Source of the DNA: Erythrobacter oryzae
GTDB lineage: Bacteria > Pseudomonadota > Alphaproteobacteria > Sphingomonadales > Sphingomonadaceae
Direction of reading: 5' to 3'
Assembly: GCF_030271515.1 (NCBI RefSeq)
Contig: NZ_JASCXI010000003.1
Span: forward strand, 558,001 to 622,000
DNA: 64,000 bases
The notes beneath the pieces were generated by a model. The model was not told the DNA's origin, ran no database searches, and saw only the letters and a program-made list of their open reading frames with translations. The position numbers and the translations under genes were made by a program. Below, in pieces: positions 1 through 64,000 of the stretch. How positions within the stretch are numbered: the first letter of the stretch is position 1; each line of letters starts with the position of its first letter.

Positions 1-170
1 AGCGCGTCGGCGGTGCGGATGGCCTCGGCCGCGTCGGCCTCGCCGTCCTCGGGGTGGATCAGGTGGGTGATCTCCCAATCGCCCAGTGTTGCCAGCAGTT
101 CGCCGAAGGGCCCCGCCTCGTAGGGGTGGCCCCCTGAGAGCACCAGCAGCGAACGGCCAGCTTGGGGCAT
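1..170 (-). CDS. ThuA-like domain protein, partial (N-terminus only)
   Basis: Only the first 56 or so codons lie in the window; the rest runs off the left edge. The N-terminus reads MPQAGRSLLVLSGGHPYEAG, followed by a segment with a GDWEITHLIHPED core. This is the usual opening of ThuA-like (class I glutamine-amidotransferase-fold) proteins: a hydrophobic strand, then a small-residue loop with GGHPYE. Its ATG overlaps the TAA of the upstream reductase by one base (TAATG), so the two are probably translationally coupled in one operon. The ThuA family includes sugar-metabolism proteins of unclear enzymology, so no reaction is assigned. The family call is moderate because most of the protein is missing. 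Confidence 0.55.
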   Translation of the reverse strand, partial: MPQAGRSLLVLSGGHPYEAGPFGELLATLGDWEITHLIHPEDGEADAAEAIRTADA

Positions 171-1180
171 TACGCAATTCTCAGGATCATCTTGCCGTCA
201 TTGGTGCCTGCGAACAGTCGCATGAAGCTGTCGAAGGCGTTCTCGAGCCCCTCGTCGATATGCTCGTCGATGGTGAGTTTGCCCTGGGCGGCCCAGACGC
301 CCATCTGCTGCGCGCCCTCGGCGAAGCGGGGGACGTAGTCGGCGACGAGCAGCCCGCGGATATGGGCGCGCTTGACGATCAGTTGCCACAGGTTGCGGAT
401 GCCGCGCGGCTCGGTGTTGTATTCGCTGATGAGCCCGCACAGCCCGACGCGCGAATGGAGGTTGAGGTTCATCAGCCCCGCATCGAGGATGATCCCGCCG
501 ACATTCTCGAAGATCACGTCGACGCCGTCCGGGCAGGTCGCGGCGATGGCGGCGGTGAGGGCGGCTTCGTCCTTGCCGCGGTAGTCGATCGCGGCGTCGA
601 AGCCGTATTTCTCGGTGAGGCGCGCGCACTTGGCCGGGCCGCCCGCGATCCCGACCGCGCGGCAGCCGTGGATCTTTGCCAGCTGGCCGACCAGCGAGCC
701 CACCGCACCCGCCGCGCCGGTCACCAGCACGGTCTCGCCCGCCTTGGGCTCGCACACCTCGAGGAAGCCGAAATAGGCGGTCATCCCCACCGCGCCGAAG
801 ATCGAGAGGTAGTTGGTGACATTGGGTACGAGGCTCGGGTCGATCGGTTGGGTGAAGCCGCCCGCAACGCCGATGGAGTAATCCTCGAGCGCGTTCAGCC
901 CCATCACCCATTGGCCCGGCGCGAACCCTTCCGCGCGGCTTTCCTCGACCACGCCGATAGTGCTCGCCCGCACCGGATCGCCCAAGGGGATCGGCGGCAT
1001 GTAATTGCCCTCGGCATCCATCCACCCGCGCATCGCCGGATCGAGCGAGGCATAGTGGTTGCGGATCAGGAACTGCCCCTCTTCCAGCGCGGGGGTGGGC
1101 TCGGTGACGAGTGCGAAATCCTCCGGAACGGGGGTGCCGTCCGGGCGGCGCTGGAGGAGGAAGCGGCGATTCTGAGGCAT
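170..1180 (-). CDS. NADP-dependent oxidoreductase, Zn-less MDR (prostaglandin/enone reductase-like)
   Basis: A 336-residue medium-chain reductase of the LTB4-dehydrogenase/CurA type, which reduces activated C=C bonds of enones with NADPH. The nucleotide-binding segment reads VLVTGAAGAVGSLVGQLAK, followed by a GIAGGPAKC segment typical of the NADP-selective group. No structural or catalytic zinc cysteine cluster is seen. An ATG directly follows an in-frame TTG; the ATG is taken as the start. It lies 25 bases downstream of the molybdopterin oxidoreductase gene and overlaps the ThuA-like gene, forming one leftward operon. Two paralogues sit at 3467 and 20040. Substrate unknown. Confidence 0.85.
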   Translation of the reverse strand: MPQNRRFLLQRRPDGTPVPEDFALVTEPTPALEEGQFLIRNHYASLDPAMRGWMDAEGNYMPPIPLGDPVRASTIGVVEESRAEGFAPGQWVMGLNALEDYSIGVAGGFTQPIDPSLVPNVTNYLSIFGAVGMTAYFGFLEVCEPKAGETVLVTGAAGAVGSLVGQLAKIHGCRAVGIAGGPAKCARLTEKYGFDAAIDYRGKDEAALTAAIAATCPDGVDVIFENVGGIILDAGLMNLNLHSRVGLCGLISEYNTEPRGIRNLWQLIVKRAHIRGLLVADYVPRFAEGAQQMGVWAAQGKLTIDEHIDEGLENAFDSFMRLFAGTNDGKMILRIA

Positions 1181-1204
1181 CAATTTTTCCCGTTCTGGTT
1201 ATTT

Positions 1205-3343
1205 TCAAGCCGGTTCAAGTTTTACCGGAATGGCGCTTTGGAGGCTCTGCCCGGTGATCGGATCGTAGTCCACCACCTCGCTGACGAGGCGGTTGGTGGA
1301 CGATCCGCGGGTCCGCACATCGTCCTTGCCCGCATCGGCATCGCCATAGGCGTGCGCCATCGACACGATCCCGCGCCGCACCTTGTCGCTTGCCTTCACC
1401 ACCCCGTGGATCGTGGCGTGGGGCGAGGTGATCGCGACCAGCCCGCCTTCCTCCAGCCCCAGCGCCGCGATGTCGTCCGGATGGATGAAAGCGGGGTTGG
1501 TGGTGGTCTTGGCCTGCAGCTTCTTCAAGGGGTGCCCGATCGAGTTGAACCGCGTCTTCGACCGGCGAGAGATCAGGCGGAAGTCGAAGCCTTCGCGCGC
1601 CGCGCTGGCTTCGGCATATCTGAGGATTTCCGAGGGCATCGCCCCCACGGCGAGGTCAAAGCGGTGGAACTCGTTCTCGTCCACCGGCTCCACCTTGGGG
1701 TGCTTTTCGGGATAGAGCACCGCCGCCCCGCCATTGGCCGCGCAGTCCTTGCGCACCTGACTGGGCGGCACAAGGCAGCCGGTCACCGCGAGGTCGAGGA
1801 ACTCCTGCTTGCTGGGCTTGCGATCCATCGGCAGCGGGCCACCCGCAAGGTTCATCTGGATGCCGAGATGGTGCGCCAGCGTCCAGAACATCTCGTATTC
1901 GTCGATGCAGTCGCCCGGCGCCTCGACCACCGCTTCGGTGTAGCGGGCATAGGGCTCCTCGTGCCACCATTCGGAGAGACTGGTGATGTCCTCGCGCTCC
2001 AGGCACTGCGACGGAGCGAGCACCACATTGGCACGTTTGGCGCTGGCGCTCATCCACGGGTCGATCTGCACGAACAGCTCGAGATCGTCGAGCGCGCGGG
2101 TCATTTTTACCTGATCGGGAAAACCCACCACCGGATTGCCACCGACCGAGATCAGCGCGCGCACCTGTCCCTCGCCGGGGGTGAGGATTTCGTCCGCCAG
2201 CACGTTGCAGGGCATCTCCCACCCCAGGTGCCCGAGGCCGCGGAAGCGCGACTTCGGCATCCCCTCCGCCCCGAACATCGGCACGGGCGGGCCGACCTGT
2301 GCGCGGCGGGCGGTCTGGTAGGGGCTGAACACGCCCGGGATAGCGGCCTTCTCGCCCTCCTGCTTGAAGCGCGCGCAGATGGTGTTGAGACACACCACCA
2401 AGTATTCGGTGAGCGTCCCGTTCCCCGCCATTTCGGGGCCGGTGCCGGTGACCGCGCAGCCCTTCGAGCCGCTGGCGAACATCCGCGCGGCGGCGACAAG
2501 CTGATCCTTGTCGAGCCCCGCGCGTGCGGCGGCAACTTCGGGCGGGAAGGCCTTCACCGCTTCGGCCAACTCGTCGAACCCGTCCACGTGGGCCGCAACG
2601 AAATTGCGATCATACAGCCCCTCGGCGATGATCACGTTGAGCATCCCCGCCAGCATCGCCGGGTCCTCGCCGGGCTTAACGGGCAGGTAGATGTCCGCCA
2701 GCCGCGCGACATCGCTCTCGCGCGGGTCGGCGACGATCAGCTTCATGCCCTCGGCCTGCTTGTCGCGGATGCGGCGCGAGGGGCTGAAGGGCGGCACGCC
2801 GCCGACGGGCGAATAGTGCGAGACGATCGGATTGTTGCCGATGAAGAAGGCGACGTCGCTTTCCGAGAAAGTGTTCGGCCCCGCCATCCACTTCCCGTAG
2901 CGCGCGGTGGTGAAGACCTTGGCGGGCTGGTCGAGCGTCACCGAGGTGTAGAAGTTGCGGCTCCCCACGGCCTGCGCGAAGCTGAGCGAAGCCGACATGG
3001 CGGCCGAGTTCTGGAACCCGCCCGAACCCATGAACACCGCCACCGAATGGGGGCCGTATTGGTCGATGATCCGCCGCAGTTCGGACGCGACATGGTCCAG
3101 CGCCTGGTCCATCGGGGTCGAGACGAACTCGCCCTCTGCATTGCGCACCAGCGAGTGGTGCAAGCGGTTCTCGGAGTTGTGGCTGTCGGGCAGCTCACGG
3201 CCCTTCATGCAGGTGTAGCCGCCATAGGCCGGATCGTCCGGATCGCCGCGCACCTCGACGACCTTTCCGTCCATGACATCCACTTCCATCGCGCAATTGG
3301 CATGGCAGAAACGGCAGAAGGTCTTGTGAGTCTGAACGCCCAT
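1205..3343 (-). CDS. Molybdopterin-dependent oxidoreductase (DMSO-reductase superfamily)
   Basis: A 712-residue catalytic subunit with an N-terminal 4Fe-4S motif at C10-x2-C13-x3-C17-x27-C45, then the Mo-bisMGD domains and a C-terminal MGD-binding domain around KTTTNPAFIHPDDIAAL. There is no twin-arginine signal, so it should act in the cytoplasm. No beta (ferredoxin) or membrane subunit is encoded beside it. Single-subunit members of this superfamily include assimilatory nitrate reductases and acetylene-hydratase-like enzymes; the substrate here cannot be told. The ATG has a strong GGGGAGAGA Shine-Dalgarno. It is divergent from a second MDR reductase. MobA, which builds the MGD cofactor, is encoded 1.2 kb to the right, consistent with local cofactor supply. 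Confidence 0.85.
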   Translation of the reverse strand: MGVQTHKTFCRFCHANCAMEVDVMDGKVVEVRGDPDDPAYGGYTCMKGRELPDSHNSENRLHHSLVRNAEGEFVSTPMDQALDHVASELRRIIDQYGPHSVAVFMGSGGFQNSAAMSASLSFAQAVGSRNFYTSVTLDQPAKVFTTARYGKWMAGPNTFSESDVAFFIGNNPIVSHYSPVGGVPPFSPSRRIRDKQAEGMKLIVADPRESDVARLADIYLPVKPGEDPAMLAGMLNVIIAEGLYDRNFVAAHVDGFDELAEAVKAFPPEVAAARAGLDKDQLVAAARMFASGSKGCAVTGTGPEMAGNGTLTEYLVVCLNTICARFKQEGEKAAIPGVFSPYQTARRAQVGPPVPMFGAEGMPKSRFRGLGHLGWEMPCNVLADEILTPGEGQVRALISVGGNPVVGFPDQVKMTRALDDLELFVQIDPWMSASAKRANVVLAPSQCLEREDITSLSEWWHEEPYARYTEAVVEAPGDCIDEYEMFWTLAHHLGIQMNLAGGPLPMDRKPSKQEFLDLAVTGCLVPPSQVRKDCAANGGAAVLYPEKHPKVEPVDENEFHRFDLAVGAMPSEILRYAEASAAREGFDFRLISRRSKTRFNSIGHPLKKLQAKTTTNPAFIHPDDIAALGLEEGGLVAITSPHATIHGVVKASDKVRRGIVSMAHAYGDADAGKDDVRTRGSSTNRLVSEVVDYDPITGQSLQSAIPVKLEPA

Positions 3344-3395
3344 GATCTCTCTCCCCAGGGTATCGGCGAGACTACCACAGGGGCGGGGCTACTCG

Positions 3396-3412
3396 ACTGA
3401 CACTTTTGTCCG
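3396..3412 (-). promoter_or_regulatory. Candidate shared operator/promoter element (copy 1)
   Basis: On the minus strand the core reads GGACAAAAGTGTCAG, about 55 bases upstream of the molybdopterin oxidoreductase ATG. It is also about 55-70 bases from the divergent reductase start. It aligns on its AAAA with six similar elements in the island. The role is inferred only from recurrence and position. Confidence 0.35.
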
Positions 3413-3466
3413 TGGAGGGTGGCGCGGCGGCCCCGCAATAGGGCAGGCGAACAGAGGAGACACCCA

Positions 3467-4471
3467 ATGCCCACCACCACCCGCCAATGGCTCCTGAACG
3501 GACACCCGCGCGGCCGCGGGATCGAGATCGAGAATGATTTCAAGCTGGTGGAAACCCAGCTCCCCGATCCCGCCCCGGGCGAGATGCTGTTGAAGACGCA
3601 TTACCTCGGCTTCGATCCGGCGCAGAAGGGCTGGATGGAGAACATCGCCGACTACGTCGCGCCCATGAACATCGGCGACGTGATGCGCGGCAGCGGGATC
3701 GCCGAGGTCGTGGCGAGCAACGGCGGCCGTTTCGCGGTCGGCGACATGGTGTTCGGCACCACCGGCTGGACCGAATATCTTGTGACCGACGGCAAGGAGC
3801 TGACCAGGGTCGAGACCGAGATCTCGCCCACCGCGGTGCTCTCGGTGCTGGGGACGACGGGGCTGACCGCCTATTGCGGGCTGTTCAAGGTCGGCAAGCC
3901 CGTGGCGGGCGATACCGTGCTGGTGAGCGGGGCTGCGGGGGCGACGGGGAGCATCGTCGGCCAGCTCGCCAAGATCGCCGGCTGCCGCGTGGTCGGTATC
4001 GCGGGGGGCCAGGACAAGTGCGACTGGCTGGTGCGCGAGGCGGGCTACGACGCCGCGATCGACTACAAGGCGGGCCGCGTGAAGGAGCAGATCCGCGAGC
4101 TCTGCCCGCGCGGGGTCGACGTGATCTACGACAACGTGGGGGGCAAGATCCTCAACGACATGCTCGCCTGCATCGCCACCGGCGCGCGGGTGGTGATCTG
4201 CGGCGGGATCAGCCGCTACGAGACCGGCAGCCTGCCGGCGGGCCCCGAGAACTACTTCAACCTCGTCTTCCGCCGCGGGACGATGGCGGGCTTCATCGTG
4301 CTCGACTGGGCGAGCGAGTTCCCTGGCATCCGCAAGCGGCTCGAGGGCTTCGTCAAGGATGGCAGCCTCAAGTATCAGGAGGACATCCAGCACGGCTTCG
4401 AGAATGCCCCGGCGACCTTGCAGCGGCTGTTCTCGGGGCAGAACCGCGGCAAGCAGATGCTGAAGCTGTAA
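3467..4471 (+). CDS. NADP-dependent oxidoreductase, Zn-less MDR (second copy)
   Basis: A 334-residue homologue of the reductase at 170-1180, with the same order of motifs: GYDAAIDYK and VLVSGAAGATGSIVGQLAK, then GIAGGQDKC and a DVIYDNVGGKILND segment. It is expected to reduce an alpha,beta-unsaturated carbonyl with NADPH. The ATG is preferred over an in-frame GTG 48 bases upstream because an AGAGGAGA ribosome-binding site lies 6-7 bases before it. It is transcribed away from the molybdopterin enzyme from a shared 120-base divergent region. A mirrored intergenic repeat follows its stop. The exact substrate is unknown. Confidence 0.85.
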   Translation: MPTTTRQWLLNGHPRGRGIEIENDFKLVETQLPDPAPGEMLLKTHYLGFDPAQKGWMENIADYVAPMNIGDVMRGSGIAEVVASNGGRFAVGDMVFGTTGWTEYLVTDGKELTRVETEISPTAVLSVLGTTGLTAYCGLFKVGKPVAGDTVLVSGAAGATGSIVGQLAKIAGCRVVGIAGGQDKCDWLVREAGYDAAIDYKAGRVKEQIRELCPRGVDVIYDNVGGKILNDMLACIATGARVVICGGISRYETGSLPAGPENYFNLVFRRGTMAGFIVLDWASEFPGIRKRLEGFVKDGSLKYQEDIQHGFENAPATLQRLFSGQNRGKQMLKL

Positions 4472-4475
4472 CCCT

Positions 4476-4577
4476 CGTCATTGCGAGGAGCGCAGCGACG
4501 CGGCAATCCATGGATCGAGGTTGCGCCCGAGGGAACGGTCGGGCCATGGGTTGCTTCGCCTACGGCTCGCAATGACG
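4476..4577. repeat. Mirrored intergenic repeat, copy 1 of 3 (CGTCATTGCGAG ends)
   Basis: A roughly 100-base element bounded by CGTCATTGCGAG and its exact reverse complement CTCGCAATGACG, with inner GGCAATCCATGG-like and CCATGGGTTGC-like arms. It lies between convergent genes. Two more copies occur at 8074 and 15429, so this is a dispersed palindromic family and not a gene-specific signal. It may act as a bidirectional transcription stop. Confidence 0.8.
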
Positions 4578-4580
4578 TGG

Positions 4581-5108
4581 CTAGATCAGATCCTCGGGGT
4601 AATTGACGTTCATCAGCGCCCGGGGAAGCTCGACCCGCCGCGCGCCCACATGGTCGGCAAAGCGGTAGAGCGACCTGCCGCCGCCTGCGAGAAACGCCTC
4701 CAGCAAAGGGGCGGCGCTCACCGGCCACAGCCCCACCACCGGCTGGCTCTCGACGATCGCCGCGCCTTCTCCCGCCAGCGATGTGGCGAGATCGAAGGGC
4801 AGGTCGGGCACGTCCACGCCCGCTGACAGCACCCCGTCGAAGTCCTGCTCCCCTGCATGGCGCAGCGCCGCGGCGAGGCCTCCCAGAGGGCCCAGCCCCG
4901 GCTCGGGCCAGTCGGGCAGGCAGGCGAACCCCGCCTCCTCGCGCCCGCACACCACCACGGCTGCGCACTGCGCCGACAGCGCCGCCGCCACACGGTCGAT
5001 CAGCCGCGCGCCCTCGAACAGCGCCTGCGCCTTGTCGCTGCCGAAGCGGCGCGCCTGTCCTCCGGCGAGGATGGCTCCCAGCAGCCTAGTCGAACGCCTC
5101 GGTTGCAT
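4581..5108 (-). CDS. mobA: Molybdenum cofactor guanylyltransferase MobA
   Basis: Transfers GMP from GTP to molybdopterin to make the MGD form used by DMSO-reductase-type enzymes. The N-terminus carries the nucleotidyltransferase signature GAILAGGQARRFGSDKA, followed by GLGPLGGLAAAL and a central DVPDLPFDL acidic segment. An ATG 12 bases before the first strand (RRSTRLLGAI) is chosen, giving 175 residues. Longer in-frame starts back to 5144 exist but push further into the upstream gene. Even with the chosen start it overlaps the ABM-domain gene by about 23 bases, so the two are co-transcribed. Its presence near the molybdopterin oxidoreductase supports a shared function. Confidence 0.88.
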   Translation of the reverse strand: MQPRRSTRLLGAILAGGQARRFGSDKAQALFEGARLIDRVAAALSAQCAAVVVCGREEAGFACLPDWPEPGLGPLGGLAAALRHAGEQDFDGVLSAGVDVPDLPFDLATSLAGEGAAIVESQPVVGLWPVSAAPLLEAFLAGGGRSLYRFADHVGARRVELPRALMNVNYPEDLI

Positions 5109-5427
5109 TGCCATCGGCATTGTAGACCGGCCCCTCCGCGTCAACCCGGTACTTCTTGCTGACCGCCGCGGTGATCCCGAACTGGCCGATATGGTCGCGC
5201 ATCCCCGTATAGGCCGGGTCGCGGAAGTGGGCGGCGAGGGCCTCTTCGCTCTCCCATTCCTCGAACACGTTGACCCGCGCGGGGTTCATCGAGCAGGCGC
5301 TCCAGTCGTAGTGGATGCAGCCCTTCTCGGCGAGCGCTGCCTCGATATGCGGACGGGCGCTGCGCAGGGCCTCCTCGCGCTGGGCCGGGTCGAGGTCGAT
5401 CTGGGCGGAGATAAGGATTTTTGCCAT
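5086..5427 (-). CDS. ABM-domain protein (putative quinol monooxygenase family)
   Basis: A 113-residue single antibiotic-biosynthesis-monooxygenase domain, a ferredoxin-like dimeric alpha+beta barrel. The typical features are an N-terminal strand MAKILISAQIDL, a central FEEWESEEALAAHF segment and a C-terminal strand. Proteins of this fold include cofactor-free quinol oxygenases (YgiN), heme-degrading enzymes and many of unknown role. It lies 5 bases after an NTF2-like gene and overlaps mobA, all in one leftward operon. A second ABM gene in the island (14499) is also paired with a SnoaL-like gene, which suggests the two folds work in the same type of step. Function inferred only from fold. Confidence 0.75.
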   Translation of the reverse strand: MAKILISAQIDLDPAQREEALRSARPHIEAALAEKGCIHYDWSACSMNPARVNVFEEWESEEALAAHFRDPAYTGMRDHIGQFGITAAVSKKYRVDAEGPVYNADGNATEAFD

Positions 5428-5432
5428 GGGTT

Positions 5433-5843
5433 TCAGCCTTCCACGCCGAATTCGGCGATGATCTTGAACTTCCGGCTGGTGAACAGCCAGCGGCCATCGA
5501 TCTTCTTCAATTCGTCTTCATAGAGCCCGCCGACATGGCGCGCCTTGCCGTCCTTGGGCTTCAGGATCTCCTGCGTCTGCACCCGCGCCTTGGCGGTGTC
5601 GCCGGTGACTTCGATCATGCAGGGCACGCAGTGGAAGCTCACCGCCTCGAGCCCTGCCATGGCTCCGTTCCAGAACGCCACAATGGCTTCCTTGCCCTCG
5701 GTCTGGTGCCCCATCAGGTCCCAATGGGCGTCGTCGGCCCAGACCGTGGCCCAGGTCGCGGCGTCGATCCGCACCACGCCATCGGCATAGGTGCCATTCA
5801 ATTCATGGATCGCCACGCGATCCTCGAGGGGTCCTGTGAACAT
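5433..5843 (-). CDS. NTF2/SnoaL-like protein
   Basis: A 136-residue cone-shaped alpha+beta protein with the family pattern: an N-terminal helix (DRVAIHELNGTYADGV), a WATVWADDAHWDLMG turn and C-terminal strands with a WLFTSRKFKIIAE end. The fold covers ketosteroid isomerases, SnoaL cyclases, dehydratases and ring-hydroxylating dioxygenase beta subunits. No Rieske alpha subunit is adjacent, so an isomerase/dehydratase or binding role is more likely than a dioxygenase beta subunit. The ATG has a GGGAGAGAGC ribosome-binding site. It is first in the operon with the ABM gene and mobA, and divergent from an SDR gene. One of four such proteins in the island. Confidence 0.75.
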   Translation of the reverse strand: MFTGPLEDRVAIHELNGTYADGVVRIDAATWATVWADDAHWDLMGHQTEGKEAIVAFWNGAMAGLEAVSFHCVPCMIEVTGDTAKARVQTQEILKPKDGKARHVGGLYEDELKKIDGRWLFTSRKFKIIAEFGVEG

Positions 5844-5893
5844 TGCTCTCTCCCTTGTTGCGCCCGGCTATCGGCCCCGAGCACGGCAAGCGA

Positions 5894-5915
5894 CAATGCC
5901 CACTTTTGGGAAGGG
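5894..5915 (-). promoter_or_regulatory. Candidate shared operator/promoter element (copy 2)
   Basis: The minus-strand core TCCCAAAAGTGGGCATTG lies about 50 bases upstream of the NTF2-like gene and about 50 bases upstream of the divergent SDR. It is nearly identical to the element before the Rieske gene at 22239-23468. The central CCCA...TGGG is an imperfect palindrome, as expected for a dimeric repressor site. Confidence 0.4.
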
Positions 5916-5963
5916 TTATCGCCCGCCCGTCCGTGTTACCCCGCTGCCCGAGAGAGGAGACAC

Positions 5964-6776
5964 ATGATGGGACAACTCGCAGGCAAGAGCGCCGTCATTC
6001 TGGGCGCGGCGTCGGAGGGCAACATGGGCCAGACCATCGCCCGCCTGTTCGCCAAGGAGGGCGCCAAGGTGATGGTCGCGGGGAGGAAGGAGGCGCCGCT
6101 CGCTGCGCTCGCGGCGGAGATCGGCGGGGCCTATGCCCTGTGCGACATCGCCAAGAAGCCCGAGGTCAACGCGATGGCCGACAAGGCCGCGGCCACCTTC
6201 GGGCGGGTCGATATCGCGATCAACACCACCGGCTGGGGGCTGCTCGCGAGCCTCGAGGAGATCACCGACGAACAGCTCGACCAGATCGTCGACCTGCAGT
6301 TCAAAGGGGTGCACCACTTCCTTCAGGCCTTCGTCCGGGTGATGAGCGCGCAGAGTCCCACCGGCGGCTCGCTGATCTCGCTGTCCTCGGCGACCACCAA
6401 GGCGATCATCACCAACCACGCGGCCTATATCGGCACCAAGCGCGGGTCCGAGGCGCTGATCGAGTGCGTGGCGAATGACTACGGCCACCTCGGGATCAAG
6501 GCCAACACGGTCTCGCCGGCCTTCACCGACAGCCCGATGACCCACGAGAGTTTCCAGGTGCCGGGCCTGACCGACGCCTTCCTGCCGCGCTATCCGATGG
6601 GACGGCTCAACACGGTCGACGACGTTGCCCACGCCTGCCTGTGGCTCAGCACCGATCGGGCCTACGTCACGGGGGCCAATATCCAGCCCAACGGGGGCCT
6701 TATCATGCGCGGCAATCCGCAGGCGCACGATGTGGCGGCGGCGGTCGGCGCGGCGATGGCGAAGCTGCAAGGCTAG
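5964..6776 (+). CDS. Short-chain dehydrogenase/reductase (SDR)
   Basis: A 270-residue classical-type SDR. The cofactor loop is GAASEGNMG, and the catalytic Ser141/142, Tyr155 and Lys159 (YIGTK) are present. The usual NNAG strand-4 motif is replaced by NTTG (residues 87-90). The motif stabilises the central sheet, so this may mark a divergent subfamily. An ATGATG start follows AGAGAGGAGA; the longer upstream frame is rejected because it runs through the promoter region and lacks family similarity. It is expected to oxidise or reduce an alcohol/ketone in the island pathway. Convergent with another SDR across a 500-base repeat-bearing gap. Confidence 0.85.
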   Translation: MMGQLAGKSAVILGAASEGNMGQTIARLFAKEGAKVMVAGRKEAPLAALAAEIGGAYALCDIAKKPEVNAMADKAAATFGRVDIAINTTGWGLLASLEEITDEQLDQIVDLQFKGVHHFLQAFVRVMSAQSPTGGSLISLSSATTKAIITNHAAYIGTKRGSEALIECVANDYGHLGIKANTVSPAFTDSPMTHESFQVPGLTDAFLPRYPMGRLNTVDDVAHACLWLSTDRAYVTGANIQPNGGLIMRGNPQAHDVAAAVGAAMAKLQG

Positions 6777-6795
6777 GCCGCGCGGCGGATATCTC

Positions 6796-6894
6796 GCGAA
6801 GTTCACGAAGTTCACATTGCAAAAGGTGCATTCCTACAGGAATTCGCGAGCGCAATCATGGACGTGCTAGCGAAAAGCGAAGTTCACACTGTGC
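6796..6894. repeat. 99-base direct repeat, copy A
   Basis: Begins GCGAAGTTCACGAAG and ends AGCGAAGTTCACACTGTGC. By hand alignment about 70 of 99 positions match copy B at 6910-7008, without gaps, and the two ends are best conserved. The internal ATTCCTACAGGAATTC is itself near-palindromic. Nature unknown. Confidence 0.75.
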
Positions 6895-6909
6895 GCGACG
6901 CTGCTTGCG

Positions 6910-7008
6910 GCGAAGTTTACAAAGCTGACAGTGTAAACTTCGCATTCCTACCGGAATTCCGCTTTTCCCTCATGGGGTTGTAGCGGAAAAGCGAAGTTGA
7001 CACTGTGC
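6910..7008. repeat. 99-base direct repeat, copy B, with internal inverted repeats
   Basis: The second copy starts 114 bases after the first. It contains a perfect 12-base inverted repeat, GCGAAGTTTACA (6910-6921) and TGTAAACTTCGC (6932-6943). It also has a 9-base one, CGCTTTTCC (6960-6968) and GGAAAAGCG (6985-6993). The pair could fold as two consecutive hairpins in RNA. It lies between convergent genes, so a bidirectional terminator or a dispersed REP/MITE-like element are both possible. Confidence 0.7.
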
Positions 7009-7279
7009 TTGTTGCTGCGCGAACCAGTCCGGTGCGAGCGGGTCGGTGCAGGGGGCGAGCGGACGATGGGAAAGAGCCACCCGGCAGCACAGCCGGGCCG
7101 CTTCTTTACCCTGTCGGCGCGCTGTAGGAAAACGGCTTCACGCGCGCTACGCGCACCGCCGCGCCAACGGGCTTCAGCTTCAGGCCACGGCGGCAGCCGT
7201 CCGGCTGCATTTTCGCGTTCGGGAGGGCGCTCGCAGGCTGGCGCCTGCTCGCGTTCGGGACCGGTGCCCGGGCGCAGCC

Positions 7280-8056
7280 TCAATACTGCGCCGTCCCGCC
7301 GTCGACGCTGATCTGCTGGCCGGTGATCCCGCCGCCCGCCTCGCTGGCGAGCAGCACCGCGACCGCGGCCACCTCCTCGACCGTGTTGGGCCGCTTGATC
7401 GCCGCTTCGGAGGCGAACATCTCGATCATCTCCTCGAACTCGAGGCCCATCGCCTTGGCCGTCGCCGGGCCGTTGTTCTTGATTATGTCGGTGATGACGA
7501 TGCCGGGGCAGATGGCGTTGACGGTGACGCCCGCCGCGCCGACTTCGCGCGCGAGGCTCTTGGTCATGCCGTTCACCGCGTGCTTGGCAGCGGAGTATGC
7601 CGTCAGCACCGGCTTGCCGTGCTTGCCCTCCATCGAGGAGATGTTGATCACCCGGCCGTGGCCCTTCTCCAGCATCGTCGGCAGCGCGCGGCGGGTGGCC
7701 CAGAAGGTCGAATAGACGTTCCACTTCATCGCCTCGTCGAAGGCGTGGTCGGAGAGGTTGACGAGCGGCTGCAAATCGCCCGCGCCGCCTGCATTGTTCA
7801 CGAGGATATCGAGCGTGCCGAAATGCGCCGCGACGTGGTCGACGAAGCCCTCGAGGTCGGACTGGCTCATCACGTCGCCCGCGACGAAGATCGCGCGCTC
7901 GCCCGCGCCCAGCTCTTCGAGCACCTTGGCGCCCTTCTCGGCGTTGCGTGCGAACAGCGCGACGCTCGCGCCCTCCGCCAGGAACGCCTCGGCGATCCCG
8001 CGCCCCATGCCTGCCGTGCCCCCGGTGATCGCGGCGATTTTTCCTGCGAGTTTCAT
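7280..8056 (-). CDS. Short-chain dehydrogenase/reductase (SDR)
   Basis: A 258-residue classical SDR: cofactor motif TGGTAGMGRG (residues 11-20), NNAG at 87-90, catalytic Ser140/141, Tyr154 and Lys158 (YSAAK), and a C-terminal ITGQQISVDGGTAQY end typical of FabG-like members. The ATG at 8056 is chosen because a GAGGAAGGG site precedes it; upstream in-frame codons lie inside the mirrored repeat. It probably interconverts a hydroxyl and a keto group in the island pathway. It stands alone on the minus strand, divergent from the ketosteroid-dehydrogenase-like gene. Confidence 0.88.
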   Translation of the reverse strand: MKLAGKIAAITGGTAGMGRGIAEAFLAEGASVALFARNAEKGAKVLEELGAGERAIFVAGDVMSQSDLEGFVDHVAAHFGTLDILVNNAGGAGDLQPLVNLSDHAFDEAMKWNVYSTFWATRRALPTMLEKGHGRVINISSMEGKHGKPVLTAYSAAKHAVNGMTKSLAREVGAAGVTVNAICPGIVITDIIKNNGPATAKAMGLEFEEMIEMFASEAAIKRPNTVEEVAAVAVLLASEAGGGITGQQISVDGGTAQY

Positions 8057-8073
8057 GTAATTGCACCCTTCCT

Positions 8074-8179
8074 CGTCATTGCGAGCCGCTGGCGAAGCAA
8101 TCCATGGACTGGCGTTGCTTGCGGGCGCAGCGGCGATTGATGGGTTGCCGCGTCGCCCTTCGGGCTCCTCGCAATCACG
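8074..8179. repeat. Mirrored intergenic repeat, copy 2 of 3
   Basis: Bounded by CGTCATTGCGAG and CTCGCAATCACG (one mismatch from a perfect mirror), with internal GCAATCCATGG and GGGTTGCCGCG arms. Here the element lies between divergent genes, upstream of both starts. It therefore cannot be a simple intergenic terminator in every case. Confidence 0.75.
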
Positions 8180-8205
8180 AATAGGGGGGCGAGGGAGTGA
8201 ACGCA

Positions 8206-8226
8206 CCTTGCCAAAATGACGGGTTG
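8206..8226 (+). promoter_or_regulatory. Candidate shared operator/promoter element (copy 3)
   Basis: The core TTGCCAAAATGACGGGTTG lies about 35 bases upstream of the flavoprotein ATG, in the same orientation as the gene. It matches the other elements over C-C/G-AAAA-T/G-G and shares the trailing TTG with copies 2 and 4. Confidence 0.35.
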
Positions 8227-8260
8227 CCGCGCCCCGCCTCGCGGGCGTCTAACCTCACGC

Positions 8261-9880
8261 ATGGACGAGGTGGATGTCATCATATTGGGAACGGGCGCGG
8301 CCGGCATGGCGGCCGCGCTCGCAGCACACGAGGCGGGCGCGCGGGTCGCGCTGGTCGAGCGCTGGGACCGCATCGGCGGCACCTCGGCGATCTCGGGCGG
8401 GGTGATCTGGGTGGCCGACAACCCCCGGATGCGCGCGGCGGGCATGGCCGACAGCCGCGAGGAGGCGCTCGCCTATTTCCGCAGCCTCGATCACGGCGAT
8501 CTGGTCGACGAGACCTTGGAGGCCTTCGTCGACCGGGGGCCGGAGGCGCTGGCTTTTCTGGAAGAGGCGGGCGCGCTCAGCGTTTCGGTGCTGCCGGGCT
8601 ATCCCGACTATTACCTCGATCGGCCGGGGGCCAAGCCGGAAGGGTCGCGGGCGCTCGACCACGATCTGTTCGATCTGCCCGAACTGGGCGAGTGGGCCGC
8701 GAAGATCTACGCGATCGAGGAGCCCAAGCCGCTGATGCTGCGCGAGACGCCCTTGGGCGGCGCGACCGCCTTGCCGCCGCCGGAGGTGCTCAGCCAGCGC
8801 ATGGCCGCGCGCCAATGCGGCTTCGGACAGGCGATGGTGGCGCGGCTGCTCAAGGCCTGCCTTGCGCGCGGGATCGAGCCGGTGCTCGGGGTGGAAACGC
8901 ACCGGTTGCTCAAGGACGGTGAGCGGATCACCGGGATCGAGGGTGAACGCGACGGCGCGCCCTTCGCCATGTCCGCGCGCCGCGGCGTCATCATCACCAC
9001 CGGCGGGTTCGAATGGGACGCTGAACTGCGCCAGACCTTCCTGCGCGGCCCCGTCACCGCGCCCGCGAGCCCGCCGACCGGCACCGGCGGGGGCCTCAAG
9101 CTTGCGATGGCGGCGGGCGCGAAGCTCGGCAACATGACGAGCGCGTGGTGGGCGCCCACTCTGGTCACCCCAGACGCGCCTTGGGCGAGCGGCGAGCCCC
9201 GCGCGCAGATCATCCTGATCGAGCGGACGGTGCCGCACAGCATCATGGTCAACCGCTCGGGACGGCGCTTCTGCAACGAGGCGGCGAATTACTCGGCGCT
9301 GGGCGGGGTGTTCCACCAGTTCGATCCGGCGCATTACGATTACCTCAACCTGCCCGCATACCTGATCTTCGACGCGCAATATGTGCAGCGCTATCCCTTG
9401 GGGACGCGCCTGCCGGGGCAGCCGATGCCGGAGTGGGTGAAGCGGGCGGAGACTTTGGAGGGGCTGGCGGAGCAGATCGGTCTAGACCCGGCAGCGCTGG
9501 CGGAGACGATCGCGCGCTTCAACGCCCATGCCGACGCGGGCCACGACCCCGATTTCGGGCGCGGCACCAGCGCCTATGACCACTTCTATGGCGACCGCTC
9601 GCGCGAAGGCACCGCTGTCACCCTCGGTGCAATCCGTGAGGCGCCCTTCTATTCCGTCGAGATCAGCTCAGGCCTGCTCGGCACCAATGGCGGGCCGAGG
9701 ACCGACGGGCAGGCGCGCATCCTCGGCCATGACGGCGCGCCGATCCCGGGGCTGCTGGGTGCGGGCAATGCCATCGCCTGCCCCACGGGGGGCATCTATG
9801 CCGGCGCGGGCGGGACGCTCGGCCCGGCGCTGACCTTCGGCTATATCGCGGGGCGGACGGCGGCGCTGGCGAACCTCTAG
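8261..9880 (+). CDS. FAD-binding dehydrogenase, 3-ketosteroid-delta1-dehydrogenase-like
   Basis: A 539-residue flavoprotein of the fumarate-reductase/KstD family, which introduces a C=C bond next to a ketone. Visible are the Rossmann start VIILGTGAAGMAAALAAHEAG, the IGGTSAISGGVIWV motif and a C-terminal TGGIYAGAGGTLGPALTFGY segment that closes the FAD site. There is no signal peptide. The ATG is preferred to an in-frame start 45 bases upstream that would add unrelated residues and cover the A-rich element. Its stop overlaps the stop of the convergent Rieske gene by four bases (CTAG). A ketosteroid-type substrate is plausible given the neighbours, but active-site tyrosines were not aligned. 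Confidence 0.82.
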   Translation: MDEVDVIILGTGAAGMAAALAAHEAGARVALVERWDRIGGTSAISGGVIWVADNPRMRAAGMADSREEALAYFRSLDHGDLVDETLEAFVDRGPEALAFLEEAGALSVSVLPGYPDYYLDRPGAKPEGSRALDHDLFDLPELGEWAAKIYAIEEPKPLMLRETPLGGATALPPPEVLSQRMAARQCGFGQAMVARLLKACLARGIEPVLGVETHRLLKDGERITGIEGERDGAPFAMSARRGVIITTGGFEWDAELRQTFLRGPVTAPASPPTGTGGGLKLAMAAGAKLGNMTSAWWAPTLVTPDAPWASGEPRAQIILIERTVPHSIMVNRSGRRFCNEAANYSALGGVFHQFDPAHYDYLNLPAYLIFDAQYVQRYPLGTRLPGQPMPEWVKRAETLEGLAEQIGLDPAALAETIARFNAHADAGHDPDFGRGTSAYDHFYGDRSREGTAVTLGAIREAPFYSVEISSGLLGTNGGPRTDGQARILGHDGAPIPGLLGAGNAIACPTGGIYAGAGGTLGPALTFGYIAGRTAALANL

Positions 9881-11208
9881 GCCCCCACCCAGCGGTCGAT
9901 CGTATCGTGGAAGAACCGCACCCGCGCCTCCTGGCCTGCGAGGTGCCCGCCCTTGTAGCCGCGCGATCTGAGGCCGAGTTGCTGCTCGCTCCAGATGCTC
10001 ACGTCCTGATCGATGCCGGGGCCGCAGGACAGCTCGCCAACCACCCCGCGCTGGTGCGGGACGGGGAGGGTGCGGTCGACTTCCTGCCCCATCGAATAGG
10101 CGTAGTAGCGGTCCACGCCCTCGGGGAACCACGTGAAGTACCACATGTCGAAATAGCACCGCTCCGGGTCGGTCGGGTGCGGATCGGCGCGCAGCCAGAT
10201 GCAGCCGTCGGGCTTGAGGCTGAAGCTGATGTTGGGGAAGATCGTATAGTGGAAATGGTCGGTCAGCTGGGCATCGTGGAAGTGGCTGAAGTCGTAGCCC
10301 TTCTCCGCGCCTTTCTCGCGCTTCGCCTGCTGGAGCGCCTCGCGGGTGCGGAGCGGATCGTCGCGAAAATCCTCGGGGTCGAGGCCCCAATAGGTGAGTT
10401 CGGTGCGCATCATGTCGAGCACGGTGTCGGTGTGGCCCCGCAAGGATCGTGACGGCCGCGAGCCCGGCATGAACATCCGCGCATGGCCGTGGGGGGCGTA
10501 GAGATCGAACTGGCAGTCGCGGTAAGACTGCTCCATCACGAAGCGGGTCTGGGGGTGGACGAAGGGGAGGTGATAGGACTCGTTGAAATTGTCCTGCACG
10601 CACTTCCAGTTCCAGTCGCCCTCAAGCGTCACCCAGTGGGTGCGATGCATCTGCTCCATCTTGTAGAGTTCGAGCTGCGGGCCGACGGGGCCAAGGTGCT
10701 CGGCCAGCGGGGCGGCGTGGGGATCGAGATTGACCCAGACGAAGCCCGCGAAGACCTCGCAGCGCACCTCCTCCAGCCGGACTTTCCCGCACGGATTGCC
10801 GCCCGCAAAATCCTCTGGGCAGGGGACGAAGTTCAGCTCGCCTTCGCTGGTGAAGCGCCAGCCGTGGTAGGAACAGGCGAGGCGTTTGGAATGGCCCTCC
10901 TCCTCCATCACCAGCCGCTTTCCACGGTGGGGGCAGACGTTGTAGAAGGCGCGCACGACGCCATCCTCGCCGTGGGTGACGAGGATGGACTCGCGCCCGA
11001 TCTCGTAGGTGAAGAAGTCCCCCGGCCTTGCGACCTGCGCGGCGAGGCCGCCGATCAGCCATGCCTTGGTCCAGATCCCCTCCCACTCGCGGTCCATGAA
11101 GTCGCGCGACCAATAGCGGCTGCCGTCGATCGGCTTGTCCGATAGCCTCGGCATCGGCTGCGGCGTGACGTCGATCCGCTGCGAGGCGGGTTTCAGGAGC
11201 GTCGCCAT
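9877..11208 (-). CDS. Aromatic-ring-hydroxylating dioxygenase alpha subunit (Rieske non-heme iron oxygenase)
   Basis: 443 residues. The Rieske 2Fe-2S ligands are C92-x-H94 and C112-x2-H115 (CPHRGKRL...CSYHGW). The mononuclear iron site shows NFNESYHLPFVHPQ with H213 and H218. It should hydroxylate its substrate with O2 and electrons from a reductase. No dioxygenase beta subunit, ferredoxin or reductase is adjacent, so it may be an alpha-only oxygenase served by partners elsewhere. The ATG at 11208 starts one base after the P450 stop region; an in-frame upstream extension inside the P450 gene is rejected. Last gene of a leftward CMD-P450-Rieske operon. Confidence 0.9.
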   Translation of the reverse strand: MATLLKPASQRIDVTPQPMPRLSDKPIDGSRYWSRDFMDREWEGIWTKAWLIGGLAAQVARPGDFFTYEIGRESILVTHGEDGVVRAFYNVCPHRGKRLVMEEEGHSKRLACSYHGWRFTSEGELNFVPCPEDFAGGNPCGKVRLEEVRCEVFAGFVWVNLDPHAAPLAEHLGPVGPQLELYKMEQMHRTHWVTLEGDWNWKCVQDNFNESYHLPFVHPQTRFVMEQSYRDCQFDLYAPHGHARMFMPGSRPSRSLRGHTDTVLDMMRTELTYWGLDPEDFRDDPLRTREALQQAKREKGAEKGYDFSHFHDAQLTDHFHYTIFPNISFSLKPDGCIWLRADPHPTDPERCYFDMWYFTWFPEGVDRYYAYSMGQEVDRTLPVPHQRGVVGELSCGPGIDQDVSIWSEQQLGLRSRGYKGGHLAGQEARVRFFHDTIDRWVGA

Positions 11209-11209
11209 C

Positions 11210-12475
11210 TCAGCGCTTCTTCGCTTCGAACACGATGTTGAGCTGCTTGAGGCTGCGCAGCAGAAAGTGCGGGTGGTAGCTGAAGTCGTTCTCGCCCGCG
11301 GCAAAGTCCATGTCCTCGAACCGGTCGACCACCGCCTGGAAGCCCCATGTCAGCTCGCGCCTTGCCAGCGGCGCGCCGAGGCAGTGGTGCGTGCCTGACC
11401 CGAAAGCCATATGCGCGCCCGCCTTGGGCCGGTCGAGATCGAGCTTCTCCGGGCATTCGAAGAAGCGCTCGTCGCGGTTGGCTGCGCCGTAGCGGACATT
11501 GACGACCGAGCCTGCGGGGATCGTCACCCCGTCCAGTTCCACATCCTTGTGGGTGAAGCGCATCAGCGATTGCACCGGGCTTTCGAGCCGCAGCACCTCC
11601 TCGACGAAATTGCGCATATACTTGTCGGGATCGGCCTTGAGCTTGGCCCAGACATCCTTGTTCTCGATCAGCAGCTTCATCCCCGCTGCGAGCGCATTGG
11701 TGGTCGTCTCGCTGCCGCCCACAAAGGTATCCGCCATCATCTCGGCGTGGAGTTCCTCGTCGTTGAGGGGCCGCCCCCAACCCTCGATCACGGTGTTGAC
11801 CAGCACCGAGATCAGCGAGCCGTCGGGCTCCTCCCTTAGGCGTTCGAAGATCGGCTGGAAGTAGTGCTGCGCCTCGATCTCGCGGTCGACCATTTCGAGG
11901 TGCTTGTCCTCGGGCAGCATCAACGAAATGCGGTGGAAGAAGGCGTCGGTCCACCCCTTGATCCGCCACATGTCTTCCCGCTTCGCGCCCATCTGCTCGC
12001 CGATGATGAAGAGGGGGAGGGGGACGCAGAACTGGCGCACCCAGTCGCAGCGGCCCTCATCGACAAACTCGTCGATCAGCTCGTAGGCGAGGGTTTCGAC
12101 GCGCGGGTCGATTTCCTTGATGCGGCTGGGCTTGAACGCCTCGTTGAACATCGCGCGCATCTGCTTGTGATTGGGATCGTCCCGCCCCGCCAGCGTGGGC
12201 GCGGGGAGCCAGCCCTTCTCGCGGAACCGCTCGGCGACCTTGCGCCCGCGCTCCATGTCGACCGGCGAGGCGCGCATCAGCTCGCTCAAGGCTGTGGAGG
12301 GGAAGCGCGCCGGGTCCATCAGCACCTCGCGCACGTGGTCGTAGCGGCTGACGACATAGATCTGCGTGCCGGGGATGTTGTAGACCGGCGCCTCGTCGCG
12401 AAGCTGCTTGTAGGCGTCATAGGGGCACTGCTGGAGCGCGGGGTCGAACAGGTTGATCTGCGGCGGCGAGTTCAT
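11210..12475 (-). CDS. Cytochrome P450
   Basis: A 421-residue soluble bacterial P450 (class I type). The I-helix reads TFVGGSETTTNALAAG, the K-helix ExxR is in EEVLRLESP, and the heme loop is FGSGTHHCLG with the thiolate Cys at about 365. It should hydroxylate a hydrophobic substrate using a ferredoxin and ferredoxin reductase that are not encoded in this window. The ATG overlaps the stop of the upstream CMD-like gene (TGATG) and its own stop lies one base before the Rieske ATG, so the three are tightly coupled. CYP family assignment needs a search. Confidence 0.93.
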   Translation of the reverse strand: MNSPPQINLFDPALQQCPYDAYKQLRDEAPVYNIPGTQIYVVSRYDHVREVLMDPARFPSTALSELMRASPVDMERGRKVAERFREKGWLPAPTLAGRDDPNHKQMRAMFNEAFKPSRIKEIDPRVETLAYELIDEFVDEGRCDWVRQFCVPLPLFIIGEQMGAKREDMWRIKGWTDAFFHRISLMLPEDKHLEMVDREIEAQHYFQPIFERLREEPDGSLISVLVNTVIEGWGRPLNDEELHAEMMADTFVGGSETTTNALAAGMKLLIENKDVWAKLKADPDKYMRNFVEEVLRLESPVQSLMRFTHKDVELDGVTIPAGSVVNVRYGAANRDERFFECPEKLDLDRPKAGAHMAFGSGTHHCLGAPLARRELTWGFQAVVDRFEDMDFAAGENDFSYHPHFLLRSLKQLNIVFEAKKR

Positions 12476-13062
12476 CAGCGCACCTCGATCTTGTCGGCGC
12501 CCCAGGGTGCGATCTTTTCGGCGGTCTTGAACGCCTCGGGCAGCTCCTCAACCATGTGATAGGTCGCCGCGAGCCGTCCGAAGCCGACGAAGAAAGCGAC
12601 CGTCATGCCCAGTTCGACGATCTGCGCCTCGGTGAAATGCTGGCGGAGGTCGGCGTAGACCGCGTCGTCGATCGCCAGATGATCGGTCGCCATCAGCTCG
12701 CCGTAGCGGATCGCGGCTTTCTCGGCCGCCGAGAGGTTTTCGGCCTCTTGCGGGCGTTCTAGCGAGCACACCAGCCCCTCGGTCACGCCGTCCGCGACCG
12801 CATCGGAATAGCGGATCGCCATGCAGGAACGGCACTGGTTGAAGAAGGCGACGCGCAAGCGCACCAGCTCGACCAGCCGCTCGGGCAGGGAGCGATTGCG
12901 CTTCAAGGCCCCGCCGAAGCCCATCAGTCCCAGCGCCTGCTCGGGGCAATGCGCGAAGTAGCGGGTGAGGCCCTGTTCGAGGTCGGTCAGGTTGTCCGGC
13001 TGGATCGCGGCGACAAGGCGCGCGTCCCACTGGTCGGGGGGAAGCTTCTCGATGCGGCTCAC
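12475..13062 (-). CDS. Carboxymuconolactone decarboxylase (CMD/AhpD-fold) protein
   Basis: 195 residues from a GTG start with AGGGGAGAGA before it; an ATG 81 bases upstream would cover the A-rich element and is rejected. The CMD signature is Glu65, then Cys77-x2-Cys80 (QCRSC). The His expected four residues after the second Cys in AhpD is Arg84. The fold covers lactone decarboxylases and CxxC peroxidase/alkylhydroperoxidase proteins. The CxxC suggests redox activity, but loss of the His argues against a standard AhpD proton relay. First gene of the operon with P450 and Rieske oxygenase, divergent from a second P450. Confidence 0.8.
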   Translation of the reverse strand: MSRIEKLPPDQWDARLVAAIQPDNLTDLEQGLTRYFAHCPEQALGLMGFGGALKRNRSLPERLVELVRLRVAFFNQCRSCMAIRYSDAVADGVTEGLVCSLERPQEAENLSAAEKAAIRYGELMATDHLAIDDAVYADLRQHFTEAQIVELGMTVAFFVGFGRLAATYHMVEELPEAFKTAEKIAPWGADKIEVR

Positions 13063-13082
13063 AGGTCTCTCTCCCCTATCGG

Positions 13083-13099
13083 CACTGGCATTTTCGCCC
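13083..13099 (-). promoter_or_regulatory. Candidate shared operator/promoter element (copy 4)
   Basis: The minus-strand core GGGCGAAAATGCCAGTG lies 21-37 bases upstream of the CMD-like GTG start. It also lies in the short divergent region shared with the second P450. The plus-strand GGCATTTTCGCC is a perfect GGC/GCC-ended inverted repeat. Confidence 0.33.
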
Positions 13100-13188
13100 G
13101 TTTCCGTTGCGGAAAGGCTGGGGGACAACCCCTCCATCAGCAATTGGCGGATTCGCTAAGCGAACCGCTCCGCAAGGGAGAGGCGGAT

Positions 13189-14499
13189 TTGCAGGCGGAG
13201 AAGCCCCGCACCCTGGCCGATGTCGACCTGTTCGCTCCGGGCGCGCAGGAGCATTGGTATGAGGCCTACGCGATCCTCCACAAGGAGGCTCCGGTGCAGC
13301 GCCTGCCGGGCGAGGGGCTGACCCCGGGCACCGATGCCTTCGTCCTTACCAAATACGCGGACATTTCGCGGGTGGTGAAGGACTGGGACCGCTTCCCGCC
13401 GACGCTCTCGCTGCTGGTGGAGCATATTCAGGCCTCGGGCGAGATGCCGAGCCACATACCCGATATCGACGCGATGGTCGCAAGCATCGTCTCGCTGCGC
13501 CCTGACCCGGAGCTGTGGCGCGCGCATCGCAAGGAGCTGACCGATCCGTGGGTCGGTCCCGGCTGCACGCGCCATGCGGCGATGATCGCGGGGCATGTCG
13601 ATGCGCTGATCGCCGGGATGCTGACGAAAGCGAGGGCAGGCGAGCCGGTCGATTTTGTCGCCGACTTCGCCCGCCCCCTGCCTCAGCGGGTGATGGCGAG
13701 CGTGCTCGGCTTTCCGATGGAGGACATTCCCCGACTCGAACAATGGGGCAATGCGCAGGTCATGTCCTACGTGATCGGGACAACCCACAAGAACATCCTC
13801 ACCCCCGAACAATCCGCCGAAAAATTCCGCCTGCTGGCGGGGATGAAGGAGTATGTCGCCGAGCAGACCCGCGAAAAACGCGCCCGCCCGCAGGACGATA
13901 TGGTCAGCTTCCTGACGCAGGTCGAATATCAGGCGCTCGGCCGCAAGCTCACCGACGACGAGATCAATGGCGTGGTCTACGCGATGGTGATCGGCGGGCT
14001 GGAGACGACGCAATATGCGCTCGCGGAGCAGGCGCAATTGCTGTGCGAGCGGCCAGGGATGTTCGCAACCCTGCGCGGCAACCGCAGCGCGATCCGCACC
14101 TTCATCGAGGAAGGGATGCGGCTGCGCTCGCCCACGCAGGGCCTCTCGACCCGCATCTGTGCGCGGGACGAGGTGTTTCAGGGCGTGGAGGTGCCCGCCG
14201 GTTCCATGCTCCACCTCAGGTGGGCCGCCGCCAATATCGACCCTGACGAATTTGAAGACCCGCTCGACCTGAAACTCGACCGCAAGGCCGCCACCCGTCA
14301 CCTCGCTTTCAGTCAGGGGCCGCGTTCGTGCCCGGGCTCCAACATCTCGCGCCTCGAACAGATGATCGCGTGGGAGAAGCTCTGCGACGCCTTTGCCGAT
14401 CTCGCCTACGCGCCGGGCAACGACTTCCGCCACCAGGGCGGGATCATGCTCGGCATTTACCGGCTGCTCTTGACCCTCACACCCACGGAGACCCCCTGA
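13189..14499 (+). CDS. Cytochrome P450 (second)
   Basis: 436 residues from a TTG start chosen because AAGGGAGAGG lies six bases before it; another in-frame TTG at 13144 is possible. The I-helix carries VIGGLETTQYALAEQ, the K-helix EEGMRLRSP, and the heme loop is FSQGPRSCPG with Cys at about 381. The ET pair of the oxygen-binding groove is present. It is a soluble class I-type P450 needing external redox partners. Its TGA overlaps the ATG of the ABM gene by one base. Its sequence is clearly different from the P450 at 11210, so the two probably act at different positions of the substrate. Confidence 0.9.
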   Translation: MQAEKPRTLADVDLFAPGAQEHWYEAYAILHKEAPVQRLPGEGLTPGTDAFVLTKYADISRVVKDWDRFPPTLSLLVEHIQASGEMPSHIPDIDAMVASIVSLRPDPELWRAHRKELTDPWVGPGCTRHAAMIAGHVDALIAGMLTKARAGEPVDFVADFARPLPQRVMASVLGFPMEDIPRLEQWGNAQVMSYVIGTTHKNILTPEQSAEKFRLLAGMKEYVAEQTREKRARPQDDMVSFLTQVEYQALGRKLTDDEINGVVYAMVIGGLETTQYALAEQAQLLCERPGMFATLRGNRSAIRTFIEEGMRLRSPTQGLSTRICARDEVFQGVEVPAGSMLHLRWAAANIDPDEFEDPLDLKLDRKAATRHLAFSQGPRSCPGSNISRLEQMIAWEKLCDAFADLAYAPGNDFRHQGGIMLGIYRLLLTLTPTETP

Positions 14500-14900
14500 T
14501 GGCCAGCCTGCTCGCGCACATAAAGATCCAGCCCGGCAAGGAGGACAAGTGGGAGGCGATCATGCGCGACATGGTCCACCACACCTTCGGCACCGAGGAG
14601 GGCGTGATCCGCTACGAATACTGGAAGGGGCAGGAGCCGCTTTCCTATTACTGCCTGCTGAGTTTCAAGGACAAGTGGGCCTTCTATCATCACCAGATGT
14701 CCGACCATCACGAAGGCCACGATTTTGGCGATGTGCTGGCGGGGATCACGCTCGAATATATCGACCCGGTCGAGGGCGCGGGCGGGGGCCTGCCGCACAC
14801 GTCCGATCCCGCGCTCCCTGACGATGCGAGCGACAACATGAAGATCGCGCAGGAACGCTTCCCCCTTTCCATTCCCGCATGGTGGGGGGCACGCGCATGA
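14499..14900 (+). CDS. ABM-domain protein (second)
   Basis: 133 residues with an N-terminal ABM domain (LLAHIKIQPGKEDKWEAIMRDM, then YEYWKGQEPLSYYCLLSF). An extra C-terminal tail of about 35 residues is rich in Pro/Asp. The start overlaps the P450 stop (TGATG) and its TGA overlaps the next ATG (ATGA), so P450, ABM and SnoaL-like proteins are made from one message. Family members are cofactor-independent oxygenases or heme-binding proteins. A role in processing the P450 product is inferred from context only. Confidence 0.72.
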   Translation: MASLLAHIKIQPGKEDKWEAIMRDMVHHTFGTEEGVIRYEYWKGQEPLSYYCLLSFKDKWAFYHHQMSDHHEGHDFGDVLAGITLEYIDPVEGAGGGLPHTSDPALPDDASDNMKIAQERFPLSIPAWWGARA

Positions 14901-15418
14901 GCCTCGAGGCGAAGGTGCAGGAGCTGCTCGACCGGCAGGCGATCCACGATCTGATCGCGCGCTATTCGCGCACCCTCGACTGGCTCGACGACGAGGGGCA
15001 GGCGGGGTGCTACTGGCCCGACGCGGCGATCGACTACGGCTTCTTCACCGGCACCGCGGCGGAGTTCGTGCCCGTGGTGATGGCGGTGGAGCGCTCGACC
15101 GGGCGGCGCTGGCATTTGCTTGCGCCGCTGGCGGTGAAGCTGACCTCTGCGACCACGGCCGAGGGTGAGTGCTATGGCGTCGCGCTCGGCTTCCGGCGCG
15201 AGGACGAGAGCGAGCCCTACCGGGGCAACATGTATGGCGGGCGCTATCTCGACACCTACGAGAAGCGGGGCGAGGAATGGCGCATCGCCAGCCGCCGCTA
15301 CATCATGGACTGGACCATGCCGATGCCCGACCAGCCCGACGCCTCGCCCAACGCCGCCTTCCCGCTGCCGATGCTCGACCTGAGGGAGAGCGGGCACCCG
15401 GATTACCGGCGGATGTGA
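14897..15418 (+). CDS. NTF2/SnoaL-like protein
   Basis: 173 residues, SnoaL type: an N-terminal helix (LLDRQAIHDLIARYSRTLD), a central GGRYLDTYEKRGEEWRIASR segment and a DWTMPM strand, then a Pro-rich tail. The YEKRGEEWR-type strand is shared with the SnoaL-like protein at 19504, so the two are paralogues. The start is the ATG overlapping the ABM stop. The fold is that of ketosteroid isomerase and polyketide cyclase, which suits a pathway with KstD-like and P450 enzymes. No catalytic residues were assigned. Third gene of the P450-ABM-SnoaL operon, followed by a mirrored repeat. Confidence 0.75.
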   Translation: MSLEAKVQELLDRQAIHDLIARYSRTLDWLDDEGQAGCYWPDAAIDYGFFTGTAAEFVPVVMAVERSTGRRWHLLAPLAVKLTSATTAEGECYGVALGFRREDESEPYRGNMYGGRYLDTYEKRGEEWRIASRRYIMDWTMPMPDQPDASPNAAFPLPMLDLRESGHPDYRRM

Positions 15419-15428
15419 TCCATACCTT

Positions 15429-15527
15429 CGTCATTGCGAGGCCGAAGGCCGCGGCAACCCATGGACCGACCGCTTGCCGCACGCTCGGGCCATGGGTTGC
15501 TTCGTCGCGACGCTCCTCGCAATGACG
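15429..15527. repeat. Mirrored intergenic repeat, copy 3 of 3
   Basis: Ends CGTCATTGCGAG and CTCGCAATGACG are exact reverse complements, with internal GGCAACCCATGG and CCATGGGTTGC also mirrored. It sits between two convergent SnoaL-like genes. Same family as 4476 and 8074. Confidence 0.8.
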
Positions 15528-15532
15528 GGGAA

Positions 15533-15886
15533 TTACTCCGCCGCCGGGTCCATGTAATCGCGGTAATAGGTGAGCTTGCCGCCCTCGACCTTGTAGATGC
15601 CGCAGCCCCCGCGCGGGGCGTGGCCCTCCATGTGCATCGTCCAGCGCGCCCACACCGCGTGATCGTCACCGCAGATCTCGTCGACGGTGAAGTGGACCTT
15701 CCGCTCGCCCATCTCCTTCACCATCGTGGTCATGAAGCCCATGATCGCCTCGCGGCCGCGGTATTGCCCCCAGATGGGGTCTTCGAGAAAGGCGTCCTCG
15801 GCGAAGAGATCGACCAGCTTGGTGTAATCGCCGCTGTCCTGAATGCGCCAGAAGTCCTCGATCACACGTTGTGCTTGGCCTGCCAT
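15533..15886 (-). CDS. NTF2/SnoaL-like protein
   Basis: 117 residues with the compact SnoaL layout: MAGQAQRVIEDFWRIQDSGD helix, LFAEDAFLEDPIWGQYRGREAI, then strands ending YYRDYMDPAAE. The ATG follows GGGAGAGAGC; a much longer upstream frame is rejected because it reads antisense through the divergent CMD gene. Proteins of this shape bind or isomerise small hydrophobic ligands. It stands alone on the minus strand, divergent from the CMD-like pair at 16007, and may share its control region. Confidence 0.75.
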   Translation of the reverse strand: MAGQAQRVIEDFWRIQDSGDYTKLVDLFAEDAFLEDPIWGQYRGREAIMGFMTTMVKEMGERKVHFTVDEICGDDHAVWARWTMHMEGHAPRGGCGIYKVEGGKLTYYRDYMDPAAE

Positions 15887-15940
15887 TGCTCTCTCCCTCG
15901 CTGTTTCGCGCAATCTGCCACGCAGCCCCGCAGCCCCGCC

Positions 15941-15960
15941 CCTGCGAAAATGGCGAGGGA
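15941..15960 (+). promoter_or_regulatory. Candidate shared operator/promoter element (copy 5)
   Basis: The core CCTGCGAAAATGGCGAGGGA lies about 45 bases upstream of the CMD-like ATG at 16007, in the gene's orientation. It also lies about 55 bases upstream of the divergent SnoaL-like gene. Closest to copies 4 and 7 (GCGAAAAnGnC). Confidence 0.35.
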
Positions 15961-16006
15961 GTCGTAACGGCACCCTGGGGTATCCTCGCGGCAAAGGAGA
16001 GGCCTG

Positions 16007-16540
16007 ATGTCGACCATCCCCCGCGTATCCTCCGCCATTGCCGGAGAGCCGCCGCACTTCGGCAGCGTTCTCGCGCACCAGCCCGCGATCGCGGAGAGCT
16101 TCTTCGCGCTCTATGGCCGCTTCTGGGGCTCGGACGTGCTTTCCGCGCGGATCAAGGAGGTCGCGCGGATGCGCAACGCGCGGGTCACCGAGTGCGGCTT
16201 CTGCCGCAATGTCCGCTTCGACAAGGCGGTTGCGCAGGGCCTCGGCGAGGAGGTGGTCGACGACATCACCGACGGCTACGAGACCTCCGCCAAGCTCACC
16301 GATGCCGAGAAGGCCGCGCTCAAGTTCACCGACGCGCTGATCCACGATCCCGAGCTGCTGAACGGCGATGCGAAGGCGGCATTGCAGCGCCATCTTACGC
16401 CCGAGCAGATCGCGGAGCTCGGCCTCGGGGTGACGCTGTTCCTCGCGCTCGCCAAGGCGCTGATCACGATGGGGCTGGAGCCGGAGGTGATGGACCGCAC
16501 CGTGCTGCCGACGCCCGCCGTGTTGGAGGATGTCGCATGA
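16007..16540 (+). CDS. Carboxymuconolactone decarboxylase (CMD/AhpD-fold) protein (second)
   Basis: 177 residues with the CMD core: Glu51, Cys63-x2-Cys66 (ECGFC) and Arg70 where AhpD has His. This is the same substitution as in the protein at 12475. A typical LTDAEKAALKFTDALIHDPELL helix pair follows. It starts at ATG after AAAGGAGAGGCC. The gene overlaps its downstream neighbour by four bases (ATGA), so a two-protein complex is plausible. Whether it decarboxylates a lactone or acts as a CxxC redox protein cannot be decided from sequence. Confidence 0.78.
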   Translation: MSTIPRVSSAIAGEPPHFGSVLAHQPAIAESFFALYGRFWGSDVLSARIKEVARMRNARVTECGFCRNVRFDKAVAQGLGEEVVDDITDGYETSAKLTDAEKAALKFTDALIHDPELLNGDAKAALQRHLTPEQIAELGLGVTLFLALAKALITMGLEPEVMDRTVLPTPAVLEDVA

Positions 16541-16902
16541 GCGCGGTGTGTGCAGCCTTGGCGGCTGACCCGGTGCTCGCCAGCCACTATGCCGATTTCC
16601 GCGGCAAGACCGAAGCCGCGCTCGACCCGGCGCTGGTGGCGCTGGTGCGGCAGGCGGTGGCGGCGGTGCACGGGATGGGAGCGGCCCCCGATGAAAGCGG
16701 ACTGGACGCGGGCACCCGTACCGTGCTCGCCTATGCGCGGCGGATGCCGTTCGAGCACACCGCGATCAGCGATGCCGAGGCGGCGGCGGTCGTCGCCCAT
16801 CTGGGGGAGGCCGGTTTTGTGGCGTTCTCGGTGCTCGCCGCACTGGCCGATGCCGAGTGCCGCGCCGAGCAGGTCGGATTGGCGGAGCTGGCGGGGGGCT
16901 AA
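16537..16902 (+). CDS. Hypothetical protein, CMD-like helical partner
   Basis: 121 residues, not firmly recognised. It has the helical rhythm of a CMD C-terminal half (LDAGTRTVLAYARRMPFEHTAISDAE, then FVAFSVLAALADAECRAEQVG) but no CxxC; its only Cys residues are near the ends. It overlaps the preceding CMD gene by ATGA. It may be a degenerate, non-catalytic CMD subunit that pairs with the upstream protein. Its stop overlaps the stop of the convergent VOC gene (CTAA). Coding status is supported by the coupled start and clean frame; function is inferred. Confidence 0.6.
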   Translation: MSAVCAALAADPVLASHYADFRGKTEAALDPALVALVRQAVAAVHGMGAAPDESGLDAGTRTVLAYARRMPFEHTAISDAEAAAVVAHLGEAGFVAFSVLAALADAECRAEQVGLAELAGG

Positions 16903-17417
16903 CCCAGCTCCCGGATCAGGTCCTTGCCATCCCACCCCTGCGCAGCGGCGGCGACGAAGTCGTAGAACGCGGTCAACTGCTCGGTCGGCTCATACAGCTC
17001 CAGCATATGCCCGAGGCTCGCGCGCGTCTCGACGAAGGCGAAGGCCGTGCCGCCCTGCGTAACAGATAGCTGCGCGAGCGGCGCGCCCACGCTTGCGAAC
17101 CGCGCAATCGCCGCCTCCAGATCATCCACGAACAGCGCCGCGTGGTGCAGCCCCTCGCGGCCCGAGCCATGGGGAAACATCTCGTGTAGCGCGGAATCGT
17201 CAGGATTGTGCTGCACCACCAGTTCGACCATCACGCTGCCCCATTGGCCATAGGCGCTCGAGTGGTCGAAGGGGCGCGCCACCCCACGATGCACCGAGGA
17301 TGCGAGTGCGACATGGCGCAGCACGAAGAACGGCCCCGAGCCGAACCGCCGGTGATGTGCCGCCGCCGCTGCCTCGAGGTCGTTCACCTTGTAGGCCAAC
17401 TGGCGGACAGGCAGCAC
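16899..17417 (-). CDS. VOC/glyoxalase-fold protein
   Basis: 172 residues from a GTG start, with two beta-alpha-beta-beta-beta modules: QLAYKVNDLEAAAAAHHRRFG at the start and GLHHAALFVDDLEAAIARFASVG in the middle, ending GHMLELYEPTE. This resembles the methylmalonyl-CoA epimerase/glyoxalase_4 group. The first expected metal-binding His is replaced by Gln (QLAYKV), while a mid-protein His and the late Glu remain, so metal binding may be altered. The start lies directly after the acyl-CoA synthetase stop, implying a shared message. Possible roles are isomerase, epimerase or lyase on a CoA ester or ketone. Confidence 0.75.
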   Translation of the reverse strand: MLPVRQLAYKVNDLEAAAAAHHRRFGSGPFFVLRHVALASSVHRGVARPFDHSSAYGQWGSVMVELVVQHNPDDSALHEMFPHGSGREGLHHAALFVDDLEAAIARFASVGAPLAQLSVTQGGTAFAFVETRASLGHMLELYEPTEQLTAFYDFVAAAAQGWDGKDLIRELG

Positions 17418-17418
17418 C

Positions 17419-19011
17419 TCAGTTCACCGCCCGGTCCTTGCCCGCCCAATAGGGCGCGCGCAGTTCGCGGCGCAGGATTTTCCCCGAGGGGTTCCGCGGC
17501 AGGGCGGGGATGAAGTCCACCGACTTGGGGCACTTGTACCCCGCGATCAGCGTGCGGGCGTGAGCGATCAGTTCGGCCTCGGTCAACGCCTCGCCCGCCT
17601 TCACCACGACGCAGGCCTTCACCGCCTCGCCCCATTTGGGATCGGGCACGCCGATCACCGCCACGTCCGCCACCTTGGGGTGCGAATAGAGTGCGTTCTC
17701 GACTTCGGCGGGGTAGACGTTCTCGCCGCCGGAGATGATCATGTCCTTCACCCGGTCGTGGATGTAGAGGTAGCCGTCCTCGTCGAGATAGCCCGCGTCC
17801 CCGGTGCGCAGCCAGCCGTCGGCATCGATGGTGGCGGCGGTGGCATCGGGGTTGTTCCAGTAGCCGCGCATGTTCTTGGACGAGCGCGTGGCGATCTCAC
17901 CCACGGTGCCGGCCGGAACCTCGTTCCCCGCCTCGTCGATCACTTTGATCTCCACGCCCGCGAGCGGCTTGCCGACGCTGCGCATCCGCACTGAGCCTTC
18001 GGGCACGTGGTCCTCGGGGTCGAGCGCGACGATCGTGCCGCTGGTCTCGGTCATGCCGTACATCTGCACGAAGCCGCAGCCCATCACGCGGATCGCCTCG
18101 CGCATCAGCTCGAGCGGGATGGGAGAGGCGCCGTAGGTGACATACTTCAGCCGCGAGAAATCGACCTCGCCCACCTTCGGGTGGTTGAGCAGGATTTGCA
18201 GCGCCGCCGGCACCAGGAAGATCTTCGAGATGTTGTAGTTCTGGATCAGGTCCAGCGCCTTGGTCGGATCATATTCGGGCAGGACGATGGAGTTGGTGCC
18301 CGCCACCAGCGTGCCGATGCCGGTGCCGGTGCCGCTGATGTGGAAGCAGGGCATCGCGAGCAGCGTGACATCGCCCGGGATCGGCTCCTGCCACTCACGC
18401 ATCGCCTCGGCCGCCGCGGTGGCGTCGCGGCTTGAGAGGATCGAGCCGTGGGTGATGACCGCGCCCTTGGGCTTGCCGGTGGTGCCCGAGGTGTAGAGCT
18501 GGAGCGCGTCGTCCTCAGCCTTGACCCGGTGCGCGGGCGGTGTGGCCGGAAAGCCGTCGCGCCAGATGCGGTAGTCGGTGCCCGTGAAGTCCGGCGCGTC
18601 GATGCCGATCACCTGTTCGACATGGGGGCAGTCGGGCCGGATTTGCGAGAGCACTTCCGCAAACCCCTCGCCTACGAACACCACCTTGGCGCAGGAGTTG
18701 TCGAGCACATAGGCGACTTCCGGCGCAGCGAGGCGCCAGTTGACCGGGGTCATTACCGCGCCGATCCGGTTCGCGCCGAGGAAGGCCTCGAAATAGAGCG
18801 GGTGGTTCTTGCCGAGGAAGGCGACGCGGTCCCCCGGCTTCACGCCGAGTGCGACGAGGCCGTTCGCCACCCGGTCGGCGCCCGCGTCGATCTCGGCGAA
18901 GCTGATGTCCTCGCCCGCATAGCTGAAGGCGGCCACATCGCCCTGATTGCGGGCGTGTTCGCGGACGATGTCGCAGAAAGACTCTGCGGCCAGTGCTGTT
19001 GTCTCTCCCAT
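17419..19011 (-). CDS. Acyl-CoA synthetase (AMP-dependent, ANL superfamily)
   Basis: 530 residues. The adenylation motif is LYTSGTTGKPKGAV, followed by the YGMTETSGT motif and the hinge/aspartate segment GWLRTGDAGYLDEDGYLYIHDR. The C-terminal catalytic Lys lies in RNPSGKILRREL. It should make an acyl-CoA from a carboxylate, ATP and CoA, matching long- or medium-chain FadD-type enzymes. No signal peptide. It is first in a two-gene operon with the VOC protein and divergent from a hotdog thioesterase, so activation and release of a CoA ester sit side by side. Likely activates a side-chain or ring-opened acid in the island pathway. Confidence 0.92.
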   Translation of the reverse strand: MGETTALAAESFCDIVREHARNQGDVAAFSYAGEDISFAEIDAGADRVANGLVALGVKPGDRVAFLGKNHPLYFEAFLGANRIGAVMTPVNWRLAAPEVAYVLDNSCAKVVFVGEGFAEVLSQIRPDCPHVEQVIGIDAPDFTGTDYRIWRDGFPATPPAHRVKAEDDALQLYTSGTTGKPKGAVITHGSILSSRDATAAAEAMREWQEPIPGDVTLLAMPCFHISGTGTGIGTLVAGTNSIVLPEYDPTKALDLIQNYNISKIFLVPAALQILLNHPKVGEVDFSRLKYVTYGASPIPLELMREAIRVMGCGFVQMYGMTETSGTIVALDPEDHVPEGSVRMRSVGKPLAGVEIKVIDEAGNEVPAGTVGEIATRSSKNMRGYWNNPDATAATIDADGWLRTGDAGYLDEDGYLYIHDRVKDMIISGGENVYPAEVENALYSHPKVADVAVIGVPDPKWGEAVKACVVVKAGEALTEAELIAHARTLIAGYKCPKSVDFIPALPRNPSGKILRRELRAPYWAGKDRAVN

Positions 19012-19099
19012 GGGGCGAGGGGATACCCCGCGAGGCCGCGCGTGTCATTGGCACAATTCATAGCGGGCAAGGCCGCGCGGGGCGGGGTAGGGTGCGGGG

Positions 19100-19507
19100 A
19101 TGGCGATACCTTCAGGCTTCGAACCCGCCGGCTTCACCCCGGGCTTTCTCGACCACGGCGGACCCTATTATCTCGGGGCTGCGGTGGACGGCGTGCGGGT
19201 GGTGGGCCTGCTCATCTGCCCGCACCACATCAACTACCGTGATGCAGCCCATGGCGGGGTGATCTCGACCTTCGCCGATGTGGCTTTGAGCCATGCGGTC
19301 TATGATGCCGACCGACCCCGCCTCGCGCCTTCGACTGTGACGCTGACGGTCAACTATCTCGCCGCGGCGAAGCTCGGCGACTGGCTTGAGGCCCGCGTGC
19401 GGATCGACCGGCTGGGCGGGCGCACCGCCTATGCCTCGGGCGGCATCTGGCGCGGAGAGGAGCAGGTGGCGACGATGTCCGGCGTGTTTGCCTTCAAGCG
19501 AGGCTAG
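19100..19507 (+). CDS. PaaI-type hotdog-fold thioesterase
   Basis: 135 residues with the single-domain hotdog layout. The active-site segment is RDAAHGGVISTFADVALSHAV, and the later strands APSTVTLTVNYLAAAKLGDWL and GVFAFKRG complete the fold. Such enzymes hydrolyse acyl- or aryl-CoA esters to free acid and CoA. It is divergent from the acyl-CoA synthetase with only 88 bases between starts, so the two may share control. The stop overlaps the stop of the convergent SnoaL-like gene by CTAG. Confidence 0.85.
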   Translation: MAIPSGFEPAGFTPGFLDHGGPYYLGAAVDGVRVVGLLICPHHINYRDAAHGGVISTFADVALSHAVYDADRPRLAPSTVTLTVNYLAAAKLGDWLEARVRIDRLGGRTAYASGGIWRGEEQVATMSGVFAFKRG

Positions 19508-20043
19508 CCGAGCCACGCCTTCACCGCCGCCGTCGAAGGATCGCGCTCGTCGTGGTAGCCTGCCGCGCCCTCGGGCGTATCGGAGAGGTCGACGCCCACC
19601 ACCACCCGGAACTCGCGCCAGTCGTAAAGCCCGGTGCGCTGGGCGAGGCGCCATTCTCCGCCCCGCTTCTCGAACCGGTCGACATAACGCCCCGCGACGA
19701 TCGCGGAGTAGATCACCCCCTTGTCCGGAAACACCGCTGCCAGCGGGTAGCCGGGGGGGATGGTGTGCATCGCGGTCATGTAGGTTTCGGTGTGGCACAC
19801 CTCGCTGTCCTCGAACCCGAAGATCGTCTGGCCGAGCTGGTGCTGGGTCGCAAGGCAGGGGTCGATCACGGCGCGCGCCTGCTCCACGAAAGCGCGCCAG
19901 TCGCCCTCGATCGCGCCGAAGCGGAAGGTGGCGTCGGTGTGGAATAGGCGCTCCATCATCCCCCAGCGCCGCCGGTCGATGGCGTGGGCATAGGCGGCGA
20001 GGATGTCGCGGATCGCCTCGCGGTCTTCCAGTGTGCCGGTCAT
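19504..20043 (-). CDS. NTF2/SnoaL-like protein
   Basis: 179 residues: EDREAIRDILAAYAHAIDRR helix, MMERLFHTDATFRFG, then AGRYVDRFEKRGGEWRLAQR and DWREF strands. It is a paralogue of the SnoaL-like protein at 14897, sharing the YxDRFEKRGGEWR-type strand. The ATG overlaps the TGA of the MDR reductase (ATGA), so they are co-translated. It could be an isomerase or dehydratase acting next to the reductase. Catalytic residues were not assigned. Confidence 0.75.
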   Translation of the reverse strand: MTGTLEDREAIRDILAAYAHAIDRRRWGMMERLFHTDATFRFGAIEGDWRAFVEQARAVIDPCLATQHQLGQTIFGFEDSEVCHTETYMTAMHTIPPGYPLAAVFPDKGVIYSAIVAGRYVDRFEKRGGEWRLAQRTGLYDWREFRVVVGVDLSDTPEGAAGYHDERDPSTAAVKAWLG

Positions 20044-21041
20044 GGTTCGAGCTCCACGATCACCTTGCCGATATTGGCCCCGGTGAAGAGTTTGGCATAG
20101 GCGGTGAGGGTGTTTTCGAGGCCGGTGGTGACGTCATAGGGCATCACCAGTTCGCCGCTTTCGGTCCATTCCCGCAGGCGGCGGGTGAGGGCGGGGCCCT
20201 CGTGCATGAAATCGGGCGAGAAGAAGCCCTCGATCCTGAGGCGCCGCATAAGGACCTGATCGAATTCGCGCGGGGCGGTGCGGGTGCCTGCGGTGTAGTC
20301 GGCGAGCAATCCGCACACCGCGATGCGGCCATAGTGGTTCATGCGGGTGAGCACCTGATCCAGCAGCGGGCCGCCGACATTGTCGAAATAGACGTCGAAG
20401 CCGCCCGCTGCGTCGAGCTGTTCGGCAAGGGCACCTGATTTGTAATCAGCGGTTCCGGCGATCCCTAGCTCCCCGGTGAGGTAAGCGCATTTCGCCGCAC
20501 CCCCCGCGATGCCCCACGCCTCGCAGCCCAGCAGCTTGGCGATCTGCACCGCGAGGATCCCCGTCGCCCCCGCCGCGGCCGAGACCAGCACCCGCTCGCC
20601 GGGCTTCGCCGCGCCGGTGCGCTCGACGCCCCACAGCGCGGTCCACCCGTTCATCCCCAGCGGCCCGAACCATGCGCGCCGGTCGGCGACGGTGGGATCG
20701 AGCAGGATCGCGCCTGACATCACCGCATCGACCGTGCTGACCTCGGCCCATTGCCCGAAGGCGCGGACGAGATCGCCGATGCCAAAACCCTCGGCGCGGC
20801 TCTCGATCACCTCGCCCAGCACCAGCCCCGTCATCGGCCCGCCGACCGGGAGCGGCGGCTGGTAGCCGTCCTCGCGGTCCGACAGCCACATCCGGGTGCC
20901 GGCGTCCATCGACAGATGGGTGTTGCGGATGCGGATCTGGCCGTCTTCGAGCGGGGCGAAGTCCTCCTCCACCAGTTCCAGCGCGGCGGCGAAATCGGTG
21001 CCCTCGGGGCGGCGCGCGATGCGCCAGATGCGGTTGTCCAT
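20040..21041 (-). CDS. NADP-dependent oxidoreductase, Zn-less MDR (third copy)
   Basis: 333 residues from the inner ATG (MDNRIWRIARRPEG); a start 24 bases upstream would only add a polar leader. Motifs are VLVSAAAGATGILAVQIAK, GIAGGAAKCAYL and FDVYFDNVGGPLLDQV, as in the copies at 170 and 3467. It is expected to reduce an enone double bond with NADPH. It heads an operon with the SnoaL-like gene and is divergent from an NmrA-like gene. Three such reductases in 21 kb suggest several conjugated ketone intermediates. Confidence 0.86.
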   Translation of the reverse strand: MDNRIWRIARRPEGTDFAAALELVEEDFAPLEDGQIRIRNTHLSMDAGTRMWLSDREDGYQPPLPVGGPMTGLVLGEVIESRAEGFGIGDLVRAFGQWAEVSTVDAVMSGAILLDPTVADRRAWFGPLGMNGWTALWGVERTGAAKPGERVLVSAAAGATGILAVQIAKLLGCEAWGIAGGAAKCAYLTGELGIAGTADYKSGALAEQLDAAGGFDVYFDNVGGPLLDQVLTRMNHYGRIAVCGLLADYTAGTRTAPREFDQVLMRRLRIEGFFSPDFMHEGPALTRRLREWTESGELVMPYDVTTGLENTLTAYAKLFTGANIGKVIVELEP

Positions 21042-21074
21042 GCGGGGCTTGTCAGACCGCCGCACCGCTACGGC

Positions 21075-21092
21075 AACCTCGCCTTTTCGCTA
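21075..21092 (-). promoter_or_regulatory. Candidate shared operator/promoter element (copy 6)
   Basis: The minus-strand core TAGCGAAAAGGCGAGGTT lies about 35 bases upstream of the MDR ATG. It resembles copy 5 (GCGAAAATGGCGAGG). Role inferred from recurrence only. Confidence 0.33.
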
Positions 21093-21186
21093 GGGCCGCG
21101 CGCGCCCCGGCTATCACTTTGGCGCGGTGCAGCGTTGCGGGGGCCTTCCTAGTCTCGCCCCACAAGAACAAGAAGGAGAGAGACCA

Positions 21187-22134
21187 ATGGCACTGATCAC
21201 GGTTATCGGCGCGAGCGGGCGGCAGGGGCTTGCACAGGTGCGCCAGGCGCTGGCTGCGGGCTACGACGTGCGCGCGATCTCGCGCCGCCCCGATGCGCTG
21301 GAGGGCGCGCCGGTCGAGGGGGTGGAGCGGGTCGAGGTGCGCCCGATGGACCTCTACGACACCTCCACCTTCGCCGCCGCGCTCGAAGGCAGCGACTACA
21401 TCTTCTACACCCACCCCCTCCAGGCCCGCGCCGACCGCGCCTATCTGGTCGGCGAAGTCGGCAAGGTCGCCGCGCATCTGGGGGTCAAGCGGGTGGTGTG
21501 GAACACCTCGAGCTGGATTCCCGACAAGCCGGGCGACGCCTTCACCTATGCCGGCAACACCGCGGGCATTAACGCGCTGTGGCGCTCGGGCGCGCCGGGG
21601 ACGGTGTTCGGCTCGGTGCTGTTCATGGACAATCTGCTGACCAACTGGGCGCGGCCCTTCATCGTCAACGAGGGGCGCTATGTGTATCCGCACAACCCCG
21701 CGCTCGAAGCCAACTGGATCAGCCTCGACGACGTCGCGCGGTTCATGCTCGCGAGCCTCGAGCGGCCCGACATGGAGGGCGCCTGGCTCAACATCGGCGG
21801 ACCCGAGCGGCTGGTCGGCAAGCAGGTGACCCAGTGCCTCTCCGAAGCCCTCGGCAAGGAGATCAAATACGATCCCTGCTCCCCCGCCGAGTTCGGCCGC
21901 TACCTCGTCGAGGCGGCGGGGGACTCGATGCCCGAGGCTATGCGCGCCGAATTCGCCAAGGGGATCGAGGACTTCTACGAATACAACAACAACGCGCCCA
22001 CGCGGCCCTTCGCGGTCGACATGGACCACGTCTACGAGCGCTTCCCCGAACTCGAAGGCAAGCTTCAGACGATGGGCGAGTGGACCAAGGCGCAGGACTG
22101 GGGCGAGAGCAATTATCGGCCCGCGTTCGGGTGA
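21187..22134 (+). CDS. NmrA-like / NAD(P)-binding Rossmann protein (atypical SDR)
   Basis: 315 residues beginning MALITVIGASGRQGLAQVRQ, a GxxGxxG cofactor loop typical of NmrA/isoflavone-reductase-like atypical SDRs. The centre has KRVVWNTSSWIPD and GAWLNIGGPERLVGKQV. The classical YxxxK is not evident in the usual place. The ATG follows AAGGAGAGAG. Members may be NAD(P)H reductases or redox sensors. The position in the island and a divergent MDR gene favour an enzyme role. It is followed by a nested palindrome that probably ends transcription. Confidence 0.75.
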   Translation: MALITVIGASGRQGLAQVRQALAAGYDVRAISRRPDALEGAPVEGVERVEVRPMDLYDTSTFAAALEGSDYIFYTHPLQARADRAYLVGEVGKVAAHLGVKRVVWNTSSWIPDKPGDAFTYAGNTAGINALWRSGAPGTVFGSVLFMDNLLTNWARPFIVNEGRYVYPHNPALEANWISLDDVARFMLASLERPDMEGAWLNIGGPERLVGKQVTQCLSEALGKEIKYDPCSPAEFGRYLVEAAGDSMPEAMRAEFAKGIEDFYEYNNNAPTRPFAVDMDHVYERFPELEGKLQTMGEWTKAQDWGESNYRPAFG

Positions 22135-22143
22135 GTTTACAGG

Positions 22144-22230
22144 CCCACCCCTAACCCCTCCCGCAAGCGGGAGGGGGACTGGGCTGCGCGATCAACCCCC
22201 CTCCCGCTTGCGGGAGGGGTTGGGGGTGGG
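22144..22230. terminator. Nested GC-rich palindrome between convergent genes (probable bidirectional terminator)
   Basis: Two 35-base arms (22144-22178 and 22196-22230) are near-perfect reverse complements. Each arm is itself a hairpin around CTCCCGCAAGCGGGAG. The element fills the gap between the NmrA-like and Rieske genes. There is no clear T tract, so termination is inferred from structure. The same core looks like a dispersed sphingomonad-type repeat. Confidence 0.6.
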
Positions 22231-22238
22231 AAAGCGAC

Positions 22239-23468
22239 CTACTCCGCCGCCTGCCGCTGTTCCTGCGCGAAGATCTGCACCAGATCATCGTCGCTGGCGT
22301 TGACCAGCCGCTCCACCCACTGGTGGAAGACCTGTCCGCCTTTCTCGTTCTTGCCGAACAGCACTTCCTTCATCAGTCCTGACGCGAGGGCCTGCTGCTG
22401 GCGCTTGCCCGTCGCGTAATCCTCGTCGCGCACCACGATCTCGAGGAAGTTGAACTGGTCGTGGGCGGCCTGGACCTGCTCGGGGGTCTCGGGCTGGTTT
22501 TCCATGACGTAGAACTGGGTGGTGTAGCTCTCGCCCACCGCGTCGCCCGGGAAGAGCTGGCTGATCATCGCCCCGCGCTGGCCGCCGCCGTAGAAGCTGG
22601 CGATCGAAATGTGCGGGAAGATCGTCCACACGCCCTGCACCAGCACTTCCTGCGGCAGCTCGTCGTCGCTCATCGCTTCCAGATCGAGTGCCTGGTCGTC
22701 GTCGCCCTGCACCTTGATCGCAAACTTCGACGGGGTCGAGAGGCGCTGGTGGGGGCCGAAGGCGAAGTAGTTGGCGCGGTTGTAGAAATCGGCGCCGAAG
22801 GTGTCCTTGTGGAGCACCGGCAGGTGGTAGAAATCGAGATAGCCGTCGTACGCCGTCTTCCAGTTCGGCCCCGCCAGCGTGCGCTGCGAGAACAGCGTCC
22901 AGCCCTCGAATTCGAAGGCCTTCAGCAGTTCGTCATAGCCGCACAGGTAATCGGCGATCGAGAGCTTGGAATGGGGATCGAGCGTCACCCAGATCAGGCC
23001 GGCATTCTCGTAGACCGGGAACTTGGTGAGGCAATGCTGGCTCTTGTCGATCTTGCCGAAGTCCTTGGCATCAGCCACGCCGATCAGGTCGCCGTCCGCC
23101 TTGAAGGTCCAGCCGTGATAGCCGCAGGTGAAGCGGCTGGCATTGCCGCAGCCGCTCGCCAACGGGTTGCCGCGGTGGGTGCACATGTTGAGGAAGGCGC
23201 CCATGCTGCCGTCCTTCTGGCGGCTCAAGAGCAGCGGCACGCCGCAGATGTCCATCGCCTTGAAATCGCCCGGATTGGGAAGCTCGCACGAGGGCGCGAC
23301 CATCAGCGGCAGGCGGCGGAAGATCTGCTTCTTCTCGGTCTCGAACACATCCGGGTCGGTATAGGCGCTCGCCGGAATGCGCACGACCTCGTCGGCATAC
23401 TCCATCGTGTCGGCCGCGCCGTGGGCGACCAGATTGCGGGTCATTTCGACCAGCGTTTCGCGTGACAT
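22239..23468 (-). CDS. Rieske non-heme iron oxygenase alpha subunit (second)
   Basis: 409 residues. The 2Fe-2S ligands are C96-x-H98 and C115-x2-H118 (CTHRGNPL...CGYHGW) and the catalytic iron site is YDGYLDFYHLPVLHKD with H215 and H220. The ATG follows GGGAGGAACGGC; a longer upstream frame is rejected as it reads through the control element. It differs from the oxygenase at 9877 in the catalytic segment (LDFYHLPVLH versus FNESYHLPFVH), pointing to a different substrate position. No beta subunit or electron-transfer partner is adjacent. A monocistronic unit beside a TonB receptor that could import the substrate. Confidence 0.9.
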   Translation of the reverse strand: MSRETLVEMTRNLVAHGAADTMEYADEVVRIPASAYTDPDVFETEKKQIFRRLPLMVAPSCELPNPGDFKAMDICGVPLLLSRQKDGSMGAFLNMCTHRGNPLASGCGNASRFTCGYHGWTFKADGDLIGVADAKDFGKIDKSQHCLTKFPVYENAGLIWVTLDPHSKLSIADYLCGYDELLKAFEFEGWTLFSQRTLAGPNWKTAYDGYLDFYHLPVLHKDTFGADFYNRANYFAFGPHQRLSTPSKFAIKVQGDDDQALDLEAMSDDELPQEVLVQGVWTIFPHISIASFYGGGQRGAMISQLFPGDAVGESYTTQFYVMENQPETPEQVQAAHDQFNFLEIVVRDEDYATGKRQQQALASGLMKEVLFGKNEKGGQVFHQWVERLVNASDDDLVQIFAQEQRQAAE

Positions 23469-23526
23469 TGCCGTTCCTCCCGGTGATGTTCTTGCCGGCG
23501 AGCATCCTCCGCTGTGCCCGGCGGAG

Positions 23527-23549
23527 CAATGCTCACTTTTGGGAGAGGG
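23527..23549 (-). promoter_or_regulatory. Candidate shared operator/promoter element (copy 7)
   Basis: The minus-strand core TCCCAAAAGTGAGCATTG lies about 60 bases upstream of the Rieske ATG. It is nearly identical to the core at 5894-5915 (TCCCAAAAGTGGGCATTG), with one difference in 18 positions. This is the strongest pair in the set. Confidence 0.42.
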
Positions 23550-23561
23550 CCGCAAACGAAA

Positions 23562-23589
23562 GAGGGCGGGCCATCGCTGGCCCGCCCTC
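23562..23589 (-). terminator. Rho-independent-like terminator of the TonB receptor
   Basis: A perfect 12-base stem GAGGGCGGGCCA/TGGCCCGCCCTC with a four-base loop, about 25 bases beyond the receptor stop. It is followed on the minus strand by TTTCGTTT. Placement and stem strength fit an intrinsic terminator, and it precedes the next gene's control element. Confidence 0.75.
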
Positions 23590-23611
23590 CGTCCCCCTGC
23601 TTTGATGCGGA

Positions 23612-26074
23612 TCAGAACTTGAAGCTGACTTCCGCGAAGATCTGACGGCCCCGGTTCTGGGTCAGCACCAGATCGTCGCCGCGCGGGCGGCCCTGGGCAT
23701 CGAGCCCGCCGGGCAGGAACGGACGCCCGCCGCTGGTGATGACGAAGATCTTGTCGGTGAGGTTCTGCCCCACCAGCGAGAGCTTCCACTTGCCGTCCGG
23801 ATGGCCGATCGAGATGTTGGCGTCGAACAGCCAGAAGCTCGGCTGGACATAGTCGTTGAGCGTGGTCTCGTCGGTGATGTAGCCGTCATTGTAGGCGGCG
23901 TTGCCCGACAGGAACAGCTCGAGGCTGTCGCCGAGCGGCACCGTCCAGTCGGCGGCGATGTTGCCGGCCCACTCGGGCGCCTGGCTGCCGCGCCGCCCGT
24001 TGAGGTCGATCACCCCGCCCTGGCCGCCCGGCTGCAGGAACTGCGCGGTGTATTGCGCATCGAGGTAGGACAGGTTCGCCGAGAGGTTGAGCCCTTCGAC
24101 CGGGGTGCGCCAGCCGGCTTCCAGATCGACCCCCTTGGTGGTCAGCTCGCCCGCGTTGCTAGTGACGAACTGGATGGTCACCGCGTTGAAGTTCTGCACC
24201 TGCAGATCCTCGAACACGTAGTAGTAGCCGGTGAGGTTCAGGGTCACGTCGCGGTCGGCCCACTGCGACTTGATCCCGACTTCCCCGCCCTTGGCCTTTT
24301 CCGACTGGAAGATCAGCGCGCTGAAGTCACCCGACAGCGCCGCCTGGCTGAGGCTGTTGGAGGGCAGCGCCGAGTTGTCGATCCCGCCCGACTTGAAGCC
24401 GGTCTTGAACGAGGCGAAGATGTTGATGTCCTCGCTCGCCTTGTAGCGCAGGGTGACTTCGGGCGAGAAGTTGTCGTCGGCGAAGTTGATCGGGCCCGAG
24501 AAGAAGCCCGGACGCACGAAGCCCGGCCCCTGCAGGAAGGTGTGCAGGTAGGGCACCGCGATGGTCTGGACCTTGCGCTCGTCGGTCCAGCGCACCCCGC
24601 CGGACAGTTCGAGCGCTTCGGTGATGTTCCAGCTCAGGCTGCCGAAGAACGACAGGGCTTCGGTCTTGGTGGTGTGGGTCTTGTCCCAGTCATAGGTGAA
24701 GCCGGTCACCGGGTCAGGCCCGAGGAACGAGATGTTCACCCCCTGCTGGGCGGTGTCGAAGATGAAGGTGCGGTCTTCGTAGAACGCACCGAGCATGAAG
24801 TTGATCGGCCCGTCGAAGTCCGAGGCGAGACGCAGTTCCTGGCTGTACTGCTCGAGCGCGTTGCGCGGGTCCGAACAGCCCGCAGCGCCGGGCAGGCGCA
24901 CGCCGCCGGGGCCGGTCAGGAAGCCGCCATAGGCGTAGCAGTCGAAGTCGACCGCATCCATGTTGAGCAGGCCCGTGACCGAGGTCAGGGTCAGTGTCTC
25001 GCTGAGGTCGAGGTCGAACTGCAGGCGCCCGAACCAGATTTCGGTCTCGCCGAAAGGCACGCCGCCCCGGCCCGCCGCCTTCGAGGGCGTCGGCACGCCC
25101 GGTGCCAGCGGCACGGCGGCATCGCTGAGGTAGTAGCGCTGGTCGAAGACGTTGCAGTCATAGCCCGCCGGGATCGAGACCGCGCCGCCCAGCAGCACGA
25201 CGGGATCGGGCGTGCCATTGGCGCCGCAGAAGATTTCCGCGGTGCCGATCGCGCCGTCGTTCTCGTTCTTGGTGTATTGCACCTTGAGGTTGGCGCGGAA
25301 GGTGTCGGTCGGGTTCCAGTCGAGCGTCACGCGGCCGATGAAGTCGGTGAGGCCGCGCTTCTGGTTGACCGCCGGTGTGTTCGCCTGAAGCAGCTGGAAT
25401 TCGTCGATGTCGTTGAACTGCGCGGCGACGCGGATGCCCAGCGTGTCGGTGATCGGGCCCGAGATATAGCCCGAGACGAGGTAGCCCTTCTCTTCGAACT
25501 CATAGGAGCCGCGGGCGCCGAATTCCCAGGTCGAGGTCGGGTTGGCCGAACGCAGCGAGAGCACGCCGGCGGTCGCCGACTTGCCGAAGAACAGCGACTG
25601 CGGCCCGCGCAGCACGTCGACCTGCTCGACGTCGAAGAAGCCGGCCTGCACCATGCGCATGGTCGAGACCACGACGCCGTCATATTCGAAGGCGACCGCC
25701 GAATCGAAGGCTGCCGAGATGTTCGACGAGCCGACGCCGCGAAGCGAGAGCTGGCCGCCCGAGCCCGAGCCGCCGACCTGCACGTTGAGGGTCGGCACGC
25801 GGCTGGTGAAGTCGGCGACCTGGTCGATCGAGTAGCGCTCGAGCGTCTCGCCGCCGATCGCGGTGACGGTGACGGGGACTTCCTGGAGGGTTTCGTTCTG
25901 GCGGCGGGCCTGAACGACGATCACCGGAACGTCGTCCTCCGCCTCGGCGCTCTCCTGCGCGTCCTGGGCGAAGGCGGCGCTGGGCATCGCGGCAAGCCCG
26001 CTCAGCGCGGCCCCGCACAGAAGGGCACGGCGAAGGCCGACGCCGGATGCAACTCGGGCACGAAAAGTCTTCAT
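23612..26074 (-). CDS. TonB-dependent outer-membrane receptor
   Basis: 820 residues. A signal peptide ends SAAFAQ, a plug domain begins VIVVQARRQNETLQEVPVTVTAI and contains VDVLRGPQSLFFGKSATAGVL, and a 22-strand-type barrel ends in the aromatic terminus QIFAEVSFKF. The plug lacks features of siderophore (FhuA-type) receptors and resembles the large sphingomonad receptor group that imports organic substrates. It lies within the catabolic island between a Rieske oxygenase and an SDR, so it probably takes up the pathway substrate. The ATG follows GGGGAGAGAGG. A strong hairpin follows its stop. Confidence 0.92.
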   Translation of the reverse strand: MKTFRARVASGVGLRRALLCGAALSGLAAMPSAAFAQDAQESAEAEDDVPVIVVQARRQNETLQEVPVTVTAIGGETLERYSIDQVADFTSRVPTLNVQVGGSGSGGQLSLRGVGSSNISAAFDSAVAFEYDGVVVSTMRMVQAGFFDVEQVDVLRGPQSLFFGKSATAGVLSLRSANPTSTWEFGARGSYEFEEKGYLVSGYISGPITDTLGIRVAAQFNDIDEFQLLQANTPAVNQKRGLTDFIGRVTLDWNPTDTFRANLKVQYTKNENDGAIGTAEIFCGANGTPDPVVLLGGAVSIPAGYDCNVFDQRYYLSDAAVPLAPGVPTPSKAAGRGGVPFGETEIWFGRLQFDLDLSETLTLTSVTGLLNMDAVDFDCYAYGGFLTGPGGVRLPGAAGCSDPRNALEQYSQELRLASDFDGPINFMLGAFYEDRTFIFDTAQQGVNISFLGPDPVTGFTYDWDKTHTTKTEALSFFGSLSWNITEALELSGGVRWTDERKVQTIAVPYLHTFLQGPGFVRPGFFSGPINFADDNFSPEVTLRYKASEDINIFASFKTGFKSGGIDNSALPSNSLSQAALSGDFSALIFQSEKAKGGEVGIKSQWADRDVTLNLTGYYYVFEDLQVQNFNAVTIQFVTSNAGELTTKGVDLEAGWRTPVEGLNLSANLSYLDAQYTAQFLQPGGQGGVIDLNGRRGSQAPEWAGNIAADWTVPLGDSLELFLSGNAAYNDGYITDETTLNDYVQPSFWLFDANISIGHPDGKWKLSLVGQNLTDKIFVITSGGRPFLPGGLDAQGRPRGDDLVLTQNRGRQIFAEVSFKF

Positions 26075-26387
26075 GGTCCTCTCTCCCCATCAGGCCGCGG
26101 CTTGCCCGCGCACCCAGTTATTCCCCAACCCCAGGGCACGTCTCTCCTCGTGCCTTTCGGTATGGGTGAGAGGTGTATGGCGCGGCGTCATCCGCGCCAT
26201 CAGCAAAAGCGATAGTGCGCCCGCCAAACTGCGACAAAAACGCAACAGGCCTGTGCCAAAGCACGATTCCGTAACGTCAATCCGCCCCTCCCGCGCCCGC
26301 CGCTGCGCCCTCGCGCTTTCGACAGTGGCGGGGCCCCACGCGCCCGATAGGCTGGCACCACATAAGAAACGCTTTGGGAGAAGGCAG
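26075..26387. other. Divergent control region (TonB receptor / SDR)
   Basis: A 313-base gap between divergent starts. It has a lower GC patch around 26205-26280 with short inverted elements such as GTGCCAAAGCAC, and A-rich CGACAAAAACG. It presumably contains both promoters, but no -35/-10 pair is called with confidence. No gene was seen. Confidence 0.5.
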
Positions 26388-27167
26388 ATGGCGGGACGGG
26401 TAGCGGGCAAGGTTGCGCTCGTGACAGGCGGGGCAATGGGGCTGGGCAAGGCCGATTGCGAGGCGCTGGCGCGCGAGGGCGCCAAGGTGATCGTCACCGA
26501 CCGCGATGCCGAACTCGCCCACAAGGTCGCCGACTCCATCGGCGGCGATGCGATGGCGCTCGACGTCACCAGCGAAGAGCAGTGGATCGAGGTGATGCGC
26601 GCGGTCGAGGAACGCCACGGCGGGCTCGACATCCTCGTCAACAATGCCGGCAACGTGATCTTCGAGAGCATCGAGGATTGCAGCCTCGCCCATTTCCGGC
26701 TGCATCTCGACATCCACGTGGTCGGCACCTTCCTCGGGTGCAAATATGCCGTGCCGCTGATGAAGCATCGCCACCAGCAGGTCGGCGGGGGCGGCTCGTC
26801 GATCGTCAACATGGCCTCGACCGCGGCGTTGATGGGATATGGCAACATCCCGGCCTATGCCGCGTGCAAGGCGGGGATCGCGGGGATGACCCGCAGCCTC
26901 GCGATCGACTTTCAGGACAAGGGCTACGGCATCCGCGTCAACGCGCTCGCGCCGGGCGGGATCGAGACGCCGATGGTTATGGGCATCTCGGGCCGCGGCG
27001 GACAGACGCCGATGGAGATTCCCGAAGGCCCGCTGCCGATGGATGCGCTCGGCCACCCCAAGGACGTGGCGGGCTGCGTGCTGTTCCTCGCCTCGGACGA
27101 GGCGCGCTTCCTCAACGGGTTGACGATCCCGGTCGACAACGGCCTGTGGGCGAGACCCCATCACTGA
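26388..27167 (+). CDS. Short-chain dehydrogenase/reductase (SDR)
   Basis: 259 residues, classical SDR: cofactor loop TGGAMGLG (13-20), NNAG at 85-88, catalytic Ser144, Tyr157 and Lys161 (YAACK), and a DxD-like segment VTDRDAE favouring NAD. The long upstream in-frame stretch is the control region and is not coding; the ATG lies after GGGAGAAGG. It is followed 31 bases later by an MFS permease in the same direction, probably one transcript. It likely oxidises a hydroxy intermediate delivered through the adjacent receptor and permease. Confidence 0.88.
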   Translation: MAGRVAGKVALVTGGAMGLGKADCEALAREGAKVIVTDRDAELAHKVADSIGGDAMALDVTSEEQWIEVMRAVEERHGGLDILVNNAGNVIFESIEDCSLAHFRLHLDIHVVGTFLGCKYAVPLMKHRHQQVGGGGSSIVNMASTAALMGYGNIPAYAACKAGIAGMTRSLAIDFQDKGYGIRVNALAPGGIETPMVMGISGRGGQTPMEIPEGPLPMDALGHPKDVAGCVLFLASDEARFLNGLTIPVDNGLWARPHH

Positions 27168-27198
27168 GGATCGCAAACCCGGCGCATACCGTTGGTAT

Positions 27199-28443
27199 GT
27201 GCTCGGCCTGCTGACGCTGACCAGTGCGTTCAGCGTCGCCGACCGGCTGGTGTTCTCGATCCTGGTGCAGGACATCAAGGCCGAATTCGGCCTGTCCGAC
27301 ACCGAGCTCGGCCTGCTCGGAGGGGCGGCCTTCTCGGTGATCTACGTGCTGGCGGGCTTCCCCGCCGCACGCCTCGCCGACCGCTCGACCCGCAAGAACA
27401 TCGTCGCCGCCGCGATCAGTTTCTGGAGCCTGATGACCGCGGCCTGCGGCATGGCGACGGGGTTCTGGACGCTGTTCCTCGCGCGCACCGGCGTCGGCGT
27501 GGGCGAGGGCTGTTCGGGGCCTTCCAGCCAAAGCCTCGTCGCCGACTATTTCACCCGCGCCGAGCTCGCCAAGGCGATGGGCTTCCTCACCATCGGGGCG
27601 AGCATGGGCACCGCCGGGGGCCTGCTGATCGGCGGGCAGCTCGCCGAGGCGTTCGACTGGCGCTGGGCCTTCGTGCTGATGGGCCTGCCGGGCGTGGCGC
27701 TGGGCGCGATCATCTTTCTGACGATGTGCGAACCGGTGCGCGGGCGTTATGCGCCAACAGGCACCGACATGACCCAGCGCCCGCTTGGGGAGACGATCCG
27801 CAGCCTTGTCACCAACCGCGTCTTCATGGGGCTGGCGCTGGGCTGGGCGGTGCAGATCATGATCGGCTACGCGCTTGCCTTCTGGATGGCGCCGATCATG
27901 CTGCGCGAATTCGCCATCTCGACCGGGGACGTGGGTCTCTATCTCGGCCTCACCTTCTTCCTCGGCGGCATCCCGGGGCCGATCCTCGGCGGCTATGTCA
28001 CCCACTGGCTGTGCCTTCGCGACGAGCGCTGGCGCGCGTGGCTGCCTGGAGTGACGAGCCTCGGCGCGGTGGTGCCGCTGGCGCTGAGCCTGACCTCGGG
28101 CGACTTCACCACCTTCCTCCTGTGGTTCGGCTTCGCATATGCAATCTATGTCGCTTCGCAGGCGGGGATCATGTCGGGCATCCAGGCCGCGGTCGAACCG
28201 GCGAGCCGCGGCTTTGCGGTCGCCATCGCGCTGTTCTTCAACAACCTCATCGGGCAGGCGCTGGGCCTCGCCGTGACCGGCGCGCTGAGCGATGCGCTGA
28301 CCCCGACGCAGGGCCCGGCGGCGCTTGCCATCGCGGTGTTCGCGGTGTGCCTTGCGGCAGGCGTAACCTCGATGGCGATCTTCGCGTGGACCGCCGCGCA
28401 AATGGGGCCGAGCGGCTATCTGGAGAAGATGCGCGGGGGCTAG
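27199..28443 (+). CDS. MFS transporter
   Basis: 414 residues from a GTG, with about 12 hydrophobic segments. The MFS motif A is PAARLADRSTRKN in the loop after helix 2. The first helix (LLTLTSAFSVADRLVFSIL) follows the GTG almost at once. The frame stays open upstream to 27124 without ATG or GTG and encodes RKPGAYRWY just before, a usual cytosolic leader for this family. The true start may therefore be a rare codon such as ATC at 27160. It resembles organic-acid/aromatic permeases and probably moves the substrate or an intermediate across the inner membrane. Its stop overlaps the convergent SDR stop (CTAG). Confidence 0.85.
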   Translation: MLGLLTLTSAFSVADRLVFSILVQDIKAEFGLSDTELGLLGGAAFSVIYVLAGFPAARLADRSTRKNIVAAAISFWSLMTAACGMATGFWTLFLARTGVGVGEGCSGPSSQSLVADYFTRAELAKAMGFLTIGASMGTAGGLLIGGQLAEAFDWRWAFVLMGLPGVALGAIIFLTMCEPVRGRYAPTGTDMTQRPLGETIRSLVTNRVFMGLALGWAVQIMIGYALAFWMAPIMLREFAISTGDVGLYLGLTFFLGGIPGPILGGYVTHWLCLRDERWRAWLPGVTSLGAVVPLALSLTSGDFTTFLLWFGFAYAIYVASQAGIMSGIQAAVEPASRGFAVAIALFFNNLIGQALGLAVTGALSDALTPTQGPAALAIAVFAVCLAAGVTSMAIFAWTAAQMGPSGYLEKMRGG

Positions 28444-29219
28444 AACCCGGGGTGGATCGCCAGCGCGCCGCCGTCGACCAGCATGTCGGCCCCCGTCATG
28501 AAGGGGCATTCGTCGCTGGCGAGGAAAGCGATCGCGGCGGCGGTCTCCGACGGATCGGCGAGGCGGTTGAGCGGCGAGGTCTTTGCCACCATCGCGAGAA
28601 AGCCCGGCATCTGCGCTTCGGTCGCGTCGAGAATGCCGGTGTGGGTCGCGCCCGGGATCACCGTGTTGCAGCGGATGTTGAGCCCCGCCTGCGCGCACCA
28701 TGTCGCCACGGATTTACTCAATGCCCGCACCGCCGCCTTGCTCGCCGAATAGCCGACATCGGTGGGCAGCGGGGTGATCGCGGTGGTGGAGGCAATGTTG
28801 ACGATTGCCCCTTTCGCGCCGCCGGGATTGTCGCGCATCGCGGCGATGGCGGCGCGGCATCCGGCCATCGTGCCGGTGAGGTTGACGGCGAGCACCTTGT
28901 CCCACGCGGCGAACATTGCGGCATCGTCATGGTCGCCGATCCCTGCGCCCGAGACCATCCCGGCATTGTTCACCAGAATGTCGAGCCGCCCGAAGGCCGC
29001 CACCGCCTCGGCGACGATCTGCGGCCACAAAGCGCGGTCCGACACGTTCTGCACCGCAAAGCGTGCGCCCGCCGCGTCGCACAGCGCCTGCCCGCGCGCC
29101 GCATCGACATCGGTGCCGAGCACCTCCACCCCGTCCGCCCGCAGCCGCCGTACCGTCGCCGCGCCGATCCCCGAGGCGCAGCCGGTGACGATGGCGACCT
29201 TGCCCTTGAGGTCGGGCAT
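28440..29219 (-). CDS. Short-chain dehydrogenase/reductase (SDR)
   Basis: 259 residues: TGCASGIG cofactor loop (12-19), GTDVDA acidic turn suggesting NAD(H), NNAG at 84-87, Ser144, Tyr157 and Lys161 (YSASK), and an MTGADMLVDGGALAIHPGF end. The ATG overlaps the TAA of the GST gene (TAATG); an upstream in-frame extension inside GST is rejected. Steroid and bile-acid hydroxysteroid dehydrogenases belong to this group, as do many others; no substrate is claimed. Co-transcribed with GST. Confidence 0.88.
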   Translation of the reverse strand: MPDLKGKVAIVTGCASGIGAATVRRLRADGVEVLGTDVDAARGQALCDAAGARFAVQNVSDRALWPQIVAEAVAAFGRLDILVNNAGMVSGAGIGDHDDAAMFAAWDKVLAVNLTGTMAGCRAAIAAMRDNPGGAKGAIVNIASTTAITPLPTDVGYSASKAAVRALSKSVATWCAQAGLNIRCNTVIPGATHTGILDATEAQMPGFLAMVAKTSPLNRLADPSETAAAIAFLASDECPFMTGADMLVDGGALAIHPGF

Positions 29220-29866
29220 TATTCGGCTTGGCTCCAGATCGCGGCACACGGCCGCTGGTTGTGGGTGGCGACGAAGCGCGCGAGGTTGTCGGCACCCTCC
29301 GGGATCTTCCAGCCCACGGTGAAGCCGAAATTGGCGAAGGCGAAGATCAGCAGATCGGCAAAGGTGAAGCGGCCCAAGGCGATGTTGTCCTTCTCGCCGA
29401 GATAGCTGTCGAACAGCCGCCACTTCTCGTCGGCCATCGCCGAAAGCTCCGCGCCCGCGCCCACCGAAACCACGCTCATGCGCGGCTCGAACATCGGGCG
29501 GCCCGCGCCTGCACGGAAGCCCATCGTCATGGGAACCACGACTTCCTGATCGAACAGCCGCGCCCACTTGCGCACCGTGGCGCGCTCCACCGGGGTCTCG
29601 CCGAACAGGTTGGGGGTGGGATGCAGCTCCTCGACATATTCGCAGATCGGCCAGCTTTCGGTGAGGCAGGTGCCGTCCTCCAGCTCGAGCGTCGGCGTGG
29701 TGCCCTGCGGGTTCCTCGCCATATAGCCCGCATCCTGCCGGTTCTGGCCGGTGATGATGTCGTAATGCACCCGCGCGAAATCGCGGCCTTCCTCGAGCCC
29801 CTTCTCGACCATGAACATCCGCACCAGGCGGGGGTTGGGGCCGAGGCTGGAATGCAGGGTGATCAT
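29219..29866 (-). CDS. Glutathione S-transferase family protein
   Basis: 215 residues. The N-terminal thioredoxin-like domain starts ITLHSSLGPNPRLVRMFMVEKG with Ser residues at the usual catalytic position. The glutathione gamma-glutamyl site is in LTESWPICEYVEE. An all-helical C-terminal domain follows. It may conjugate, isomerise or de-conjugate a reactive (epoxide, quinone or maleyl-type) intermediate. It is first in the leftward operon with an SDR. The upstream region has a weak GGAAAAT element that could be a further member of the A-rich set. Confidence 0.87.
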   Translation of the reverse strand: MITLHSSLGPNPRLVRMFMVEKGLEEGRDFARVHYDIITGQNRQDAGYMARNPQGTTPTLELEDGTCLTESWPICEYVEELHPTPNLFGETPVERATVRKWARLFDQEVVVPMTMGFRAGAGRPMFEPRMSVVSVGAGAELSAMADEKWRLFDSYLGEKDNIALGRFTFADLLIFAFANFGFTVGWKIPEGADNLARFVATHNQRPCAAIWSQAE

Positions 29867-30000
29867 GGCGTGGTCTCTCCCGGAGTGGATTTTCCGGCGG
29901 TTCTAGGGGCGCGCGTCCCGACCGTCGCCCTCATAAATGCGCTAGGGGGCGTGCGATTAGCGGCTTGCGCGCGGCGGCTGTATTGCGCAGATAAGGCACC

Positions 30001-30507
30001 ATGGACCAGACGCCCCTGCCCCAGCCGCTCGATGATGATGGTGAGCTGACCAAGCTCCACCCCAACTATTCCCATGCCCTGCGCGTGCATACGACGCTGT
30101 CGTCGATCCCCTTCCTCGTCGGCGCGCTGGTGCTGGAGGGCGCCTTCAAGGGCGAGGGGCTGTTCCCGAGCGGCATCATCGCAGGGCCCGTGCTGCTGAT
30201 TGCGCTGGCACTGATCATCCGCATTCCGATGACCCGCTACAACGCGCGCGGCTACCAGATCAGCGCCGACCGGCTGCGGGTGGTGCGCGGGCTGATGTTC
30301 CGTTCGGACACTGTGGTGCCTTTCGGCCGGGTGCAGCATATCGACGTGGCGCAGGGCCCGATCGACCGGTTCTTCGGGATCGCCACGCTGACGCTTCACA
30401 CCGCGGGCAACCACAATGCCAGCGTTGCGCTGCCGGGGCTGGGCGAGGAGCTGGCGCGCGAAATGCGCGAGGATATCCGGGCGCATATCCGCCGCGAGAC
30501 CATGTGA
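30001..30507 (+). CDS. YdbS-like bacterial PH-domain membrane protein
   Basis: 168 residues: a short cytosolic N-terminus, two membrane segments (LSSIPFLVGALVLEGAF and GIIAGPVLLIALALIIRI), then a bPH2 domain beginning YNARGYQISADRLRVVRGLMFRS. The domain contains VPFGRVQHIDVAQGPIDRFFG, the usual motif. YdbS works with YdbT; in Bacillus they are linked to resistance to some membrane-active compounds, but the role is poorly known. It is 10 bases upstream of the larger ydbT-like gene. Core gene pair at the right border of the catabolic island. Confidence 0.85.
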   Translation: MDQTPLPQPLDDDGELTKLHPNYSHALRVHTTLSSIPFLVGALVLEGAFKGEGLFPSGIIAGPVLLIALALIIRIPMTRYNARGYQISADRLRVVRGLMFRSDTVVPFGRVQHIDVAQGPIDRFFGIATLTLHTAGNHNASVALPGLGEELAREMREDIRAHIRRETM

Positions 30508-30517
30508 GGGCCGCTGC

Positions 30518-32095
30518 ATGAGCGAGACCCGCCGCACCGCGCCGCTCGGCGTCGTCATCGGCGCGCTGGGCAGCATCCAAAACGCGATCCTGCCTGCGGT
30601 CGCCATCGCCTTTTCGGGCGTCGGCGGGGGCGGGCGGTTCCTCGTTGCGCTCGGCGTCGGGCTGGCGGCGGTGACGATCGGCGTGGTGACGAGCTACGTC
30701 GGCTGGCGGCGCACCACCTACACCACCGGAGAAACCGACATCCGGGTCGAGAGCGGCATCTTCAGCCGCGCAGCGCGCTCGGTGCCCTATGAGCGCATCC
30801 AGGACGTCAGCCTCGAGGCCAAGCTGCTGCCGCGCCTGCTCGGGCTGGTGGCGGTCAAATTCGAGACCGGGGCGGGCGGGGCGGACGACCTCGCGCTCAC
30901 CTACCTCACCGCCGCAGAGGGCGAGCGCCTGCGCCAGCTGGTGCGCGAGCGGCGCGACGAGGAGGCCGCCGCCGCGCTGGCCGCCGATCCCGATGCCCCC
31001 GCCACGCCCGCGCCTGCCGAGGCGGGCCCGGAGACAGGGCAAGTGCTGTTCGCGATGGGCCCGGGGCGGCTGCTGACGTTCGGCCTGTTCGAATTCTCGC
31101 TCGCGGTCTTCGCGGTGCTGGGCGGCGCGCTCCAGTATGTCGACAATGTCACCTCGATCGACGTCTGGGATGTCGACCTGTGGTACGGCTGGCTGAAGGA
31201 GCAGGGCAGCACCGTGGCGACGCTCGGCCCGGTGGCGCAGGCGATCGGGGCAGTTGTCGGGCTCATCGGCTTGCTGATCGTCGGCTCGGTCACGGGCGTG
31301 GTGCGCACCTTCCTTCGCGATTGGGGCTTCACCCTCACCCGCTCGGCCCGCGGGTTCCGGCGCCAGCGCGGGCTGTTTACCCGTACCGATGTCGTGATGC
31401 CCGCGCACCGCGTGCAGGGGCTGGTGATCGGCACTGGCCTGCTGCGCTACCGCTTCGGCTGGCATTCGCTGAGCTTCGTCAGCCTCGCGCAGGACGACAA
31501 GGAGCAGAGCCACGTGGTCGCCCCCTTCGCCAAGATGGCGGAGATCGCGCCGATCGTCGCGTCGTCAGGCTTCCGCCTGCCGGGCGAGGCGACCGCGTGG
31601 CACCGCGCGAGCGCCCGCCACCGCACCGACCTCGCGCTGCGCGACGCGGCGATCTGTGTAGCGGCCGCCATCCCGACCGCGATCTTCGCGCCCGCTGGCC
31701 TTGTCCTGATTCCGCTCGGCCTCGCGGTGCTCGCGGTGGGGGCGAACCTCTATGCCTGGGAGTTCCGCCGCCATGCGATCGACGACAAGCAGGTCTACGC
31801 CAGCCACGGGTTCCTCTCGCCCAAGCAGGAGATCGCCACGCGGCTGAAGCTCCACTCGGTCGAGATCGCGCAGGGGCCGATCGCGCGGCTGAGGGGCTAT
31901 GCGACGGTCCACCTCGGGCTCGCCGGGGGCAGTTTCGCGATGCGCGGCGTGCCGATCGCGGAGGCGAAAGCCTTGCGCGCGGCGGTGCTCGAGACTATCG
32001 CGGGAACCGATTACTCGCGGCTCGATGCGCCGCCTGCGCCTCAGGCCCTGAGTGGCGCCCAGTCGGAGTTCTCGGCAAACTTGCGCGCCACGTAA
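30518..32095 (+). CDS. YdbT-like protein with repeated bacterial PH domains
   Basis: 525 residues with three bPH2 modules separated by membrane pairs. The first has SGIFSRAARSVPYERIQDVSLEAKLLPRLLG, the second QRGLFTRTDVVMPAHRVQGLVIGTGLLRYRFG and the third SHGFLSPKQEIATRLKLHSVEIAQGPIARLRG. Hydrophobic helices include LTFGLFEFSLAVFAVLGGAL and AIGAVVGLIGLLIVGSVTGVV. It forms an operon with the YdbS-like gene. Its last 55 bases overlap the convergent GNAT-like gene. Confidence 0.87.
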   Translation: MSETRRTAPLGVVIGALGSIQNAILPAVAIAFSGVGGGGRFLVALGVGLAAVTIGVVTSYVGWRRTTYTTGETDIRVESGIFSRAARSVPYERIQDVSLEAKLLPRLLGLVAVKFETGAGGADDLALTYLTAAEGERLRQLVRERRDEEAAAALAADPDAPATPAPAEAGPETGQVLFAMGPGRLLTFGLFEFSLAVFAVLGGALQYVDNVTSIDVWDVDLWYGWLKEQGSTVATLGPVAQAIGAVVGLIGLLIVGSVTGVVRTFLRDWGFTLTRSARGFRRQRGLFTRTDVVMPAHRVQGLVIGTGLLRYRFGWHSLSFVSLAQDDKEQSHVVAPFAKMAEIAPIVASSGFRLPGEATAWHRASARHRTDLALRDAAICVAAAIPTAIFAPAGLVLIPLGLAVLAVGANLYAWEFRRHAIDDKQVYASHGFLSPKQEIATRLKLHSVEIAQGPIARLRGYATVHLGLAGGSFAMRGVPIAEAKALRAAVLETIAGTDYSRLDAPPAPQALSGAQSEFSANLRAT

Positions 32096-32358
32096 GAGCA
32101 GTCGGGGCGGATCAGGAAGCCCTGCCGCCCGGCATCCTCGACCAGTCGCTCGACCAGCGCGCCCGCCACCCCGCGCCCGCCGATCGCGCGCGGCACGATG
32201 GTGTGCGCGGCGATGCGCACTTCGCGGCCGCCCTTCTCGCCGCCCGGCTCCCATTCGAGATAGCCCTGCTCGACCTCGCCCGCGAGCGCGGCGACATAGC
32301 GCCCGCCCGCGCCCTGCACGTGGTGCGTGATTGTCGGCTTTGCGCTTTCTTCGTGCAT
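32041..32358 (-). CDS. Small GNAT-like (YidJ-type) N-acetyltransferase-fold protein
   Basis: 105 residues of the short N-acetyltransferase-like family. It has strands RYVAALAGEVEQGYLEWE and EVRIAAHTIVPRAIGGRGVAGALVERLVEDAG, with the V-P-x-x-x-x-G-x-G-V/I-A acetyl-CoA loop. Then comes a helix and the end PDCSYVARKFAENSDWAP, a hallmark of this family. Enzyme activity is unproven for the family. It overlaps the 3' end of the ydbT-like gene by 55 bases in antisense. Confidence 0.8.
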   Translation of the reverse strand: MHEESAKPTITHHVQGAGGRYVAALAGEVEQGYLEWEPGGEKGGREVRIAAHTIVPRAIGGRGVAGALVERLVEDAGRQGFLIRPDCSYVARKFAENSDWAPLRA

Positions 32359-32411
32359 CGGTGGCTCCTCCCGCTTGTCACGCCCGAATGTGCGGGTATG
32401 GGCGAAATCCC

Positions 32412-33431
32412 ATGACCCTCGCCAAGCCCTTCCTGTCCGACAATGCCGCCGCCGTCCACCCCCGGCTGTGGGAGGCGATGCGCGCTGCCGACCAGCCGGA
32501 CAACCCGTACGACGGGGACAGCCTCTCGGCCGAGCTCGACGCGCGCTTCACCGCGCTGTTCGGGCGCGAGTGCGCCGCGCTGTGGGTGGCGACGGGGACG
32601 GCGGCGAACTGCCTTGCGCTGGGCACGCTGGTGCAGCCCCACGGCGGGGTCGTGTGCCACCGCGAGGCGCATATCGAGGTCGACGAGGGCGGCGCGCCGG
32701 GCTTCTTCCTCCACGGCGCGAAGCTGATGCTGGCCGAGGGCGAGGGCGCGAAGCTGACGCCTGCCGATATCGCCGCGCTGATCGATCCGATCCGCAACGA
32801 CGTCCATCAGGTGCAGCCCCACGCCATCGCGATCACGCAGGCCAGCGAATACGGCCGCAGCTACACCCCCGCCGAACTCGCGGCGCTGGGGGCCTTTGCG
32901 AAAGAGCGCCGCCTCGGGCTCCACATGGACGGCGCGCGCTTTGCCAATGCCGCGGCCTTCCTCGGCGGTTCGGCTGAGGAGGCCGCGCGGGCGGCGGCAG
33001 GCCCGGTCGACAGCCTCGCTTTCGGTTTCATCAAGAACGGCGGGATGGGGGCCGAAGCCGTCGTGCTGTTCGATCCCGAGCGCGCGATGGAAGTGCGCTA
33101 CCGCCGCAAGCGCGCCGGGCACCTGCAATGCAAGGGGCGCTATCTCGCGGCGCAGATCCTCGCGATGCTGGAGGATGACCTGTGGCTTGCCAACGCCGCG
33201 CACGCCAATGCCGCCGCGCAGGAGGTGGCCGCGGGCTGCGCCGACCGGCTGCTCCATCCGGTCGAGGCCAACGAGCTGTTCGTGCGCCTGACCCCCGCCG
33301 AGCGCGAGGCTTTGCGGGCGCAGGACTTCGCCTTCTACGACTGGGGCGCGGACTCCGCCCGTTTCGTCACCGCGTGGAACACCCGTCCCGAGGATGCGCA
33401 GGCGCTCGGCAAGGCGATTGCCGCCCTATGA
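32412..33431 (+). CDS. Threonine aldolase-like PLP enzyme (beta-eliminating lyase family)
   Basis: 339 residues, fold-type I PLP enzyme. The order of motifs matches low-specificity L-threonine aldolase: FLSDNAAAVHPRLWEAM at the start, CHREAHIEVDEGGAPGF, then LHMDGARFANAAAFLG and the PLP-Lys loop FGFIKNGGMGAEAVVLF. Such enzymes cleave threonine/allo-threonine to glycine and acetaldehyde. The subgroup with an FxKNGG loop is common in proteobacteria and may have other beta-hydroxy amino-acid substrates. Its TGA overlaps the ATG of the DMT permease (ATGA). Confidence 0.83.
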   Translation: MTLAKPFLSDNAAAVHPRLWEAMRAADQPDNPYDGDSLSAELDARFTALFGRECAALWVATGTAANCLALGTLVQPHGGVVCHREAHIEVDEGGAPGFFLHGAKLMLAEGEGAKLTPADIAALIDPIRNDVHQVQPHAIAITQASEYGRSYTPAELAALGAFAKERRLGLHMDGARFANAAAFLGGSAEEAARAAAGPVDSLAFGFIKNGGMGAEAVVLFDPERAMEVRYRRKRAGHLQCKGRYLAAQILAMLEDDLWLANAAHANAAAQEVAAGCADRLLHPVEANELFVRLTPAEREALRAQDFAFYDWGADSARFVTAWNTRPEDAQALGKAIAAL

Positions 33432-34339
33432 GCGGCGGCGGGGCGCCCACCATGCTCACCCCCCGCGTGCTCGTTCCCTTCATGCTGACGGGGACGATCT
33501 GGGGCTCGACCTGGTTCGTCATCACCGGGCAGATCGCGGGCGTGCCCGCCGCATGGGGCGTGTTCTACCGCTTCATGCTGGCGACCCCGGCGCTGTTCGC
33601 GCTGGCGCTGGCGATGGGCAACCGGCTGAAGCTCAACCGGGCCGAGCACCGGCTGGCATTGGGCGTCGGGATCGCACAGTTCAGCGGCAACTTCCTCTTC
33701 GTCTACCACGCCGAGGCGCACATTACCTCGGGCATTGTCGCGGTGATGTTCGCGCTGCTGATGGTGCCCAACGCGATCTTCGCGCGGGTGTTCATCGGCG
33801 AGCGGGCGCAGGGCGGCTTCATCGGTGGGAGCCTTGTCGCCATCGCCGGGGTGGCGCTGCTGCTGGTGCACGAATGGAACGCGGCGCCGCTTGGCGGGAA
33901 TGTCGGGCTCGGGATCGTCCTGGCGGTGGGCGGGATGCTCGCCGCCTCGATCGCCAATGTGGTGCAGGCCAACCCCACCGGGCGCGGGGTGCCGATGGTG
34001 AGCTTTCTGGCGTGGGCGATGGTCTACGGCGTGGCCTTCGACTTCGTCTATGCCCTCGCCACCGAGGGGCCGCCGCAGGTGCCGGGTGCGTGGCAGTTCT
34101 GGGCGGGGACGGCCTATCTCGCCATTGTGGGCTCGGTGGTGACCTTCCCGCTGCACTACAATCTGGTGCGCGAGATCGGGGCGGGGCGCACGGCCTATAA
34201 TGCGATCGTCACGGTGTGCGTGGCGATGCTGCTGTCGACCCTGTTCGAGGGCTTCGTGTGGGATGCGCTGTCGGCTTGCGGGATGGCGCTGGCGCTGGCG
34301 GGGATGGGGCTGGCTTTGCGCTCCAAACAGGCGAAGTAG
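33428..34339 (+). CDS. EamA/DMT-family permease
   Basis: 303 residues with ten predicted membrane helices in two EamA repeats. The first starts FMLTGTIWGSTWFVITGQIAGVP and the second around GIVLAVGGMLAASIANVVQAN. Family members export amino acids or other metabolites. Coupling by ATGA to a threonine-aldolase-like gene hints at amino-acid-related efflux, but this is inference. Ends with a short basic cytosolic tail (RSKQAK). Confidence 0.85.
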   Translation: MSGGGAPTMLTPRVLVPFMLTGTIWGSTWFVITGQIAGVPAAWGVFYRFMLATPALFALALAMGNRLKLNRAEHRLALGVGIAQFSGNFLFVYHAEAHITSGIVAVMFALLMVPNAIFARVFIGERAQGGFIGGSLVAIAGVALLLVHEWNAAPLGGNVGLGIVLAVGGMLAASIANVVQANPTGRGVPMVSFLAWAMVYGVAFDFVYALATEGPPQVPGAWQFWAGTAYLAIVGSVVTFPLHYNLVREIGAGRTAYNAIVTVCVAMLLSTLFEGFVWDALSACGMALALAGMGLALRSKQAK

Positions 34340-34387
34340 CGCGCCGATCCGGCCCGCCGGGCAGCAAGGGCGACTGCCCGTCGCGCC

Positions 34388-35230
34388 TTATGGCGCGGAA
34401 GCCAAGGGCGCGGACGCGCCCGCCGGCGCTTGAGGCGCAAACAAGGACTCTAACCCCTCGACATAGGTCGGATAGCGCGGCGACCACCCCAGCACGCGCT
34501 TCGCCTTGCCGTTGGCGACGCGGCGGTTCTCCATGTAGAACCCGCGCGCCATTTCGGAGAGGTTGGCATCCCCCAGCCTCTCCAGCGGCGGCAGCGGCAG
34601 GCCGAGCAGGCGGCAGGCGTGTTCGGTGACCACGTTGCCGCTGCACGGGAGGTCGTCGCCAAGGTTGTAGGCTCCCGGCGGTGCATCCTGCGTCAGCGCA
34701 GCAACGACCCCGCTGACGATGTCATCGACATGGACGCGGCTGAAGACCTGCCCCGGAAGGTCGATCCGCCGCGCTTTGCCCTCCCGCACCCGGTCCAGCG
34801 CCGAGCGCCCCGGCCCGTAGATCCCCGGCAGACGGAACACCCGCGCGCCCATGGTAAACCATGCGAGATCGGCCTCCGCCCGCGCATTGCGGCGGCCTTC
34901 CCCGCTCTGGGCGATAGTCGGCGTATGTTCATCCACCCACGCCCCCGCGCGGTCACCGTAGACGCCGGTCGAGGAGAGGTAGAACAACGACTTGCCCCGT
35001 AACGCCTCGCCATAGGCATCGAGCACCGGATCGCCGCCCGTGGCCCTGTCCGGCGGAACCGACGAGAGGATGTGCGTCGCCTCGCCCAGCGCTGCCAGCA
35101 CCGCATCGCGGTCGGCGAAGGCGATGTCGCCCGCGCTCCCCGTCGCGCGCACCTGCCAGCCCTGCGCCTGCATCGCGGTGGCAATCCGCCCGGCGGTGTA
35201 GCCGAGGCCGAAGATCAGCAATCGTCCCAT
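34388..35230 (-). CDS. NAD-dependent epimerase/dehydratase-like protein (extended SDR)
   Basis: 280 residues. The Rossmann start LLIFGLGYTAGRIATAM and the FYLSSTGVYGDRAGAWVDE segment place it in the YeeZ-like extended SDRs. VHVDDIVSG and the AYNLGDD segment of the substrate domain are also present. The YxxxK catalytic pair is not obvious, as in other YeeZ-type members, whose function is unknown. It stands alone on the minus strand, divergent from pepN with only about 50 bases between starts. Confidence 0.78.
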   Translation of the reverse strand: MGRLLIFGLGYTAGRIATAMQAQGWQVRATGSAGDIAFADRDAVLAALGEATHILSSVPPDRATGGDPVLDAYGEALRGKSLFYLSSTGVYGDRAGAWVDEHTPTIAQSGEGRRNARAEADLAWFTMGARVFRLPGIYGPGRSALDRVREGKARRIDLPGQVFSRVHVDDIVSGVVAALTQDAPPGAYNLGDDLPCSGNVVTEHACRLLGLPLPPLERLGDANLSEMARGFYMENRRVANGKAKRVLGWSPRYPTYVEGLESLFAPQAPAGASAPLASAP

Positions 35231-35282
35231 GCCTGCAACCTAATGATTGGCCCCGCGCCCAATACAACCTAAATCGGGCCGC

Positions 35283-37943
35283 ATGGATATCGCAACAACC
35301 CCCACCACCCCCGACGGCAACCCCGAGATCGCGGATGCCGCTCCCACCCCGCACGAGCCCCCTGTGATCCGGCGCGAGGACTATCGGCCTTTCGCATGGC
35401 TGGTGCCGGCGACGCAGCTCGATTTCAAGCTGGGGCTGGAAGCGACCCGCGTCACCGCGACCCTGACGGTCGAGCGCAACCCCGCCGCCGACGCCTCGCC
35501 CGAGCTGCGCCTCGACGGCGACAGCCTGACCGCCGAAAGCGTCACCGTCGACGGCGCGCCCGCCGATTGGCGGATGGACGGGCCCGATCTGATCGTCACC
35601 CTGCCGGGCGCCAAGCACACGGTCGAGGTCGTCACGCAGATCGATCCTTCCGCCAACACCCAGCTGATGGGCCTCTACGCCTCCAACGGCATGCTGTGCA
35701 CCCAGTGCGAATCGGAAGGGTTCCGCCGCATCACCTTCTTCCCCGACCGGCCCGACGTGCTCTCGACCTATGCCGTCAGGATGGAGGGGGACAAGGCCGC
35801 CTTCCCGATCCTGCTGTGCAACGGCAACCGCGTCGCAGCGGGCGAGAACGCCGACGGCACCCACTGGGCCGAATGGCACGATCCCTGGCCCAAGCCCTCC
35901 TACCTCTTCGCGCTGGTCGCGGGCGATCTGGTGGCGAATTCGAAGCCCTTTACCACCCGCTCGGGCCGCGTGGTCGAATGCAATGTCTGGGTGCGCAAGG
36001 AAGACCTCGAACGCACCGACCACGCGCTGGAATCGCTCCACCGCTCGATGAAGTGGGACGAGGACGTGTTCGGCCGCGAATATGATCTCGATCTCTACAA
36101 CATCGTTGCGGTCAGCGATTTCAACATGGGGGCGATGGAGAACAAGGGGCTCAACGTCTTCAACACGAAGTATGTGCTGGCCGACCCGGACACCGCGACC
36201 GACGCCGATTTCGACGCGGTCGAGGGCGTGATCGCGCACGAATATTTCCACAACTGGTCGGGTAACCGCGTGACCTGCCGCGACTGGTTCCAGCTCTCCT
36301 TGAAGGAGGGCTTCACCGTGCTGCGCGACCAGCTGTTCAGCCAGGACATGCGGGGCGAGGCGGTCAAGCGGATCGAGGATGTACGCATCCTGCGCGCCGC
36401 GCAGTTCCCCGAGGATGCGGGGCCGCTCGCCCACCCGATCCGGCCCGATTCCTACCGCGAGATCAGCAACTTCTACACCGCGACCGTCTATAACAAGGGC
36501 GCGGAAGTGATCCGCATGATGCGCTCGATGGTGGGCGAGGCCCGCTTCCGCGCCGGGTGCGATCTCTATTTCGACCGCCATGACGGCGAAGCGGCGACCT
36601 GCGAGGATTTCGTCAAGGCGATCGAGGACGGGGCGGGGATCGACCTCACGCAATTCCGCCGCTGGTATTCGCAGGCGGGCACGCCGCGCGTCGCGGTGTC
36701 GCAGGCGGTCGAGGGTGATACCCTGAAGCTCACTTTGAAGCAGACCGTGCCCGTCACCCCCGGCCAGCCCGACAAGCTGCCCATGCCGATCCCGCTGAAG
36801 GTGGCGGTGCATTCGCGTAGCGGCGCGCTGGGTGCGGAGCAGCTGGTGGTGCTGGAAGGCGAGGAGCAGACCTTCGACCTGCCGCTCGCGGGGGCTGACC
36901 CTGTGGTCTCGATCAACCGCGGCTTTACCGCTCCCATCGTGATCGAACGCGCATTGGCCCGCGAGGACCTCGTGTTCCTCGCCGCGCATGACGATGACCC
37001 CTTCGCCCGCTCGGAAGCCTTGCAGGAGCTCGCGGTCGGGCATCTCGTCGGCACCGCCAGCGGCGCGCTGTCGGCGGACGAGCAGGCGGCGGGCGAGGCG
37101 GCGATCATCGGCGCGTTCCGTTCGAGCCTTGCGGACAATGCGCTCGAAGACGCGATGCGCGGCGAATTGCTGGTGCTGCCGTCCGAGACCTACCTGTTCG
37201 AGGCGATGGCGACCGGGACGCGCAAGGCCGATCCGGGCGCGATCCACGCCGCGCGCGAGGGGCTGAAGGCCGCGATCGGCACTGCGCTCGCGGGTGAATT
37301 GCAGGCGCTGCATGCGCGGGCCTCGGGCGTCGCGCTCGACGATCCGGCAGGGCGCGGGGCGCGCAAGGTCAAGACCACCGCGCTCGCCCTGATCGCGGCT
37401 GCCGACCCCGCCAAGGCGGCCGAGCTTGCCGCAGCGCAGTTCGATGCGGCCGACAACATGACCGACCGGCAGGGCGCGCTGATGGTGCTCTGTGGGCTCG
37501 ACACCCCGGCACGCGAAACGCGGCTGGCGGCCTTCTACGAGCGCTACAAGGACAATGCGCTGGTGGTCGACAAGTGGTTTACCTTGCAGGCTTTGTCGCT
37601 TCACACCGAGGTGATCGCCCATGTCCGCAAGCTCGCCGAGCACCCCGATTTCACCATGAAGAACCCCAACCGCGTGCGCTCGCTGCACATGGCCTTCGCG
37701 GGCAATCCCAAGGGTTTCCACAAGGCCGACGGCGAGGGTTACCGCATGGTCGCCGACGTGATCCTCGCGCTCGACCCGATCAACCACCAGACCGCGGCGA
37801 AGTTCGTCCCCGCGCTCGGGCGGTGGCGGCGGATCGAGCCGGGCCGGGCGGCGCTGATGAAGGCCGAGCTCGAGCGGATTCTCGCCAGCGGCAACCTCTC
37901 GCGCGACACCTTCGAGCAGGTCAGCCGCTCGCTGGAAGGCTGA
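35283..37943 (+). CDS. pepN: Aminopeptidase N (M1 family)
   Basis: 886 residues, usual length for proteobacterial PepN. The substrate-recognition motif MGAMENKGLNVFNT precedes the zinc site HEYFHNW, with the distal Glu in WFQLSLKEGFTV (HExxH-18-E). DUF3458-type C-terminal domains (an Ig-like domain, then the helical domain) follow. It removes N-terminal residues from peptides in the cytoplasm. The inner ATG is chosen because it begins the MDIATTPTTPDGNPE leader just before the conserved domain. The next gene (pgeF) starts five bases after its stop, so they share a transcript. Confidence 0.95.
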   Translation: MDIATTPTTPDGNPEIADAAPTPHEPPVIRREDYRPFAWLVPATQLDFKLGLEATRVTATLTVERNPAADASPELRLDGDSLTAESVTVDGAPADWRMDGPDLIVTLPGAKHTVEVVTQIDPSANTQLMGLYASNGMLCTQCESEGFRRITFFPDRPDVLSTYAVRMEGDKAAFPILLCNGNRVAAGENADGTHWAEWHDPWPKPSYLFALVAGDLVANSKPFTTRSGRVVECNVWVRKEDLERTDHALESLHRSMKWDEDVFGREYDLDLYNIVAVSDFNMGAMENKGLNVFNTKYVLADPDTATDADFDAVEGVIAHEYFHNWSGNRVTCRDWFQLSLKEGFTVLRDQLFSQDMRGEAVKRIEDVRILRAAQFPEDAGPLAHPIRPDSYREISNFYTATVYNKGAEVIRMMRSMVGEARFRAGCDLYFDRHDGEAATCEDFVKAIEDGAGIDLTQFRRWYSQAGTPRVAVSQAVEGDTLKLTLKQTVPVTPGQPDKLPMPIPLKVAVHSRSGALGAEQLVVLEGEEQTFDLPLAGADPVVSINRGFTAPIVIERALAREDLVFLAAHDDDPFARSEALQELAVGHLVGTASGALSADEQAAGEAAIIGAFRSSLADNALEDAMRGELLVLPSETYLFEAMATGTRKADPGAIHAAREGLKAAIGTALAGELQALHARASGVALDDPAGRGARKVKTTALALIAAADPAKAAELAAAQFDAADNMTDRQGALMVLCGLDTPARETRLAAFYERYKDNALVVDKWFTLQALSLHTEVIAHVRKLAEHPDFTMKNPNRVRSLHMAFAGNPKGFHKADGEGYRMVADVILALDPINHQTAAKFVPALGRWRRIEPGRAALMKAELERILASGNLSRDTFEQVSRSLEG

Positions 37944-37948
37944 GGCGA

Positions 37949-38698
37949 GTGGGCTTTCAGGTCGAGACGCACCCGCTGCTGGCGGGCGGGCCGCACGGCT
38001 TCTTCGGGAGTAACGGCGGGGGCGACCAGTTCGGCTTCGGCGGTCCGGGCGACGGGGTCGCGGTGCGCGCGCTGAGGGCGGCGGCGGCGGAAGCGATCCT
38101 GCCCGGCGGCATCCTAGCCGCGCCGCATCAGGTGCATTCGCCCGATGTGGTGACGGCAGAGGCAGGCTGGGACGATAGCGCCGAGGGCCGCCCGGTCGCC
38201 GACGCGGTCGTCACCGCGACTCCGGGGATCGTGCTCGGGATCGTTACCGCGGACTGTGGCCCGATCCTCTTCGCCGACCGCGAGGCGGGCGTGATCGGCG
38301 CGGCCCATGCCGGATGGCGCGGGGCGGTGGACGGCGTGCTCGAAAACACCGTCGCCGCGATGGAAGGCTTGGGCGCGACCCGCGCCAACATCGCCGCCGT
38401 GCTCGGGCCGACGATCGCGCAGGCCAGCTACGAGGTCGACGCGCCCTTCCGCGAGCGCTTCCCTGCCGATGCGGAACGCTTCTTCGCCCCCGCTCCCGAG
38501 CGCGCGGGCGCGGCGCGCTGGCACTTCGATCTGCCCGGTTTCATCATGGCGCGGCTCGCCGACGCGGGTCTCAGCAGAATTGCGGATACGGGCCGGGATA
38601 CATTCTCACACGTCGCGCGTTACCATTCGCACAGACGCTCCACGCAAGCGGGCGAGGCCAATTATGGTCGGCAGATCAGCATGATCGCGCTGCCTTGA
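37949..38698 (+). CDS. pgeF: PgeF/YfiH (laccase-domain) protein
   Basis: 249 residues from a GTG directly after pepN. The family's metal/active-site motifs are all present: APHQVHSPDVV, TADCGPILFAD and AAHAGWRGAVDGVLENTV, with a C-terminal FSHVARYHSHRRSTQAGEANYGRQIS end. Enzymes of this family were first described as polyphenol oxidases. PgeF is now linked to editing of wrong peptidoglycan-precursor amino acids, and human FAMIN to purine metabolism. Function here is by homology. Coupled to pepN. Confidence 0.9.
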   Translation: MGFQVETHPLLAGGPHGFFGSNGGGDQFGFGGPGDGVAVRALRAAAAEAILPGGILAAPHQVHSPDVVTAEAGWDDSAEGRPVADAVVTATPGIVLGIVTADCGPILFADREAGVIGAAHAGWRGAVDGVLENTVAAMEGLGATRANIAAVLGPTIAQASYEVDAPFRERFPADAERFFAPAPERAGAARWHFDLPGFIMARLADAGLSRIADTGRDTFSHVARYHSHRRSTQAGEANYGRQISMIALP

Positions 38699-38783
38699 AC
38701 GGGCCTTGCATGGCTGCGAACGCGGCTTGACTAAAACACGGTTGGAATCTCGCAGGATTGCCGTTAATTGCCCCGCCCAAGTT

Positions 38784-38820
38784 TCAGGCCGGGTCCGCCA
38801 CAAGCGGCATTCGGGCCTGA
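38784..38820 (+). other. Stem-loop in the petABC leader / pgeF trailer
   Basis: Outer stem TCAGGCC/GGCCTGA with an inner CCGC/GCGG hairpin. It lies between pgeF and petA, in a 228-base gap that presumably holds the petABC promoter. Without a T tract it may be a processing or leader structure and not a terminator. Low certainty. Confidence 0.3.
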
Positions 38821-38926
38821 GGCAGGGACCAATCGACGGATCGGCTCAGGGGCTGCAAGCCCCGCAATGCAAAACCACGCCGCGCAGGCTCATTCCGGCG
38901 CGGCAAAACGAGCAGGGTAAGACGAA

Positions 38927-39493
38927 ATGGCTACTGACACGGCCGCTACCACCGAAGTCTCCGCCGCCGAAGAGGGCGTGCGTCGCCGCGACTGGATCCA
39001 CATCGCCGCGCTCGGCACCGCGGGCGTGGGCGGGGCCTCGGTCCTGATCCCTCTGATCAGCCAGATGGCCCCGTCGCAGGACGTGCTCGCCGCGAGCACG
39101 ACCGATGTCGATGTCAGCGCGATTGCCGAAGGTCAGGCGATCAAGGCGGTGTTCCGCAAGCAGCCGCTGTTCGTCCGCCGCCTGACCAAGGCCGAGATCG
39201 ACGAAGCGAACAAGGTCGACGTCGGCAGTCTGCGTGACCCCCAGACCCTCGCCGAGCGCACCAAGGAAGGCCACCCCGACCTGCTGGTCACCATGGGCGT
39301 CTGCACCCACCTCGGCTGCGTGCCGCTGGGCGCGGCCGAAGGCGAGAGCCGCGGCGATTTCGGCGGCTATTTCTGCCCCTGCCACGGCTCGCACTACGAT
39401 ACGGCCGCGCGCATCCGCAAAGGCCCGGCGCCGAAGAACCTGATGGTGCCCGACTACGAGTTCACCTCCGACACCGTCATCCGCGTCGGCTGA
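38927..39493 (+). CDS. petA: Ubiquinol-cytochrome c reductase iron-sulfur (Rieske) subunit
   Basis: 188 residues. One N-terminal membrane anchor with a Tat-like start ([22 protein letters not shown]) is followed by the 2Fe-2S ligands C126-x-H128 and C150-x-C152-H153. The disulfide cysteine C131 completes the CTHLGC box, with CPCHGSHYD as the second box. It carries electrons from ubiquinol at the Qo site to cytochrome c1, on the periplasmic side of the inner membrane. First gene of the petABC operon. Confidence 0.96.
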
Positions 39494-39557
39494 GCTTTCG
39501 TATCTCACCGCACAAGACAATCGACCCTTTTCCCACCGATCAAGCCGAGAGAACGCC

Positions 39558-40919
39558 ATGAGTTTCGCCTGGGCCAAGCAATACGAACCGCAGACCGCAC
39601 TCACCAAGTGGCTTGACGAGAAGCTCCCGCTTCCGCGTCTGGTCTACAACGCGGTGGGTGCCGGTTATCCGGTGCCGCGCAACCTCAACTACATGTGGAA
39701 CTTCGGCGTGCTCGCCGGCTTCTTCCTGGTGGTCCAGATCGTCACCGGCGTCGTTCTGGCGATGCACTACGCGGCCAACGGCCTCGTCGCCTTCGCCACG
39801 GTCGAGCACATCATGCGCGACGTGAACTATGGCTGGATGCTGCGCTACGCCCACGCCAACGGGGCGAGCTTCTTCTTCATCGTCATCTACATGCACATCT
39901 TCCGCGGGTTCTTCTACTCGTCCTACAAGGCCCCGCGCGAGATGATCTGGCTGCTGGGCGTGGTGATCTTCCTGCTGATGATGGCGACCGCCTTCATGGG
40001 CTACGTGCTGCCGTGGGGCCAGATGAGCTTCTGGGGCGCGCAGGTGATCACCGGCCTGTTCGGCGCGATCCCGCTGATCGGCGAGCCGATCCAGGTCTGG
40101 ATCCTGGGCGGTTACGCGCCGGACAACGCCGCGCTGAACCGCTTCTTCTCGCTGCACTTCCTGCTGCCCTTCGTGATCGCGGGCGTCGTGATCCTGCACA
40201 TCTGGGCGCTGCACATCCCCGGCTCGTCGAACCCGACCGGCGTGGAAGTGAAGCAGGAATCGGACACCGTGCCGTTCCACCCCTACTACACCGCCAAGGA
40301 CGGCTTCGGCCTCGGCGTGGTGCTGATCCTGTTCACCTCGCTGGTGTTCTTCGCCCCGAACGTGCTGGGTCACCCGGACAACTACATCGAGGCGAACCCG
40401 CTCTCGACCCCGGCGCACATCGTGCCCGAATGGTACTTCTGGCCGTTCTACGCGATCCTGCGCGCCTTCACCGGCGATCTCACCATCCCCTTCACCGGCA
40501 TCACCCTGATCCCGGCGAAGCTTCTGGGCGTGATCGCGATGTTCGGTTCGATCCTGCTGTGGTTCATCCTGCCCTGGCTCGACAAGAGCCCGGTGCGCTC
40601 GGGCCACTACCGCCCGCTGTTCCGCAAGTTCTTCTGGTTCGGTCTGATCCCGGCGATGGCGGTGCTGTTCTACTGCGGCGGTGCCCCGGCCGAGCAGCCC
40701 TACGTGCTGATCAGCCAGATCGCGACGGCGTACTACTTCCTGCACTTCCTGGTGATCCTGCCGATCATCAGCCAGATCGAAGTGCCCAAGCCGCTGCCCT
40801 TCTCGATCACCGAAGCGGTGCTCGGCAAGGACAAGGCTGCGGAAGCGCCGCGCGCCGGTTCGGTGGGCGGTGGCGACACCGGAACCGCGCCCGAAGGCTC
40901 GCTGCAACCGGCCGAGTGA
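39558..40919 (+). CDS. petB: Cytochrome b subunit of bc1 complex
   Basis: 453 residues with eight or more membrane helices. The heme-ligand region includes [11 protein letters not shown] and [23 protein letters not shown], and the Qo-site motif PEWY lies in [19 protein letters not shown] hydrophilic C-terminal tail rich in Gly/Ala/Glu extends it beyond the usual 400-430 residues. The ATG follows a GAGAGAACGCC site. Between petA and petC with 64- and 56-base gaps. Confidence 0.97.
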
Positions 40920-40975
40920 TCGGCCGCCCGCAGCGCTCAAGCAATCTGAACCGATAACCAGGAAAGAGTTCGGTC

Positions 40976-41806
40976 ATGACTATTCGTCTCGGAGGCATCA
41001 TCGCAGGCCTCGCCATCACCGCGGTGCTGCTGCTGTGGTCGCTCCTGCCCGGTGCCTACTCCTACGCCTTTGACCCGGCGCCCGAACAGCAGCCCTCGGC
41101 CGCGTTCTACGAGCACGGCCACGGCCCCGAGGGCGGCTTCGCCTTCGACGGCGCCTTCGGCAAGTGGGACATGGCCCAGCTGCAGCGCGGCTATCAGGTC
41201 TACAAGGAAGTCTGCAAGGCGTGCCATAGCCTCAAGTATGTCGCCTTCCGTGACCTCAAGCAGCTCGGCTACACCGAAGCCGAAGTGCAGGCCGAAGCGG
41301 CAAGCTGGACCATTCCGTTCAAGGATCCGACCACCGGCGAAATGGCCGAGGCACCCGGCAAGCCGACCGACTACTTCCCGCCGGTCTATTACGCCGGTCA
41401 GGGCCATCCGCCCGATCTTTCGCTGATCACCAAGGCGCGCCACGACGGGTCGAACTACGTCTACGACCTGATGCTCGGCTATGGCGAGCCCGATCCGGCG
41501 AAGGCCGCCAAGGTCGGCTTCGAAGTGCCCGACGGCCTCTACTTCAACAAGCACTTCCCCAACGTGAACATCGCCATGCCCGCGCCGCTGAGCGACGGTC
41601 AGGTGACCTACGCCGACGGGTCGCCCAACACGACCAAGGACATGGCCAAGGACGTCGCGGCCTTCCTGACCTGGACCGCCGAGCCCAAGCTCGTCGAGCG
41701 GCGCCAGACCGGCTGGTTCGTGCTCGGGTTCCTGCTGTTCGCGACCACGCTGGCCTTCCTCAGCTACAAGCAGATCTGGGCCGGCGTGAAGCCGAAGAAG
41801 AAGTAA
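40976..41806 (+). CDS. petC: Cytochrome c1 subunit of bc1 complex
   Basis: 276 residues: an N-terminal signal/anchor (LGGIIAGLAITAVLLLWSL), the c-type heme site VCKACHSLKYV, periplasmic domain segments YFPPVYYAGQGHPPDLSLI and YDLMLGYGEP, and a C-terminal membrane anchor GWFVLGFLLFATTLAFLSYKQ. It accepts electrons from the Rieske subunit and passes them to soluble or membrane cytochrome c. Last gene of petABC, followed by an intrinsic terminator. Confidence 0.96.
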   Translation: MTIRLGGIIAGLAITAVLLLWSLLPGAYSYAFDPAPEQQPSAAFYEHGHGPEGGFAFDGAFGKWDMAQLQRGYQVYKEVCKACHSLKYVAFRDLKQLGYTEAEVQAEAASWTIPFKDPTTGEMAEAPGKPTDYFPPVYYAGQGHPPDLSLITKARHDGSNYVYDLMLGYGEPDPAKAAKVGFEVPDGLYFNKHFPNVNIAMPAPLSDGQVTYADGSPNTTKDMAKDVAAFLTWTAEPKLVERRQTGWFVLGFLLFATTLAFLSYKQIWAGVKPKKK

Positions 41807-41831
41807 GCCTTTCGCAAAGCGAACGCACACG

Positions 41832-41872
41832 GCGCCCCGTCATCCCTTGCGGATGGCGGGGCGCTCTGCTTT
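41832..41872 (+). terminator. Terminator of petABC
   Basis: A 14-base stem GCGCCCCGTCATCC/GGATGGCGGGGCGC with one mismatch and a CTTGC loop, followed by TCTGCTTT. It lies 25 bases after the petC stop and before apt. A typical intrinsic terminator apart from a short T tract. Confidence 0.75.
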
Positions 41873-41899
41873 GAGGGTGCCGAAAGGGGCCACGCCGAC

Positions 41900-42451
41900 A
41901 TGACTGCACCGCATCTCTCTCCTGAAGAGCTCAAGGCGCTCGTGCGCACCGTGCCGGACTTCCCGCATCCGGGCATCCAGTTCCGCGACATCACCACGCT
42001 GATCGGCCACCATCAGGGCATGGCAGCGAGCGTCCACCACCTCGCGGCGGCGGCCGATGCGGCGGGGGCGCACAAGATCGCCGGGATGGAGGCGCGCGGC
42101 TTCATCTTCGGCGCGGCGGTCGCGGTGCAGCTCGGCGTCGGCTTCGTGCCCGTGCGCAAGCCCGGCAAGCTCCCGATCGACACCATCGGCATCGACTACG
42201 CGCTCGAATACGGCACCGACCGGCTCGAGATGGACCCGGGGGCGATCGAGCCCGGGCAGCAGGTCGTGATCGTCGACGACCTGATCGCCACCGGCGGCAC
42301 CGCGCTCGCCTCGGCCGAGCTGTTGCGAAAGGCCGGGGCGGTGGTGAGCCACGCGCTGTTCGTGATTGACCTTCCCGACCTCGGCGGGGCCGAGCGGCTG
42401 CGGCATGCGGGCATCACCGTTTCCGCGCTGATGGAGTTCGAGGGCGACTGA
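41900..42451 (+). CDS. apt: Adenine phosphoribosyltransferase
   Basis: 183 residues. The N-terminus VRTVPDFPHPGIQFRDITTLI, the AGMEARGFIFGAAVA loop and the PRPP-binding motif VVIVDDLIATGGT are diagnostic. It salvages adenine to AMP with PRPP in the cytoplasm. It follows the petABC terminator with a separate start, so it probably has its own promoter inside or just after the hairpin. Confidence 0.96.
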   Translation: MTAPHLSPEELKALVRTVPDFPHPGIQFRDITTLIGHHQGMAASVHHLAAAADAAGAHKIAGMEARGFIFGAAVAVQLGVGFVPVRKPGKLPIDTIGIDYALEYGTDRLEMDPGAIEPGQQVVIVDDLIATGGTALASAELLRKAGAVVSHALFVIDLPDLGGAERLRHAGITVSALMEFEGD

Positions 42452-42571
42452 CCGCTCCCGCCGGGCTGCTGGCGTCCGGTTTCGGTTGTGTTGTCAAAGA
42501 CCCCTCGGCTAAGCCGGAAGGCAGGCGCTCGCTTCGCGCGCCTGTAACCCGAAGGACCCGAGACGCCGCCG
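42452..42571 (+). promoter_or_regulatory. Leader region of the mrp operon
   Basis: A 120-base gap after apt with two small hairpins, CGGCTAAGCCG and CAGGCGC/GCGCCTG (42522-42528 and 42538-42544). The mrp promoter is presumably here or upstream in apt. No known riboswitch consensus was recognised. Confidence 0.3.
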
Positions 42572-45406
42572 ATGGCCACCGCCATGACGCTTCTGACGCT
42601 GGCCCTGCTTCCCTTTGCCGCCGCGCTTGCCATCGCGCTGCTGCATGGCGCGCCGCGCGTGGTGCATTCGGGGCTGGCGGGCGGTGCGAGCGCGGCGGGT
42701 CTCGCGCTGCTGGCGAGCCTTGCCGCACCCGCGCTGGGCGGAGACGCGCCCTTCGCGCGGTGGGACTGGGTGCCATCGCTCGGCCTCGATCTGACGCTGA
42801 TGGTCGATCCGCTGGGCTGGATGTTCGGCCTGCTGATTCTCGGCATCGGCCTGCTGGTGGTGATCTTCGCCCATTCCTACCTCTACGCGGGCGAGGATAC
42901 GGGGCGCTTCTTCGCCAGCCTGATGCTGTTCCAGGGCGCGATGCTGGGGATCGTGATCGCGGGCAATGTGCTGCTGCTGCTGGTGTTCTGGGAGCTGACC
43001 AGCCTTGCCTCCTTCCTCCTGATCGGCTTCTGGCAGCACAAGGCCGAAGCCCGCCAGGGCGCGCGCATGGCGCTGGCGGTGACGGCGGGCGGGGGCCTCG
43101 CGCTGATCGGCGGGATGGTGCTGCTCGGCCTGATCGCGGGGAGCTTCGATCTTGCCACGATCCTCGCGCGCGGCGACATGGTGCGCGCATCGCCGCTCTA
43201 CCCGCTGATGCTGGGGCTGATCCTGCTGGGCTGCTTCACCAAGTCGGCGCAGTTCCCGTTCCACTTCTGGCTCCCTCACGCGATGGCCGCGCCGACCCCG
43301 GTGAGCGCCTATCTGCACTCGGCGACGATGGTGAAGGCGGGCGTGTTCCTGCTCGCGCGGCTGTGGCCGGTGCTGGCGGGGACCGAGCTCTATACTGTGA
43401 CCGTTACCAGCGTCGGCCTCGTCACGATGATCCTCGGGGCGGGCGTGGCGCTGTTCCGGCATGATCTGAAGAGCATCCTCGCCTATTCGACGATCTCGCA
43501 GCTCGGGATGCTGGTGATGCTGCTCGGCTTCAGCCTCGAGGCCGCGGCGCTGGCGGCGGTGCTGCACATTCTCAACCACGCCGCCTTCAAGGCCGCGCTG
43601 TTCATGAGCGCCGGGATCGTCGAGCACGAGACCGGCACGCGCGACATCCGCCGCCTCGGCGGGCTCGCCAAGGCGATGCCGGTCACCGCCGGGATCGCGA
43701 CGCTGGCCGCCGCCTCGATGGCGGGGCTGCCCCCGCTCGGCGGGTTCATTTCCAAGGAGCTGATGCTCTACCAGACCCCCAAGCTGGTGCTGGCGGGCCT
43801 GCCGTGGCTGCTCCCGGTGCTGGCGACCATCGGCGCCACCTTCTCGGTTGCCTATTCGCTGCGCTTTGCCGTGCACCTCTTCGCCGGAAAGCCGCGCGAG
43901 GCCGGGCCTTTCGCGCGCGCGCATGATCCGTCGCCTGCCATGTGGGCCGCGCCCGCGCTGCTGACCGCGCTGGCGGTGCTGCTGGGCCTGGCGCCCATGC
44001 TCCTCGCCGCGCCGTTGGTGAGCGCGGTCACCGGCGCGGTCACGGGCAGCGCGCCGCCGCAAGTAGAGCTCGGCCTGTGGCACGGGGTCAATCTCGCGCT
44101 GGTCCTTAGCATGATCGCGGTCGCGGGCGGTGCGGTACTGTTGTGGCGGCACGCCGGTCTCCTCGCGCTGTGGGAGCGGACGCCGCTGCCCGATGCCAAG
44201 CGGATGTTCGAGACGACGCTCGCCCTCGCCGACCGCTGGACGCGCAAGGCGATTGTCGCCACCCACACGCCCTCGCTCCAGCGCATGCTGCTGGCGAGTT
44301 TTGCGGTCACGATCCTGCTGGTGATCGAGGGTGCGCTGACCGGCGGCGGGGTGCTGACCGGCACGCGGGCAGCGCTGCCGGCGAACCTCCCCGCCATCGC
44401 CGCATGGGCCCTGCTGATCGCGGCCACACTCGCTGTTGCGCTGGAATCGCATAACCGCCTGCGCGCGCTGGTCTATGTCAGCGTCATCGGACTGGTGGTC
44501 AGCCTCGCCTTCGCGGTGCTCTCCGCCCCCGATCTCGCGCTGACGCAGATCTCGGTCGAGGCGGTGACGGTGCTGCTGATGCTGCTGGCGCTCAACCTGC
44601 TGCCCAAGAAGCCGCCGGTAATCTCGAGCGCCGCGCGCAAGACCCGCGATGCCGCCATCGCCCTTGCCGGGGGCGTGCTGGTCGGCGGAATTGCCTGGGC
44701 GATGCTGACCCGCGATCCGGGGCCGAGCATCGCGGCCTTTCACTTGGCCAACGCCAAGCCGGGGGGCGGGGGAACCAATGTCGTCAACGTCATTCTCGTC
44801 GATTTCCGCGCCTATGATACGCTCGGCGAGATCATCGTGCTGGGGATCGCGGGGCTGGGCATTTTCGCGCTGCTCGACACCGCGGGCAAGGGCGCGTCGG
44901 GCGCGCGGCTCAGGGCGTGGCGCGAGGACATGCCGCACTCGCCCGAGCGTCATCCGATGATGCTGGTGGCCGCCAGCCGGATCATCCTGCCGCTGACGCT
45001 GGCGGTAGGGATCTACCTGTTCCTGCGCGGCCACAACCAGCCGGGCGGCGGCTTCATCGCCGCGCTGGTGGTGGCGATCGCCTTCCTCGTCCAGTATCTC
45101 GCCGCCGGCTTCGACTGGTCGGACGCGAGGAAGCCCTTCGGCGAGCACAACCTGATCGGCTGGGGCGTGCTGGTGGCGATGGCGACTGGCCTTGGCGCGA
45201 TGGTGCTGGGCGCGCCGTTCCTCACCAGCTGGTTCGACTATTTCAGCCTGCCGCTGATCGGCAAGTTCGAGCTGGCGAGCGCGATGCTGTTCGATACCGG
45301 CGTGTTCCTGACCGTGCTCGGCGCGGTGATGCTGGCGCTGGCGCAGCTGAGCCACGTCGCCACCCGCGCCGCCCGCGCGGCGGCGTCCGGGGAGGGTGAG
45401 CCATGA
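42572..45406 (+). CDS. mrpA: Mrp Na+/H+ antiporter, fused MrpA-MrpB subunit
   Basis: 944 residues. The NuoL-like MrpA core has the conserved Glu141 (VFWELTS) and Lys224 (CFTKSAQFPFHFWLPHAM) expected for proton translocation, plus His249/Lys255 in SAYLHSATMVKAG. A C-terminal MrpB domain starts near ILPLTLAVGIYLFLRGHNQPGGGF, so no separate mrpB gene exists. This is the usual alphaproteobacterial arrangement. It acts with the other Mrp subunits as a hetero-oligomeric Na+/H+ antiporter in the inner membrane. Overlaps mrpC by ATGA. Confidence 0.95.
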   Translation: MATAMTLLTLALLPFAAALAIALLHGAPRVVHSGLAGGASAAGLALLASLAAPALGGDAPFARWDWVPSLGLDLTLMVDPLGWMFGLLILGIGLLVVIFAHSYLYAGEDTGRFFASLMLFQGAMLGIVIAGNVLLLLVFWELTSLASFLLIGFWQHKAEARQGARMALAVTAGGGLALIGGMVLLGLIAGSFDLATILARGDMVRASPLYPLMLGLILLGCFTKSAQFPFHFWLPHAMAAPTPVSAYLHSATMVKAGVFLLARLWPVLAGTELYTVTVTSVGLVTMILGAGVALFRHDLKSILAYSTISQLGMLVMLLGFSLEAAALAAVLHILNHAAFKAALFMSAGIVEHETGTRDIRRLGGLAKAMPVTAGIATLAAASMAGLPPLGGFISKELMLYQTPKLVLAGLPWLLPVLATIGATFSVAYSLRFAVHLFAGKPREAGPFARAHDPSPAMWAAPALLTALAVLLGLAPMLLAAPLVSAVTGAVTGSAPPQVELGLWHGVNLALVLSMIAVAGGAVLLWRHAGLLALWERTPLPDAKRMFETTLALADRWTRKAIVATHTPSLQRMLLASFAVTILLVIEGALTGGGVLTGTRAALPANLPAIAAWALLIAATLAVALESHNRLRALVYVSVIGLVVSLAFAVLSAPDLALTQISVEAVTVLLMLLALNLLPKKPPVISSAARKTRDAAIALAGGVLVGGIAWAMLTRDPGPSIAAFHLANAKPGGGGTNVVNVILVDFRAYDTLGEIIVLGIAGLGIFALLDTAGKGASGARLRAWREDMPHSPERHPMMLVAASRIILPLTLAVGIYLFLRGHNQPGGGFIAALVVAIAFLVQYLAAGFDWSDARKPFGEHNLIGWGVLVAMATGLGAMVLGAPFLTSWFDYFSLPLIGKFELASAMLFDTGVFLTVLGAVMLALAQLSHVATRAARAAASGEGEP

Positions 45407-45783
45407 GCTACGAATTCCTCGTCGCCTCCGCCATCGGGGTGCTGGTCGCGGGCGGGATCTACCTCGCCTTGCGGGCGCGCACCTTTCAGGTGGTGCTGGG
45501 CCTGACGCTGATCTCCTATGCGGTGAACCTGTTCCTCTTCGCCAGCGGCCGGCTGGTCCTGAACCGCCCGCCGATCTGGGACAAGTCGGTTGCGGAATAC
45601 ACCGACCCGCTCCCGCAGGCGCTGGTGCTGACCGCGATCGTCATCACCTTCGGCATGACCGCCTTCGTGGTGATCCTCGCGCTGAGGAGCTTCCTCGAGA
45701 CCGGCAGCGACCATGTCGATGGCGACACGGTGCCGTGCGACGCGCAGGATGGTCTGGCGGACGGGGAGGGCGCAGAGCCGTGA
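45403..45783 (+). CDS. mrpC: Mrp antiporter subunit C (NuoK-like)
   Basis: 126 residues, three membrane helices: LVASAIGVLVAGGIYLALRA, VVLGLTLISYAVNLFLFASGRL and ALVLTAIVITFGMTAFVVILALRSF. It is homologous to NuoK. An acidic cytosolic tail (DHVDGDTVPCDAQDG) extends it slightly. The ATG overlaps the MrpAB stop and its own TGA overlaps the GTG of mrpD. Confidence 0.93.
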   Translation: MSYEFLVASAIGVLVAGGIYLALRARTFQVVLGLTLISYAVNLFLFASGRLVLNRPPIWDKSVAEYTDPLPQALVLTAIVITFGMTAFVVILALRSFLETGSDHVDGDTVPCDAQDGLADGEGAEP

Positions 45784-47300
45784 GCCTCGCCGATCATCTC
45801 CCGATCCTGCCGGTCGCGATCCCCGCGCTCGCCGCGCCCTTTGCGCTGCTGCTGATGCGCCGCCGCCGCGCGCTGGCAGTGGGGATCGGCTTTGCCGCGG
45901 CGCTCGCGCAGCTTGCTGTCGCGCTCCTGCTGATGGCACGGGTGAGCGGGGGGACGATCCTCGCCTATGCCCTCGGCGACTGGCCCGCGCCCTTCGGGAT
46001 CGTGCTGGTCGCCGACCGGCTCGCGGCGCTGATGCTGGTGCTGACCGCTGTGCTGGCGCTGATCGTGCTGCTCCATGCCGTCGTCACCCGCGCCGACGGC
46101 AAGGGCTGGCATTTCCACCCGCTGTTCCAGTTCCAGCTGATGGGCCTCAACGGCGCCTTCCTGACCGGCGACCTGTTCAACCTCTTCGTGTTCTTCGAGG
46201 TGCTGCTGATCGCCTCCTACGGGCTGATGCTCCACGGGCAGGGCCCCGCACGGCTGAAGGCGGGGGTGCAATATGTGGTGGTGAACCTCGTCGGATCGGC
46301 GCTGTTCCTGATCGCACTGGGGATGCTCTATGCGCTGACCGGCACGCTCAACATGGCCGACATGGGGCTGAGAGTGCGCGAGGTCGCGCCGGCCGACCAG
46401 GGCCTGCTGCGGATCGCCGCGCTGCTGCTGGGATCCGTCTTTGCATTGAAGGCGGCGGTCGTGCCGCTCCACCTCTGGCTGCCGCGCACCTATGCCGCCG
46501 CGACCCCGGCGGTGGCGGCGCTGTTCGCGATCATGACCAAGGTCGGCGTCTATTCGCTGATCCGCGTGGTGCCGCAGGTGTTCGGCGAGGGCGCGGGGGC
46601 GGCGGCCTTCGCGCCCGCGCCGTGGCTGTGGCCCGCCGCGCTGGTGAGTGCCTGCGTCGGCTTTGCGGGCGTGTTCGTCGCGCGCAGCCTCTCCGAGCAG
46701 GCCGCCTACGCCATCGTCGGCTCGACCGGCACCCTGCTGATCGCAGTCGCCGGGTGGAGCGGGGCGAGCCTTGGCGCGGGGCTCTACTACCTCGTCCATT
46801 CGACCCTCGCAGGCGCGGCGTTGTTCCTCGTTGCCGACGTGGTGGCGCGGCGGCGCGGGAGTTTCGGAGACACCGCGAGCCCCGGCCCGGCCTTCGGCGG
46901 ACGCGGGACAGTCGCGCTCATGTTCATGGCCGCCGCGATCGCCACCACCGGCCTGCCGCCGCTCTCGGGCTTCATCGGCAAGCTGCTGATCCTGCAATCG
47001 GCGGCGGCGCTGCCGAACTGGGGCTGGGCGTGGGGGGTGATCCTCGGCACGACCTTCATCGGCGTGATCGGCTTTGCCCGCACCGGCAGCGCGGTGTTCT
47101 GGAAAACGAACGAGGCCTGCGAGACCCCGCCCGCGCCCGAGACCCGCCGCGATCTGCTCGCCCCCGCGCTGGCGCTCGCGTGCCTCGCAGCGCTCTCGGC
47201 AGGCGCAGGCCTCGCGAGCGCCTATGCCGATGCCGCCGCCGCGCAGGTGCTTGCGCCCGCCCAAAGCGCGGCCGCCGTGCTGACGGAGGGCCCGCGATGA
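45780..47300 (+). CDS. mrpD: Mrp antiporter subunit D (NuoN/M-like)
   Basis: 506 residues from a GTG (GTGAGCCTCGCC) with GGGGAGGG before it. The antiporter-like core shows FFEVLLIASYGLMLHG (conserved Glu in helix 5) and LKAAVVPLHLWLPRTYAAATPAVAALFAIMTK with the channel lysines. Fourteen hydrophobic helices are expected. Works with MrpA in proton/sodium translocation. Overlapped at both ends by neighbours (GTGA, ATGA). Confidence 0.94.
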   Translation: MSLADHLPILPVAIPALAAPFALLLMRRRRALAVGIGFAAALAQLAVALLLMARVSGGTILAYALGDWPAPFGIVLVADRLAALMLVLTAVLALIVLLHAVVTRADGKGWHFHPLFQFQLMGLNGAFLTGDLFNLFVFFEVLLIASYGLMLHGQGPARLKAGVQYVVVNLVGSALFLIALGMLYALTGTLNMADMGLRVREVAPADQGLLRIAALLLGSVFALKAAVVPLHLWLPRTYAAATPAVAALFAIMTKVGVYSLIRVVPQVFGEGAGAAAFAPAPWLWPAALVSACVGFAGVFVARSLSEQAAYAIVGSTGTLLIAVAGWSGASLGAGLYYLVHSTLAGAALFLVADVVARRRGSFGDTASPGPAFGGRGTVALMFMAAAIATTGLPPLSGFIGKLLILQSAAALPNWGWAWGVILGTTFIGVIGFARTGSAVFWKTNEACETPPAPETRRDLLAPALALACLAALSAGAGLASAYADAAAAQVLAPAQSAAAVLTEGPR

Positions 47301-47785
47301 TCCGCCGCCTGCTCCCGCATCCCGGCCTCACCGCGCTGCTGGTGACGATGTGGATGGTGATGGTGAACGACCTCACCTTCGGCACGCTGTTCCTCGGCCT
47401 TGTGGTCGGGGTGGCGGTGCCGATCTTCACCGCGCCCTGGTGGCCGGGCCGCCCGCGGGTCCGGTTCTTGCCCGCGCTTGCCTATGCCGGGCTCGTGCTG
47501 TGGGACATCGTGGTGGCCAACTTTCAGGTCGCCGCGATCATCCTGTTCAAGCCCACCCGCGACCTGCGCCCCGCATGGCTGACGGTCCCGCTCGAGCTCT
47601 CCTCCCCCGAGGCGATCACGGTCTTTGCCGGCACCATCAGCCTCACGCCCGGCACGGTCTCGGCCGATGTCTCGGCTTGCGGGCAATACCTCCTCGTCCA
47701 CGCGCTCCACGCCCCCGATCCGGCTGCCGAGGTCGCCAAGGTCAAGGCGCGCTACGAGGCGCGGCTGAAGGAGATCTTCCCATGA
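47297..47785 (+). CDS. mrpE: Mrp antiporter subunit E
   Basis: 162 residues: N-terminal helices LTALLVTMWMVMVNDLTFGTLFLGLVVGVAVPIF and a third near ALAYAGLVLWDIVVANFQVAAIILF. The soluble domain has the family motif ITVFAGTISLTPGTVSADVSACGQYLLVHAL. MrpE is a small accessory subunit of the antiporter. Overlaps mrpD (ATGA) and mrpF (CATGA). Confidence 0.93.
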   Translation: MIRRLLPHPGLTALLVTMWMVMVNDLTFGTLFLGLVVGVAVPIFTAPWWPGRPRVRFLPALAYAGLVLWDIVVANFQVAAIILFKPTRDLRPAWLTVPLELSSPEAITVFAGTISLTPGTVSADVSACGQYLLVHALHAPDPAAEVAKVKARYEARLKEIFP

Positions 47786-48063
47786 CGTTTGGGGTGCTCG
47801 AGGGGGCGCTCGCCTTCGGCTTCGCGGCATTGGGCGTGGCACTGGCGATGAACCTGTGGCGGCTGGTGCGGGGCCCGGGCGTGACCGACCGCATCCTTGC
47901 GCTCGACACGATGGTGATCAACGTCATCGGCCTCATCGTGCTGGCAGGGATCGCGGGCGGCAACGGCACCTCGTTCGAGGCGGCGCTGCTGCTCGCCATG
48001 GTGGGCTTCGTCGGCACGGCCGCCTACGCCAAGTTCTGCCTGCGGGGGGACATCATCGAATGA
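47782..48063 (+). CDS. mrpF: Mrp antiporter subunit F
   Basis: 93 residues, three helices, with the conserved RLVRGPGVTDRILALDTMVINVIGL segment (R-G-P-x-x-x-D-R-x-L-A-x-D) carrying the functionally important Asp. It is needed for assembly and activity of the antiporter. Start overlaps mrpE by four bases and its stop overlaps mrpG (ATGA). Confidence 0.93.
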   Translation: MTFGVLEGALAFGFAALGVALAMNLWRLVRGPGVTDRILALDTMVINVIGLIVLAGIAGGNGTSFEAALLLAMVGFVGTAAYAKFCLRGDIIE

Positions 48064-48482
48064 GCGGGACCGCTTCCTTCGCCGAGCTCCTCACCGCCGC
48101 ACTGATCGTGCTGGGCGCGGGCTTCGCGCTGGTCGGCAGCTGGGGGCTGGTGCGACTGCCTTCGCTGATGGAGCGGCTCCACGGCCCGACCAAGGCGAGC
48201 ACGCTCGGGATGGGGGCGATGCTGGTCGCCTCGGTGGTGTGGTTCCAGCTGGGCAAGGGGGTTTGGACCACGCACGAGCTGCTGATCTCGGTGTTCCTGT
48301 TCGTCACCGCGCCGATTGCGGCTAACATGATCGCCAAGGTCCACCTGCACCGCCTGCGCACCGGAGAGCCGAGCGAGCCCGCAGGCCCCTCAGGCGCGCC
48401 CGCCCCGCCGCCGGGCAAGGCCGACTGGGCGACGCACCAGGCCCCGCATCAGGGCACGCCGGGGGACTTTGCGGGGGATTAG
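48060..48482 (+). CDS. mrpG: Mrp antiporter subunit G
   Basis: 140 residues, three helices: AALIVLGAGFALVGSWGLVRLPSLMERLHGPTKASTLG is the family signature, followed by MGAMLVASVVWFQLG and LLISVFLFVTAPIAANMIAK. A C-terminal Pro/Gly-rich tail of about 30 residues is longer than in Bacillus MrpG. Last gene of the complete mrpABCDEFG operon. Confidence 0.93.
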   Translation: MSGTASFAELLTAALIVLGAGFALVGSWGLVRLPSLMERLHGPTKASTLGMGAMLVASVVWFQLGKGVWTTHELLISVFLFVTAPIAANMIAKVHLHRLRTGEPSEPAGPSGAPAPPPGKADWATHQAPHQGTPGDFAGD

Positions 48483-48548
48483 GAGTCTCGCCGCAATGCC
48501 ACGCGGCATCGTGACACGCGCGGCGCGAGGCGCTAGGAGGCCGGGCCG

Positions 48549-48962
48549 ATGACCTGCCTCAGCGCCCTCATCCGTGACCATGCCCGGCTGACGCTGGTGC
48601 TGCTGGCGCTTGCGCTGGCGGTGAAGGCGGTGGTGCCGACGGGGTTCATGCTCTCGGCCGGCGGCGACCGCTTCCTGACGGTGACGATCTGCTCGGATGC
48701 GAGCGGGACGCCGAAGCAGATGCAGATCGCTCTACCGGGCAAGCAGGATGGCGGCGGCGACCATTCCGATGCTGGCGCGGCGGCAACGCATTGCGCTTTT
48801 TCCGGCCTTGGCCATTCTGCGCTCGGCGGGGCCGACCCGCTGCTGCTGGTTGCGGCGCTGGCCTTCATCCTCCTGATCGGGCTCGCCCCGCTCCCCGCGC
48901 TGCCCCGGCGCGCGCTTCCCTTCCTGCGGCCGCAACTGCGCGGGCCGCCGCTCTCCGCCTGA
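48549..48962 (+). CDS. DUF2946-like small membrane/exported protein
   Basis: 137 residues: an N-terminal hydrophobic segment (LTLVLLALALAVKAVVPTGFML), a soluble part with TVTICSDASGTPKQ and HSDAGAAATHCAFSG (His, Cys), then a second helix. This is the layout of the DUF2946 family, often found beside TonB copper receptors and PCu(A)C genes. Function is unproven; the His/Cys-containing loop suits metal contact. The start follows TAGGAGGCCGG. Here it heads a copper-type gene set. Confidence 0.7.
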   Translation: MTCLSALIRDHARLTLVLLALALAVKAVVPTGFMLSAGGDRFLTVTICSDASGTPKQMQIALPGKQDGGGDHSDAGAAATHCAFSGLGHSALGGADPLLLVAALAFILLIGLAPLPALPRRALPFLRPQLRGPPLSA

Positions 48963-48986
48963 CACGCTGAACCCCTTGTGTCGGTA

Positions 48987-49020
48987 AGCCCGCACCTGCG
49001 CCCTCGTGGCGCGGCGGGCT
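48987..49020 (+). other. Two-part hairpin between DUF2946-like and PCu(A)C genes
   Basis: Outer stem AGCCCGC/GCGGGCT and inner GCGCC/GGCGC with a CTCGT loop, 18 bases before the PCu(A)C ATG. It may be an attenuator, an RNA processing site or a weak terminator. Interpretation is inference. Confidence 0.4.
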
Positions 49021-49037
49021 GTCGGAGTGCCTTTCCC

Positions 49038-49574
49038 ATGATCCGTTCGCTTTTCCGCGCGCGCCGCCTTGCGGCCGCAGCTGCCCTTGGCAGCGCGCTT
49101 TGCCTTGCCGCCTGTGACGCGGCTCCCGAAACCCCCGCCGCTGCCGAGACGGCCGCCAGCATCATCGCCGTCACCGAACCCTGGTCGCGCGAGACCGCCG
49201 AAGGCCAGAACGCGGGCGGCGCGTTCATGACCATCGCCAACACCGGCACCGCCGCCGACCGGTTGACGGGCGGCAGCACGCCGGTTGCGGGCCGGGTCGA
49301 GATCCACACGGTCAGCATGGACGGCGGGGTGATGCGGATGCGCCAGCTCGAGGACGGGCTGGACATTCCCTCAGGCGGCGAAGTCACGCTCAAGCCGGGC
49401 AGCTTCCACGTCATGCTGATGGATTTGAAGCAGCCCTTGAAGGCGGGCGACACCGTCCCGCTGATGTTGACCTTCGCGGGCGCTGGCACGCTCGAGACCC
49501 AGCTTATCGTCAAGCCCGCAGGCGCGATGGCGCCCGAAATGAAGCACGGCGAGGAGGGCAAGCCCCATGGCTGA
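49038..49574 (+). CDS. Copper chaperone PCu(A)C-type lipoprotein
   Basis: 178 residues. A lipoprotein signal ends LCLAAC with the lipidated Cys at 26. The PCu(A)C domain shows the copper-binding pattern: VEIHTVSMDGGVMRMRQLED, then KPGSFHVMLMDLKQPL (H-x10-M ... H-x-M). These proteins carry Cu(I) in the periplasm to cytochrome oxidase assembly, usually with SCO1. A C-terminal MAPEMKHGEEGKPHG tail adds further Met/His. It overlaps the SCO gene by eight bases. Confidence 0.9.
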   Translation: MIRSLFRARRLAAAAALGSALCLAACDAAPETPAAAETAASIIAVTEPWSRETAEGQNAGGAFMTIANTGTAADRLTGGSTPVAGRVEIHTVSMDGGVMRMRQLEDGLDIPSGGEVTLKPGSFHVMLMDLKQPLKAGDTVPLMLTFAGAGTLETQLIVKPAGAMAPEMKHGEEGKPHG

Positions 49575-50223
49575 TCCCTTCCCCGAACTGGAAGAGGACG
49601 TCTCGCCGCAGCGGCAGGCCGAGGGGCTGAAGACTCTGCGTCTCGTGCTGTGGGGGGTGGTAGTGCTGGCGGTAGGCATCGGCCTTTTCGCCATGCTCGC
49701 CCCCGACCGCTCGCCGCCGCCGAGTGATCAGGCGAGCTATGCCGACCTCATCGGCGGCCCCTTCGCGCTGACCGCGCCCGATGGCGCGCGGGTGACCGAC
49801 CAGACCCTGAAGGGCAAGCCCTTCGCGATCTTCTTCGGCTTCACCCGCTGCCCCGACGTCTGCCCGACCACGCTGTCACGCATGGCGCAGTTGAGGAAGC
49901 AATTGGGCAAGGACGGCGACAGGTTCCGGATCGTCTTTGTCTCGGTCGATCCGGGCTATGACAGCCCCGAGGACATCGGCCGCTATGTCGCGCTGTTCGG
50001 CACCCCGATCCTCGGTCTGACCGGCACCGACAAGGAGGTCGATGCGGCGGTCAAGGCCTACCGCGCCTTCTACGAGAAGGTCCCGACCGGGGGCGGCGAC
50101 TACACCATCGACCACACCGCCAGCGTCTACCTGATGGACGCTTCGGGCAAGCTCCAGTCGATCATCGCCTACGACGAAACCAATCCCAGCGCCCTCGCCA
50201 AGCTCAAGCGGCTGGTGGGCTGA
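49567..50223 (+). CDS. SCO1/SenC copper-handling protein
   Basis: 218 residues: an N-terminal membrane anchor (LVLWGVVVLAVGIGLFAMLA) and a thioredoxin-like periplasmic domain. The Cu-binding Cys95-x3-Cys99 (GFTRCPDVCPTTL) and His183 (YTIDHTASVYLMD) are present. It delivers copper or reduces the CuA cysteines of cytochrome c oxidase. Translationally coupled to the PCu(A)C gene and followed 31 bases later by a TonB receptor. Confidence 0.93.
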   Translation: MADPFPELEEDVSPQRQAEGLKTLRLVLWGVVVLAVGIGLFAMLAPDRSPPPSDQASYADLIGGPFALTAPDGARVTDQTLKGKPFAIFFGFTRCPDVCPTTLSRMAQLRKQLGKDGDRFRIVFVSVDPGYDSPEDIGRYVALFGTPILGLTGTDKEVDAAVKAYRAFYEKVPTGGGDYTIDHTASVYLMDASGKLQSIIAYDETNPSALAKLKRLVG

Positions 50224-50254
50224 AACCTCTCTTTCAATCAAGGACACACCTGCA

Positions 50255-52366
50255 ATGAACCGCATCTCGCTTGCCGCCCTGCTGGCGGCAACCTCGCTCG
50301 CCACCCCTGCCTTTGCGCAGGAGGAAGCACCCTCGCCCGAAACCGGCGGCTGGACACCCGGCAACATCATCGTCACCGGCACCCGCGACAGCTACGCCGC
50401 CGACGAGGCCAGCATCACCCGCACGCCTGTCCCGCTCATTGAAGTGCCGCAGTCGATTCAGGTCATCACCTCCGAGCTGATCAAGGACCAGGAACTCGTC
50501 ACGCTCGACGAAGCGCTGCGCAATGTCTCGGGCGTGGTGCCATCGCTCCCGTCCGAGATCGTGCTGGTCAACCCGATCGTGCGCGGGTTCGAGGCCGAGA
50601 TCTTCACCGACGGCCTCATCGGCTATGGTGACACCGCGGTGATCGATCCGGGCAGCCTGTGGAATGTCGAGCGCATCGAGGTCGCCAAGGGGCCGACCGC
50701 GACGCTGTTCGGCGGCGGGATCGGATCGCCGGTGGGCGGGCTCATCAATCTTGTGTCGAAGACCGCCAATGGCGAGACCTTCCTCGATGGCCGGGTGCGG
50801 GCGGGGAGCTTCGAGACCTACGCCGTCGCCGCCGACGCTGGCGCGGCGCTGACCGACAGCCTCTCGGCCCGTGTGGTCGCCGAATATCAGTCCTCCGAGG
50901 ACAATATCGACGTCGTGGAGATCGAACGCCTGCTCATCGCGCCTTCCGTGCGGTTCGCGCCTTCGGAGAACACCGAAATCGTCGGGCGCTTCACCTTCAC
51001 CCGCATCGCCCAACTCGAATACGCAGGGCTTCCGGCAATCTTCATGGACGACCCGCGCGTCGACCCCGAGCGCTTCACCGGCGCGACCAACGCGCCCGAG
51101 ACCGAGGTCGAGAACCTCACCGCGCAGGTGGAATGGACCCAGCGCTTGAGTGAAGGCCTGACCTTCAATCTGCGTGGCCGCCGCTACGAGAACGATTTTC
51201 GCGAGTTCGCCACCTCGCCCTTCCTCGCCTTCTTCCCCTGCGGCGCAGCATCGGGGCTGAACGCCACCTCCTGCCCGCAGATCCGCGCGCAGCTGCCCGC
51301 GAGCATCGACGAATGGACGGTCGACGGCTCGCTGACCGCGGAATTCTCCACCGGAGCCATCAGCCACGTGGTGCTCGGCGGGGTGCAGTGGGACCGGGCG
51401 GATTACAACGCGGCGATCGGCTTCGATCTCGTCAACGTTGTGCCCTTCGACTACGCCAACCCGGCCTCGGACTTCGACTTCTTCCCCGTCCCCGCGCTCT
51501 CCGGCTTCAACACCAACCGCTACGAAACGCTCGCGGCCTACGTGCAGGACCAGCTGACCATCGCGGGCCGCCTCCACGTGCTGGCCTCGCTGCGCTATTC
51601 GCGGCTTAGCCTCACCGAGTTCGTCGGCGGGACCAATGACGAGGTCTACCACGAATGGGACCCGCGCCTCGGCGTCACCTTCGACGTCACCGAGGGCGTC
51701 AGCCTGTTCGCGGGCTATGCCACCGGATCGCGCCTCTCGATCTTCTTCAACGGCACCACCAGCCCCGTGCCCGAGCGCTCGGAAAGCTGGGAGGGCGGGG
51801 TCAAGTTCGCGCTTGCCGACACCGGCCTGTCGGGCACCATCGCCGCTTTCCGGCTCGACCGCACCAATGTGCCCACGCCCGATCCGGGCACTTTCTTCAC
51901 CTCGATCCAGACCGGCGCGCAGCGCAGCGAGGGGATCGAGGCCGATGTGATCTACGAACCCTCCCCCGCCTTCTCGCTGCTGGCGAGCTATGGCTACAGC
52001 GATGCCCGCGTCACCGCCGACACGGTGATCCCGGTCGGCAGCCGCCTGCCGCGCGTGCCCGACCATCGCGGGCGGATCGCGGCGCGATACCGCTTCTTCG
52101 ACGGGAGCGTGAAGGGGCTGGAACTCGGCGCAGGGCTGACCGCCGCCAGCGACAGCGTGATCGCGCTGCCCAACGGCGCCGAGGTCGATGGCTATGTCGT
52201 CGCCGATGCGCAGGCGAGCTACGAGATCGGCGGTATCCGCATCGGCCTCAGGATCGATAACCTGTTCGGAGCGGACTACTTCGTGCCTTACCAATACTTC
52301 GCACAGGACGTCGTGCGCCCCGGCAATCCGCGTTCGGCCTTCGTGACGCTCGGCTTCGGCTTCTGA
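50255..52366 (+). CDS. TonB-dependent receptor (siderophore/copper type)
   Basis: 703 residues: signal peptide MNRISLAALLAATSLATPAFA and a plug with VPLIEVPQSIQVITSELIKDQE and VERIEVAKGPTATLFGGG. The barrel ends with RSAFVTLGFGF. The PQSIQVIT segment is typical of the siderophore/metallophore receptor subfamily. Position directly after PCu(A)C-SCO suggests a copper or copper-chelate substrate; iron-siderophore is the alternative. Has an AAGGAC site before the ATG. Followed 14 bases later by the DJ-1/PfpI gene. Confidence 0.9.
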   Translation: MNRISLAALLAATSLATPAFAQEEAPSPETGGWTPGNIIVTGTRDSYAADEASITRTPVPLIEVPQSIQVITSELIKDQELVTLDEALRNVSGVVPSLPSEIVLVNPIVRGFEAEIFTDGLIGYGDTAVIDPGSLWNVERIEVAKGPTATLFGGGIGSPVGGLINLVSKTANGETFLDGRVRAGSFETYAVAADAGAALTDSLSARVVAEYQSSEDNIDVVEIERLLIAPSVRFAPSENTEIVGRFTFTRIAQLEYAGLPAIFMDDPRVDPERFTGATNAPETEVENLTAQVEWTQRLSEGLTFNLRGRRYENDFREFATSPFLAFFPCGAASGLNATSCPQIRAQLPASIDEWTVDGSLTAEFSTGAISHVVLGGVQWDRADYNAAIGFDLVNVVPFDYANPASDFDFFPVPALSGFNTNRYETLAAYVQDQLTIAGRLHVLASLRYSRLSLTEFVGGTNDEVYHEWDPRLGVTFDVTEGVSLFAGYATGSRLSIFFNGTTSPVPERSESWEGGVKFALADTGLSGTIAAFRLDRTNVPTPDPGTFFTSIQTGAQRSEGIEADVIYEPSPAFSLLASYGYSDARVTADTVIPVGSRLPRVPDHRGRIAARYRFFDGSVKGLELGAGLTAASDSVIALPNGAEVDGYVVADAQASYEIGGIRIGLRIDNLFGADYFVPYQYFAQDVVRPGNPRSAFVTLGFGF

Positions 52367-52380
52367 GAGGAGAAAGACCC

Positions 52381-53250
52381 ATGACACTCGACAGACGCGC
52401 CCTCTTGGGCGGCATTACTGGGGCTGCGCTGCTCACCCCCTATATCGCGCTCGAAAAGGCAATGGCGCAACATGCAGGCCACACCCCCGCCGCCGGATCG
52501 CCCAGCCTTGAGGAACAGCAGGCGATGGCCGCGCACCAGCAGTCGATGCAGGAGCTGTTCGGCGAGAACCTGTTCAGGAACGAACAGATCGCGATGCTGC
52601 TCTACCCCGGCTTCACCGCGCTTGACCTTGTGGGGCCGCATTACTTCTTTGCCTGCCTGTTCGGCGCGAAGGTGCATCTGGTGACGACGGGAGCCGACCT
52701 CGCTCCGGTCGCCTCCGACCTCGGCCTTGCCATCTCGCCGACGGTGACGCTGGAGGACTCCCCCGCCGACCTCGACGTGCTGTTCTTTCCGGGTGGCACC
52801 AAGGGGACGATGGACGTGATGCGCTCCGAACGGGTGATGGCCTGGGTCAAGGACCGCGCCTCGCGCGCCAAGCACATCACCAGCGTGTGCACGGGCTCGA
52901 TGATCCTCGGCAAGGCGGGGCTGCTCAAGGGCAGGTGCGCGACATCGCACTGGGCGACCTTCCCGGTGCTGGCGGATTTCGGCGCGATCCCGGTCAATCA
53001 GCGGGTGGTGAAGGACGGCAACATCCTGACCGGCGCGGGCGTTTCGGCAGGTCTCGACTTCGCCATTGCCCTCACCGAGCAGCTGCGCGGCCGCGACTAT
53101 GCCGAGGCGCTGGTGCTTCAGGCCGAATATGCGCCCGAGCCGCCGATCATAGCCGGCTCGATGGCCACCGCCTCGGCGCCGGTCGGCAGCATGATGGGCC
53201 AGATGTTCGCGCCCGTCGCCGAGCAGTTCAGGGCGCTTGCCGGAGGGTAG
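52381..53250 (+). CDS. Exported DJ-1/PfpI-family protein (isonitrile-hydratase-like)
   Basis: 289 residues. A Tat-like leader (DRRALLGGITGAALLTPYIALEKAMAQ) is followed by a His/Met-bearing linker (QHAGHTPAAGS) and a DJ-1/PfpI domain. The domain starts EQIAMLLYPGFTALDLVGPHYFF and has the nucleophile Cys170 in SVCTGSMILGKAGLL and HWATFPVLADFGAIP. The closest named relatives are isonitrile hydratases and AraC-linked GATase1 domains, but these are cytoplasmic. An exported copy in a copper/TonB operon is unusual. The role may be processing of an imported metallophore. Start follows GAGAGGAGAAAG. Confidence 0.8.
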   Translation: MTLDRRALLGGITGAALLTPYIALEKAMAQHAGHTPAAGSPSLEEQQAMAAHQQSMQELFGENLFRNEQIAMLLYPGFTALDLVGPHYFFACLFGAKVHLVTTGADLAPVASDLGLAISPTVTLEDSPADLDVLFFPGGTKGTMDVMRSERVMAWVKDRASRAKHITSVCTGSMILGKAGLLKGRCATSHWATFPVLADFGAIPVNQRVVKDGNILTGAGVSAGLDFAIALTEQLRGRDYAEALVLQAEYAPEPPIIAGSMATASAPVGSMMGQMFAPVAEQFRALAGG

Positions 53251-53368
53251 GGGGCGCCCTCATCCACAGCGGGTGCTGTCCGGGCCGCGCCTCGTCAGTG
53301 ACGGGGAGGCGGCACGGGCGTTGCACCGCGCGTCTGCCATGCCTATCGCTGAAGCGGGAGAGGGCAGA

Positions 53369-54418
53369 ATGGACGAATTTCCGGCGCATCCGGACGACTT
53401 CACGCCGGAGTGGTGGGTGGCCGCGCTGGGGCGCGTGCCCGACCGATGGCGGTGGGAGCCGATCGGCACGGGGCAGGTGGGCGACAGCGTGCGTTTCACG
53501 CTCGATTTCCCGGGTGAGGCACAGCCGGTCACGCTGGCGGGCAAGTTTGCCGCGGCCGATCCCACCAGTCGCGGCACGGCCATAATGCTGGGCCTCTATG
53601 CCAGGGAAGTGCACTTCTACCGCGAACTGGCCCCCAACCTGCCGATCCGCACGCCGAAGACACTCCTTGCCGAGATCGCCGCGGACGGGTCGCGCTTCTG
53701 CCTGCTGTTCGAGGACCTCGGCCCGGCACGCGGCGGCAACCAGATTGCCGGATGCTCGCTCGCCGATGCCCGCGCGGTGGTCGCTCAGGCGGCGGCGCTG
53801 CATGCACCGAGCTGGCAGAACGAGGCGATCCTCGGGCGCGACTGGCTCCAGCCCGATCCGGCCGCCGCCGCGCGCGTCAAGGCGCTCTACCCGCAGGCCC
53901 AGGCGATCTTCCGCGACCGCTACCGCGATGCGCTCGAGCCCGAATTCATGGCGCTGTGCGAGGAACTGGCCGAGATCACCGTCGCGACCGAGCGCGCGCA
54001 CACCGCGACGAGCCTCGTCCATGGCGATTTCCGGCTCGACAATGTGCTGTTCGATATCCGCGGCGGGCAGGAGCCGATCGCCGTGCTCGACTGGCAGACG
54101 CTCACGGTCGGCAACGGGCTGACCGATGTCGGCTATTTTCTCGGCTGCGGGATCGGCGATGCGCTGCGCCGCGCGCACGAGCGCGAGCTGCTGGAACTCT
54201 ACTGCGACGAAATGACCGCCCGCGGCGTTCCCGTGACCGTGGACGCGATCTGGGACGATTACGTGCTCGGCGCGCTCCACGGGGTTTCGACGGCCGTGTT
54301 CAGCAGCGCCTTCGTGGTCCGCACCGAGCGCGGCGATGCCAACTTCCTGTCGATGGCCCGCGGCGCCTGCGCGCTGGCGCTGGAGCATCGCAGTCTCGAT
54401 CTGATGAAAAGGGGATAG
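53369..54418 (+). CDS. Phosphotransferase, aminoglycoside-phosphotransferase fold
   Basis: 349 residues. The Brenner-type kinase motif LVHGDFRLDNVLFD gives His218, Asp220 and Asn225; the metal-binding Asp lies in IAVLDWQTLTVG. An N-terminal ATP-lid region (PIGTGQVGDSVRFTLDF) precedes it. These APH-like kinases phosphorylate small hydroxylated molecules, and some relatives act on ecdysteroids or hydroxyacyl-CoA. The inner ATG after GCGGGAGAGGGCAG is chosen over longer frames. The next gene, of unknown function, starts four bases after its stop, so the two likely work together. Confidence 0.82.
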   Translation: MDEFPAHPDDFTPEWWVAALGRVPDRWRWEPIGTGQVGDSVRFTLDFPGEAQPVTLAGKFAAADPTSRGTAIMLGLYAREVHFYRELAPNLPIRTPKTLLAEIAADGSRFCLLFEDLGPARGGNQIAGCSLADARAVVAQAAALHAPSWQNEAILGRDWLQPDPAAAARVKALYPQAQAIFRDRYRDALEPEFMALCEELAEITVATERAHTATSLVHGDFRLDNVLFDIRGGQEPIAVLDWQTLTVGNGLTDVGYFLGCGIGDALRRAHERELLELYCDEMTARGVPVTVDAIWDDYVLGALHGVSTAVFSSAFVVRTERGDANFLSMARGACALALEHRSLDLMKRG

Positions 54419-54421
54419 AGA

Positions 54422-55492
54422 ATGGTTCTGAGCCGGGGCGATGATTATCCGATCCACCAGACGCCTGACCCGATCGCCTTTTCGGGCACGGACCGGAATT
54501 TCTACGATCGCTATTTCTTCAACGGCTATGCGCCCGATGGCAGCAGCTTCTTCGCGGCAGCCTTCGGGGTCTACCCCCACCTCGATGTGGCAGACGCGCA
54601 TTTCTGCGTGGTGCGCGGCGGGGTCCAGCATTGCCTGCACGCCAGCCGCAGGCTCGGCATGGAGCGGATGGAGCTGTCCTGCGGCCCGATCCGGATCGAA
54701 GTGATCGAGCCCCTGCAGAGCCTGCGCGTGATCGTCGACGGAGAAGGGATCGCCGCCGACATCACCTTCACCGGGCGCGCCCGGCCCATCGCCGAGCCGC
54801 GCTTCACCTGGCGCATCGGCGCGCGCACGATCATGGATTACACCCGCCTCACCCAGAACGGGCATTACCACGGCTGGATTGCCGTCGACGGCGCGCGCGA
54901 GGCGCTGCCGGCCGGAAGCATGGGCACCCGCGACCGCAGCTGGGGCGTGCGCCCGATCGGGGCCGCCGATCCGCAGTTCCAGGGCGGCGTTCCGCAGTTC
55001 TTCTGGCAATGGACGCCGATCAACCTGCCGGCCCGCAGCCTGTTCTACCACCTCAACGCCCATGCTGACGGCACCGCATGGAACACCCGTGCCGTGATCG
55101 TTCCCGATGGCAGCGGGGCGGACGGCTTTACCGAGATCGATGTGCCGCGGATGACCACGCAGCTAGCACCTGCCACCCGCTGGCCTGCCACCAGCACACT
55201 TGCCGTGGGCGATGAGCAGTTCACGCTGCATCCCTTGAGCCGGTTCCAGATGCGCGGCCTCGGCTACACCTCACCGCGCTGGGGCCACGGCCTCGACCAC
55301 GGCCTGCTCGAGACCGAGCGCGAGGACATCCTCCTTGCCGACATAGACCCCGCGCGGCCCGACAATCTTCATGTGCAGATGCTCTGCCGTGTCGAGGGGC
55401 CGGACGGCGAGGCCGGCATGGGCGTATTCGAGCAGCTTGCCATCGGCGACTATGCGCCGCTCGGTCTGTCGGGCCTGTCCGGGCGAGGATAG
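54422..55492 (+). CDS. Conserved hypothetical protein (lipocalin/CrtC-like beta fold suspected)
   Basis: 356 residues, no firm family call. It is rich in beta-strand patterns with repeated Trp/Phe/Tyr (FFAAAFGVYPHLDVADAHFC, GHYHGWIAVDG) and a GTRDRSWGVRPIG motif. The last also occurs in CrtC-like (carotenoid hydratase) and DUF7064/7065-type proteins. No signal peptide or membrane helix. It is almost fused to the kinase gene upstream. The pair may modify and bind a hydroxylated lipid- or steroid-like compound; this is inference from context and the motif only. Confidence 0.6.
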   Translation: MVLSRGDDYPIHQTPDPIAFSGTDRNFYDRYFFNGYAPDGSSFFAAAFGVYPHLDVADAHFCVVRGGVQHCLHASRRLGMERMELSCGPIRIEVIEPLQSLRVIVDGEGIAADITFTGRARPIAEPRFTWRIGARTIMDYTRLTQNGHYHGWIAVDGAREALPAGSMGTRDRSWGVRPIGAADPQFQGGVPQFFWQWTPINLPARSLFYHLNAHADGTAWNTRAVIVPDGSGADGFTEIDVPRMTTQLAPATRWPATSTLAVGDEQFTLHPLSRFQMRGLGYTSPRWGHGLDHGLLETEREDILLADIDPARPDNLHVQMLCRVEGPDGEAGMGVFEQLAIGDYAPLGLSGLSGRG

Positions 55493-55624
55493 CGCGCAGC
55501 CCGAACGGCCATTGACGACCCCGGATTGGCTCGATAGAGAGATGTGACAACATAACATTGGCTGCCTCGAGCACCCCGTGCGCTTGGCGGCCATTTGGGG
55601 CAACCTCTCTCAATCGGATCGCCA

Positions 55625-57778
55625 ATGCCAAGCTATCGTGCCGTTCTTGCCGGGTGCCTGTCCGGCGCCTCGTTCCTCGCCCCGCCTATGCCGCTTGCGG
55701 CTGAAGTTGTCGCAGAGGCCGCCGCCGAAGCCGAGCCCAGGGGCGAGATCGTCATCACCGCGACCCGCCCTGCCTACCGCGGCGAGTTCGAGCCGCTGGA
55801 GGTGCCGCAGGCGGAGCAGGTCATCGGCCCGCAGCAGCTGCGCGACATCAACGCGCTCGATCTCAACGCGGCGCTGAGCCTTTCGGCCTCGGTCGCGCGG
55901 CAGAACAACTTCGGCGGGCTGTGGAACGCCTTTGCCGTGCGCGGCTTCGTCGGTGACGAGAATCTGCCGAGCAACTACCTCGTGAACGGCTTCAACGCCG
56001 GGCGCGGTTTTGCCGGGCCCCGCGACCTTTCGGGGATCGAGGCGGTGGAAATCCTCAAGGGCCCGCGCGCGGCCCTGTTCGGGCGCGGTGAGCCGGGGGG
56101 CACGATCAACCTCGTCACCAAGCGGCCCAAGTTCGATAGCGCAGGCGAGATTCGCCTGCTGGGCGGCTCTTTCGACACCTGGCGCGCCGATGCCGACCTC
56201 CAGACCACGCTGGGCGATGCCGTCGGCGTGCGGTTTGTCGGCTTCTACGAGGATGCAGGCAGCTTCCGTGACACGGTCGAGACCGAGCGGCTCGGCGTCA
56301 TGCCCTCGGTCGCGGTCAAGCTGGGGGATGCGACCCGCATCGTCTACGAGCTCGAATATGCCCGTCAGGAAATCCCCTTCGATCGCGGCGTGGTGGCGAT
56401 CAATGGCGAACTGGGCCTGATCCCGCGCAGCCGCTTCCTTGGCGAACCGGGCGAGGGGCCGAATGTGGCCGAGGTGCTGGGCCATCAGCTGGAAATCCAG
56501 CACAATTTCTCCGACAGCTGGAGCGCGCTGGTTGGCGTCAACTACCGCGATACCTCGCTGCTGGGCACCTCGACCGAGGCCGAGCTGACCGCCAGCCGCC
56601 AGCGCCTCTTGCGTGACGGGCGCACGCTCACCCGTCAGCGCCGCCTGCGCGATTATGATGCGACCTATTTCGTCGCCCGCGCCGAACTGGCGGGCAACTT
56701 CACCACCGGCGAGATCACCCACCGCGTGCTGATCGGTGCCGATACCGACCGGTTCGAGAACGATCAGGTGTTCCTGCGCGCCCGCGGGCCGACGCTGGCG
56801 AGCAATCCGACCGAACAGCAGCTCCAGGCGATCGACATCTTCGCGCCCGTCTATGGCCGCTTTCCGCTCGCGACCCTCACGCCGCTGACCGATCAGGTCG
56901 AGGTGCAGAAAGCGACCGGTCTTTATGCGCAATACCAGATCGGCTTGTCCGAGGCCTTCGAACTGCGGGTCGGCGGGCGCTATGACGATTATGACCAGCG
57001 CCTCACCAACCGCGCCAATGGCCGGGTCAGGCAGGCGGGCGAAAGTCGTTTCAGCCCGCAGGTCGGCGCAGTGTGGCGCGCGACGCCGCAATTGTCGGTC
57101 TATGCCACCTATGGCGAGAACTTCCGCCCGCTCTCGGGCGCGGATTTCGCGGGCAATCCCTTCGATCCCAACCAGTCCGAAAGCCTCGAGGGCGGGATCA
57201 AGTATGCCAGCGCGAACGGACGGCTGACCGCCACCGCCAGTGTCTTCAGCATCAACCAGAGCAACATTCTTGTCGCCGATCCGGCCAATGCCGGCTTCAC
57301 CATCGCGGCGGGCGAAGCGCGCAGCCGCGGGTTCGAATTCGACCTCGAGGGCGAGATCGCCGAGGGGCTCGATCTGTGGGTGTCCTATGCCTATGTCGAC
57401 GCCGAGACCCGGGCCGAGGTCGCGGACCCGGACTTCGGCAAGCTGATCCGCGCCGGGGACCGGCTGCTCAACGTGCCCGAGCACACCCTCAACGTACAGC
57501 TCGCCTATTCGACCCGCATAGCGGATCGCGACCTGCGTCTGGGCGGCGGGGTGCAGCATGTGGGCGAGCGGCTGGGCGAAGTCGGCACCGCCTTCGAGCT
57601 GCCCGATTACACCCTCGCACGGCTGTTTGCCGAGACCGAGCTGACCGAAGGCGTCCGGCTTCGGGTGGATATCGACAATCTGTTCGACACCACCTGGTAT
57701 GCCAATTCCTTCTCGCAGCTCTGGGTCCAGCCCGGCACCCCGCGCAATGTGCGGGTGACCGGCAGCTTCGCCTTCTGA
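55625..57778 (+). CDS. TonB-dependent receptor (siderophore type)
   Basis: 717 residues from the ATG; an in-frame TTG 30 bases upstream is possible. Signal peptide MPSYRAVLAGCLSGASFLAPPMPLAA, plug with EVPQAEQVIGPQQLRDINALDLNAAL and VEILKGPRAALFGRGEPGGTINLVTK, barrel ending RNVRVTGSFAF. The plug GRGEPGG-INLVTK form is typical of FhuA/FpvA-like metallophore receptors. It starts a gene set with an ABC exporter-like ATPase, two permeases and a zinc hydrolase, all in one direction with short or overlapping junctions. The ligand is unknown. Confidence 0.88.
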   Translation: MPSYRAVLAGCLSGASFLAPPMPLAAEVVAEAAAEAEPRGEIVITATRPAYRGEFEPLEVPQAEQVIGPQQLRDINALDLNAALSLSASVARQNNFGGLWNAFAVRGFVGDENLPSNYLVNGFNAGRGFAGPRDLSGIEAVEILKGPRAALFGRGEPGGTINLVTKRPKFDSAGEIRLLGGSFDTWRADADLQTTLGDAVGVRFVGFYEDAGSFRDTVETERLGVMPSVAVKLGDATRIVYELEYARQEIPFDRGVVAINGELGLIPRSRFLGEPGEGPNVAEVLGHQLEIQHNFSDSWSALVGVNYRDTSLLGTSTEAELTASRQRLLRDGRTLTRQRRLRDYDATYFVARAELAGNFTTGEITHRVLIGADTDRFENDQVFLRARGPTLASNPTEQQLQAIDIFAPVYGRFPLATLTPLTDQVEVQKATGLYAQYQIGLSEAFELRVGGRYDDYDQRLTNRANGRVRQAGESRFSPQVGAVWRATPQLSVYATYGENFRPLSGADFAGNPFDPNQSESLEGGIKYASANGRLTATASVFSINQSNILVADPANAGFTIAAGEARSRGFEFDLEGEIAEGLDLWVSYAYVDAETRAEVADPDFGKLIRAGDRLLNVPEHTLNVQLAYSTRIADRDLRLGGGVQHVGERLGEVGTAFELPDYTLARLFAETELTEGVRLRVDIDNLFDTTWYANSFSQLWVQPGTPRNVRVTGSFAF

Positions 57779-57798
57779 CCACCTCGGAGACCGCCTGC

Positions 57799-58518
57799 AT
57801 GATCCCCGCGCTCGAAGCCCGCTCGCTGTCGCTGGTGCGTGACGGCACCACAGTGCTCGAGGACGTATCCTTCACCGTCGCGCCGGGCGAGATCTATGCC
57901 CTGCTCGGCGGCAACGGCGCGGGCAAATCGACGACGCTGCTGACCTTCCTCGGCTTCCTCGCGCCTTCGTGCGGGAGCGTGCTGGTGAACGGGCGGGCGG
58001 TGGCAGAGGATGTCGACGGCGCGCGCAGCGCCATCGCCTATCTGCCCGAGGCGGCCTCGCTCTACGGGCACCTCGATGCCTATGAGAACCTCGGCTACTT
58101 CCTCGATCTTGCGGCACGCAAGGTGAGCCGGGCGGCGATGGACGAAGCCCTCGATCAGGTCGCTCTGCCGCGCGAGGCGCGGGGGCGGCGGATGCAGTCC
58201 TATTCCAAGGGGATGCGCCAGAAGACCGCGATTGCGCTCGCCCTGCTGCGCGATACGCCGATCCTGCTGCTCGACGAGCCGACCTCGGGCCTCGATCCGG
58301 TGGCGATCGACGAATTCCACGACATGCTTAAAGGCCTCGCCGATGCGGGGCGCAGCGTGCTGATGGTGACGCATGATGTCTATGGCGCGTGTCAGGTGGC
58401 GGACCGCGTGGGTTTGCTGCGCGGCGGACGGCTTGTGGGCAGCTTCGAGGCTGCGGCCGGCGAGCGGATCGACACCGAAACCGTCCACGCCGCTTTCGCC
58501 GCGCGCGAGGCGGCATGA
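57799..58518 (+). CDS. ABC transporter ATP-binding protein
   Basis: 239 residues: Walker A GGNGAGKST, signature SYSKGMRQK, Walker B ILLLDEPTSGLD and switch His (VTHD). The sequence resembles ATPases of ABC-2-type systems with DUF3526 permeases. The ATG lies 20 bases after the receptor stop. Overlaps the first permease gene by ATGA. It powers transport across the inner membrane together with the two permeases. Confidence 0.93.
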   Translation: MIPALEARSLSLVRDGTTVLEDVSFTVAPGEIYALLGGNGAGKSTTLLTFLGFLAPSCGSVLVNGRAVAEDVDGARSAIAYLPEAASLYGHLDAYENLGYFLDLAARKVSRAAMDEALDQVALPREARGRRMQSYSKGMRQKTAIALALLRDTPILLLDEPTSGLDPVAIDEFHDMLKGLADAGRSVLMVTHDVYGACQVADRVGLLRGGRLVGSFEAAAGERIDTETVHAAFAAREAA

Positions 58519-59951
58519 GCGCGGGTTTGAGCATTGCCCGCGAGGAATGGCGGCTGTGGGCGCGCTCGCGCGTGGTGCTGCTGGCGGGGGTGATCGTCGC
58601 GGTGCTGCTGGTCGTCACCAGCGCGCTCACCGCCCTGCGCGTCGCTGACGAAGCCGAGGCCCGCGCCGCGCGGCAGGCGAGCGCCGAGGCGACCTTCCTC
58701 GCTCAGCCCGACCGCCATCCGCACCGCATGGTCCATTACGGCCACTACGCCTTCCGCACGCCCCCGCCGCTGGCCGCCTTCGATCCCGGGGTGGACGCGG
58801 TGACGGGGCAATCGATCTTTCTCGAGGGCCATCGCCAGAACACCGCGATGTTCGCCGACGCCCGCGCGGGCGCGGACCTCGGTGGTTTCGCTGGCCTGAC
58901 GCCCGCGAACATCTACCAGCTGCTGCTGCCGCTCCTGCTCATCATCATCGGCCACGGCGTGCTGCTGCGCGAACGCGAGAGCGGGACGCTGGCGGTGTTG
59001 CTGGCGCAGGGGCAATCGGCGCTCACGCTCGCCGGAGGCAAGGCGCTGGCGCTGGCGGGGGTGGTGGGCGCGTTTCTGCTGCCGGTGACGGCGCTCGCCG
59101 CCTATGGCGCCGCCCGGGGCGAGCCTGCGCTGACGGCGGCGCTGATGGTCGCGGGCTACGGGCTCTACCTTGCCGTTTGGGCCGCGCTAATCCTCGCGGT
59201 CTCGCTCTGGGTGCGCCAGCGCAGCGTGGCGCTTGGCGTGCTGATCTTCGTCTGGCTGCTGACCGCGCTGGTGGTGCCGCGCCTCGGGATCAATGCCGGG
59301 AGCGCCGCGATCGACGCGCCGGGCAAGATCGAGAGCGATCTCGTGATGCTGGCCGAGCAGCGCAAGCTGGGCGACGGGCACAATGCCGCGGACCCCGCCT
59401 TCGCGGCGCTGCAGAAGCAGGTGCTCGAACAATATGGCGCCGAAAAGGTCGAAGAGCTGCCGATGAACTGGCGCGGGGTGGTGGCGGGCTATTCCGAAAA
59501 GAAGCTCACCGACCTCATGAACCAATACGCCGAAAAGCGCATGGCACAGGAGGCCGAACAGTCACGGATCGTGACGCTGTTCGGCTTCGCCTCGCCCACG
59601 CTGGCAGTCGGGGCGGCCTCGCGCACGCTGGCGGGGACGGACCTTGCCACGCACCACCGCTTCCTGCGCGAGGCCGAGGCGCTGCGGTTCGATTTCGTGC
59701 AGGGCCTCAACGATCTGCACGCCACCAAGCTGACCTTCGCCGACGATGCCAAGCGCAGTGCAGACCCGGAGGCGGAGAAGCGCACCCGGGTCAATGCTGC
59801 GGCCTGGAGGCTGCTGGATGACTTCCGCTTCGTCCCCGATCCCGCCGCCGCGCGCGCCGCGCGGGCCGCCTTGCCGCTGGCGATGCTGCTCGGCTGGCTG
59901 GTGTTGCTCGGCGGCGCGATCGTGGCCGGGGCACGGAGACTGCGGCCATGA
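58515..59951 (+). CDS. ABC-2-type permease (DUF3526-like), first
   Basis: 478 residues: an N-terminal helix (VVLLAGVIVAVLLVVTSALTAL), a large periplasmic domain, then a cluster of helices (IYQLLLPLLLIIIGHGVLL onward) and a second big soluble insert before the last helix LAMLLGWLVLLGGAIVAG. The layout fits DUF3526-type ABC permeases, which often occur as tandem pairs beside TonB receptors. Overlaps the ATPase and second permease genes by four bases each. Confidence 0.82.
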   Translation: MSAGLSIAREEWRLWARSRVVLLAGVIVAVLLVVTSALTALRVADEAEARAARQASAEATFLAQPDRHPHRMVHYGHYAFRTPPPLAAFDPGVDAVTGQSIFLEGHRQNTAMFADARAGADLGGFAGLTPANIYQLLLPLLLIIIGHGVLLRERESGTLAVLLAQGQSALTLAGGKALALAGVVGAFLLPVTALAAYGAARGEPALTAALMVAGYGLYLAVWAALILAVSLWVRQRSVALGVLIFVWLLTALVVPRLGINAGSAAIDAPGKIESDLVMLAEQRKLGDGHNAADPAFAALQKQVLEQYGAEKVEELPMNWRGVVAGYSEKKLTDLMNQYAEKRMAQEAEQSRIVTLFGFASPTLAVGAASRTLAGTDLATHHRFLREAEALRFDFVQGLNDLHATKLTFADDAKRSADPEAEKRTRVNAAAWRLLDDFRFVPDPAAARAARAALPLAMLLGWLVLLGGAIVAGARRLRP

Positions 59952-61195
59952 CTGCACTTCTGCGCGAGGCGCGGTTCATGCTGCGCGATCGCGGCGCGAT
60001 GGTGTGGATCGCGCTCGCCCTGCTGCTCTCGGCCGCGGCGACCGGCTTCGGCATCGCCGAAGTGCGCGATCAGCGCGCGACCATCGCCGTACTGCTTGAA
60101 GAGGATGCAAAAGACCGGGCGAATGCGATTTCCAAGTATGACGCCTGGGGCGATGCTGCCTACGACGCCTTCCATCTGACCTATGCCCCACCCTCGAAGC
60201 TCGCCTTTGCCGCACTCGGGCAGCGCGACACCGCGCCGTGGCTGCACCGCGTGCGGATGCTGGCGCTCGAAGGCCAGATCCACGAGGCGGACACCAGAAA
60301 CGCCGATTTCGGCCTCATCGGCCGCTTCGATTTCGCCTTCCTCGCCGCCACGGTCGCACCGCTGCTGCTGATCCTGCTGCTGCATGATCTGCGCGCGGGC
60401 GAGCGGGTGGCCGGTCGCCACGATCTGCTGGTGGCGACTGCCGGGCGGGCGCTCCGGCTGTGGTTGCCGCGCGCAGGGATGCGTTTTGCCGCGCTGGCGC
60501 TGGCGCTGCTGTTGCCCTTCTGGGCGGGGGCGCTGGTCGAAGGTGCTCCGGCCCTTCAGGTGCTGGCGGCCAGCGGGCTGGTGCTGGGCGCCTTGCTCGT
60601 ATGGTGGCTGATCGTCGAGGCGGTGGGGCGGCGTCCCGGCACCCCCGCAGCCCTGCTCGCCGCGCTCGTCGGGATCTGGCTTGCGCTTGCCCTGATCCTC
60701 CCCGCAGTCGCCAAGACCGCGATCGAAGCCAGCCATCCCGTGCCCGACGGGGCCGAGATCCTCATGCTCCAGCGCGAGGCGGTGAACGATGCGTGGGACA
60801 AGCCCAAGGCGGCGACGATGGAGCCCTTCCTCGCCCGCCACCCCGAGTGGCGCGCGCATGGCACGGTCGACAAGCCATTCGAATGGAAATGGTACTACGC
60901 CTTCCAGCAGGTTGGCGACATGCAGGCCGAGCCGATCGTCCGCGCCTATCGCGAAGGACGGCTGGCGCGCGACAGGGCGGCGGGGATCGCGGCGTTCCTC
61001 TCCCCCGCCTCGCTGGTCGAGCGCGGGTTCGAGCGGCTGGCCGGCACGGACACGCAGGCGATGATCGGCTATGAAGACCGGGTGCGCGCTTTCCATGCCG
61101 AACTGCGGGCGTTCCACTATCCGCTCCTGTTCCGCGATCCGCCCTACGATCCGCTCGCGTTTGAAAAACTGCCTCGCTATCAGCCGCCGCGATGA
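59948..61195 (+). CDS. ABC-2-type permease (DUF3526-like), second
   Basis: 415 residues, with the same order of features as its upstream neighbour: a first helix (GAMVWIALALLLSAAATGFGIAEV), a soluble domain, a helix cluster from FLAATVAPLLLILLLHDL, and a second soluble domain ending in DPLAFEKLPRYQPPR. It probably forms a heterodimeric channel with the first permease. ATGA junctions on both sides show strict co-translation with the hydrolase gene downstream. Confidence 0.8.
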   Translation: MTALLREARFMLRDRGAMVWIALALLLSAAATGFGIAEVRDQRATIAVLLEEDAKDRANAISKYDAWGDAAYDAFHLTYAPPSKLAFAALGQRDTAPWLHRVRMLALEGQIHEADTRNADFGLIGRFDFAFLAATVAPLLLILLLHDLRAGERVAGRHDLLVATAGRALRLWLPRAGMRFAALALALLLPFWAGALVEGAPALQVLAASGLVLGALLVWWLIVEAVGRRPGTPAALLAALVGIWLALALILPAVAKTAIEASHPVPDGAEILMLQREAVNDAWDKPKAATMEPFLARHPEWRAHGTVDKPFEWKWYYAFQQVGDMQAEPIVRAYREGRLARDRAAGIAAFLSPASLVERGFERLAGTDTQAMIGYEDRVRAFHAELRAFHYPLLFRDPPYDPLAFEKLPRYQPPR

Positions 61196-62256
61196 CCCTT
61201 TTGCGAAGCCTCATTGCCGCCCTGCTGCTGCTGACCGCTCAGGCCCTCGTTGCTGCGCCGCCGGAGCCCTTCGCCATCGCCGGCCAGCGCATTGCGCCCG
61301 GCACGCGCGCGGATGTCCGGATCATCGTGCCCGCCGGTCGTGACGGGGAGACCTTCATTCCGCTGACCGTCATTCACGGCACCGAGCCCGGCCCGGTGCT
61401 GGCGATGGTAGCCGGCGTCCACGGCTTCGAATTCGCCTCGATCCTCGCCGCCGAGCGGCTCGCCGAGCGGGTCGATCCGGCGCGGATCAAGGGCACGCTG
61501 GTGATCGTGCGGGTCGCCAATATCCCGGCCTTCGAGGGACGCTCGCCCAACGTCAACCCGGTCGACCGCAAGAACCTGAACCGCGTCTTTCCCGGCGATC
61601 CCGGCGGCACCCAGACCCAGCGCATCGCCGACAGAATCGCGCGCGAGGTGGTGGCGCACAGCAGCTTCCTGATGGACGTGCACAGCGGCGACGGGGCAGA
61701 ATTTCTGGAAGCCTTCGTTGGTGCCTATGGCGGGCCGCTCGCCACCGATTTCCCGCTCGCGCTCAGGGTGGCGCAGGGCTTCGGCTTTCCCAATATCGTG
61801 CGCTACAGCATGGAGACGCAGGCCCAGATCGACCGCGGGCGCTCGCTCAACCGGCAGGGCGTGGCGATGGGCAAGCCGACCATCCTCGTCGAGATCGGCC
61901 AGAACGGCAGCCGCGAGGAGGCCCATGTCGCGGCCATCGTCGCCGGTGTCGAGAACGCGCTGTCGATCCTCGGCATGATCGACGCGCGCCTTCGCGACCC
62001 GGCAAGCCCTGCGCGTCTTTTCGACGGGACAACTGCCGTTTCAGCCAGCCATGCCGGGCTCTATCACCCGGTCGACCCGAGGCCCCGTCCGGTTGCCAGG
62101 GGAGAGTTGCTCGGCATCATCCGCGACTACACCGGCCGCGAGGTCGAGCGCCTCGTCTCGCCGGTCGATGGCTATGCGCTCTACGGCATCACCGGCCCGC
62201 CCGTCGCGGCAGGCGACGATGTGGTCACGATCGCGGTCCCGACGACCGGCTTTTGA
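61192..62256 (+). CDS. Exported AstE/AspA-type zinc hydrolase (M14-like)
   Basis: 354 residues. Signal peptide LIAALLLLTAQALVAA, then a succinylglutamate-desuccinylase/aspartoacylase catalytic domain with zinc ligands His77 and Glu80 (GVHGFEF) and His164 (MDVHSGDG). A NLNRVFPG substrate-binding motif and the catalytic Glu segment ILVEIGQNG are also present. The C-terminal beta domain is complete. Cytoplasmic AstE/AspA lack a signal peptide; an exported member is expected to trim a periplasmic amide or peptide. Co-translation with an ABC system and TonB receptor suggests it processes the imported or exported ligand. Confidence 0.85.
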   Translation: MTLLRSLIAALLLLTAQALVAAPPEPFAIAGQRIAPGTRADVRIIVPAGRDGETFIPLTVIHGTEPGPVLAMVAGVHGFEFASILAAERLAERVDPARIKGTLVIVRVANIPAFEGRSPNVNPVDRKNLNRVFPGDPGGTQTQRIADRIAREVVAHSSFLMDVHSGDGAEFLEAFVGAYGGPLATDFPLALRVAQGFGFPNIVRYSMETQAQIDRGRSLNRQGVAMGKPTILVEIGQNGSREEAHVAAIVAGVENALSILGMIDARLRDPASPARLFDGTTAVSASHAGLYHPVDPRPRPVARGELLGIIRDYTGREVERLVSPVDGYALYGITGPPVAAGDDVVTIAVPTTGF

Positions 62257-62281
62257 GCGCAACTTGCCCTTCCGTGCCATC

Positions 62282-62302
62282 AAGCGGCTGCGGAGGCCGC
62301 TT
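62282..62302 (+). terminator. Possible weak terminator after the hydrolase gene
   Basis: AAGCGGC/GCCGCTT stem with a short loop about 25 bases after the hydrolase stop, in a 226-base gap before the sigma gene. No T tract. Weak evidence. The rest of the gap shows no gene. Confidence 0.3.
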
Positions 62303-62482
62303 CCGGCGCGGCGAGCAAGCCGAAACCCTCGATGGTGGTGATTGCGGCGCCGACCGGAGAAGATGCAAGACGGCTGCATTTGGCGGCGCTGGATCGCGAT
62401 GTCATTGCGCCATGCGGCCGATGGTGCGGACTACGGCAAGATTCCCGTTGCCGCGCGGCGCTTTGGTGGCAATCTGCCGGCC

Positions 62483-63028
62483 ATGACATCGGCAGAGGGC
62501 GAGACGGACGGCGCTTTGGTGGCGGCCGCTGCGGGGGGCGACCGTGATGCCTTCGGCACACTGCTCGAGCGCCATTACGACGCCATCCACCGCCTTGCCT
62601 GGCAGATCACGGGATCCCGCACTGACGCGGACGACATATCGCAGGACGTCTGCTGCACGCTGGTGGCCCGCATCGGCGATTTCCGCGGCGACGCCAGGTT
62701 CTCGACCTGGCTTTATGCGATCGTGGTCAATCAGTGCCGGGCGCATCATCGGCGCCGCAGCGCGATCAGGCGGCTGGCGCAGGGCCTCGAAACGATGGTC
62801 CGGTTCTCCTCCGCTTCCGACGGACGCGACGCCTATGATGCCGCCTGGCTGAAAAGCGCGATCGCACGGCTGAAGCCGGACCTGCGCGAAACGGCCGCTC
62901 TGGTGGTGGGGCAGCAGCTCTCGCACCGCGAGGCGTCGGAGGTTCTGGGGGTGGCCGAGAAGACAATCTCCTGGCGCATGCACGAGGTCCGGCGGCTCCT
63001 GTCGGGCACCGGAACCGACGCGCCATGA
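62483..63028 (+). CDS. ECF-type RNA polymerase sigma factor
   Basis: 181 residues from the ATG at 62483; in-frame upstream starts exist and the ribosome-binding site is weak. Sigma region 2 is [27 protein letters not shown] plus [25 protein letters not shown]; region 4 is [28 protein letters not shown], a helix-turn-helix. No anti-sigma gene is adjacent. Immediately downstream is a YfbK-like VWA lipoprotein gene, a pairing seen in other proteobacteria, so that gene may be its target or regulator. Confidence 0.88.
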
Positions 63029-63135
63029 CGGGCCTTCAGAAAAAATTTCACGCCGCCGCCAAGGATTTTCCGGCGAGCGCTCTCTCAGGGACATGCGGCA
63101 CTTTTCCTGTGCCGCTGTCTGGAAGGAGAGCTCGC

Positions 63136-64000
63136 ATGAAGAATCTATCCCGATGGGCCGCGCTGGCTGCGCTGGCCACCTTGGCGGTCGCCTGCGCCGG
63201 TCCGAACGAGAAAGTGGGGCGCAACGGCGCTGTCAGAGAGGAAGCATCGACCGCGGTCGATTTGGCCGAAGTGCCGCCCCCGCCTGCCGACATGGCAACC
63301 CGTGCGAGCCCGCAGCTTGCCATCGCGCCGGCTCCGATCGTCGTGACCGGCTCGCGGGTCGCTGGCGTCTCCCCGCCTGTCTTCAATGAACAGCGGGGGT
63401 ATTACTACGATCAGGGACGCGACCGATTTCCCTCGGCCGAGCAGAACACGTTCAAGGCCGTAGGGCAGGAGCCGATTTCGACCTTCTCGATCGATGTCGA
63501 TACCGCCTCCTACAGCTTCATGCGCGCCTCGCTCACCCAAGGCGTCCTGCCGACGCCGCAGGCGGTGCGCGCCGAGGAGATGATCAACTACTTCGCCTAT
63601 GATTACCCCGCACCCGTCTCGCGCGAGCAGCCGTTCAGCACCACGGTGGATGTGTTCCCGAGCCCGTGGACCAAGGGGCGCAAGATGGTGCGGGTCGGCA
63701 TCAAGGGGTACGAGCTGCCGGCCTCCGCCCTGCCGCGCGCGAACCTCGTGTTCCTGATCGACACCTCGGGCTCGATGAACGCGCCGAACAAGCTGCCGCT
63801 GGTCCAGCGCTCGCTGCTGATGCTGCTGGAGCGGCTGGGCCCCGAAGACAATATCGCGATCGTCACCTATGCCGGCAGCGCCGGTGTCGCCCTGCCGCCC
63901 ACGCCGGTGCGCGACAAGGCACGTATCGCGTCGGTCATCGAAAGCCTGGGCTCTGGCGGCAGCACCGCCGGCGCGGAAGGCATCCGCCAAGCCTATGCCC
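63136..64000 (+). CDS. YfbK-like von Willebrand factor A lipoprotein, partial (3' end outside)
   Basis: About 288 codons are visible before the window ends. A lipoprotein-like signal (LAALATLAVAC) is followed by a Pro-rich linker with IVVTGSRVAG. Next comes the YfbK-type N-terminal segment FSIDVDTASYSFMRASLTQG and the VWA domain LVFLIDTSGSMNAPNKL, with the MIDAS motif DxSxS starting at Asp209. VWA domains bind a divalent metal and mediate protein contact; the YfbK role is unknown. The ATG follows GGAAGGAGAG. A short IVVTGSR motif like that of TonB receptor plug starts is notable in the linker. Confidence 0.88.
   Translation, partial: MKNLSRWAALAALATLAVACAGPNEKVGRNGAVREEASTAVDLAEVPPPPADMATRASPQLAIAPAPIVVTGSRVAGVSPPVFNEQRGYYYDQGRDRFPSAEQNTFKAVGQEPISTFSIDVDTASYSFMRASLTQGVLPTPQAVRAEEMINYFAYDYPAPVSREQPFSTTVDVFPSPWTKGRKMVRVGIKGYELPASALPRANLVFLIDTSGSMNAPNKLPLVQRSLLMLLERLGPEDNIAIVTYAGSAGVALPPTPVRDKARIASVIESLGSGGSTAGAEGIRQAYA

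Follow-up and report, generated by a model that had tools for sequence, protein, structure and literature searches.

The window (the whole 64,000-nt stretch that was analyzed) holds, at positions 1–29866, the right three quarters of a conserved block of about 39 genes in 38.7 kb (C3:549145-587866). The block reaches 8.9 kb beyond the window's left edge, to C3:549145, and its left end within the window is the window edge only. Its right end is a GST gene (29219..29866, minus strand; Pfam), which matches the end of conservation and is the last shared gene in genome G018. The inventory was made with Pfam; one gene, coding for a second ABM-domain protein, was located with a relative's protein and then confirmed by Pfam. 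A preliminary description had placed an island at 170–29866. Its list of genes proved right item by item, including the second ABM gene, and its right end stands, but the left end does not, as the block runs 8.9 kb further.

Unless stated otherwise, assignments below are from Pfam, and gene frequencies refer to 32 relatives' loci with full flanks (10 kb), i.e. those in which the KstD-like protein is 71–93% identical to the present one. The window opens in a ThuA-like gene, of which the 5' part lies at 1..170 (minus; whole gene C3:557394-558170, read as a joint translation with the ThuA match on the outside part; 32/32 loci). The core genes that follow code for an enone reductase-like, CurA-like protein of the ADH_N_2 type (MDR1, 170..1180, minus; 324 bits against the NCBIfam CurA cut-off of 440; 32/32 loci); a single-subunit oxidoreductase of the Mo-bisMGD family with a 4Fe4S motif (MoOR, 1205..3343, minus; Pfam and PDB alignments; 32/32); a second ADH_N_2 enone reductase-like protein (MDR2, 3467..4471, plus), which in relatives also adjoins the carotenoid-oxygenase clade treated below; ABM-domain protein 1 (5086..5427, minus), SnoaL_4 protein a (5433..5843, minus), SDR a (5964..6776, plus) and SDR b (7280..8056, minus), each in 32/32 loci; and a KstD/ChcC1-like FAD ring desaturase (8261..9880, plus). 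Among them lies a gene for a MobA-like nucleotidyltransferase (4581..5120, minus, start uncertain; 30/32).

To the right of the desaturase, several genes are accessory: Rieske oxygenase A (9877..11208, minus; 14/32 loci), CMD-like protein a (12475..13062, minus; 17/32), P450 b (13189..14499, plus, start uncertain; 17/32) and ABM-domain protein 2 (14499..14900, plus; 17/32), whose start overlaps the stop of P450 b. Interspersed with these or beyond them are P450 a (11210..12475, minus; 30/32), SnoaL_4 protein b (14879..15418, plus; 30/32), SnoaL_2 protein c (15533..15886, minus; 27/32), CMD-like protein b (16007..16540, plus; 25.5 bits, cut-off 23; 24/32), a VOC (Glyoxalase_4) protein (16899..17417, minus; 25/32), an acyl-CoA synthetase with an AMP-binding domain (17419..19011, minus; above the cut-off of NCBIfam subfamily PRK06187; 30/32), a 4HBT thioesterase (19100..19507, plus; 29/32) and SnoaL_4 protein d (19504..20043, minus; at least 25/32, at the edge of the 10-kb flank). 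A third ADH_N_2 enone reductase-like protein (MDR3, 20040..21041, minus) and an NmrA-like protein (21187..22134, plus) also occur in relatives' clusters. Rieske oxygenase B (22239..23468, minus), with a carnitine monooxygenase as its best PDB match, was found in the clusters of G180, G018, G054, G096 and G127. A TonB-dependent receptor (23612..26074, minus, start uncertain) was found in the clusters of G180 and G018 and at loci L079 and L097, and SDR c (26388..27167, plus), an MFS permease (27199..28443, plus) and SDR d (28440..29219, minus) in those of G180 and G018.

The 8.9 kb to the left of the window contain two acyl-CoA dehydrogenases (ACADs), a thiolase-fold protein and an OB/ChsH2 protein, a third P450, an LEH/SnoaL protein and two ThuA-like proteins; a beta-oxidation/C–C cleavage module sits just outside the window. 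No synthase, cyclase or carrier protein was detected by Pfam among the 39 block genes.

The best PDB match of the desaturase was a 3-oxosteroid 1-dehydrogenase (7p18). Three tyrosines, the active-site residues of the KstD family, align with those of 7p18 and do not vary in any aligned row (87/87, 87/87 and 85/85, respectively). In the alignments of the desaturase, MoOR and the thiolase-fold protein, some genomes contribute two rows, one as a G genome and one as a named locus. Against NCBIfam, the protein scored 444.6 bits with the model for 4-oxocyclohexanecarboxylate 2-dehydrogenase (ChcC1; cut-off 1000) and 433.3 bits with that for 3-ketosteroid 1-dehydrogenase (equivalog cut-off 789). By these sequence scores, both below cut-off, it is as near to the former enzyme as to KstD, and so a polycyclic substrate is not required. 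No NCBIfam equivalog cut-off that names a substrate was passed by any of the 20 block proteins scanned (of 39), among the matches listed.

In MoOR, the Molybdopterin, 4Fe4S and Molydop_binding domains were found, which places it in the Mo-bisMGD (DMSO reductase) family. In our reading of the PDB alignment, an aspartate occupies the position of the cysteine of 7qv7 and the selenocysteine of 1aa6; the surrounding motif, VTLDQPAK, was present in 45/45 aligned rows, with the aspartate invariant. On this reading the protein lacks the Cys/Sec metal ligand of formate dehydrogenases. The thiolase-fold protein had a benzoylsuccinyl-CoA thiolase subunit (7pxp, 159 bits) as its best PDB match, with an SCP2-thiolase near at 154 bits. 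Of the residues that mark BbsB/SCP2-type thiolases, the nucleophilic cysteine is kept (12/12 rows) and the catalytic histidines are replaced: GHP reads GEP and the HDxF-type motif reads QDTES, both in 12/12. The ACAD pair was nearest to pimeloyl-CoA dehydrogenase (large subunit 400 bits, cut-off 624; small subunit 206 bits, cut-off 653). The GHE motif of zinc MDRs was present in none of the three ADH_N_2 reductases (170, 3467 and 20040). Both Rieske proteins match Ring_hydroxyl_A, not KshA_C, and the best PDB matches of the P450s include steroid C26-monooxygenases; as guides to the substrate, the structure matches of the P450 and Rieske proteins were uninformative.

The loci compared were the 80 best of 158 confirmed relatives. 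Linkage goes beyond chance: the nine genes that end with the KstD-like one had the same order and strand in all 32 full-flank loci. In the 34 loci where KstD is 55–63% identical, the other eight of these genes were missing at ≥45% identity, except for MDR2 (9/34). The left arm is common to genera with differing flanks. Cultured strains with the block include Erythrobacter ramosus JCM 10282 (locus L060), E. cryptus DSM 12079 (L076) and E. sanguineus DSM 11032 (L118). Locus counts for SnoaL d, MDR3, NmrA and Rieske B are lower bounds, these genes lying near the ends of the 10-kb flanks. A search through the KstD-like gene showed the block in at least seven of the other 198 family genomes; G033 has only its left half within the 60 kb compared. 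Plasmid relatives of the KstD-like protein (28 records) and MoOR (7) were all <60% identical; at the E-value limits used, the block itself was thus not seen on any plasmid. The preliminary description had proposed a single catabolic unit whose linked genes cover ring desaturation, oxygenation and CoA activation, and had named dispersal of the genes in relatives as an outcome that would speak against it. The neighborhoods bear the proposal out: because linkage is conserved, dispersal was not what was found, and a C–C cleavage module, adjoining outside the window, is added to the unit.

The genome was searched for the hallmarks of steroid and aromatic-ring degradation. KshA (KshA_C) had no match in this genome, while 39 of 199 family genomes scored above cut-off; HsaC/TesB-type extradiol dioxygenase (BphC_D1) had none at E 0.001 (36/199 family genomes above cut-off), nor did LigB-type extradiol dioxygenase at the same limit (4 of 14 control genomes positive). 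The absence of the usual meta-cleavage dioxygenase, remarked on earlier for the island, extends genome-wide for BphC_D1 and LigB. A search for the intradiol family returned one match, on another contig (C4:204276) and unlinked to the block. KshA_C and BphC_D1 matches above cut-off were also missing in six of the seven other identified cluster-bearing genomes, two of the six being incomplete (66% and 85%). The seventh, G033, has both genes; they lie at least about 0.8 Mb from the cluster, even on the assumption that the contig is circular. The canonical 9,10-seco steroid route was rejected on the KshA, BphC and LigB tests, and cleavage of an aromatic intermediate by extradiol enzymes is disfavored by the same lack of BphC_D1 and LigB matches. 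Judged from gene content, a 9,10-seco route for the block is unlikely, because the genome lacks KshA and both the type I and the LigB extradiol dioxygenases. The block is very probably one conserved unit without such a route.

Clusters for 9,10-seco degradation of steroids and bile acids are described for Pseudomonas, Comamonas, Rhodococcus and Sphingobium Chol11 (PMC8399759, excerpts). The present block resembles them in KstD-type desaturation, a CoA ligase, an ACAD pair, a thiolase-fold protein with an OB/ChsH2 (DUF35) partner, and SDRs. It differs in that its genome is without a KshA or extradiol dioxygenase match, and it has in addition a Mo enzyme, three MDRs, five SnoaL/LEH proteins and two ThuA proteins. 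With cyclohexanecarboxylate aromatization (ChcC1/ChcC2) it shares an FAD ring-ketone desaturase, ChcC1 being the nearest NCBIfam model by score; however, the block has one desaturase only, which scores below the ChcC1 cut-off, and of aromatic lower-pathway genes, covered here as LigB and the intradiol family, the genome has no LigB match and one unlinked intradiol-family match. As in the benzoylsuccinyl-CoA thiolase BbsAB, in which BbsA is the OB-fold protein, the thiolase-fold gene adjoins that of an OB-fold partner; unlike in BbsAB, a glutamate stands for histidine in GEP and the HDxF-type motif is replaced. Abietane (dit) clusters of Pseudomonas and Burkholderia serve terpenoid catabolism with a P450, a CoA ligase, SDRs and a thiolase. 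The dit pathway, however, uses an extradiol dioxygenase, which was not found in this genome.

In some relatives, a gene of the carotenoid-oxygenase family (PF03055) is embedded in the cluster. In L096 it is flanked by MoOR and MDR2, in L094 it directly precedes MDR2, and it adjoins MDR1/MDR2/MoOR/ACS homologues in L147, L158, L168, L169, L170 and L172. Together with the copies of G180 and G089, these linked ones make up a single clade of 10 rows (support 100/99). Novosphingobium shows linkage to the MDR/MoOR core in two cluster architectures, and linkage was also seen in G001, G095 and G157, all of one further genus, and in G090; the four Novosphingobium cases turned up by inspection of the cluster itself. 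The family as a whole includes LSD4, NOV1 and apo-carotenoid 13,14 enzymes, and the glutamate beside the Lys-134 position is kept. The roles of the lignostilbene dioxygenase (LSD) residues, including the stilbene-binding pair Tyr-101 and Lys-134, are given in PMC8191317 (excerpts). Unlike LSD4 and NOV1, the clade oxygenase, whose gene is outside this window's content, has both of these replaced: Met stands at the Lys-134 position in 9/9 full rows, and the Tyr-101 position holds Phe in eight, Leu in one and Tyr in none, with Phe-59 kept. A neighboring stilbene-type clade retains both Tyr and Lys (4/4 rows). Sister rows from G113 and G038 (44–46% identity) also carry Phe and Met, so this pair is not unique to the linked genes. 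By NCBIfam, clade members scored higher as lignostilbene dioxygenases (366–385 bits) than as apo-carotenoid dioxygenases (301–319 bits for three members, equivalog cut-off 675), all below cut-off.

The distribution of this oxygenase is narrow. The present genome has no clade member at E 1e-110; of its two PF03055 matches, C2:788433 belongs to another clade (33%). The clade was found in only 1 of the 32 full-flank loci, plus the cut locus L094, and a scan of 199 genomes found a member of >60% identity in only 6 of the 198 other family genomes. In four of the six, three of them from one genus, the oxygenase is linked to MDR/MoOR homologues; in G180 and G089 it is unlinked. TonB receptors near the unlinked copies are about 48–50% identical to that of the block. 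PF03055 genes of any kind occur in 101/199 family genomes, so their mere presence says little. Embedded as it is in relatives' clusters, such a gene favors a terpenoid substrate over a steroid one.

Our leading reading, held tentatively and at somewhat less than even probability, is that the block is one catabolic cluster for a ring-bearing, terpenoid-type ketone or carboxylic acid, most likely of the apocarotenoid/ionone type. That the substrate is of the apocarotenoid type is, taken by itself, a slightly weaker suggestion. The leading reading has against it the narrow spread of the oxygenase clade, the higher lignostilbene scores of its members, the lack of a substrate-naming equivalog match in the listed results for the 20 proteins scanned, and the P450 matches to steroid C26-monooxygenases. 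The substrate would be taken up by the TonB receptor and the MFS permease and hydroxylated by the P450s and Rieske oxygenases, and SDRs would form ketones. The KstD/ChcC1-like flavoenzyme may introduce a double bond beside a ring ketone, and the three CurA-like reductases may remove enone double bonds. SnoaL/LEH proteins would add or remove water, MoOR, with Asp for Cys/Sec, might catalyze a water-dependent step, and the acyl-CoA synthetase would activate the acid. The ring would be opened without an aromatic intermediate, and C–C cleavage by the PimC/PimD-like ACAD pair and the BbsAB-like thiolase-fold/OB-ChsH2 pair would follow. In relatives, the carotenoid-oxygenase-family enzyme of the same cluster could supply the starting aldehyde or ketone. 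A more specific version, to which we give a lower but still appreciable probability, would make the block a widespread means by which bacteria consume the cyclohexenyl ends of carotenoids (apocarotenoids, ionones). An oxygenase related to the stilbene/carotenoid enzymes but devoid of the phenol-binding residues would, in some carriers, cut the polyene; the desaturase, the enone reductases, the Asp-ligated Mo enzyme and the unusual thiolase-fold C–C lyase would then open the gem-dimethyl ring and degrade it with no aromatic intermediate.

The same general chemistry could act on another alicyclic or polycyclic compound (a non-carotenoid terpenoid, a naphthenic-type acid or a polyketide), the relatives' oxygenase being a side recruitment. 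This has an appreciable chance of being correct, if well under an even one: the desaturase is equally near the monocyclic ChcC1 model, and the oxygenase clade is missing from this genome and from nearly all block loci, but in Novosphingobium, in the genus of G001, G095 and G157, and in G090 the oxygenase is joined to this very MDR/MoOR core, which counts against it. Catabolism of a steroid, sterol or bile acid, in a variant that lacks or replaces KshA and extradiol cleavage, is improbable. The three tyrosines and the 7p18 match, the P450 matches to C26-monooxygenases, and a thiolase, OB/ChsH2 and ACAD set like steroid side-chain modules are consistent with it; set against these are the missing KshA_C, BphC_D1 and LigB matches, the Ring_hydroxyl_A type of both Rieske proteins, the distance of KshA and BphC from the cluster in G033, and the thiolase cysteine, which is kept here, unlike in the Sal2/Ltp2 aldolases (PMC8399759, excerpts). 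Of the preliminary proposal of a polycyclic ketone (steroid, bile acid, terpenoid or polyketide), then, the terpenoid option is sharpened, the steroid and bile-acid options are not supported as far as 9,10-seco and extradiol routes are concerned, and a polycyclic skeleton is optional.

That the block is a patchwork of unrelated catabolic operons, neighbors by chance, is very unlikely. The patchy occurrence of Rieske A, CMD a, P450 b and ABM 2 (14–17 of 32 loci), the confinement of the MFS, SDR c, SDR d and GST genes to G180 and G018 among the stretches compared, and the half block of G033 would fit it, but the left arm is unchanged in 32/32 loci and shared by genera with different flanks. Least credible is a biosynthetic (tailoring) cluster: P450s, SnoaL, ABM and SDR proteins are also found in polyketide or terpenoid biosynthesis, yet the 39 genes include ACADs, a thiolase fold, a CoA ligase and a TonB receptor instead of any synthase, cyclase or carrier protein.

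Of the literature matches listed, none described this cluster in its title or abstract start, none gave a bacterial ring-degradation route for carotenoid breakdown products, and those listed when abscisic acid was considered as a substrate had nothing on the cluster. Erythrobacter and Porphyrobacter-type bacteria often occur beside algae and cyanobacteria. The block stays linked in many Erythrobacter-type bacteria of aquatic habitats. A tightly conserved 39-gene oxidative cluster in many genomes of this group marks a large gap in knowledge of the diet of these bacteria. Should the substrate prove to be a product of carotenoid breakdown, the block would provide the genes behind a carbon flow without a listed bacterial ring-degradation route. 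Two of its enzymes are odd enough to merit study: the thiolase-fold protein has Cys but lacks the usual His, and the single-subunit Mo enzyme carries Asp where the metal ligand is expected.

The genome of Erythrobacter oryzae comprises 3.56 Mb in seven contigs, and the window corresponds to positions 558001-622000 of contig C3. As the island starts at the window edge, the stretch to its left was also taken. Each item of the gene inventory in the preliminary description was confirmed by Pfam scans, including the second ABM gene (ABM2, window 14499-14900), which was located with the ABM protein of a relative and then confirmed by its Pfam match. Pfam matches and the gene content of the left stretch showed that the cluster continues beyond the window. 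A ThuA-like gene (C3:557394-558170) spans the window edge. Outside the window, the left arm encodes an LEH/SnoaL protein, the third P450 of the island, acyl-CoA dehydrogenase, OB_ChsH2 and thiolase-fold proteins, and then an SDR, another ThuA-like protein and another acyl-CoA dehydrogenase; an SDR gene whose end is at C3:549145 closes the arm. In total, about 39 genes occupy 38.7 kb, and three of the genome's seven P450 matches are among them. Among the papers listed in the literature searches, which most subscription journals lay outside, none seems by title or start of abstract to describe this cluster.

Several features were noted by eye. Tryptophan dioxygenase-like and kynureninase-like genes lie beyond the left end of the island, and a minus-strand gene run at C3:521811-535744 resembles the head-tail cluster of a gene-transfer agent or prophage. 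At window 6790-7010, in the 500 bases that separate two SDR genes, there are several near-repeats of GAAGTT(C/T)ACA and a pair of near-copies of ATTCCTAC(A/C)GGAATTC; these repeats are perhaps regulatory.

Conservation was assessed with the KstD-like ring desaturase (KstD), which was scanned against 199 family genomes, E. oryzae included. Relatives of at least 61% identity occurred in nine of the other 198. Seven of these (KstD 71-81%) contain the cluster: G180, G018, G054, G096 and G127 have it in whole or for the most part, G033 has just its left half within the 60 kb retrieved, and G082 has as much of it as 8 kb of retrieved sequence can show. The other two, G153 and G089 (61-63%), do not carry it. 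The last gene at the right end common with G018 is the GST. From a named collection, 158 KstD relatives were confirmed and the best 80 of them compared; the nearest (up to 93% identity) are Erythrobacter and Porphyrobacter records. The 80 loci form a set of 46, with KstD at 71-93%, and one of 34, with KstD at 55-63%. Both flanks were complete in 32 of the 46, and in all 32 the genes ThuA, MDR1, MoOR, MDR2, ABM, SnoaLa, SDRa, SDRb and KstD had identical order and strands, RieskeA, CMDa, P450b and ABM2 being optional (14-17 of 32). In the 34 lower-identity loci, of the first eight of these genes only MDR2 had a neighbouring counterpart of at least 45% identity (9/34). The island genes are thus linked in relatives, across genera as well, rather than dispersed. 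Most of the 32 loci are Erythrobacter or Porphyrobacter by record title, and common descent explains part of their uniformity; the main weight was therefore placed on the cross-genus clusters, whose neighbours outside the block differ. Two Rhodobiaceae/OCS116 contigs (L130 and L132), in which a KstD relative (55%) adjoins Rieske, SnoaL and P450 relatives, perhaps carry a remote form of the cluster.

The steroid and bile-acid clusters used for comparison are those described in PMC8399759. The domains marking the 9,10-seco steroid hydroxylase (KshA_C) and the type I (BphC_D1) and LigB extradiol dioxygenases had no match anywhere in the E. oryzae genome, which for the two dioxygenases extends to the whole genome the earlier remark that the usual meta-cleavage dioxygenase is absent. 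As positive controls, KshA_C and BphC_D1 exceeded their cut-offs in 39 and 36 of 199 family genomes, respectively, and LigB was found in four of 14 control genomes. By Pfam, the catalytic domain of both island Rieske proteins is Ring_hydroxyl_A and not KshA_C. Because of these results, the usual steroid A/B-ring cleavage and extradiol cleavage by these families are not seen in this genome; its one intradiol-family gene is on another contig. Among the eight cluster genomes (E. oryzae included), KshA_C or BphC_D1 exceeded the cut-off in G033 only, although absence weighs less in the incomplete G082 (66%) and G018 (85%). In G033, at least about 0.8 Mb separates these genes from the cluster, even on the assumption of a circular contig, and G127 has one BphC_D1 match below cut-off. 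We consider it very probable that the island is a conserved catabolic unit that operates without the 9,10-seco route.

The best PDB match of the KstD-like flavoprotein is 7p18, a 3-oxosteroid 1-dehydrogenase, and three tyrosines, which we take to be the KstD active site, show no substitution in 87, 87 and 85 aligned rows, respectively, among which some genomes are represented twice. Its nearest NCBIfam model is 4-oxocyclohexanecarboxylate 2-dehydrogenase (444.6 bits, cut-off 1000), with KstD just behind (433.3 bits, cut-off 789). Of the polycyclic ketone proposed in the preliminary description, a ring ketone on the predicted substrate is well supported by these comparisons, and a four-ring skeleton is not supported by the desaturase model scores. 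By NCBIfam, the enone reductase-like MDR1 and MDR2 come closest to the curcumin reductase model, at 324 and 334 bits, respectively, against its cut-off of 440; MDR3 was assigned by Pfam scan only, and all three lack the GHE motif. The acyl-CoA dehydrogenases are nearest to the large and small subunits of pimeloyl-CoA dehydrogenase, both under cut-off; pimeloyl-CoA dehydrogenases are dicarboxylic acid enzymes. The thiolase-fold protein is nearest to a benzoylsuccinyl-CoA thiolase subunit (7pxp), with SCP2-thiolase a close second; its Cys is kept, while GHP has become GEP and the HDxF-type motif QDTES (12/12 aligned rows). In our reading of the alignment, the Mo-bisMGD oxidoreductase (MoOR) has an Asp opposite the Cys of 7qv7 and the Sec of formate dehydrogenase H (1aa6), a position at which the acetylene hydratase alignment is shifted; this Asp lies within VTLDQPAK, invariant in 45/45 aligned rows.

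A further indication of the substrate comes from a carotenoid-oxygenase-family (PF03055) gene in relatives. Novosphingobium clusters share KstD (62-63%), MDR2 (75-77%), thiolase (80-82%), SDR2 and NmrA with the island, and in two of them (L147 and L158) this gene adjoins MDR1, amid ACAD, ThuA, P450 and SnoaL homologues. The L147 protein scores 412 bits to PF03055 (Pfam), and that of L158 is 97% identical to it. A relative (73%) lies inside the island proper in L096, between MoOR and MDR2, and another (75%) directly before MDR2 at the cut end of L094. With this protein as query (E 1e-110), matches were obtained in ten of 199 family genomes, six of them above 60% identity; E. oryzae was not among them. 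In four genomes (G001, G095 and G157, of one genus, and G090), the oxygenase adjoins MDR2 (76-78%), acyl-CoA synthetase (46-49%) and MoOR (60-61%), with MDR1 near it in three and ThuA in two. The G180 and G089 copies lie away from the island; their neighbours are genes for an aldehyde dehydrogenase (assigned by Pfam and by eye, respectively) and for a TonB receptor that shares about 48-50% identity with the island receptor. The G180 locus (L173 8231-18442, on G180:C1) holds two carotenoid-oxygenase-like genes, the second a 30% match only, and directly beside it are genes of the phytanoyl-CoA dioxygenase and 2-hydroxyacid dehydrogenase families.

The mere presence of a PF03055 gene says little, since 101 of the 199 family genomes, and seven of the eight cluster genomes, have one. 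In a 27-row tree, for which the program warned of long branches elsewhere, the linked oxygenases (L094, L096, L147, L158, L168, L169, L170 and L172) and the G180 and G089 copies, ten rows together, formed one clade (support 100/99). They were compared at Phe-59, Tyr-101 and Lys-134 of lignostilbene dioxygenase, whose roles are given in PMC8191317. The nine full clade rows keep the Phe, have Phe (eight) or Leu (one) for the Tyr, and have Met for the Lys throughout; two sister rows (G113, G038) likewise have Phe and Met at the latter places. The neighbouring clade, taken for stilbene-type, keeps Tyr and Lys in 4/4 rows. Because both residues are replaced, the clade oxygenase is unlikely to need a phenol, although it scores nearer to lignostilbene than to apo-carotenoid dioxygenase models (all under cut-off). 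A terpenoid of apocarotenoid type is put forward only tentatively as the island substrate, at somewhat less than even probability. At L168, a CrtD carotenoid 3,4-desaturase (702.8 bits, cut-off 580) and a CrtC-like protein (252.8 bits, under the cut-off of 400) are encoded at 499-2891, about 4 kb from the oxygenase/MDR/MoOR cluster; L169 and L170 hold similar genes (only L168 was scored). This proximity may be a mere neighbourhood of pigment genes.

Pfam scans revealed no regulator gene among the 39 of the island. Relatives of a LuxR-family gene (GerE domain) from locus L142 adjoin the left end of the cluster in G018, G054, G096 and G127, and lie within about 2 kb of it in G033 and G180. The E. 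oryzae relative (69%, C3:78910-79719) belongs to an apparent satellite set (C3:78910-84186) whose other members encode a VOC protein, a third Rieske protein (C3:80665-82092) and an SDR. Because a comparable set adjoins the island in G180, part of it seems to have become separated from the island in E. oryzae, by about 465 kb. The LuxR-side set of G180 and G018 also includes genes for both E1 subunits (alpha and beta) of a 2-oxoacid dehydrogenase and for a protein of 76 residues that resembles a lone lipoyl domain; the E1 domains were assigned by Pfam in L142 and L147 alone, and the lipoyl label was given by eye. Such sets, with lipoyl-like proteins of 76-78 residues and no E2 seen beside them, adjoin related clusters at G180:C1:1845642-1847827, G018:C29:9142-11338, L142 5565-7765 and L172 3507-5697.
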